23,162 nucleotides of DNA from a virus, in IMG/VR virus record IMGVR_UViG_3300022539_000074, positions 1 to 23,162 of that record; one strand, written 5' to 3'. Under the pieces are notes generated by a model, which saw nothing but the letters and a program-made list of their open reading frames with translations, searched no databases and was not told the DNA's origin. Both the position numbers and the translations under genes were made by a program. How positions within the stretch are numbered: position 1 is the first letter of the stretch; each line of letters opens with the position of its first letter. Below are positions 1 to 23,162 of this stretch, in pieces.

Positions 1-66
1 CGCTGTAGGTTGACTTGCTCCAATCGCCCAATCATCAGGTTGTGATGCACCTATTGCCCAAGCCAT
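1..66 (-). CDS. Partial phage protein with WAIGASQP repeat
   Basis: Only the first 22 codons lie in the window; the gene runs off the left edge. It starts with ATG at 66, four bases after the previous stop, so it belongs to the same leftward operon. The octapeptide WAIGASQP occurs twice within these residues, separated by DD. This suggests a short-period repeat protein, perhaps a fibrous or adhesin-like virion component, but the visible part is too short to assign a role. Confidence 0.55.
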   Translation of the reverse strand, partial: MAWAIGASQPDDWAIGASQPTA

Positions 67-69
67 TTG

Positions 70-219
70 TTAATCATCTCCGAAAATCTCTTTGTTAGGG
101 TCAAGGTCAATAATACGATAGCCATTTTCGTAACGATATGGCATAATTTCCACTGTACCATCAGAATAAAACCGAACCTGGTAATCTGGATAACATTCTG
201 TTATTTCCACTCTTGCCAT
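70..219 (-). CDS. Small hypothetical protein (49 aa)
   Basis: A 49-residue reading frame starts at ATG 219 behind a good AGGAG ribosome site and ends just before the next gene. The product begins MARVEITECYPDYQVRFYSDG and is rich in aromatic and charged residues, with no membrane segment or cysteine pair. Its pattern (two short strands, DGTVEIMPY, then NGYRIIDLDP) suggests a small beta-rich domain. It sits between the beta-helix protein and the repeat protein at the edge, so it is probably a minor virion or tail-associated protein. Function unknown. Confidence 0.6.
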   Translation of the reverse strand: MARVEITECYPDYQVRFYSDGTVEIMPYRYENGYRIIDLDPNKEIFGDD

Positions 220-230
220 TGTCTTTTCTC

Positions 231-1211
231 CTATACAGTCGCTCCTGTTAAATCACCCACATCTAAAGCCTTATTAGCCACAGCGTCTCCTGTTGTTACC
301 GTAAAATCACCATTACCAGGGTCAGCCATTCCTGGGTCGCCAGTTACCTTATGGTCGCCTTGAACAATATCGGAATCGGCCACATCATCCGTATTATTCC
401 AACAGTTATAGTCAAACCAATTTGATTTACTTACTGTTGTCCAATCAACCCCTACCGCACAAGCATCAAGAATATTATTTATGAAACACGCATTTTTACC
501 TGTAGTACCAGATATTCCCATAGACGAACAATTATATATAGTATTCCCAACTCCAATAACCCTATTACGAGTATTTCCGTCTATTCCTTTTGTGCAAGTA
601 TCAATAATACTATTAACTAATAAAGTTATGTCTGCCCCTGCATAGACACCAGCCACAGAATCATGTAAATACGAGGCTATTATTATTGTCGAAGCAGTTC
701 GTATAGCACGTCCATTGACAGCTTGAAGTTCACAACCAATTATCTTAGAATCACTGGTATCATATATTGCATAACGAGTTGCTGCACCACTTTGGTTTAT
801 ATCACAATTTTGAACAATACAATATGTCCCTAAATATAAACCAAAAATTGATGTTATAGTTAATCTTAAATTTTGAAATATCCAATAATCATCAAATGTA
901 AACGCCCAAGATGTGGCAGCAATTAAAGGCCTTGCTGCACCATCTGCGTGGTCACTATGGACAGGAGGCTCATTGGTTGTTCCTGATTTGACACCGATTA
1001 TTTGTATAGGTAAAGCTGATGTGCCATCAAGAGCAGTTGAAATATCCTGTGTAAGTGTGTATGTTCCGCCCGCAACAAAATATCTATCACCTGCTTCGGC
1101 ATTAGTCTCAAGGTCAGTTTCCCACTCACCAAGACCCATAGCATTGGCCCACGTAGTCCCATCCTTTGTTCCTGCTCCTGCCGGTGTTACATACATATCT
1201 GTTGCTGCCAT
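231..1211 (-). CDS. Right-handed beta-helix (pectate-lyase-like) virion protein
   Basis: The 326 aa product has an N-terminal head (MAATDMYVTPAGAGTKDGTTWANA) typical of phage and environmental parallel beta-helix proteins. About 200 residues of short repeating strands follow, with Asn/Ile/Gly turns (for example IVQNCDINQSG, IIGCEL, FINNILDACAVGV), as in tail spikes and pectate-lyase folds. The start ATG overlaps the stop of the upstream glycosyltransferase gene in a TAATG junction. In phages such proteins bind or depolymerise host surface polysaccharide, or decorate the virion. No catalytic triad can be recognised by eye, so a binding rather than lyase role cannot be excluded. There is no signal peptide. 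Confidence 0.72.
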   Translation of the reverse strand: MAATDMYVTPAGAGTKDGTTWANAMGLGEWETDLETNAEAGDRYFVAGGTYTLTQDISTALDGTSALPIQIIGVKSGTTNEPPVHSDHADGAARPLIAATSWAFTFDDYWIFQNLRLTITSIFGLYLGTYCIVQNCDINQSGAATRYAIYDTSDSKIIGCELQAVNGRAIRTASTIIIASYLHDSVAGVYAGADITLLVNSIIDTCTKGIDGNTRNRVIGVGNTIYNCSSMGISGTTGKNACFINNILDACAVGVDWTTVSKSNWFDYNCWNNTDDVADSDIVQGDHKVTGDPGMADPGNGDFTVTTGDAVANKALDVGDLTGATV

Positions 1212-2377
1212 TATTTACCCTTTCTTGTCCACAACTGACATCTTGACTGATGCGTTCCATTTTTAGCGACCATATTAAAATCTGGTCTTAGATACTCATT
1301 TTGCCACCTTTGCTCGTCTATCCTACCAGCATCGTGTACTATTACGATGTCAGCATTTTCAGAAGCTATCCGTATTGAGTGCTGTCTACCAATCCCGCCA
1401 CATACTTTACCAAGAGGGCCATCTACAAAGGCCATATCGTAATGACTACGTGGAAGGGTGCAGTCTTTACCATCCCATATAATTACAAATACCTTACCGT
1501 TCTCTTTACTTGTAATAAGTTCTGCTTGCTCTTTGCTGCATTCAAAGCTATCAACTATAGCATGCTCAGCCATCAATAGACTAGATAGACCAGCGCCGAA
1601 TTCAAGCACATGCTTTACTTCATACTTCTCAATAGCATCCTTAATAAACTTCCAATCTTTCTGCGTTATAGCCATCCCGCCCCAAGGTATGCCGTACTTA
1701 CTCGGTGACGTATCTCTATAATCACTATCATCATAAGCAGTCATATCAAGCAAGCCGACTTCTTTAATATGCTCGCACAGTCTCTGAGGGGTAGTATATA
1801 TACCAAATCCTGCCTTAGCCGCCCTTCTACAGAAGGCAAAATCTGTACCATACTTATTAGTACCATCCTCACGGAACTCAACTAAGAATGGCGCTTTTAG
1901 CTTTTCTAAGACACGCCGTTTGATTAGTATACAACCAGTACCGACTATATCAACTTTCAGCAAATCAGCGTCGCTACTGACAGTACCGAAGTCTGTTGGG
2001 TAGTACCCATCCTTATCTTTATCCTTAGCCTTAACATACGCTGTCCAGTTGAGCTCTTGAGGATTCTGTCTAACCTTAGCAGGAGAACCGATAATATCTT
2101 CATCTGCATACACCAGCTCAAGAGGATTATGCATTGGTATAACATCATCATCTATCATCAGCAGATAATCGCAATCGGTCTTGAGAAATCTATTAACTAT
2201 ACAAGCACGATTGCTACAAATCGGCTCGCCCCACGATATGTTAGGATTCTCCCATACTAACTCAACGCCCTTTGTATTCTGCATTTTAGGGATGACTGAA
2301 TAAGCCATCTCACTACGTAGCCATCCTTTGTTGAGGATAGCGAAGTATACACGAATTGGGTTTTCTGCTTTCGTCAT
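1211..2377 (-). CDS. Glycosyltransferase (GT-A)-methyltransferase fusion
   Basis: I place the start at ATG 2377, giving 388 aa. It overlaps the endonuclease stop as ATGA and has a GAGG site nine bases upstream; the in-frame ATG at 2419 has no ribosome site. Residues 8-215 look like a GT-A glycosyltransferase: a beta-strand RVYFAILNKGW, then LLMIDDDVIP (acidic metal/nucleotide-sugar motif at 76-78), then GTGCILIKR. Residues 250-385 look like a Rossmann-fold SAM methyltransferase: VLEFGAGLSS (motif I, about 257-266), FECS, then DMAFVDGPLG and IVIVHDAG. The protein probably adds and modifies a sugar. Substrate and acceptor are unknown. The second domain is less certain than the first. Confidence 0.7.
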   Translation of the reverse strand: MTKAENPIRVYFAILNKGWLRSEMAYSVIPKMQNTKGVELVWENPNISWGEPICSNRACIVNRFLKTDCDYLLMIDDDVIPMHNPLELVYADEDIIGSPAKVRQNPQELNWTAYVKAKDKDKDGYYPTDFGTVSSDADLLKVDIVGTGCILIKRRVLEKLKAPFLVEFREDGTNKYGTDFAFCRRAAKAGFGIYTTPQRLCEHIKEVGLLDMTAYDDSDYRDTSPSKYGIPWGGMAITQKDWKFIKDAIEKYEVKHVLEFGAGLSSLLMAEHAIVDSFECSKEQAELITSKENGKVFVIIWDGKDCTLPRSHYDMAFVDGPLGKVCGGIGRQHSIRIASENADIVIVHDAGRIDEQRWQNEYLRPDFNMVAKNGTHQSRCQLWTRKGK

Positions 2378-2844
2378 ATGTCTAATCCTCGCTTGTTCAA
2401 TAACTGCATTTCTTTCCATATCACAAGTTGGTGCGTAAATTGACTATCGGTGCAGCGAAGATAGTCCTCTGCACCTGCAATGTTATAGTAATCAATAACC
2501 AGTTGTGCTTGTTTTGTCTTCAAAAAGAGATATGGTAACAGTGCAATACATAGAGATTGCTTATTGGCCGCTCCGGTAAGAGCCATATTCCATAAAGTCT
2601 TGTGTTTAGACTTTCTCTTTTTGCCCGCAGTGCATGTAGATGCAATTCCAAAATGCGTGTTCAGAAATTGGTCTATAGATACAAGTACATCTTTACGCGT
2701 GTTAGAGAATACTATATCTACACGAAAGTATGGCCGATTATTAGTACCCCACATCATATTTAGACAAATACAGCCATCACCATCCATGAAACCCGCTATG
2801 TATGCTAATGCAATATCTTTATTGCATGTACCCAAGTCTATCAT
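2374..2844 (-). CDS. LAGLIDADG homing endonuclease
   Basis: The 156 aa product carries one LAGLIDADG motif at residues 12-24 (ALAYIAGFMDGDG), with the second glycine-acid pair intact. Its size is usual for single-motif members such as I-CreI, which work as homodimers that cut long asymmetric DNA sites. The rest (RVDIVFSNTRKDVLVSIDQF, LLPYLFLKTKQAQLVIDYY) matches the family's typical pattern of a strand pair followed by helices. It stands free, not inside an intron or intein, between a tail-fibre-like gene and the glycosyltransferase fusion. Its TGA overlaps the next ATG (ATGA). The ribosome site is weak (AAGAAAA). It is a selfish mobile gene that has become coupled to the operon. Confidence 0.88.
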   Translation of the reverse strand: MIDLGTCNKDIALAYIAGFMDGDGCICLNMMWGTNNRPYFRVDIVFSNTRKDVLVSIDQFLNTHFGIASTCTAGKKRKSKHKTLWNMALTGAANKQSLCIALLPYLFLKTKQAQLVIDYYNIAGAEDYLRCTDSQFTHQLVIWKEMQLLNKRGLDI

Positions 2845-2849
2845 TTTTC

Positions 2850-3251
2850 TTAGTCCAATGAAATCTTGATACTATTCGTCGCGTACTTAGCAGTATCGCC
2901 GCTGCCTATAGTCTTATTTGTATTAAGTGCCCCCCATACCACTATCCGACCGGTAGAAGAATGCGTACATACTGCAAAGTGTGTTACAGTACCCCAGTCC
3001 TTTGTAGCCTGTGCAAATGTTAATACGATGTTATTAGTCAATGAGCCACCTGAAGCAGCTGTCCACGTATTACACTTCTTCCTAGCATAAGCCCCGCCAC
3101 TAACCTCACCAGCCGGTGATGTACCTGTATCAGCATCATCTAAAGTAGACTTACACAATGCTACATACAGGTTACTTTCTTGCGTATAGGCAGTTTTCTT
3201 GAACTGATGGTCTAGTACCTTATTCTCCTCAGCGTTACTATAACTTCCCAT
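2850..3251 (-). CDS. Tail-fibre-like virion protein (133 aa)
   Basis: The protein begins MGSYSNAEENKVLDHQF and continues with NLYVALCKSTLDDADTGTSPAGEVSGGAYARK, and then a WTAASGGSLTNN...FAQATKDWGTVTHFAV segment. This layout is familiar from a widespread family of small phage structural proteins annotated as tail fibre or gp80-like: a short helix, a YVAL strand, a GEVSGGxYxR turn and a WGTVTHFAV strand. The start has a strong AGGAGG site. It lies between the nozzle-like gene and the homing endonuclease. It probably forms a beta-rich trimerising or receptor-proximal module. Family assignment is from memory of the pattern, not from a search. Confidence 0.65.
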   Translation of the reverse strand: MGSYSNAEENKVLDHQFKKTAYTQESNLYVALCKSTLDDADTGTSPAGEVSGGAYARKKCNTWTAASGGSLTNNIVLTFAQATKDWGTVTHFAVCTHSSTGRIVVWGALNTNKTIGSGDTAKYATNSIKISLD

Positions 3252-3265
3252 ATTATAATTACCTC

Positions 3266-4879
3266 CTAATCGCGTTCACTCTGTGGGACTACTTTACATT
3301 TGAATAGCCCCCGTAGCTGAACATCTTTATCTGAAAGTTGGTATATCTTAAACATAATCCTACGACTCGTGACTGTCAATGGCAGCCTATGCGTAGCCCA
3401 CTTAGTATTTAACGACACTGGTGAGTCTGCTAGAGCAGTCCAAGATGTACCACTGTCTGTAGAGTAATAGACAAATACAGTCGAGCCAACAACTCCCGAC
3501 ATTGCTGTAAAGCTAAACCATAGCCATCTGCCAATAGTCTCCTCCGCATCGACTACAAGCTCCGGCGTCCATACTTCAAACTCTATATCAGCATCATCAT
3601 CCTTACCAGTCGCTTCGTCTAACTTAAACACATACCCATCGTGTGAGATAAATACTGCCATTGGATAACCAGTTTGCCCATACGAGTCATCACAATATAT
3701 ATCAACTTCATCGCAGTATAAATCTTTCCAATCTGTATCATCGCAAGACCACTCAAAATAGTTCTCAAACGAACTAACATCTCTGACAGTATCAGCAAAC
3801 TCGTGATACTCCCAGGGCCTACCGGGTCTCTTATAATCAAGAGCATAACTTACTCTAGCATAACTCACTCCAGCATAATCATCACTAACGCGTGGATAGA
3901 AGAAATGTATCTTATGCTTCCCAACATCTAACCCAGCACATATCTTAGCCTTATTACTAACATCTAACTCAGCAAATAATGCATCTTCTATCCGTAGACC
4001 GACTGGGTCAAGGTCGGTCCCACCATAGTAACCATATATCTTCTGGTCAGTTCCTAAGAAGTAATGGACATTTACAGAGTCCCAGACAGCTTTAGCTGCC
4101 AATAGTCCAGTCTCATATATCACTGTAGGAAATGAGAAGATAGTATCGCCGCCGTAATAGGTACAAATCGTGATGCTCTTCTCAGAATATAGCACCATAT
4201 GTAGACCTATCTTCTTAGCCCGCATTAAGTTACCACGACTGTCTGTAAGAGTAGTACTACCAGATGTACCTACCAGCCAAGTATCTATATTACCAACATC
4301 AGCAAACGCCAAAGATCTAGCATGCTTGCTACTATCAGTGTAGTTAAAAAGAAAAAAATGATTCCAGAACTCTTCTATCTCCTCAACCTTAGCAAAGCTA
4401 GGAAAATCGTGTTCTAGTATTGTAAACACATCACCTGTGTCACCTTCATAGTAATGTATATCATCCTTGCCATTAGATACACAAAGAGCAGTACCACCAT
4501 TGTTAGCAAACTCAGTATCATCAACTGCCAAACACCAACTAAATCTATTGTCAGCGCCGCCACTAAATGCTACCGCAGGAGTTATCTCATCCCAATCATC
4601 GCCGCTAGTATCATACTTGTATGCTTTGGTGGATGTTATAGCTATCAAATGCTTATTACCAAGAGCATCTCTATAGCTAATCAACTCCATGCCAATGCCA
4701 CTAAGCGGCAAGTCGCTACTGCCTAACTGACTATACCCCCTACGCTTCCTAACCTTAGTTATTTCAACTATAGCGTTCTTCATATATGGAGAATAAGCAT
4801 CATCGAACTCAGTCGGTTCGGCGTCTTTATTGATGCCCATAGTCGGGACTTTGGCTAGTCTGTATATTGCTTCTGGCAT
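3266..4879 (-). CDS. Beta-propeller-like virion protein, possible tail nozzle
   Basis: The 537 aa product opens with MPEAIYRLAKVPTMGINKDAEP and has a region of repeated beta-strand blocks (ISYRDALGNKHLIAITSTKAYKYD, then AVDDTEFANNGGTALCVSNG, then WNHFFLFNYTDSS), with many aromatic residues. Phage nozzle or stabilisation proteins of the P22/T7 class have such propeller repeats and begin with a similar 'substitution of parameter list' segment. The C-terminal 110 residues (ETIGRWLWFSFTAMSG...VFVYYSTDSGTSWTALA) look like a beta-sandwich domain. It lies between two fibre genes and downstream of the adaptor-like gene, the expected place for a tail component. A short duplication encodes AGVSYARVSYALDY. 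Nozzle assignment is inference. Confidence 0.5.
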   Translation of the reverse strand: MPEAIYRLAKVPTMGINKDAEPTEFDDAYSPYMKNAIVEITKVRKRRGYSQLGSSDLPLSGIGMELISYRDALGNKHLIAITSTKAYKYDTSGDDWDEITPAVAFSGGADNRFSWCLAVDDTEFANNGGTALCVSNGKDDIHYYEGDTGDVFTILEHDFPSFAKVEEIEEFWNHFFLFNYTDSSKHARSLAFADVGNIDTWLVGTSGSTTLTDSRGNLMRAKKIGLHMVLYSEKSITICTYYGGDTIFSFPTVIYETGLLAAKAVWDSVNVHYFLGTDQKIYGYYGGTDLDPVGLRIEDALFAELDVSNKAKICAGLDVGKHKIHFFYPRVSDDYAGVSYARVSYALDYKRPGRPWEYHEFADTVRDVSSFENYFEWSCDDTDWKDLYCDEVDIYCDDSYGQTGYPMAVFISHDGYVFKLDEATGKDDDADIEFEVWTPELVVDAEETIGRWLWFSFTAMSGVVGSTVFVYYSTDSGTSWTALADSPVSLNTKWATHRLPLTVTSRRIMFKIYQLSDKDVQLRGLFKCKVVPQSERD

Positions 4880-4880
4880 T

Positions 4881-5777
4881 CTACCTTCCTATTGCAAACC
4901 AACGAGCTGATATGGCTTCTACTCCACTCATATTGCGTATTTTTATTGATGCTGCTGTAATTGTGTGAACACTTGGAACCCATGTTCCGGTAGCAGAAGT
5001 TTTGTAAAGACTAACTTGGGCACTAAAGCAAGCGGCGGGAAAAGGCGTGGCAAATGTCACTGTATAGTTGGCACCCGCAGCAATAGAAGCCACCTTGCCC
5101 CATTTCATAATAAGGCCGTTGGAAAGAGTGATAGTCCCATTTGAATCACTGGCACCTGCCATTGTAAGTGGGTCAAAAGCACCTGCGCCAACTGTTGCAT
5201 TTATCTGAGCATCTATATATTTCTTACTACCAACATGCCCATCTTCCGTAGGCGGGTCTAACACAGACACTGCTATCTTCGCACCAGTTGCCGGTTCGAT
5301 TACTTTCAACTGCCCAGTGGACGCTCTAGTATCAACTTGCCCAACGTGAATAGCTTGTCCGGTCTGAGTACCGCTTGCTATGTTAGTAATGTTATGACTA
5401 TTAGCATCTATATTCTCACTAGCCTTAACAATACCAACTCTAACATGTGACCAGCTAGTTGATATACCAGTACTAACAGCCACAAATACTCTTAACTCAT
5501 TGCCATCTGCCGTATTTACCGACAGCCTACCATTATCTGTAGTAGCGGCAATATCAAGATTGTTACCCTCTGGGTCGAGTGCTGGTAAGTCACTCTGCAA
5601 ATATACTCTCGCGGAGCCTTGTAGATGCTGTCCACCAGCATTATCCGTCGCAGGAGTTACGTGCTCTTTAGCGATTATTATCTTAGCAGACGATTTGACA
5701 TCTTTAATCTTCTGTGGCACTGCACCAATCTTAGTATGGTCATCTGGTAATACTACATTCCAGTCATTTTCACTCAT
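4881..5777 (-). CDS. Tail fibre protein with gp53-like C-terminal domain
   Basis: This 298 aa protein starts at ATG 5777 behind TAGGAG. The N-terminal two thirds are Ala/Thr/Asn-rich fibre sequence, including DNSHNITNIASGTQ-like strands and GSKKYIDAQINATV, the phrase that ends many fibre shafts. Residues from about 220 (LSNGLIMKWGKV) to the C-terminus (VEAISARWFAIGR) match the small receptor-binding domain of phage tail fibres, with its VTFATPFPAACFSAQVS strand and terminal W-x-A-I-G. It probably contacts the host surface. A copy of the recurrent 21-bp palindrome lies 14 bases upstream of its start. Confidence 0.8.
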   Translation of the reverse strand: MSENDWNVVLPDDHTKIGAVPQKIKDVKSSAKIIIAKEHVTPATDNAGGQHLQGSARVYLQSDLPALDPEGNNLDIAATTDNGRLSVNTADGNELRVFVAVSTGISTSWSHVRVGIVKASENIDANSHNITNIASGTQTGQAIHVGQVDTRASTGQLKVIEPATGAKIAVSVLDPPTEDGHVGSKKYIDAQINATVGAGAFDPLTMAGASDSNGTITLSNGLIMKWGKVASIAAGANYTVTFATPFPAACFSAQVSLYKTSATGTWVPSVHTITAASIKIRNMSGVEAISARWFAIGR

Positions 5778-5790
5778 TTATTGTCTCCTA

Positions 5791-5811
5791 CTTATTCAAT
5801 ATGTGAACAAG
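5791..5811. promoter_or_regulatory. 21-bp palindrome, copy 1
   Basis: CTTATTCA-ATATG-TGAACAAG lies between the adaptor-like gene and the tail fibre gene, just upstream of the fibre's ribosome site. The 8-5-8 layout and the intact right half-site match three other intergenic copies in this window. One position in the left arm differs from the consensus. No T-run follows on either strand, so it is not a standard terminator. A dimeric protein-binding site is the simplest reading. Confidence 0.55.
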
Positions 5812-5813
5812 TC

Positions 5814-6539
5814 TTAATACCGCAATCTAATATCACCGTAATCACCTGCGTGTAATGAGATACCGTCCCTTCTCTCAACAGGCGGCCCTTCCACCACCAT
5901 CTCCTCAGCTATATCAGCACTATCACTATCAATAGCATGCTTAAGACTACCACCGATGATACCATCATCCCACTTCCATCCCAATGCTAAATGTTTCCAA
6001 TAAGAGAATTGCTCTGAAGCCTCGATGGATAGAAATATGAAGGCGGTTATATACTGAATGATGAATGTATCTAGTATACCTATAGGACAAGCGTTATCAT
6101 CTCCATCAAATATCTGTTCAGTTGATACAACCAATCGAAGTGTCAGCCCGCTCTCAGCATGCTTATCAAGCATTATATATGCTCCCCGTCTCATACCAAC
6201 AGCAGGCCAGCCTTTCATATTATCTTCAGCATTGATGACATTCCTAGCCCACCATACTTCATCTTTCAGAGGAAGTGGCGTATTTAGACTGCCGTCAGCT
6301 TGGACTATGCGGGCCGTTACTATATGTACCAGATTACTGATAGTCGATATACTAACAGATGTAGCGTTTTCTGTAATATCAATATCGCTATTCAGTGTCC
6401 GAGAATCTCTGAATGGATGTGCTTGCACTGCTACCTTAAGAGCTTCATCCGCGAGTCTCTCGATAAGTGTAACCTTCTCAGCACCCCTACCAGTATTGTC
6501 ATTAACGGCAACTTTTATTTGTGCTCTCGTATTTGCCAT
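5814..6539 (-). CDS. Virion structural protein, possible head-tail adaptor
   Basis: The start is ATG 6539 behind GGGAGG; longer versions reading from 6590 run through the previous gene and make no sense. The 241 aa product begins MANTRAQIKVAVNDNTGRGAE and is mostly alpha-helical in its C-terminal half (DTFIIQYITAFIFLSIEASEQFSYWKHLALGWKW). That 'IQYxTAxIFxSxExxExxxYW...ALG' phrase resembles phage adaptor or tail-tubular proteins that join portal to tail. Length suits that role. It precedes the tail fibre and nozzle-like genes in the operon. The assignment rests on pattern and position. Confidence 0.5.
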   Translation of the reverse strand: MANTRAQIKVAVNDNTGRGAEKVTLIERLADEALKVAVQAHPFRDSRTLNSDIDITENATSVSISTISNLVHIVTARIVQADGSLNTPLPLKDEVWWARNVINAEDNMKGWPAVGMRRGAYIMLDKHAESGLTLRLVVSTEQIFDGDDNACPIGILDTFIIQYITAFIFLSIEASEQFSYWKHLALGWKWDDGIIGGSLKHAIDSDSADIAEEMVVEGPPVERRDGISLHAGDYGDIRLRY

Positions 6540-6549
6540 TGCGGCCTCC

Positions 6550-7026
6550 CTATCCAGCAGCAACAACAGGTGTAACTGTTGGAGCTGCACCTACATATGT
6601 TACTCTATACGGAAGTTCACAGTCACCGACCTCAACACTGAGTTTTACATGAATCTGCACTGATGCATTAGGAGCCATTGGGCCCAAAACAAAGCTCATA
6701 CCACTCTCGCTGGCATCTAAAGTACCATTACCGTTAGCTACGATTTGTGCGCTAGCAATCTGTGTAGAGCGATAATTTGTGCCGTCAACTTGAACAACTG
6801 CAATGCAGTCTAGAGTATCTGCTGCAGTTGCTACATTATCCCATCCAGTTGTTGCCTTGTTAAAGTCAATGTCTATCCTACAACTTAGAAGACCCGTAGA
6901 CGGTGCCGTTACAGTTAGAATGTTGGTATAGTTTGTGTAGACAGCCGCAGAGATATCAATATCTGCGTCTCCAGTAATCTCACCAACCTCAACCTGCCCT
7001 TGTAAAAAGCTATCTAATCTTGACAT
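6550..7026 (-). CDS. Virion structural protein, beta-sandwich-like (158 aa)
   Basis: A 158 aa protein from ATG 7026 (AAGGAG site). After a short acidic helix (MSRLDSFLQGQVEVGEITG) it is almost entirely alternating beta-strand and turn: ILTVTAPSTGLLSCRIDIDF, then DCIAVVQVDGTNYRSTQIA, and ASVQIHVKLSVEVG near the end. The C-terminus is proline/valine/alanine rich. There is no signal peptide or enzyme motif. It sits in a block of four small beta-rich genes between the sugar cassette and the tail genes, so it is probably a minor capsid or head-decoration protein. No family recognised. Confidence 0.55.
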   Translation of the reverse strand: MSRLDSFLQGQVEVGEITGDADIDISAAVYTNYTNILTVTAPSTGLLSCRIDIDFNKATTGWDNVATAADTLDCIAVVQVDGTNYRSTQIASAQIVANGNGTLDASESGMSFVLGPMAPNASVQIHVKLSVEVGDCELPYRVTYVGAAPTVTPVVAAG

Positions 7027-7035
7027 ATCGTCTCC

Positions 7036-7578
7036 TTATAGCCCTGTATATATCGCTTCGAGCTCATCAGTTTCTTGTGCTGAACCAGCATCACAAGTTG
7101 TTAGCTCTAGCAATAGATACTTAATCCCCAGACCGTCAAACGTAATTTTAGCAATACCTGTACCAGCCTCACCTATATCAACGATTGATACTTGACTTGG
7201 CCAATACTGTGCTGCTATAGTTAAGAAATCTGCGTAGAATGTAGCTGCAGCAGCTGCTCCTGTAATTGGATGAATAGTGGCAGCTACAGAACCGATATTA
7301 CCTGTACCGTTTGCTATCTCCTCCGCCATACCATTAGTATCTCTAAAACCGTACAATTTCCAAGTAAACACAGCCGTTTGACCGGCCGGTGTACCAAGGA
7401 AGGTAACTATAATATCATTTATACCTTCTGGTAATCTAACCGCATCACCAGTACCGGCACTTCTGTTAGCAAAGTTCTTTGTTGTAGCGCCCAGAACGGT
7501 AGTGTCGTCAGTAACAACTACCCCTCTAAGCTTTATCCAAGGAATTTGCTTGGTCATTAAAGCCCGTTTTGTGCTCAT
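7036..7578 (-). CDS. Virion structural protein (180 aa)
   Basis: The product starts MSTKRALMTKQIPWIKLRGV, is 180 aa long and has a strong AGGAG site. The centre is beta-rich (DIIVTFLGTPAGQTAVFTWKLYGF), followed by an alanine-rich stretch GAAAAATFYADFL and a closing strand IKYLLLELTTCDAGSAQE. These features resemble head-fibre or decoration proteins of environmental phages, but I do not recognise a named family. It is third in the run of small structural genes 5814-7897, all with their own ribosome sites, which suggests high late expression. Confidence 0.5.
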   Translation of the reverse strand: MSTKRALMTKQIPWIKLRGVVVTDDTTVLGATTKNFANRSAGTGDAVRLPEGINDIIVTFLGTPAGQTAVFTWKLYGFRDTNGMAEEIANGTGNIGSVAATIHPITGAAAAATFYADFLTIAAQYWPSQVSIVDIGEAGTGIAKITFDGLGIKYLLLELTTCDAGSAQETDELEAIYTGL

Positions 7579-7588
7579 TATCTATCTC

Positions 7589-7897
7589 CTAAGCATGCAT
7601 TTTGATAAACGATGCGGCCGTAGTTGGAGCCACTGAAACTGTGCAGATGTGTGCTGTATCTACATCTATACGATACGCCATATCACCCATTTTTACTGGA
7701 GCAACGGCAGAACTAGCTGCAGAAACTGCAGGGTCTGCACCAGTAATATACCAGCATCTTCGCTTCAGCCGATTCAGGCTCAAATTACTCTTCTTATCAA
7801 ACTCGGTAGTCTGAGCTGAGCCTCTAGCCAACCGCTGCATTATCTTACCCATCACTCGACTACCATTTTTAGCTAACGTCACAATCGTAGCAGCCAT
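7589..7897 (-). CDS. Small virion-associated protein (102 aa)
   Basis: The ATG at 7897 is preceded by TAGGAGG, which lies inside the last codons of the aminotransferase gene. The 102 aa product begins MAATIVTLAKNGSRVMGKIM and has a basic middle (DKKSNLSLNRLKRRCWYITG) and a beta-rich end. Its MAAT start is shared with the capsid and beta-helix proteins of this genome. The position at the head of the small structural block suggests a minor virion role. Function unknown. Confidence 0.5.
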   Translation of the reverse strand: MAATIVTLAKNGSRVMGKIMQRLARGSAQTTEFDKKSNLSLNRLKRRCWYITGADPAVSAASSAVAPVKMGDMAYRIDVDTAHICTVSVAPTTAASFIKMHA

Positions 7898-7902
7898 TTT
7901 TA

Positions 7903-9012
7903 TTACCTCCTAAAACTTTTAACTGTACTTATTATTTCATCAATTTGAGAAGATGTTAAATCAGGGAACATCGGTAGTGTTATTAACCTAGTCCAAATCG
8001 ACTCACAAACTGGTGTAGCGTAATCGCAGTTTTTATACATCTTATAATGATTGCTTGGTATATAGTGGACACCGGTTGATATATCTTTGTTCTTAAGAAA
8101 CTTATGTAGCCCATTTCTGTCGTCTACCTTAATAACATAATTATGCTGTGATGTCCTGGCGTAGCTCTTAACAGTTGGAGTCTCTATCCAATCTACATTA
8201 GCAAATGCTTCATCATACATTGCTGCTATATCACGTCTAGTATTATTCATATCATCTAACTTCTCAAGTTGCACTAACCCAATAGCTGCAGTAATGTCAT
8301 TCATATGGTACTTGAAGCCAATCTCATCTACGTCATAGTACCATGAGTACCCAGTATTTGCGTGGTCTCTCCGCCAGGTATCTTTAGATATCCCCATCCA
8401 TCTTAGCTTTCGTAGTCTATCATATACCTCTTTGCTGTTGGTAGTAACCATCCCACCATCGCCAGTTGCTAGGTTCTTAACTGCATGAAAACTGAAGCAA
8501 CCAATATCACCCAATGAGCCTATCTTTCTACCTTTATACTCCCCACCACAACCGTGAGCGGCATCCTCAATAACAGTTAAGTTGTGCTCTTTAGCTATAT
8601 TATTGATAACATCCATCTCACAAGCATGCCCGCCGTAGTGAACAGCAACGATAGCCCTAGTACTTGGCAGGATGCATGTCTCTATGCTCTCCGGGTCGAT
8701 GTTTAGAGTATCTGGATAGATATCAGCAAAAACTGGTATACCACCAGCATAGCGAATAGCGTGGTTAGTTGCTATAAACGTTAGAGATGTAGTAACTACG
8801 TGAAAACAACCTACGCCTATCACTTTCAATGCCAAGTGCAGTGCAGCCGTACAACTATTAACGCCGACTGCATACTTAACGCCGATGTATTTAGCAAATT
8901 TCTGCTCGAATTCTTCTGTCTTAGGCCCTAAGCCAACCCAACCGCTCTCAAGAACTTTAGCAACTGCTTCGGCTTCTCTCTCATCGTAACAAGGCTTAAA
9001 AACTGGTATCAC
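7903..9012 (-). CDS. DegT/DnrJ/EryC1-family PLP sugar aminotransferase
   Basis: At 369 aa this is a full-length member of the family that transfers an amino group to a keto-sugar nucleotide, making amino-sugars for surface glycans. Visible landmarks are MIPVFKPCYDEREAEAV, GWVGLGPKTEEFEQKFA, the cofactor-binding IEDAAH (Asp150) and FSFHAVKNLATGDGGM with the Schiff-base lysine at 179. All catalytic landmarks are intact. It starts with GTG at 9012, overlapping the methyltransferase stop (GTGA), eight bases after GGAGG. It is the last gene of a four-gene sugar cassette set inside the capsid operon. Virion or host-surface glycan modification is inferred. Confidence 0.93.
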   Translation of the reverse strand: MIPVFKPCYDEREAEAVAKVLESGWVGLGPKTEEFEQKFAKYIGVKYAVGVNSCTAALHLALKVIGVGCFHVVTTSLTFIATNHAIRYAGGIPVFADIYPDTLNIDPESIETCILPSTRAIVAVHYGGHACEMDVINNIAKEHNLTVIEDAAHGCGGEYKGRKIGSLGDIGCFSFHAVKNLATGDGGMVTTNSKEVYDRLRKLRWMGISKDTWRRDHANTGYSWYYDVDEIGFKYHMNDITAAIGLVQLEKLDDMNNTRRDIAAMYDEAFANVDWIETPTVKSYARTSQHNYVIKVDDRNGLHKFLKNKDISTGVHYIPSNHYKMYKNCDYATPVCESIWTRLITLPMFPDLTSSQIDEIISTVKSFRR

Positions 9013-9446
9013 TTGATAGCCTCCAAAATAGCATCAACATTACCAGTTACCTCCCATATATTCTTAATAAGCTTCCAAGGTTTAGGACTATACACAAGAT
9101 AGTAATAAGGGCATCTTGGGTCAAAGTAGTGAAATGTCACTTCATTTGGGCAAGTATAGTGCGTAGGGTCTTGAAATGCTCTAATACTACCGGCATATGG
9201 TGAACTAATTACTAACGAACCGCCCGGTTTCATTACTCGCCATGCCTCATCCATCATTTGCAGTCTATACTTCGGCTCGATGTGCTCGTAGATATTCCTC
9301 ATCATTATACATTCACAAGCATTATCATCTATCGGCCACGGGAATTTCTGAATGTTATGGACTATATCTACCCCATCACAAGCTCTAGCATCCATACCAA
9401 CAAAACCCTCATGCTTATTGATGCCACAACCTAAATCAAGATTCAT
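9009..9446 (-). CDS. SAM-dependent class I methyltransferase (145 aa)
   Basis: ATG 9446 is preferred over TTG 9461 because GCGAGG lies seven bases before it. The protein opens directly with motif I (MNLDLGCGINKHEGFVGMD) and shows the expected acidic end of strand 2, IMMRNIYEHIEP (motif IV region) and RVMKPGGSLVISSPY. It is short for the family, as in many sugar-pathway methyltransferases. It overlaps the GT-B gene upstream by 11 bases and the aminotransferase downstream by four. It may methylate a nucleotide sugar or a transferred glycan. The substrate cannot be read from the sequence. Confidence 0.85.
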   Translation of the reverse strand: MNLDLGCGINKHEGFVGMDARACDGVDIVHNIQKFPWPIDDNACECIMMRNIYEHIEPKYRLQMMDEAWRVMKPGGSLVISSPYAGSIRAFQDPTHYTCPNEVTFHYFDPRCPYYYLVYSPKPWKLIKNIWEVTGNVDAILEAIK

Positions 9447-10284
9447 CGCGTAACCTCGCAAACATTGGAGCTATATGTTCTATATGATACTGCTCAGCTT
9501 GCTGAAGTACCAGCATCGACATCTTATGATAAAACCATCCGTCATTCTTGAGCTTCAAACATTGAGTAGGTATATTCTCTGGCGAATCGACTTGCAAGAA
9601 GCAACCATTAAACTCATCAACATAGGATGGCTCAGGATATGCCACTGTAGGAATACCAAACGAGCCGGCGTTAATCAACTTCAATGGGTCTCTGAGCTCT
9701 GGGGCGGGATTCACCTTCTCATCCATCTTCCTAAAGCATATCTGTATATCAATGCTTTTGTAGAAGCTACAGACATCTTCCCGATTCTTTGCGTCAGTCT
9801 TAACAACAAAGTTAATACCTACACCGCCAAGTGCACTATGTAGCGTATCTACACCAAGATGTAGGTTCTCTGGATACCCAATAAACCCCGCGGTCTTAAC
9901 ATCACTAGTCACTTTGACAAATCGCTCAAAGTTGCAGTGGTGCCCAGGTATCAATAGCACGTTATCTCTTCCAAGCCGTTCATTTAGGTACCGCTGCCCA
10001 ACTCGGGATGCCGCAATCGGGCACACTTCGGGATGCTCTTCCAAGTAAGGAATCGACCCATAGCTATCATCTACATCTACATATACTTGTCTAACATAGT
10101 CAATAATATGCTGTGGTGGGCCGCCTTTGATAAATACCAACACATCATCAGGATATACTATATTTGCGTCGATTATACCGCCTACAGCAGCAGCCATCTG
10201 CCTACCACGAATTTCTCCTGACGCCCACGAATTAGGATAGAATACTAACCTCCCCTCTATCATGTACTTATCGAGTATATTCAT
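9436..10284 (-). CDS. GT-B-fold glycosyltransferase
   Basis: ATG 10284 overlaps the preceding TGA (TGATG) and follows GGGAGGG by seven bases; a GTG one codon upstream is possible. The 282 aa protein has a Rossmann-like N-terminal half (RLVFYPNSWASGEIRGRQMA) and a C-terminal half with SIDIQICFR and PAPELRDPLKLINAGSFGIP, then TVAYPEPSYVDEF. That is the nucleotide-sugar-binding region of GT4-type enzymes, though the family's usual second glutamate is replaced by other acidic residues. It is shorter than typical GT4 enzymes (about 350-400 aa). It belongs to the 7903-11030 cassette. Confidence 0.7.
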   Translation of the reverse strand: MNILDKYMIEGRLVFYPNSWASGEIRGRQMAAAVGGIIDANIVYPDDVLVFIKGGPPQHIIDYVRQVYVDVDDSYGSIPYLEEHPEVCPIAASRVGQRYLNERLGRDNVLLIPGHHCNFERFVKVTSDVKTAGFIGYPENLHLGVDTLHSALGGVGINFVVKTDAKNREDVCSFYKSIDIQICFRKMDEKVNPAPELRDPLKLINAGSFGIPTVAYPEPSYVDEFNGCFLQVDSPENIPTQCLKLKNDGWFYHKMSMLVLQQAEQYHIEHIAPMFARLRDES

Positions 10285-11030
10285 CACACGTCCCTCCCAG
10301 GACAGTAATACTTCCCTACTTGTCCATCCTTGAGCCTACTCAACTCTCCCTCTATCTCTCTTAACTTTCCAAAGAGCTCACCACTTTGTGGATAGACTAT
10401 TGACGGCACACCTTGATGTCCAATCAGTATTCTAGTATCAACCCATATCCGTTCACCGTTATCTCGAAACATATTGCAGATGTTAATATCACTACGGATA
10501 TTGACTGGCTCACCTTTGAACTTCTCATCGCATGTATCTCTGAAATACGGCTTTTTAAGCTTTTTAAGCTTTTTAATATCTACCAGTGTACAGCCAAAGG
10601 CACAAATTGATACCTCGTATAGCCTGCCATCCAATGGCAGGCTCATCTCATAGTACCGTCTCTCACCATCCTCATCTTTAACTTGCCAATTTACTTGTTG
10701 AAACCGCTCGCCTTTCTTACAAACGACACCAGATACCATCGCTCCTTCAGTCTCTTGCATCGTTTCAAGTAGAAACGGTAGCGTTTCAAGTGGCATAAAG
10801 TGGTCACCATCAATAAATAGCGCGTGTGAGCACTCTTTCTCAATCACACGGTCGACTATTCTATTACGAGCAGTCGCCGCCTCTAGTCCACTTTTGCCAA
10901 TAAGCACTAACTCATAATCTCTAGACCAATGAGCCATACAGTGCATGTGATTAAAGTAGATATCAAAATCTACGAAGTTAAACACATGCGTGCATATGGC
11001 TATTAGCCCAGACTTCTGCTGCTTCGCCAT
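10284..11030 (-). CDS. GT-A-fold glycosyltransferase
   Basis: The 248 aa product has the pattern of a small GT-A enzyme: first strand SGLIAICTHVFNFVDFDIYF, ATARNRIVDRVIEKECSHALF, then IDGDH with the DxD-type acids at 74 and 76, which bind metal and nucleotide-sugar. Later come GCTLVDIKKL and IWVDTRILIGHQG, as in phage and capsule enzymes. A tandem 9-base repeat gives KKLKKLKK. The start follows GAAGGGA. It lies immediately downstream of the decoration protein gene and begins the sugar cassette. Architecture resembles the N-terminal half of the fusion at 1211-2377, so the two may be distant paralogues. Confidence 0.75.
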   Translation of the reverse strand: MAKQQKSGLIAICTHVFNFVDFDIYFNHMHCMAHWSRDYELVLIGKSGLEAATARNRIVDRVIEKECSHALFIDGDHFMPLETLPFLLETMQETEGAMVSGVVCKKGERFQQVNWQVKDEDGERRYYEMSLPLDGRLYEVSICAFGCTLVDIKKLKKLKKPYFRDTCDEKFKGEPVNIRSDINICNMFRDNGERIWVDTRILIGHQGVPSIVYPQSGELFGKLREIEGELSRLKDGQVGKYYCPGRDV

Positions 11031-11054
11031 TTCAATTCCCTTCTTAGTTATACA

Positions 11055-11573
11055 CTACAGGCAGTGAAGCTCTACCACAGCGCTTATAGCTGTCTCTATC
11101 CCAGTTGTAGCAACACGCTGCATAAGAACGGCGTACCTACCAGCAGTTGCTGCAGTAATGGGCTGCCACCAGGCGTGCGTAGTTGGCAAACCGGATGAAC
11201 CTATCATCAATGCTCCAGGCGCCAACGCACCAGTAGACTGTGCTAATGATACTTTAGCCGGACCCGCAACCTGAATCCATCCATACGCACCAGTACCGGA
11301 ACCGCTCTTACCCATAGACGCACAAGGCATGCCAGCCGGCATAGTGATATTACTTGTCCCCACAGCAGTATCAGGGGCAACAACTTTCTTGTTCAGTCCA
11401 TTCTCTACTGTAGTTCCTATCTCTAAGCAGCACGCCCTAGCTTTCAACGCTGTATCTCCGGCGTTCTTAACATATCTGTAGACTTTACTGCCTTTTTGGT
11501 ATACCGACCCGATAGTCTGCTCATCATTAGTCCGCAGTTCTGTCAAGGGTACACGAATTAAACCTGTATCCAT
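11055..11573 (-). CDS. Probable head decoration protein
   Basis: This 172 aa protein is encoded directly after the major capsid gene, the usual place for a capsid cement or decoration protein. It starts MDTGLIRVPLTELRTNDEQT and is beta-rich and Ala/Gly/Thr-rich (GSVYQKGSKVYRYVKNAGDT, PAGALMIG-like turns, TAATAGRYAVLMQRV). The 'G.v....g..Y.yv.n....l' opening resembles small decoration proteins of many siphophages and podophages. ATG 11573 follows AGGAGG. No enzyme motif is seen. Its Ser/Thr content makes it a possible target of the neighbouring glycosyltransferases, which is speculation. Confidence 0.6.
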   Translation of the reverse strand: MDTGLIRVPLTELRTNDEQTIGSVYQKGSKVYRYVKNAGDTALKARACCLEIGTTVENGLNKKVVAPDTAVGTSNITMPAGMPCASMGKSGSGTGAYGWIQVAGPAKVSLAQSTGALAPGALMIGSSGLPTTHAWWQPITAATAGRYAVLMQRVATTGIETAISAVVELHCL

Positions 11574-11604
11574 TTCTGGTTACCTCCTAGATACAAAAAA
11601 TCAA

Positions 11605-11625
11605 CTTGTTCATTATTTGAACGAC
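11605..11625. promoter_or_regulatory. 21-bp palindrome, copy 2
   Basis: CTTGTTCA-TTATT-TGAACGAC lies in the only sizeable gap between the capsid gene and the decoration gene. The left arm is perfect and the right arm keeps TGAAC. The 8-5-8 geometry is identical to the other copies. It has no T-run. Because the mismatches are not compensated, a DNA-binding site fits better than a conserved RNA stem. Confidence 0.5.
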
Positions 11626-11631
11626 TTACTG

Positions 11632-12717
11632 TTAGCTCGCATATTGCATTATCCCGTGCCTGCGAGGCTGTCCAGTAGCCAAACCTGGGCTCATGCACAC
11701 AATATAGGCAACGCGGTCAAACTGATTAGCCTGCTCTTTCCACGATGTCATCTCGTACCATATACTAGGATGGTAGTTGAAGTCAATATGGTTCATATTG
11801 AGCATGAAGATATAGTTAGACTCAACCTTGGCACTATATGTGAACGTAGCGCCCTTGAATGTGGCAGTCTCGAAGCCTAAGTCAGTAGCCTTTCTATTAA
11901 AGGCAGTTCTGACTATCTGCAGCTTATCTCTCGACTCTTCCATATATGCTTCATAAATCGACTGTTTGGTGATTATGAAGTTTGGTGACTCCATATTGGC
12001 ACCAATGGAGTTATAGAAGTGCTCCATATCTGCCACTAAGTTAAGAGCATATGGCTCGTTAGTCGGCCCAGCAATTCTATTTGCTGGTACCTCAGTAGCA
12101 TTGTCGTACATTATCCAGTTCCTCCACCACGTATTAGGTGCAGCCCGGTCGATTTTGCCATTTGACGTCCCATACAACTGCTCATCACTATTACTACCAC
12201 CACCAGTTGTCGTAAGTCCAGTACTGTTATCAACATACGGAGCTACGATGTCGAAGATACCATTTATCGACCGTGGTGCGGAGTAAAAAGCGCCCCACAG
12301 GAATAGGTAAGTCTCTAAATCCTGTACCAACGCATCTCTCGCAGCCTCCATCCTCTCAGCAATGTAGGACTTAATCATATAAGGCCCACTGTTCTTAGCA
12401 TCGTCAATCATCGAGCGGTTGATGTCTACACACCAATAGCGCCAATCAAGATGCGGAAACGTAACGAGCTTCTTGGGCTCTTGCGTTACCGTACTACCTT
12501 CCTGAAAACGCTGTGTTTTCTTCGTCCCATATCGAGCTCTACTCGTCCATCCATACGTCCCGCCCGAATAACTCTTAAAACAACCGTACTCCTTCAAGGC
12601 AAGAGTAAACACAGTCGCCTCCAGAATGTTGTCTATTGAGTCAGAACGTATCTCATACCAGGTATTCATAAAGTCATCGTCAAGAGTCCTGGTAAGACTT
12701 GTTAATGTTGCAGCCAT
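11632..12717 (-). CDS. Major capsid protein (HK97-fold-like)
   Basis: The 361 aa product starts MAATLTSLTRTLDDDFMNTWYE and continues with features usual for capsid proteins of environmental phages: an N-terminal arm, QRFQEGSTVTQEPKK (E-loop-like region), ERMEAARDALVQDLETYLF (spine helix) and a long C-terminal A-domain-like part. It lies downstream of scaffold and portal and just before the decoration gene. ATG 12717 has a strong AGGAGG site. Length suits a mature capsid protein without a fused protease. There is no obvious protease gene in the window, so maturation may not involve cleavage. The identification rests mainly on position and general pattern. Confidence 0.75.
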   Translation of the reverse strand: MAATLTSLTRTLDDDFMNTWYEIRSDSIDNILEATVFTLALKEYGCFKSYSGGTYGWTSRARYGTKKTQRFQEGSTVTQEPKKLVTFPHLDWRYWCVDINRSMIDDAKNSGPYMIKSYIAERMEAARDALVQDLETYLFLWGAFYSAPRSINGIFDIVAPYVDNSTGLTTTGGGSNSDEQLYGTSNGKIDRAAPNTWWRNWIMYDNATEVPANRIAGPTNEPYALNLVADMEHFYNSIGANMESPNFIITKQSIYEAYMEESRDKLQIVRTAFNRKATDLGFETATFKGATFTYSAKVESNYIFMLNMNHIDFNYHPSIWYEMTSWKEQANQFDRVAYIVCMSPGLATGQPRRHGIMQYAS

Positions 12718-12760
12718 TTAATGGTTACCTCCTAAAGTAAATAACAAATTACAAACATTT

Positions 12761-13561
12761 TTACTGTCGCTTGCTGCCTACGCCTACCTTCTCCATACCC
12801 ACCGCAATGATATTCCTAATGCCGACAGTACCAGACTTAGTCACGGCGGTATCATCTCTTGATTCTCTTCCTCTATCGGCCATCTCTTGCAAAGCGGCCT
12901 GGTTAGGAACAACAGCTCCCGCATTCTCCTGCGGCCATACTGAATCAGTCGGCTTCTCAGTATTTATCTGGCCACTTGGCGGAAGGCTGCCTGCCTTCCT
13001 CGACTTAGCAAGATAATAGCCATCTTCAAAACTAAGAGCCGGATTTTCGCCCATAACTTTGGCGATTTCATCTTTATGCTCATCAAAGTCCGCATGCTTA
13101 CTACGTGTCTCCTGCATGCCTAATGTACCCAGGATAGTCATAACCGCCCTCTCCATAACGACCATCTTGTCAGCATTCGGTTTCAGCGATTGACTGATGT
13201 CATTCTTAATCTTCGCCGTATTAGCCTCCATCGCAGTCTCCACAGCACCAGCAATAACATCAATTATCTGGCGGTTGCTTAACTTATCATACTTATCCTC
13301 GGTACCCTCAGACATATCGACATTATCAAGCATTGCTGCAAGATCTGCATCCTTATTTAGTTGCGCTTGCTTAGCTGCCTCCACCGCTGCCAGTTTGCTT
13401 GCCGCTTCCTTCTCCTGCTCCGCTTTTAGCTGTGTTACCGTTTCCATTACTGGCCCCAACAGCTTTTGTAGTGCTTCCTGTGTCAGTGGCGGCGACTGGT
13501 TTCCCGAGTCTCCCTGATTCTGACCCGCTTGATTTTGTTTTGCTTTGTCCGTTTGTGCCAT
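12761..13561 (-). CDS. Probable capsid scaffolding protein
   Basis: This 266 aa, highly charged, Gln/Ala-rich protein has a helical core (KLLGPVMETVTQLKAEQEKE, AASKLAAVEAAKQAQLNKDAD), with a disordered Gln/Gly/Ser-rich start and a basic C-terminal tail. These are hallmarks of phage scaffolds, which bind the coat protein through a basic C-terminus. It lies between portal and capsid genes, as expected. ATG 13561 follows GATGAGG by six bases. The first 190 bases overlap another reading frame, and the A6 run at its start is discussed among the findings. Confidence 0.7.
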   Translation of the reverse strand: MAQTDKAKQNQAGQNQGDSGNQSPPLTQEALQKLLGPVMETVTQLKAEQEKEAASKLAAVEAAKQAQLNKDADLAAMLDNVDMSEGTEDKYDKLSNRQIIDVIAGAVETAMEANTAKIKNDISQSLKPNADKMVVMERAVMTILGTLGMQETRSKHADFDEHKDEIAKVMGENPALSFEDGYYLAKSRKAGSLPPSGQINTEKPTDSVWPQENAGAVVPNQAALQEMADRGRESRDDTAVTKSGTVGIRNIIAVGMEKVGVGSKRQ

Positions 13562-13757
13562 TTTTTACCTCATCTTTCTTTTTGCTAGCTTCATACTCAG
13601 CAATTACCTTCTGCTTCTTCAATTCCCATATAACCTTTTTATGTGCCCGTCTAATTGCTCGAATTACACATTCAAGCTCCGATTTCGTAATCCGCCTTCC
13701 TTCAAAGGAAGCTTTTGGATTACGATAGATGGCCAGGTCTACTACTAGCTTATCCAT
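13371..13757 (-). CDS. Small basic protein overlapping scaffold start
   Basis: ATG 13757 has an AGGAG site. The first 66 residues look genuine: MDKLVVDLAIYRNPKASFEG, then a basic helix SELECVIRAIRRAHKKVIWE, LKKQKVIAEYEASKKKDEV. From codon 67 the frame runs inside the scaffold gene in another phase and becomes low-complexity Gly/Ser/Thr, ending in SGGGS. Such a tail is what chance reading of a Gln/Ala-rich gene would give, yet the ORF stays open for 190 bases. Either a 128 aa protein is made, or ribosomes shift at the AAAAAAT run into the scaffold frame. An assembly error in the homopolymer is also possible. Confidence 0.5.
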   Translation of the reverse strand: MDKLVVDLAIYRNPKASFEGRRITKSELECVIRAIRRAHKKVIWELKKQKVIAEYEASKKKDEVKNGTNGQSKTKSSGSESGRLGKPVAATDTGSTTKAVGASNGNGNTAKSGAGEGSGKQTGSGGGS

Positions 13758-13777
13758 TGTTAACTCCTAAATATTCA

Positions 13778-14035
13778 TTACAGTAACGCTCCTAAATCAA
13801 GATTATTCTCTCTTGCATATTTCTTCATTTCGTTCTTAGAATGAAATGTTTTGCCACCAGCGCATACATTTTTTAGATGTATGCCGTCTATTGGGAATAG
13901 GTGCATATTAGGGACGGCCGGCATCTTTGTCATACTAACAAGACAGCTTGGGCATTGCACCAAATCATTATAATGCACTACAAGTCGCTCAACAGTCCTC
14001 CCACATCTTGGGCAATTATAGTTAAATAGTGGCAT
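13778..14035 (-). CDS. FmdB-type zinc-ribbon protein
   Basis: The 85 aa product begins MPLFNYNCPRCGRTVERLVV and continues VQCPSCLVSMTKMPAVPNMH: two CxxC knuckles (Cys8/11 and Cys28/31) that bind one zinc, as in the FmdB family of putative regulatory zinc ribbons. The C-terminal phrase KTFHSKNEMKKYARENNLDLG is a motif often attached to this ribbon in phages. It starts at ATG 14035 after TAGG and lies between the lipoprotein and the basic ORF ahead of scaffold. Its role in phages is unknown. Confidence 0.85.
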   Translation of the reverse strand: MPLFNYNCPRCGRTVERLVVHYNDLVQCPSCLVSMTKMPAVPNMHLFPIDGIHLKNVCAGGKTFHSKNEMKKYARENNLDLGALL

Positions 14036-14039
14036 CTTA

Positions 14040-14486
14040 TTACCTAGGCGCTAAGTGCCGAAATCCTCTAATAGCATTCTCGAGCGAAGCACTATCTTTC
14101 ACCGCCCCACGTATCCTTGGCCCTATATCTTTCCATATATCTGGATGGTTCGCTTTAATTTCATTAAGCACCATTGCTAGTACTTCACCGCCTCTAACGA
14201 AGTTATCTTTCTCCGCTTCAGACGCGGTAAGCTTAGGCTTCATCTTCTTATACATACCAAGAAGCCCACCGCCGCCTGCAACAAATGGAGCTAACCAAGG
14301 AAGTAATGGGAGTAAAGCAGACATAGTACCTACAACGCCCTCTGCAGCGTCCTCAACTTTACCCGCTACATTCGGGTCTATGTACCGATATTTAGTCTGC
14401 TCACCAGTCTCTGGGTCTGTGAATATACCTTCCACACAGCCGCCAGCAAACAGTATCAATATAGCTACAAACAATATTCTTTTCAT
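14040..14486 (-). CDS. Phage lipoprotein (148 aa)
   Basis: ATG 14486 follows GAAAGGTGG; the in-frame codon at 14519 is less likely. The N-terminus MKRILFVAILILFAGGC is a type II signal peptide with lipobox FAGGC, so Cys17 should be lipidated. The mature part is Asp/Glu rich, then has a hydrophobic Leu/Pro/Gly stretch (MSALLPLLPWLAPFVAGGGG, about residues 64-83) that could insert in a membrane, and a helical C-terminus. A phage lipoprotein in the packaging region could act in superinfection exclusion or lysis. The double membrane link makes exclusion attractive, but there is no direct proof. Confidence 0.7.
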   Translation of the reverse strand: MKRILFVAILILFAGGCVEGIFTDPETGEQTKYRYIDPNVAGKVEDAAEGVVGTMSALLPLLPWLAPFVAGGGGLLGMYKKMKPKLTASEAEKDNFVRGGEVLAMVLNEIKANHPDIWKDIGPRIRGAVKDSASLENAIRGFRHLAPR

Positions 14487-14502
14487 CTTACCACCTTTCA
14501 CC

Positions 14503-14655
14503 TTATAACCATATTCCACTTACTTCAACATCAGGAACCATATCAAGCTCATGCCACAACTCAATCATTGCAGCGTTTGCTCTATCAATCGTAAGCATAC
14601 CAAGATTGGTCGTTACTACAAGCCCGTTAATTTTAACAATTATGTGAAACATCAT
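14503..14655 (-). CDS. Short hidden gene, 49-50 aa
   Basis: A frame starting at tandem ATGs (14655 or 14652) overlaps the end of the previous gene by about 20 bases and fills the otherwise empty gap before the lipoprotein. The product begins M(M)FHIIVKINGLVVTTNLG and ends with MIELWHELDMVPDVEVSGIWL. The amphipathic pattern and the lack of any other gene here support it. A TAGG element sits a few bases before the ATGs. No family recognised. It could be a chance open frame, but the fit to the gap is tight. Confidence 0.55.
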   Translation of the reverse strand: MMFHIIVKINGLVVTTNLGMLTIDRANAAMIELWHELDMVPDVEVSGIWL

Positions 14656-14884
14656 ATCCTACTATATTACCTGGAGGAATCTTACCCCAACACAAAACTT
14701 CCCAATCAGCACAATCTTCAAACGCAGTCAATTTATTGTCTCCCGTCTCTACCATAAGCACGGTATTCCCAAAGTGCACTTGAGGGTAAGGACTCAAATA
14801 AACAATGCCAATATCGTTAGGTATCAGACCGCGTGTTAGAATGCTTTTAACATTCTTGCTATCCGTTGCGTGAAATAGCTTCAT
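14633..14884 (-). CDS. Small ADP-ribosyltransferase/KptA-like protein (83 aa)
   Basis: MKLFHATDSKNVKSILTRGL opens with the H-x-T plus 'I..GL' pattern used by the RNA 2'-phosphotransferase/ADP-ribosyltransferase superfamily to bind NAD. The next strand IVYLSPYP matches the second motif (Y-L-S), and WEVLCWGKIPPGNIVGYDV matches the third strand pair seen in many small phage members. It is shorter than the usual 120-200 aa, so it may be a minimal or inactive fold. Its ATG overlaps the portal stop (TAATG), so it is made with packaging proteins. Target unknown. Assignment by motif only. Confidence 0.5.
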   Translation of the reverse strand: MKLFHATDSKNVKSILTRGLIPNDIGIVYLSPYPQVHFGNTVLMVETGDNKLTAFEDCADWEVLCWGKIPPGNIVGYDVSHNC

Positions 14885-16572
14885 TATGCACCCTGTCCTG
14901 CAGGTAATCTACCCTGCTGCCCTCCACCCTGACCACCTTGTCCTTTACTGGCACCAGGAGCTAAAATTGCTTCAAACGCCGGGTCTCCACTGGCGTCTAT
15001 TAGATATTGAAAGACCGCAGATATATCCGCACCTTGCAAGAACGGCATCATCTGAGATATCATCATCAATGCTTCCACCTTCCGCTCTGCTCTACTAATA
15101 TTACGTTTAGTAGACAAACTGACCTCATACTGATAATCGCCTTTCAGCATATCACCAGTAACAACTGCCCACTTGCCTTTACCCTGCATTACTTCTCTCG
15201 GTATCCGCCAGAATTCAAAGACCAGTTGATTAACTTTATCAATAATATCAGTATATAAACCGGCGACTACCTGACTTCTCTTACCAGTCCTACGACCAGA
15301 ACCCTGTGCTACTAACTTCGCCTCGCTGGCAGTTCGTCTTGTAGATTGGTCAAATTCGCCCATCTGGTTACGACTCAATCCACTAACCGACCGGGCATCT
15401 CGTCTATTGTTCTCTGCTTGTACCACGTGGTCGAAGCCGGTTCCAGTGCTTAATGGAGCAACCACTTCATTTAATGGGAACACTCCTTCAACCGCCGCAG
15501 CAGCACCAACACCACCAGTTAAGAGCTTTGATAGTTCTGGCTCCTTTATTGCATTTTTTCTATATAAGAACTTTAAGATAGATATTCTTCTCTGCTTCTC
15601 CGCCTGTAGACTAATGTCAAACTGGGTAGCTTGCAGTTGACCCAAGTAATAAGCCGGCGATACGCACCAGAACGAGCGAGGATGAATGCTAAGCGTACCA
15701 GTAACATAAGGCATCCCACAAGCCATCTGTATAGCATCTCTTGTCTTCCTCAAAAATTTCTTGTGGTCTCTAACAACCACAATTCTCTCACCATTCAGTC
15801 TATCAACAATCTCCCAAGCCTCAACGAAGTCTGGTTTCTTATTCGCTCTAGCAATGCCTTTCAATCTTGCTTGCACTTTCCTAGACCCAACTGTAAGATA
15901 AGATTCCATAAAATCTTCCATACTTATCCTACCTTGCAGTGTTGTGGTATTCTTATACTTAGGGTCTCTCTTAAAATAATCAACGTGCCTAATAATCCGC
16001 TGAGCCGCCCAAGGTGCGTCTTCTGCAAACATTGTGCCCCAAGGTACTACAAAATCGTGAGGCAGTACTGGTCTAATCCAAGGCCAACCGGGTTGTATGT
16101 CTGGTGACTCAATCCTTCTACCTTTCTTATCAAACTGAGTCAGTGTCATTCCTAATAGATTATTATCCGGCCCGATGTCGTAATAAGGATTCCAACCGAA
16201 CTCACTATCATACCCGATTTTTAGTATAATGTTGCCATATAGAAAACCACGTAAGATACCAACGTCAATATACTTCTTAAGACGGAGCTTACGAACAAAG
16301 CTATTATCCATCGCCTCGATTATCGGAGCTTTCTCTATACCGGCTCTTCTCGTCGGCGTAACCACAAACTCTGGGTCAGGTACTCCAAGTGTACTGGTAA
16401 GTGTATCGCCCATCTCATATACAAGATTCGGCCCGATAGCTGTATTGCCAGATGGGTCATTGAGATAGTTCTCCTCAGACTTGTGCCAAGATGATTCTCT
16501 GGCAAATATCTCTCGATATGCAAGAGCGTTATCTATCTCAGTTATCCAGTCTTCTACTGTTCTTTTACCCAT
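14884..16572 (-). CDS. Portal protein
   Basis: The 562 aa product follows TerL in the operon and precedes scaffold and capsid genes. It has portal-like traits: an N-terminal helical wing (VEDWITEIDNALAYREIFAR, then NTAIGPNLVYEMGDTL), a central stem region (GILRGFLYGNIILKIGYDSE, PVLPHDFVVPWG) and an SGLSRNQMGEFDQSTRRTASE segment, a motif very common in podovirus-type portals ('ASEA...'). The C-terminus is Gly/Gln-rich and probably disordered. The first 8 bases overlap the upstream gene. Length matches podovirus portals more closely than lambda-type ones. Confidence 0.85.
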   Translation of the reverse strand: MGKRTVEDWITEIDNALAYREIFARESSWHKSEENYLNDPSGNTAIGPNLVYEMGDTLTSTLGVPDPEFVVTPTRRAGIEKAPIIEAMDNSFVRKLRLKKYIDVGILRGFLYGNIILKIGYDSEFGWNPYYDIGPDNNLLGMTLTQFDKKGRRIESPDIQPGWPWIRPVLPHDFVVPWGTMFAEDAPWAAQRIIRHVDYFKRDPKYKNTTTLQGRISMEDFMESYLTVGSRKVQARLKGIARANKKPDFVEAWEIVDRLNGERIVVVRDHKKFLRKTRDAIQMACGMPYVTGTLSIHPRSFWCVSPAYYLGQLQATQFDISLQAEKQRRISILKFLYRKNAIKEPELSKLLTGGVGAAAAVEGVFPLNEVVAPLSTGTGFDHVVQAENNRRDARSVSGLSRNQMGEFDQSTRRTASEAKLVAQGSGRRTGKRSQVVAGLYTDIIDKVNQLVFEFWRIPREVMQGKGKWAVVTGDMLKGDYQYEVSLSTKRNISRAERKVEALMMISQMMPFLQGADISAVFQYLIDASGDPAFEAILAPGASKGQGGQGGGQQGRLPAGQGA

Positions 16573-16846
16573 CTACTAACTCGTAAGTTGCCTCAAAAAT
16601 GTCCGGCTTGCAGGGATAATATTCACCTTTTATACCCTTAATAATCCAATCGAGGGGACAAACTATATACCCACCTTCAAGAGTATCAATCCATCCATGC
16701 TTGCCAATAGCCTTAGTACACTTTCCACATCTTATATCAGCCTTTTTAGAAACATTTGGCATAGGATAGATTACTTTCGGGTGGTCTCCATCTTTGAACC
16801 ATTGTTCTGCATCAATTACTACTGGTTTTTTTCTGTACTTTGCCAT
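16565..16846 (-). CDS. PGDYG-like phage protein (93 aa)
   Basis: MAKYRKKPVVIDAEQWFKDG is the characteristic opening of a common small phage protein (KYRKKPVVIEAxQW). The end, DWIIKGIKGEYYPCKPDIFE followed by ATYELVDG, is the equally characteristic 'GDWIIxGVKGExYPCKPDIFExTYExV' phrase. Between them a CxxC (about residues 40-43) suggests a zinc-binding insert. The start overlaps the stop of the preceding 37 aa gene by one base (TAATG). The function of this family is unknown; it often sits near packaging or lysis genes. Confidence 0.85.
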   Translation of the reverse strand: MAKYRKKPVVIDAEQWFKDGDHPKVIYPMPNVSKKADIRCGKCTKAIGKHGWIDTLEGGYIVCPLDWIIKGIKGEYYPCKPDIFEATYELVDG

Positions 16847-16959
16847 TACTTTTTATGCCTCGCGTGTGCTCTTTTAGCCGCCGCCACCGTTTTGTAAGTT
16901 TTTATTTTCTTCCCTTTGTTCTTTCCGTGGCAGTGATATAGGGTTCTTCCTTTACGCAT
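16846..16959 (-). CDS. Very small basic protein (37 aa)
   Basis: ATG 16959 lies ten bases after GGAGG, which is itself part of the TerL C-terminal codons. The 37 aa product MRKGRTLYHCHGKNKGKKIK plus a tail TYKTVAAAKRAHARHKK has about 15 Lys/Arg and four His residues. The YHCHGKNKGKKIKTY phrase followed by an AAAKRAH helix occurs in other phage small proteins. Strong charge suggests nucleic-acid binding. It fills the entire gap between TerL and the PGDYG-like gene. Confidence 0.7.
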   Translation of the reverse strand: MRKGRTLYHCHGKNKGKKIKTYKTVAAAKRAHARHKK

Positions 16960-16962
16960 CTA

Positions 16963-18567
16963 TCATCTACCTCCAGTATACTCATATTCTCTCAATGCCC
17001 TACCAGCGACCCTTTCACCCATATGCCCTATATCATTAGGATATCTATGCAATTCATTAGCTCTACCCATCAGTTCACCAATGATGAACTTACCACTAAA
17101 TGGACTAGCTACCTCAGCAACTGTTGCTTCTTCTTGGAAAGTATCACAAGAACGAGTCCAGTCACCTACTTGCATACTGAGAGCATCTATAATATCATCG
17201 TGTCCGCCGTATTTCTTATTAGGGTCAAATGATAGTAACTCTCGCTCTAAGTCTTTATGCCCTTCCTTAATATGCACTTTACCTGCAGCAAACCACGGTT
17301 CGAGGCCTAATATCCTAGCTACTTTGGTTGTTTTAGCATTCGGCACGCCTTCTATGTAAAACCGTTGATTAAGCTGTTCTTGCCGTCTAGTTATCCAATA
17401 CTTAAGCGTGCTCTGATATGCGGTTGACTCTACCTTAGTAACCAGTGACTTATAAGCGCGCCAATGGTCAAACAGTCTATCTATAATCACCCCAGGGTCG
17501 GCTCTTAATCTATTATAGTGAACTACCCACACTTCACCAGTTGACGGCTTAAGCCCCACAGTTATAATTACATTCCAATCCGCGTCAAGTGTCTTTGCTT
17601 GACTATCCGCAGGTGCTGGGTCTAAAGATGTAAAGTACACCAAACCCTTCGGTAAGTTATCATAATACTGAATGTAAGACCGTTTGAAAACTCGATTGAT
17701 GGATGAAGTAGGACTATTCATATAAAGCATTTCAAACATAAAAGGGCCTATAGATGTTAATAACTCATCTAATACCTCATCATTGAATCTATCCCATATC
17801 GGCTTACCACCCTGCTCTGGTGTAGATGGTATACCATCTTCATTCTCTCTCACCGAGCGACTTACAACTGAATAGCCTTTCCCGTGCTTAAATATCCACC
17901 CTATCAAGTCTTCAGGAGCCCATCTCGTACCGATTATTGTTATGACTGACTTCGTTGGATGTACCAGTAATGGATGGCACAGCTTATGAAAGCCTATTGC
18001 CTTCTCAATCTCCATTTGCGTTGGCTGCTGTATCTCACCAGTCATCGCGTCATAGTCAGGTGCTACCGTGTCATCTTGTATAACCTCGTCAAAGTGCCGA
18101 CTAACTACAGCTGTACCACAACCGGCGGGTTCAAATGTACCTTCTGGTTCTGGTAACGAACGATTCAGCGTTAAACACTCAGAAGACCACGGTCTATCTC
18201 CTCTTGGTAGTATTTCAGGGAACAATGCCCTCAATATGCCATTTGTCTCAAAGATAGCTTTTATCGCCGATATCTTCTTCTTAGCATTAGTCATTGTATT
18301 CTGGGCTACCAACAATCGAACATTTGGATTATTGATAGCTCGCCAGATGGGATATGCTATCGAGCCGATTGTAGACTTAAACCACGTTCGGGGAAACACA
18401 ATCATCCGCCTTCTGTTAACTTGATAGTTCTGTAACATACGGCATATAGGTAAATGTATGTCTGGATCTAAGTCTTTATACTTAAGAACGGCACGAGCTA
18501 AGAAGAATAGAGATTTCTTGCACTCAACCCTCAATACATTCAAAGTATCTTCCGTTTCTTTATCCAT
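16963..18567 (-). CDS. terL: Terminase large subunit
   Basis: The 534 aa product is the DNA-packaging motor. The N-terminal ATPase shows MIVFPRTWFKSTIGSIAYP (Walker A position, residues 55-73, with the variant FPRTWFKST), HFDEVIQDDTV (Walker B, about 158-168) and IIGTRW (coupling motif, 211-216). The C-terminal RNase H-like nuclease shows YFTSLDPAPADSQ (Asp316), KVEST (Glu380) and HDDIIDALS (Asp457/458 and Asp461). All nuclease acids are present. It overlaps the upstream membrane gene by 8 bases. The headful or cos mode cannot be read from it alone. Confidence 0.95.
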   Translation of the reverse strand: MDKETEDTLNVLRVECKKSLFFLARAVLKYKDLDPDIHLPICRMLQNYQVNRRRMIVFPRTWFKSTIGSIAYPIWRAINNPNVRLLVAQNTMTNAKKKISAIKAIFETNGILRALFPEILPRGDRPWSSECLTLNRSLPEPEGTFEPAGCGTAVVSRHFDEVIQDDTVAPDYDAMTGEIQQPTQMEIEKAIGFHKLCHPLLVHPTKSVITIIGTRWAPEDLIGWIFKHGKGYSVVSRSVRENEDGIPSTPEQGGKPIWDRFNDEVLDELLTSIGPFMFEMLYMNSPTSSINRVFKRSYIQYYDNLPKGLVYFTSLDPAPADSQAKTLDADWNVIITVGLKPSTGEVWVVHYNRLRADPGVIIDRLFDHWRAYKSLVTKVESTAYQSTLKYWITRRQEQLNQRFYIEGVPNAKTTKVARILGLEPWFAAGKVHIKEGHKDLERELLSFDPNKKYGGHDDIIDALSMQVGDWTRSCDTFQEEATVAEVASPFSGKFIIGELMGRANELHRYPNDIGHMGERVAGRALREYEYTGGR

Positions 18568-18766
18568 ATCTTCCTATGAACTTTTCAAGGAGCTCTTTAA
18601 TATGCTTAAATTCCTGCTTTGTAAGCTTATGTAAAGCATCTATCTTGCCTTCTAAGCAATCTTGTCTGGCCTTACACGTCTTCTCGCAGACAAATGTCTT
18701 CTGTGTCCAGTAGATTATACCAACCAGTACAACTACAGATACCCCGCCGATTGCTAAATCAATCAT
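18560..18766 (-). CDS. One-span membrane protein between TerS and TerL (68 aa)
   Basis: The 68 aa product begins MIDLAIGGVSVVVLVGIIYW, one transmembrane helix (residues 4-20), followed by a Cys pair (VCEKTCKARQDC) and a charged helix LTKQEFKHIKELLEKFIG likely to form a coiled coil. It is coupled at both ends: ATGA overlap with TerS and an 8-base overlap with TerL. The N-out anchored coiled-coil layout resembles Rz-type i-spanins or small holin-like proteins, but it is much shorter than Rz (about 150 aa). Its role is unknown. Confidence 0.65.
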   Translation of the reverse strand: MIDLAIGGVSVVVLVGIIYWTQKTFVCEKTCKARQDCLEGKIDALHKLTKQEFKHIKELLEKFIGRYG

Positions 18767-19200
18767 TTCCTATCCATCTGTAATGTTTCTGTTATCAATT
18801 TAGCATCTTCCGCGTCGATAGTAACCGAAACGCTTCTCTGCTCGGTCTTCTGAACTCTGGCATGCCCACCTCTGTCAAGTATCGAATCGGCCGCTCTAAT
18901 AGCATCACCATCTTTACCATTACTAACGACTAAACCAAGTCTATCAACTGCAGCCATTGTATGACTAGCAATCGCCTCGTCTACTCTACCAGTCTGCTCA
19001 ACAATATCTTGGTCTCTCCTATCATTAAGCTTACTCCTCTGTTCGGCTAATTGATATTGAAACGTGGGACCATTTATCACCGTAGATATCCACTGCTGAG
19101 ACATACCAAGATGTTCTGCTATATCTTTAGGCGTCCATCCCCTAAGACATAACTCTATTATCTTATAATGCCTAGCTGATAATTTTTGTATAGCTGTCAT
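18763..19200 (-). CDS. terS: Terminase small subunit (putative)
   Basis: ATG 19200 (145 aa) is chosen because an alternative TTG at 19230 also lacks a ribosome site. Residues 2-45 are a helix-turn-helix (KLSARHYKIIELCLRGWTPK, then DIAEHLGMSQQWISTVINGP) of the kind terminase small subunits use to bind packaging-initiation DNA. A helical oligomerisation region (QDIVEQTGRVDEAIASHTM) and a short C-terminal strand follow. It is the first gene of the leftward operon, directly upstream of the membrane gene and TerL. A lone HTH regulator is the alternative, but the position makes TerS more likely. Confidence 0.75.
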   Translation of the reverse strand: MTAIQKLSARHYKIIELCLRGWTPKDIAEHLGMSQQWISTVINGPTFQYQLAEQRSKLNDRRDQDIVEQTGRVDEAIASHTMAAVDRLGLVVSNGKDGDAIRAADSILDRGGHARVQKTEQRSVSVTIDAEDAKLITETLQMDRK

Positions 19201-19297
19201 TTTTTTACTAACATCAATAGACGATAACAATAGAATGATGTCGTCAGAATGATAGGTAGATGGTAGGTCAAAAATAAATAAAAAACAAAAAATTTTT

Positions 19298-19327
19298 ATT
19301 ATATGACTAACTACCTAACAATGATAA
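19298..19327 (-). promoter_or_regulatory. Candidate leftward promoter
   Basis: Read on the minus strand there is a perfect TATAAT (19303-19298) with TTATCA, a 4/6 match to the -35 consensus, 18 bases upstream (19327-19322). Transcription would head into terS and the late operon about 90 bases away. The -35 match is modest and the surrounding DNA is AT-rich, so a chance match is possible. Confidence 0.35.
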
Positions 19328-19416
19328 ACGTTCATTATATAACAAACAATATAACAAACAACAATGTTAACAAATCATAGAACATTGATTTACTTATATA
19401 AGTTTGCAAGGTTAGT

Positions 19417-19453
19417 GCCACTACGCGGTGGCGAAGGCCGGTGGGGGGTTTTT
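19417..19453. other. GC-rich hairpin and G/T run, possible packaging site
   Basis: In an otherwise AT-rich region there is a GC island: GCCAC-TACGCG-GTGGC forms a 5-bp stem (19417-19432), followed by GAAGGCCGGTGGGGGG and T5. Such GC-rich isolated segments beside terS can mark cos or pac sites. It could instead be a terminator-like element, but there is no rightward gene upstream to end. No overhang can be assigned from one sequence. Confidence 0.3.
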
Positions 19454-19767
19454 ACTTGACAGATTGTTAGTTATATATCTATCTATGGCTACGTTTGTTT
19501 AGTTGATATTGTTTGGTAGATACGTAACAATTAGTACTTGATGATGGCAAGGACAATGTTAGAATAATGGATAACAAACAAATTGATTTGTTAAGCGATT
19601 GTGTAACGGTTGTAAGTGCTTGCTATATAATCACTTATGGTCGACAAAAAACGCCGTGAAATTATCCTGACATTGTTGGATTATAATATTATAAGCAATT
19701 TTAATAATACATAAGTCTTTACGCCATAACGGTTTATATCAATTTTTACAATTATTTCGTCATCGAC

Positions 19768-19795
19768 TTGACAAAACGTAATTCGCCTGTATAAT
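19768..19795 (+). promoter_or_regulatory. Consensus sigma-70 promoter, rightward
   Basis: TTGACA (19768-19773) and TATAAT (19790-19795) are both perfect, separated by 16 bases. The expected start of transcription is about 19802, giving a leader of some 50 bases to the first small gene. This is the strongest promoter visible and probably drives the early rightward genes. Confidence 0.85.
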
Positions 19796-19851
19796 GGACG
19801 TATAAGCACGAAATGATTTATTTAGGTTTTATTGTGAAAGGACACGCAATT

Positions 19852-20019
19852 ATGGACTACATTGAAATCGAGCGCACGCTTGACGTGCTCAAGGCCGCTA
19901 TCATTGCTGCAAAGGCAAGCGACAACGTTGATGGTGATTTAGCAACTGGACTGCACAAAAATGCGGTCTGGACAATACATACTGAGTTTAAGCGGCTACG
20001 TGAGCTGCTTGATAACTGA
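19852..20019 (+). CDS. Small early protein (55 aa)
   Basis: ATG 19852 follows the leader TGAAAGGA that recurs before other genes here; an upstream ATG at 19813 lacks a ribosome site. The 55 aa product MDYIEIERTLDVLKAAIIAA...IHTEFKRLRELLDN is mostly helical, with two amphipathic helices joined by a short loop (ASDNVDGDLATGLHKNA). It could be a small dimeric regulator or host-takeover protein. It is the first gene after the strong promoter. No family recognised. Confidence 0.65.
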   Translation: MDYIEIERTLDVLKAAIIAAKASDNVDGDLATGLHKNAVWTIHTEFKRLRELLDN

Positions 20020-20117
20020 ATAACATTGTTCTTTGACATAACAAATACCGTCAATGCGTTATGATGGCATTGATGACAAAATGCTCGAGTCGGTCGACTG
20101 TAGATTGGAGGTGCTAT

Positions 20118-20582
20118 ATGGCACGGAAATATGACACAGTCGAACTAGACACTATAACATATGAGAAGCACGGGACAAAAATCACAGTAGCCGGCGTGGC
20201 TACTAAAGTTGGATTTGCTCCAGTCCGCACGTTTGGCGATGACGACCCATTTATCAACTTCGTCAAGTGTGCTAATGCCGCTGAGTTGCAACTGATAATA
20301 TCAGACTGGAAATATGGTGCTGCCGTACGTATTCAAGGGATGGTTCGCAGGGCCGCAACTGGTGGCGGTTACACCGATGCAGACCATAATAAGATATTCA
20401 ATGAGATGTCATCGGCAGACCCGGAATGGTTAATGCAGTATGCTGGAAATGGTGCCGCTCTAGACGCAGCGTGTAGAGCAGAATGGGACAGACGTAAAGC
20501 GGAGAATCCGGTTGAGGCAGACGAGGAACGGGTGTGGGAAGAATATGCAACAACTAATGCTGCAGAAATCGAGATTAACTAA
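20118..20582 (+). CDS. Hypothetical early protein (154 aa)
   Basis: The start at ATG 20118 follows TTGGAGGTG; a longer frame from 20061 begins without a ribosome site. The 154 aa product begins MARKYDTVELDTITYEKHGT, has a beta-rich first half (KITVAGVATKVGFAPVRTF, then AAVRIQGMVRRAATGGGYT) and an acidic helical second half ending in EEYATTNAAEIEIN. It is cytoplasmic by composition. Nothing in it matches an enzyme motif known to me. A single-strand-binding or inhibitor role could fit the acidic tail but is speculation. Confidence 0.6.
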   Translation: MARKYDTVELDTITYEKHGTKITVAGVATKVGFAPVRTFGDDDPFINFVKCANAAELQLIISDWKYGAAVRIQGMVRRAATGGGYTDADHNKIFNEMSSADPEWLMQYAGNGAALDAACRAEWDRRKAENPVEADEERVWEEYATTNAAEIEIN

Positions 20583-20587
20583 TCCTA

Positions 20588-20608
20588 CTTGTTCATTATG
20601 TGAACAAC
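20588..20608. promoter_or_regulatory. 21-bp palindrome, copy 3
   Basis: CTTGTTCA-TTATG-TGAACAAC follows the stop of the 154 aa gene by five bases and precedes the 58 aa gene by about 70. Only the outermost base pair breaks the symmetry. The geometry is identical to copies 1, 2 and 4. The spacer TTAT is also found in copy 2. Confidence 0.6.
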
Positions 20609-20676
20609 ACAAATATCAACAACTAACACAGTCGCCCGACTCAAGCGTTTTGTTAACTAATTGAAAGGATATTGTT

Positions 20677-20853
20677 ATGGCGAAGTACCAAGTAGGTATG
20701 AGGCTATCTTACAGAGCCGATGTGTCTGACTATATAACAATAGATGCTGAGGACTGTGAAGATGCCAAGGCAAAAATGTATGAATACTTAGAAAAACGTA
20801 TGCCCCACGCTGCAAGGGACGTAAAAGTAGACTATGCTACGGTCAATCAATAA
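20677..20853 (+). CDS. DpnD/PcfM-like small protein A (58 aa)
   Basis: ATG 20677 follows the leader TGAAAGGATATTGTT, identical to that before the zinc-knuckle gene at 21913. The 58 aa product MAKYQVGMRLSYRADVSDYI, then TIDAEDCEDAKAKMYEYLEK, has a strand-strand-helix pattern like two other small genes downstream and like DpnD/PcfM-type proteins (KY-V..., then an acid-A-E-A helix). It ends in DVKVDYATVNQ. The function of this class is unknown. The stop lies 3 bases before the left arm of the large inverted repeat. Confidence 0.6.
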   Translation: MAKYQVGMRLSYRADVSDYITIDAEDCEDAKAKMYEYLEKRMPHAARDVKVDYATVNQ

Positions 20854-20856
20854 CAA

Positions 20857-21061
20857 CTTGTTCATATTTATGATGTTCATCGTATCAATATCCCAGATTC
20901 AGCGATAGGCCTTTCAAAAATCGCTGTTTTTACGTCAAAAATGAGGTCTGTGTTATTGTATTATTATAATTATTTATATATATATTATTTTTTTTAATAC
21001 TAATGAACCGTCCTTATGATATTCACGTATTGATATGATGAACATCACGTTTGTGAACAAG
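20857..21061. repeat. 34-bp inverted repeat around AT-rich core, origin-like
   Basis: Left arm 20857-20890 and right arm 21028-21061 are 34 bases each and match in 28 positions when one is reversed. Each holds TTGTTCA and GATGTTCATC half-sites plus TATCAATA. The 137-base core contains an intrinsic-terminator-like hairpin and a very AT-rich stretch (about 20953-21000) with no G beyond one or two positions. Replication origins and partition sites often have this arrangement, and so do some regulatory regions. There is no replication gene nearby to support it directly. Confidence 0.45.
20900..20931 (+). terminator. Rho-independent terminator
   Basis: CAGCGAT (20900-20906) pairs perfectly with ATCGCTG (20920-20926), a 7-bp stem closing a 13-base loop, followed at once by TTTTT. 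It lies about 50 bases after the stop of the 58 aa gene and should end rightward transcription from the promoter at 19768. The loop is somewhat long. Confidence 0.55.
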
Positions 21062-21072
21062 ATGTTGTTGTC

Positions 21073-21225
21073 ATGATAGATAATAATTACCACTTTCGAT
21101 TACTATTATTGTTGCTACTGCTGATATTGTTATCAGTGTTAGCATCCGTTTTTATTGCCATTGTCGATTCAATTACTATCGCTGATATTTTTGTTAATAT
21201 TTTTATGACGCTGTTTCGGTTTTGA
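21073..21225 (+). CDS. Possible small hydrophobic membrane peptide (50 aa)
   Basis: An open frame of 50 codons starts at ATG 21073 and gives MIDNNYHFR, then eight leucines and ILLSVLASVFIAIV, a strong transmembrane helix, and a hydrophobic tail. There is no good ribosome site. The DNA is built of loose T-rich three-base repeats, which would give a hydrophobic product by chance. It is listed because it fills a 200-base gap and small toxic or holin-like peptides look like this. Confidence 0.25.
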   Translation: MIDNNYHFRLLLLLLLLILLSVLASVFIAIVDSITIADIFVNIFMTLFRF

Positions 21226-21268
21226 TTACTATTATCGCAATTATATCTTATATTGAAAGGACACTGTT

Positions 21269-21427
21269 ATGCGCTATATGGTGATATACACGCTACAGGC
21301 GTCATACGAAGTTGAGGCACCAAACGAAGAAATAGCCCGTAGCAAGGCGGATGATATGTACCACGATGAAGAATGGGCAGGTACGATTACCGACCCAGTG
21401 GTGGCGGTAAAAGAGTTGGGTGAATAA
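21269..21427 (+). CDS. DpnD/PcfM-like small protein B (52 aa)
   Basis: The gene starts at ATG 21269 after TTGAAAGGACACTGTT. The product MRYMVIYTLQASYEVEAPNE, then EIARSKADDMYHDEEWAGTI, shares the KY/RY-x-V strand, Y-x-V-E-A strand and acid-rich A-helix with the genes at 20677 and 21678. With 52 residues it is the shortest of the three. DpnD/PcfM-like proteins have this beta-beta-alpha-beta layout, but no function is established. It is probably a duplicated early gene. Confidence 0.6.
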   Translation: MRYMVIYTLQASYEVEAPNEEIARSKADDMYHDEEWAGTITDPVVAVKELGE

Positions 21428-21439
21428 CAACCTGCCAGT

Positions 21440-21513
21440 AAAATGGGCGGTCTGTTGGCTTGCGATTCCAACCTGCTATAGCAGTAATCAATAAGGTTGA
21501 GACCGCCCATTTT
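21440..21513 (+). ncRNA. Structured intergenic element with alternative stems
   Basis: AAAATGGGCGGTCT (21440-21453) and AGACCGCCCATTTT (21500-21513) form a perfect 14-bp stem. Within the 46-base loop CCAAC (21468-21472) can pair with GTTGG (21454-21458), or the shifted CAACC (21469-21473) can pair with GGTTG (21495-21499), but not both. CTGC-TATA-GCAG (21473-21484) is a further hairpin. The choice between two inner stems is switch-like. It lies between two small genes. A terminator with a large loop or a small inserted hairpin element is the alternative. Confidence 0.45.
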
Positions 21514-21541
21514 GTTAGTAAAATGAAAGGAAGATGCTGCA

Positions 21542-21616
21542 ATGGAATTTGTCAAGATTTGTGGGTATGAGATAAAAGAAGATAATAGACAACCCGACGG
21601 AACGTCCTTGACATAG
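21542..21616 (+). CDS. Possible 24 aa peptide
   Basis: A 25-codon frame from ATG 21542 follows ATGAAAGGAAG, a version of the shared leader. The peptide MEFVKICGYEIKEDNRQPDG ends TSLT. It may be a micropeptide or a truncated relic, since the reading frame ends early in a region otherwise laid out like its neighbours. It lies just after the structured element. Supported only by the leader and spacing. Confidence 0.35.
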   Translation: MEFVKICGYEIKEDNRQPDGTSLT

Positions 21617-21677
21617 CGGGTGAACAAGTTACTGTTGTTGTCATTGGTATATTTACAACTACTGAAAGGATAATACT

Positions 21678-21872
21678 ATGGAAAAGTACAAAGTTGTGTT
21701 CATTACGGCCTTCACATATGGAGTAGAAGCGGAAAGTAAGGATGATGCAGTAGACGCTGCTAGAAAAGAGTACACAGAAGAACTACAAAATCCAGACTCG
21801 ACTGTAGCACTATACGATGCAGTTGCGAATGTAGCAAAGGCCACTTTGAGTGATGGCTGGCTATTCGATTAG
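21678..21872 (+). CDS. DpnD/PcfM-like small protein C (64 aa)
   Basis: ATG 21678 follows CTGAAAGGATAATACT. The 64 aa product MEKYKVVFITAFTYGVEAES, then KDDAVDAARKEYTEELQNPD, is the clearest member of the three-gene family: KY-x-V strand, Y-x-V-E-A strand, and helix DDAVDAARKEY. A second, less conserved segment (STVALYDAVANVAKATLSDG) follows. The match to the DpnD/PcfM pattern (yxVxxxxxxxxxVEAxSxxEA) is good by eye. Proteins of this class occur on phages and mobile elements, with unknown role. Confidence 0.65.
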   Translation: MEKYKVVFITAFTYGVEAESKDDAVDAARKEYTEELQNPDSTVALYDAVANVAKATLSDGWLFD

Positions 21873-21912
21873 TAGTCCCAACATAACATGTGATGAGTGA
21901 AAGGATATTGTT

Positions 21913-22083
21913 ATGTTTATATGTAGTCAATGTAATAAAAGCAGTAGGCCTAATGAGAAGGCTACAAAACTGTCTATAAAGACTAGGCAGAAAACATATC
22001 GAGATGGTACCGTGGGCAGTGAGATTGTTAAGGAAGTAGATATCTATCAAGGCTGTGTAAGTAAGAATAAGAAAGGTGGATGA
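21913..22083 (+). CDS. Small zinc-knuckle-like protein (56 aa)
   Basis: ATG 21913 follows TGAAAGGATATTGTT. The 56 aa product MFICSQCNKSSRPNEKATKL begins with a CxxC pair (Cys4, Cys7), continues with a basic region TRQKTYRDGTVGSEIVKEVD, and has only a third cysteine (YQGCVSKNKK). Full zinc ribbons need four ligands, so either histidine-free binding is incomplete or dimerisation supplies the rest. Similar short phage proteins normally end in a second CxxC, so the fourth ligand may have been lost. Confidence 0.6.
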   Translation: MFICSQCNKSSRPNEKATKLSIKTRQKTYRDGTVGSEIVKEVDIYQGCVSKNKKGG

Positions 22084-22087
22084 CATT

Positions 22088-22297
22088 ATGTTGTACTGTA
22101 TAAATAAAGAACCGAGTGGTGGCCTCGACATCTGTGTAGATGGTCAAGCGGTTCTTAATATAAGTGAAGTGTCTGATAATGAGACCATCAATCTATTCCT
22201 CACGCCGATGGGTGTAGATGCAGTGATAATTGAGACAATGGAATGTACTAGGCAGAAGATGCCGTGGTCTCACGAATTGTTAGTGAGAAGGAGATAG
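22088..22297 (+). CDS. Hypothetical protein (69 aa)
   Basis: ATG 22088 follows AAAGGTGG by eight bases; GTG at 22076 is in frame but would sit on the ribosome site. The 69 aa product MLYCINKEPSGGLDICVDGQ is followed by beta-rich segments AVLNISEVSDNETINLFLTP and AVIIETMECTRQKMPWSHE. There are no membrane helices. It ends two bases before the lipoprotein start, so the two are cotranscribed. I do not recognise it. Confidence 0.6.
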   Translation: MLYCINKEPSGGLDICVDGQAVLNISEVSDNETINLFLTPMGVDAVIIETMECTRQKMPWSHELLVRRR

Positions 22298-22299
22298 AT

Positions 22300-22539
22300 A
22301 TGAAGAAAAAACTAATTGTATCATTGCTACTGGTACTATCTGGCTGTTCTTGGTTTAGTGATAATAGGATAGTTGTCAAGCCGACTAGACGGATTGATAC
22401 TAGCTCTTACGAGTTTCGCCGAGTGTTAGCTATATTTATCAAGTATAGATTTGAGACGCAGAAGTCTATTGAATGGATAATGGCTGACTTAGCGTTAGCA
22501 GAGTATGAACTATCATTAAAGAAGGAGAAAGAGAAATGA
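22300..22539 (+). CDS. Small lipoprotein (79 aa)
   Basis: ATG 22300 follows AAGGAG. The first residues MKKKLIVSLLLVLSGCSWFS form a lipoprotein signal peptide with lipobox LSGC (lipidated Cys16). The mature part (about 63 aa) is basic and helical, with KSIEWIMADLALAEYELSLKK ending in KEKEK. Its TGA overlaps the ATG of a 26 aa membrane peptide (ATGA), a pairing seen in phage lysis and exclusion modules. Outer-membrane spanin subunits are small lipoproteins too, but usually proline-rich, which this is not. Confidence 0.7.
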   Translation: MKKKLIVSLLLVLSGCSWFSDNRIVVKPTRRIDTSSYEFRRVLAIFIKYRFETQKSIEWIMADLALAEYELSLKKEKEK

Positions 22540-22616
22540 AACAGATAGCAAAATGGATAGCTATAACCATAGCATTCTTTCTAGTGCTATGGTTAATAGT
22601 ACTAATGGGGCAGTGA
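22536..22616 (+). CDS. Single-span membrane peptide (26 aa)
   Basis: MKQIAKWIAITIAFFLVLWL plus IVLMGQ is a basic N-terminus followed by one strongly hydrophobic helix. It is translationally coupled to the lipoprotein through ATGA, with GAAGGAGAAAGAGAA ahead of it. It could be a holin-like or pinholin-like peptide, or a regulator of the lipoprotein. It is very short but has no competing frame. The tRNA gene follows after 11 bases. Confidence 0.55.
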   Translation: MKQIAKWIAITIAFFLVLWLIVLMGQ

Positions 22617-22627
22617 GAAAGATGGCT

Positions 22628-22702
22628 AGACGAGTAGCTCAATTTGGTAAAAGCACACCCCTTATAAGGGTGAGGTTGCAGGTTCGAGTCCTGCCTCGTC
22701 TA
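22628..22702 (+). tRNA. tRNA-Ile(UAU)
   Basis: The 75-base gene folds into a cloverleaf: acceptor AGACGAG/CTCGTCT, D arm GCTC/AAGC with three pairs and one C-A mismatch, anticodon stem CACCC/GGGTG with loop CTTATAA, and T arm GCAGG-TTCGAGT-CCTGC. The anticodon is TAT, which reads AUA (Ile). The discriminator base is A, as usual for Ile. CCA is not encoded. Phage genes here use ATA codons often, so the tRNA probably helps their translation. Confidence 0.88.
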
Positions 22703-22704
22703 TT

Positions 22705-22815
22705 ATGACTAAAGAAAGAATAACATTTAACATAGGTAGCGTTGTTGTAGTAATATGGTACTGGCCTACCATCGCTAGCATATTACTACATACAATGCTC
22801 TTGTTCGTTGTTTGA
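22705..22815 (+). CDS. Possible small membrane peptide (36 aa)
   Basis: A 37-codon frame from ATG 22705 directly follows the tRNA, with no ribosome site. The product MTKERITFNIGSVVVVIWYW, then PTIASILLHTMLLFVV, is hydrophobic over most of its length. The stop codon lies within palindrome copy 4. It could be a chance frame, because the region holds the 3' part of the tRNA transcript. Confidence 0.3.
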   Translation: MTKERITFNIGSVVVVIWYWPTIASILLHTMLLFVV

Positions 22816-22820
22816 ACAAG
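22800..22820. promoter_or_regulatory. 21-bp palindrome, copy 4
   Basis: CTTGTTCG-TTGTT-TGAACAAG has a perfect right arm and one inner mismatch in the left. It lies about 35 bases upstream of the 97 aa gene. As in copy 3, the sequence after the right arm continues with AACACAAA-like bases, so flanking DNA may also be shared. Confidence 0.6.
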
Positions 22821-22854
22821 TGAACCAACACAAAAATAGAAAGGAGAAAGTATT

Positions 22855-23148
22855 ATGAAGAAGTGTAACAAAATAGCCAACGATATTGTAAGACGTGGAG
22901 GAGAAGACACATATATAGGAATTAGGATATATAAGGGAGGCGGGCCTAGTAACTACTTTTCAATAACCCACGGTGGTGCAACGGTATACTCAATATACAA
23001 CAAGATATACAAGGTAGAGATATGCAACCCAAGAGGTATCGTACACTTCAACCTTCGCCTGTGGTTAATGGAGATAGATAGGAAGATAAGTAAGATGGTA
23101 GTAAGATTGTTTTGGGCTACTCATACGGTATACAAGGAAGATAAGTAA
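22855..23148 (+). CDS. Hypothetical protein (97 aa)
   Basis: ATG 22855 follows AAAGGAGAAAG. The 97 aa product MKKCNKIANDIVRRGGEDTY is basic, with a beta-rich centre IGIRIYKGGGPSNYFSITHG and an Arg/Trp-rich helix HFNLRLWLMEIDRKISKMVV. The charge pattern suggests a cytoplasmic or nucleic-acid-associated protein. It is the last complete gene before the right edge. I do not recognise a family. Confidence 0.6.
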   Translation: MKKCNKIANDIVRRGGEDTYIGIRIYKGGGPSNYFSITHGGATVYSIYNKIYKVEICNPRGIVHFNLRLWLMEIDRKISKMVVRLFWATHTVYKEDK

Positions 23149-23162
23149 GATTGTTAAATAGA

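Follow-up and report, generated by a model that had tools for sequence, protein, structure and literature searches.

The four 21-bp palindromes dispersed through this virus record are probably parS-like sites bound by a protein that fuses a ParB-type helix-turn-helix to a DNA methyltransferase, a prediction drawn from sequence comparison. The window (the whole virus record, 23,162 bases) carries the palindromes, and the fusion is encoded by its relatives. The sites are conserved, symmetric and evenly dispersed, and they are associated with the fusion. An earlier note on this DNA had proposed that a dimeric protein encoded outside the window binds these dispersed sites. Both parts of that proposal are supported.

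Palindromes in the window and its relatives

We searched the window for CTTGTTCA-N5-TGAACAAG with at most three mismatches and found exactly four matches, with 1, 2, 1 and 1 mismatches in window order (Table 1). Only 0.12 matches were expected, and none of 100 shuffles reached four. Across the window and nine relatives only the five-base spacer stood out, with 24 matches (at most three mismatches) against 0 to 4 at each other spacing from 0 to 13. Thus, the four near-identical palindromes and their fixed 8-5-8 layout were found as the note had described them, and the ORF context checked at each site confirmed that all four are intergenic. The claim that they lie upstream of gene starts stood in part: starts are nearby, and the site at 5791 is immediately 5' of the Shine-Dalgarno sequence of gene 4881-5777(-), upstream of a tail gene, but the sites are tied just as closely to the preceding stop codon, and in the relative G004 one site (2192) falls where two genes converge and neither starts.

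Table 1. Palindromes and related features of the window
Feature	Sequence	Position	Strand	Context
Palindrome	CTTATTCA-ATATG-TGAACAAG	5791..5811	.	between gene 5814-6590(-) and gene 4881-5777(-)
Palindrome	CTTGTTCA-TTATT-TGAACGAC	11605..11625	.	between major capsid gene 11632-12717(-) and gene 11055-11573(-)
Palindrome	CTTGTTCA-TTATG-TGAACAAC	20588..20608	.	directly 3' of stop of gene 20061-20582(+)
Palindrome	CTTGTTCG-TTGTT-TGAACAAG	22800..22820	.	between tRNA-Ile (22627-22703) and gene 22855-23148(+)
43-nt inverted repeat		20848..21070	.	flanks AT-rich core (72% A+T)
Lone half-site	TGAACAAG	21621..21628	-	match to half-site

The half-sites noted earlier at 20857, 21054 and 21621 are real. The first two (CTTGTTCA and TGAACAAG, respectively) lie in the outer ends of the 43-nt inverted repeat, while the third may be a chance occurrence. 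The repeat is origin-like, and we regard it as associated with the palindromes rather than as a proven part of the system; in G004, between 28232 and about 28366, an AT-rich core is likewise enclosed by a similar inverted repeat. Antisense ORFs that run across some of the window palindromes look spurious.

A terminase search led to the relatives G001, G003/G004, G002 and G005 to G007, and a palindrome scan added G008 and G009. G001 is 99.7% identical to the window over 6.4 kb and extends it rightward; G003/G004 show 68% amino-acid identity. The palindromes stay at the same gene junctions in the divergent relatives. The window site at 5791 has its counterpart at 12588 in G004, upstream of the tail gene. 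The site at 11605 has counterparts ahead of the gene next after the capsid gene (G004 20658, G002 5554 and G009 17546) and a degenerate one at G007 6800; in G009 a homing-endonuclease-like gene separates the palindrome from the capsid gene, and the palindrome still adjoins the downstream gene. The site at 20588 corresponds to G004 28203, after the homologue of gene 20061-20582, and the site at 22800 to G008 7778, after a tRNA. Disappearance of the motif from relatives whose gene order is unchanged had been named as evidence against dispersed binding sites; we found the opposite, with the sites kept. Several scans aimed at the window phage itself gave little more. The alignment scan found no closer relative, GenBank phages contained no close phage DNA, and a scan of genome contigs for relatives of the window capsid, meant to indicate the host, found none. 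An alignment of nine primases was too diverged for use as a search query.

A ParB-methyltransferase fusion in phages with the same layout

We scanned for exact palindromes without regard to protein content and found two records outside the window family with many dispersed copies, G013 and G035, with 11 each. A third record, G040 (336 kb), had 12 matches against 6 in its own control. G035 and G013 lack any terminase recognisably related to that of the window and have other virion genes. What they have in common with the window family is a replication module: a DUF3987 primase, a polymerase A, a uracil-glycosylase-exonuclease fusion, an ATPase and a ParB_N protein, with a PDDEXK nuclease as well in G013. 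Both encode the ParB-methyltransferase fusion in full, and among the other records from the blind scan a full-length copy was present only in G020. Records with four tandem GTTCA-N5-TGAAC repeats, 21 to 23 bp apart, were set aside; they are without the full-length fusion, and in L025, the one inspected, the repeats fall within what reads as a replication-initiator gene, as is usual for origin iterons.

The fusion consists of a ParB nucleotide-binding domain, a helix-turn-helix of the ParB/Noc type and a beta-class DNA methyltransferase. In the relatives, outside the window, it matches ParB_N at 6.1e-14, and it carries the nucleotide-binding motifs GERRxRA and ENxxRxDL, in which G58, R60, R61, E93, N94 and R97 are invariant or nearly so across 32 sequences. 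A profile built from the 32 members retrieves both ParB-type and methyltransferase relatives, and it aligns with Myxococcus xanthus ParB as far as position 176 of 408. The C-terminal dimerisation domain of ParB is absent; residues about 200 to 430 are the methyltransferase, a domain retained throughout the family. Modelled with AlphaFold, the G004 fusion reached a mean pLDDT of 85. In Foldseek the N-terminal part of the model matched structures of Noc, ParB and KorB, and the C-terminal part matched HpyAVI, CcrM and MboIIA. A second comparison, with VIA-align, was uninformative on the ParB part because the methyltransferase domain filled its matches.

Within the window family, the fusion gene is visible only in G004/G003 and G046, because neither the window nor the 14.6-kb extension that overlaps it reaches as far as the expected gene. 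G001 ends at the single-strand-binding protein gene, and in G004 the fusion gene follows shortly after this point. The window phage thus presumably encodes its own copy beyond the sequenced end, although a viral scan for that copy with the window-phage ATPase returned only G001.

Dispersed odd-centred 6-N5-6 palindromes, often with different letters, are also present in phages whose common ground with the window family is limited to replication genes. We identified these with a de novo palindrome finder that was supplied with no letters, using a cut-off of log10 Poisson < -5.4 (the order-2 shuffle minimum was -4.9). The half-sites read TGTTCA in G035 and G013, TGTTTA in G073, CGGTCA in G084 and G086, TGTCCC in Desulfofustis phage OP947158 (fusion protein WBK39746.1), TTTCA or ATTTCA in G052, G050 and G008 with G046, CCTCA in G045 and AGTCTA in G070, and further variants exist. 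All of these are odd-centred and in the same register as the window motif. Significant palindromes were present in 28 of 53 phage contigs or groups, nearly all with the fusion, and all 28 were odd-centred; the 53 include three groups whose fusion gene lies off the contig (the window with G001, G008 and G009) and a few near-duplicates (G074, G076 and G078), and they count G008 and G046 apart. No palindrome was detected in roughly half of the phages whose protein has a ParB helix-turn-helix. Among 14 controls without the fusion, one (CHP58) passed the threshold. In phages whose ParB-N methyltransferases have no clear ParB helix-turn-helix (Microcystis Mel-JY34, Vibrio ABTNL-3 and MW202489), the best motif was never odd-centred, and this set gave two weak even-centred motifs.

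The 28 of 53 cannot alone demonstrate co-occurrence, because most phages in that set were picked for the fusion gene. Therefore, we judged co-occurrence on the blind palindrome scan and on loci chosen by their primase. All 12 primase-chosen loci with a palindrome score below -4.9 encode the fusion (3 of the 12, on G052, G084 and G086, belong to contigs that the main set also contains), and all 12 palindromes are odd-centred. None of the 22 primase-chosen loci without the fusion reached -4.0. Fisher tests on these loci gave 0.005 to 0.02 for lengths of at least 12 kb and 0.04 to 0.08 for at least 18 kb.

Placement of the sites and competing explanations

In 22 phages, 91 of 218 sites are within 25 bp of an ORF stop, where 13.6 would be expected, and at tandem junctions the sites lie a median of 18 nt past the stop and 25 nt before the start. 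About one-third of sites were called inside ORFs, some of these being weak sites or miscalled ORFs. Placement at gene junctions within transcription units, together with a symmetry like that of many operators, would suit a phage transcription regulator that blocks or tunes intergenic transcription from operators or stoperators. However, the sites are spaced more evenly along the genome than random gene ends (combined Z -5.8) or uniform positions (-5.5), and tandem, divergent and convergent junctions are used in background proportions, with divergent ones not preferred and convergent ones not avoided. Some sites in G035 and G013 are inside genes. A search for tyrosine integrases recognised none in 20 of 20 records of this type. 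Finally, the fusion was by far the best discriminator among the families common to motif phages (22 of 23, against 1 of 14 controls, in a set partly chosen for the fusion). We therefore consider regulation from operators unlikely, and the stoperator analogy drawn in the earlier note does not fit the symmetry, the even spacing, the junction types or the lack of a recognisable tyrosine integrase. KorB is a ParB-type protein that also represses, and repression could likewise be a side effect of a ParB-type protein here.

The even spacing, the ParB family and the parS-like sites would also fit a ParB-like protein that gathers the phage genome for segregation, compaction or packaging, with the methyltransferase secondary, and N15 offers a precedent for dispersed centromere sites. 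Against this, ParA (AAA_31, PF13614) was missing from all 20 motif-type records, some of them fragments, whereas the same search was positive in 14 of 14 control genomes, and the methyltransferase domain is retained family-wide. Canonical ParABS was rejected on the missing ParA, and partition or DNA organisation more generally seems to us quite unlikely.

Another conserved phage protein, such as an initiator, a primase or a small terminase, is also an unlikely candidate for the binder. A polymerase, a primase, a PDDEXK nuclease and an AAA ATPase are present in all or nearly all motif phages, and one window site is near the origin-like inverted repeat. However, the same four families are also present in 7 to 14 of the 14 controls that lack the fusion. 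The small terminase, found in 18 of 23 motif phages, was rejected: related terminases accompany different motifs and unrelated terminases the same motif.

A transcribed hairpin acting as a processing site, weak terminator or translation control is highly improbable; an 8-bp stem with a 5-nt loop does adjoin Shine-Dalgarno sequences in the window, but we rejected this explanation because there is no compensatory change, core deviations in all motif phages being mirrored in the other half in 15 cases where 35.5 would be expected if the halves varied independently (as the note had said of the window mismatches), the outermost base being C or G independently in each half, and the half-site consensus extending past the stem.

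Motif letters, a possible loading role and known systems

The motif goes with the ParB gene and not with the virion genes, as G035 and G013 and a further phage indicate. G008 and G046 have both ends in common and so represent the two parts of a single phage; this phage has a terminase of the window-type family, yet its motif is CTATTTCA. The single CTTGTTCA site of G008 lies within a tRNA-flanking stretch similar to the window, at 81% over 83 nt, perhaps a recent transfer. We then asked whether the letters follow the recognition helix. Residue 173 of Caulobacter ParB, a ParB/Noc specificity residue, contacts base 1 of parS (PMC7383237). In a first set of fusions, the half-site had an additional G or C in 6 of 8 cases with K or R at the equivalent position and in 0 of 18 otherwise. 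The rule was derived from this set before a second was tested, and in phages outside the rule-finding set it gave 4 of 5 against 0 of 6. The copy predicted for the window phage would carry a non-basic, probably hydrophobic residue at this position. On the tree there are five independent pairs, of which mostly 3 to 4 agree and 0 disagree, which is not significant. A Mantel comparison of motif with recognition helix, allowing for the rest of the protein, gave r 0.20 and p 0.06; this test and the independent-pairs test are underpowered.

For the parS-like sites, we infer that the fusion binds, closes as a clamp, slides and methylates flanking DNA. A dimer would read two TGTTCA half-sites, one per subunit, through the recognition helix, with the methyltransferase taking the place of the usual C-terminal dimerisation domain. 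With nucleotide the dimer would close as a clamp, move off the site and slide, as ParB, Noc and KorB do, and the fused methyltransferase would modify phage DNA during sliding. Sites would be placed genome-wide at gene junctions because the fusion must reach the entire molecule and not one promoter. It is possible, and we offer it tentatively, that clamps loaded at the evenly spaced palindromes methylate the whole phage genome; loading sites and recognition helix would then co-evolve between phages.

The phage system resembles ParB-parS, Noc-NBS and KorB-OB in its ParB nucleotide-binding motifs, its helix-turn-helix and its palindromes with TGTT/TATTTC-like half-sites. Noc and KorB have several sites dispersed over a replicon. 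Unlike ParB-parS, the fusion has a methyltransferase as its C-terminus, has no ParA partner and is encoded on a phage genome without a recognisable tyrosine integrase. The geometry also differs from that of known ParB sites, because parS is a 16-bp even palindrome, TGTTTCACGTGAAACA, while the phage core (6-N5-6 with a 5-base spacer, 17 bp) is one bp longer and odd-centred. Phage N15 has ParB-family palindromes at several places in its genome, but N15 persists as a plasmid prophage and has a ParA/SopA partner, and no ParA was found in the motif phages. EcoP15I-type Mod shares the beta-class methyltransferase fold, and the title of the matched PDB entry links it to ATP-triggered diffusion; that diffusion belongs to a restriction complex, in contrast to the ParB clamp proposed here. 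Stoperators of the mycobacteriophage L5 type are likewise many short sites across one phage genome. However, according to the available text of PMC9283540, those of cluster A mycobacteriophages are asymmetric and bound by a monomeric temperate-phage immunity repressor, whereas the phage palindromes are symmetric with two half-sites.

The closest comparison is with the fusions of the same kind in PMC12704722. The available text describes fusions of a ParB-CTPase fold to a methyltransferase as common in phages and of unknown function, and other ParB-fold fusions as binding CTP, ATP or GTP. The fusion class is thus already known, and no cognate DNA site for it was found in the literature searched, the available text of PMC12704722 included. 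The new part is the proposed cognate sites, with their genome-wide spacing and their letter changes. These letter-changing palindromes would supply the missing DNA partner for the fusions, as ready protein-site pairs for work on binding, sliding and methylation, and, for the question of ParB/Noc specificity (PMC7383237), the fusion family would offer recognition helices already varied by nature.

Candidate replication origins

The CTTGTTCA half-sites were close to the outer ends of the 43-nt inverted repeat in the window, and we observed a comparable AT-rich core within an inverted repeat at ~28232-28366 of the relative G004. The window repeat is a possible replication origin. Arrays similar to the tandem GTTCA-N5-TGAAC repeats of record L025 were carried by several other ~50-kb records from the palindrome scan; all of these arrays are probably origin iterons.

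Palindromes in relatives, in Vibrio phage ABTNL-3 and in MW202489

A stretch of the relative G008 resembles the tRNA-Ile(TAT)/palindrome region of the window (81% over 83 nt). This stretch contains the exact CTTGTTCA palindrome, while the remaining G008 sites are CTATTTCA, and it was likely transferred recently. In Vibrio phage ABTNL-3 and in MW202489 (L095, L096), we found ParB-N methyltransferases in which the ParB helix-turn-helix was not clear. The palindromes there are weak and even-centred instead (CAATCG-N6 and GTTTAC-N6).

Accessory genes

The ATPase of G004 (35992-37836) contains a LAGLIDADG domain that looks like an intein. The small proteins resembling sigma-70 region 4 may be a phage transcription factor.

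Coordinates of features in the window and other records
Feature	Record	Position	Location
LAGLIDADG homing-endonuclease gene	Window	2374-2844	Overlaps start of gene 1211-2419
Similar LAGLIDADG homing-endonuclease gene	G009 (relative)	17570-18004	Between capsid gene and palindrome
Similar LAGLIDADG homing-endonuclease gene	G001 (extends window rightward)	8399-8818	
43-nt inverted repeat flanking AT-rich core	Window	20848-21070	Just right of 20588 palindrome
tRNA-Ile(TAT) and palindrome	Window	22627-22820	
Sigma-70 region 4-like small protein	L068 (another record)	9042-9536	Rightward arm
Sigma-70 region 4-like small protein	G004	32114-32551	Rightward arm
Fused uracil-DNA glycosylase and 3'-5' exonuclease domain	G004	40341-41441	Adjoins polymerase A
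GTTCA-N5-TGAAC repeats, four in tandem, 21-23-bp	L025	4370-4460	Inside replication-initiator-like gene
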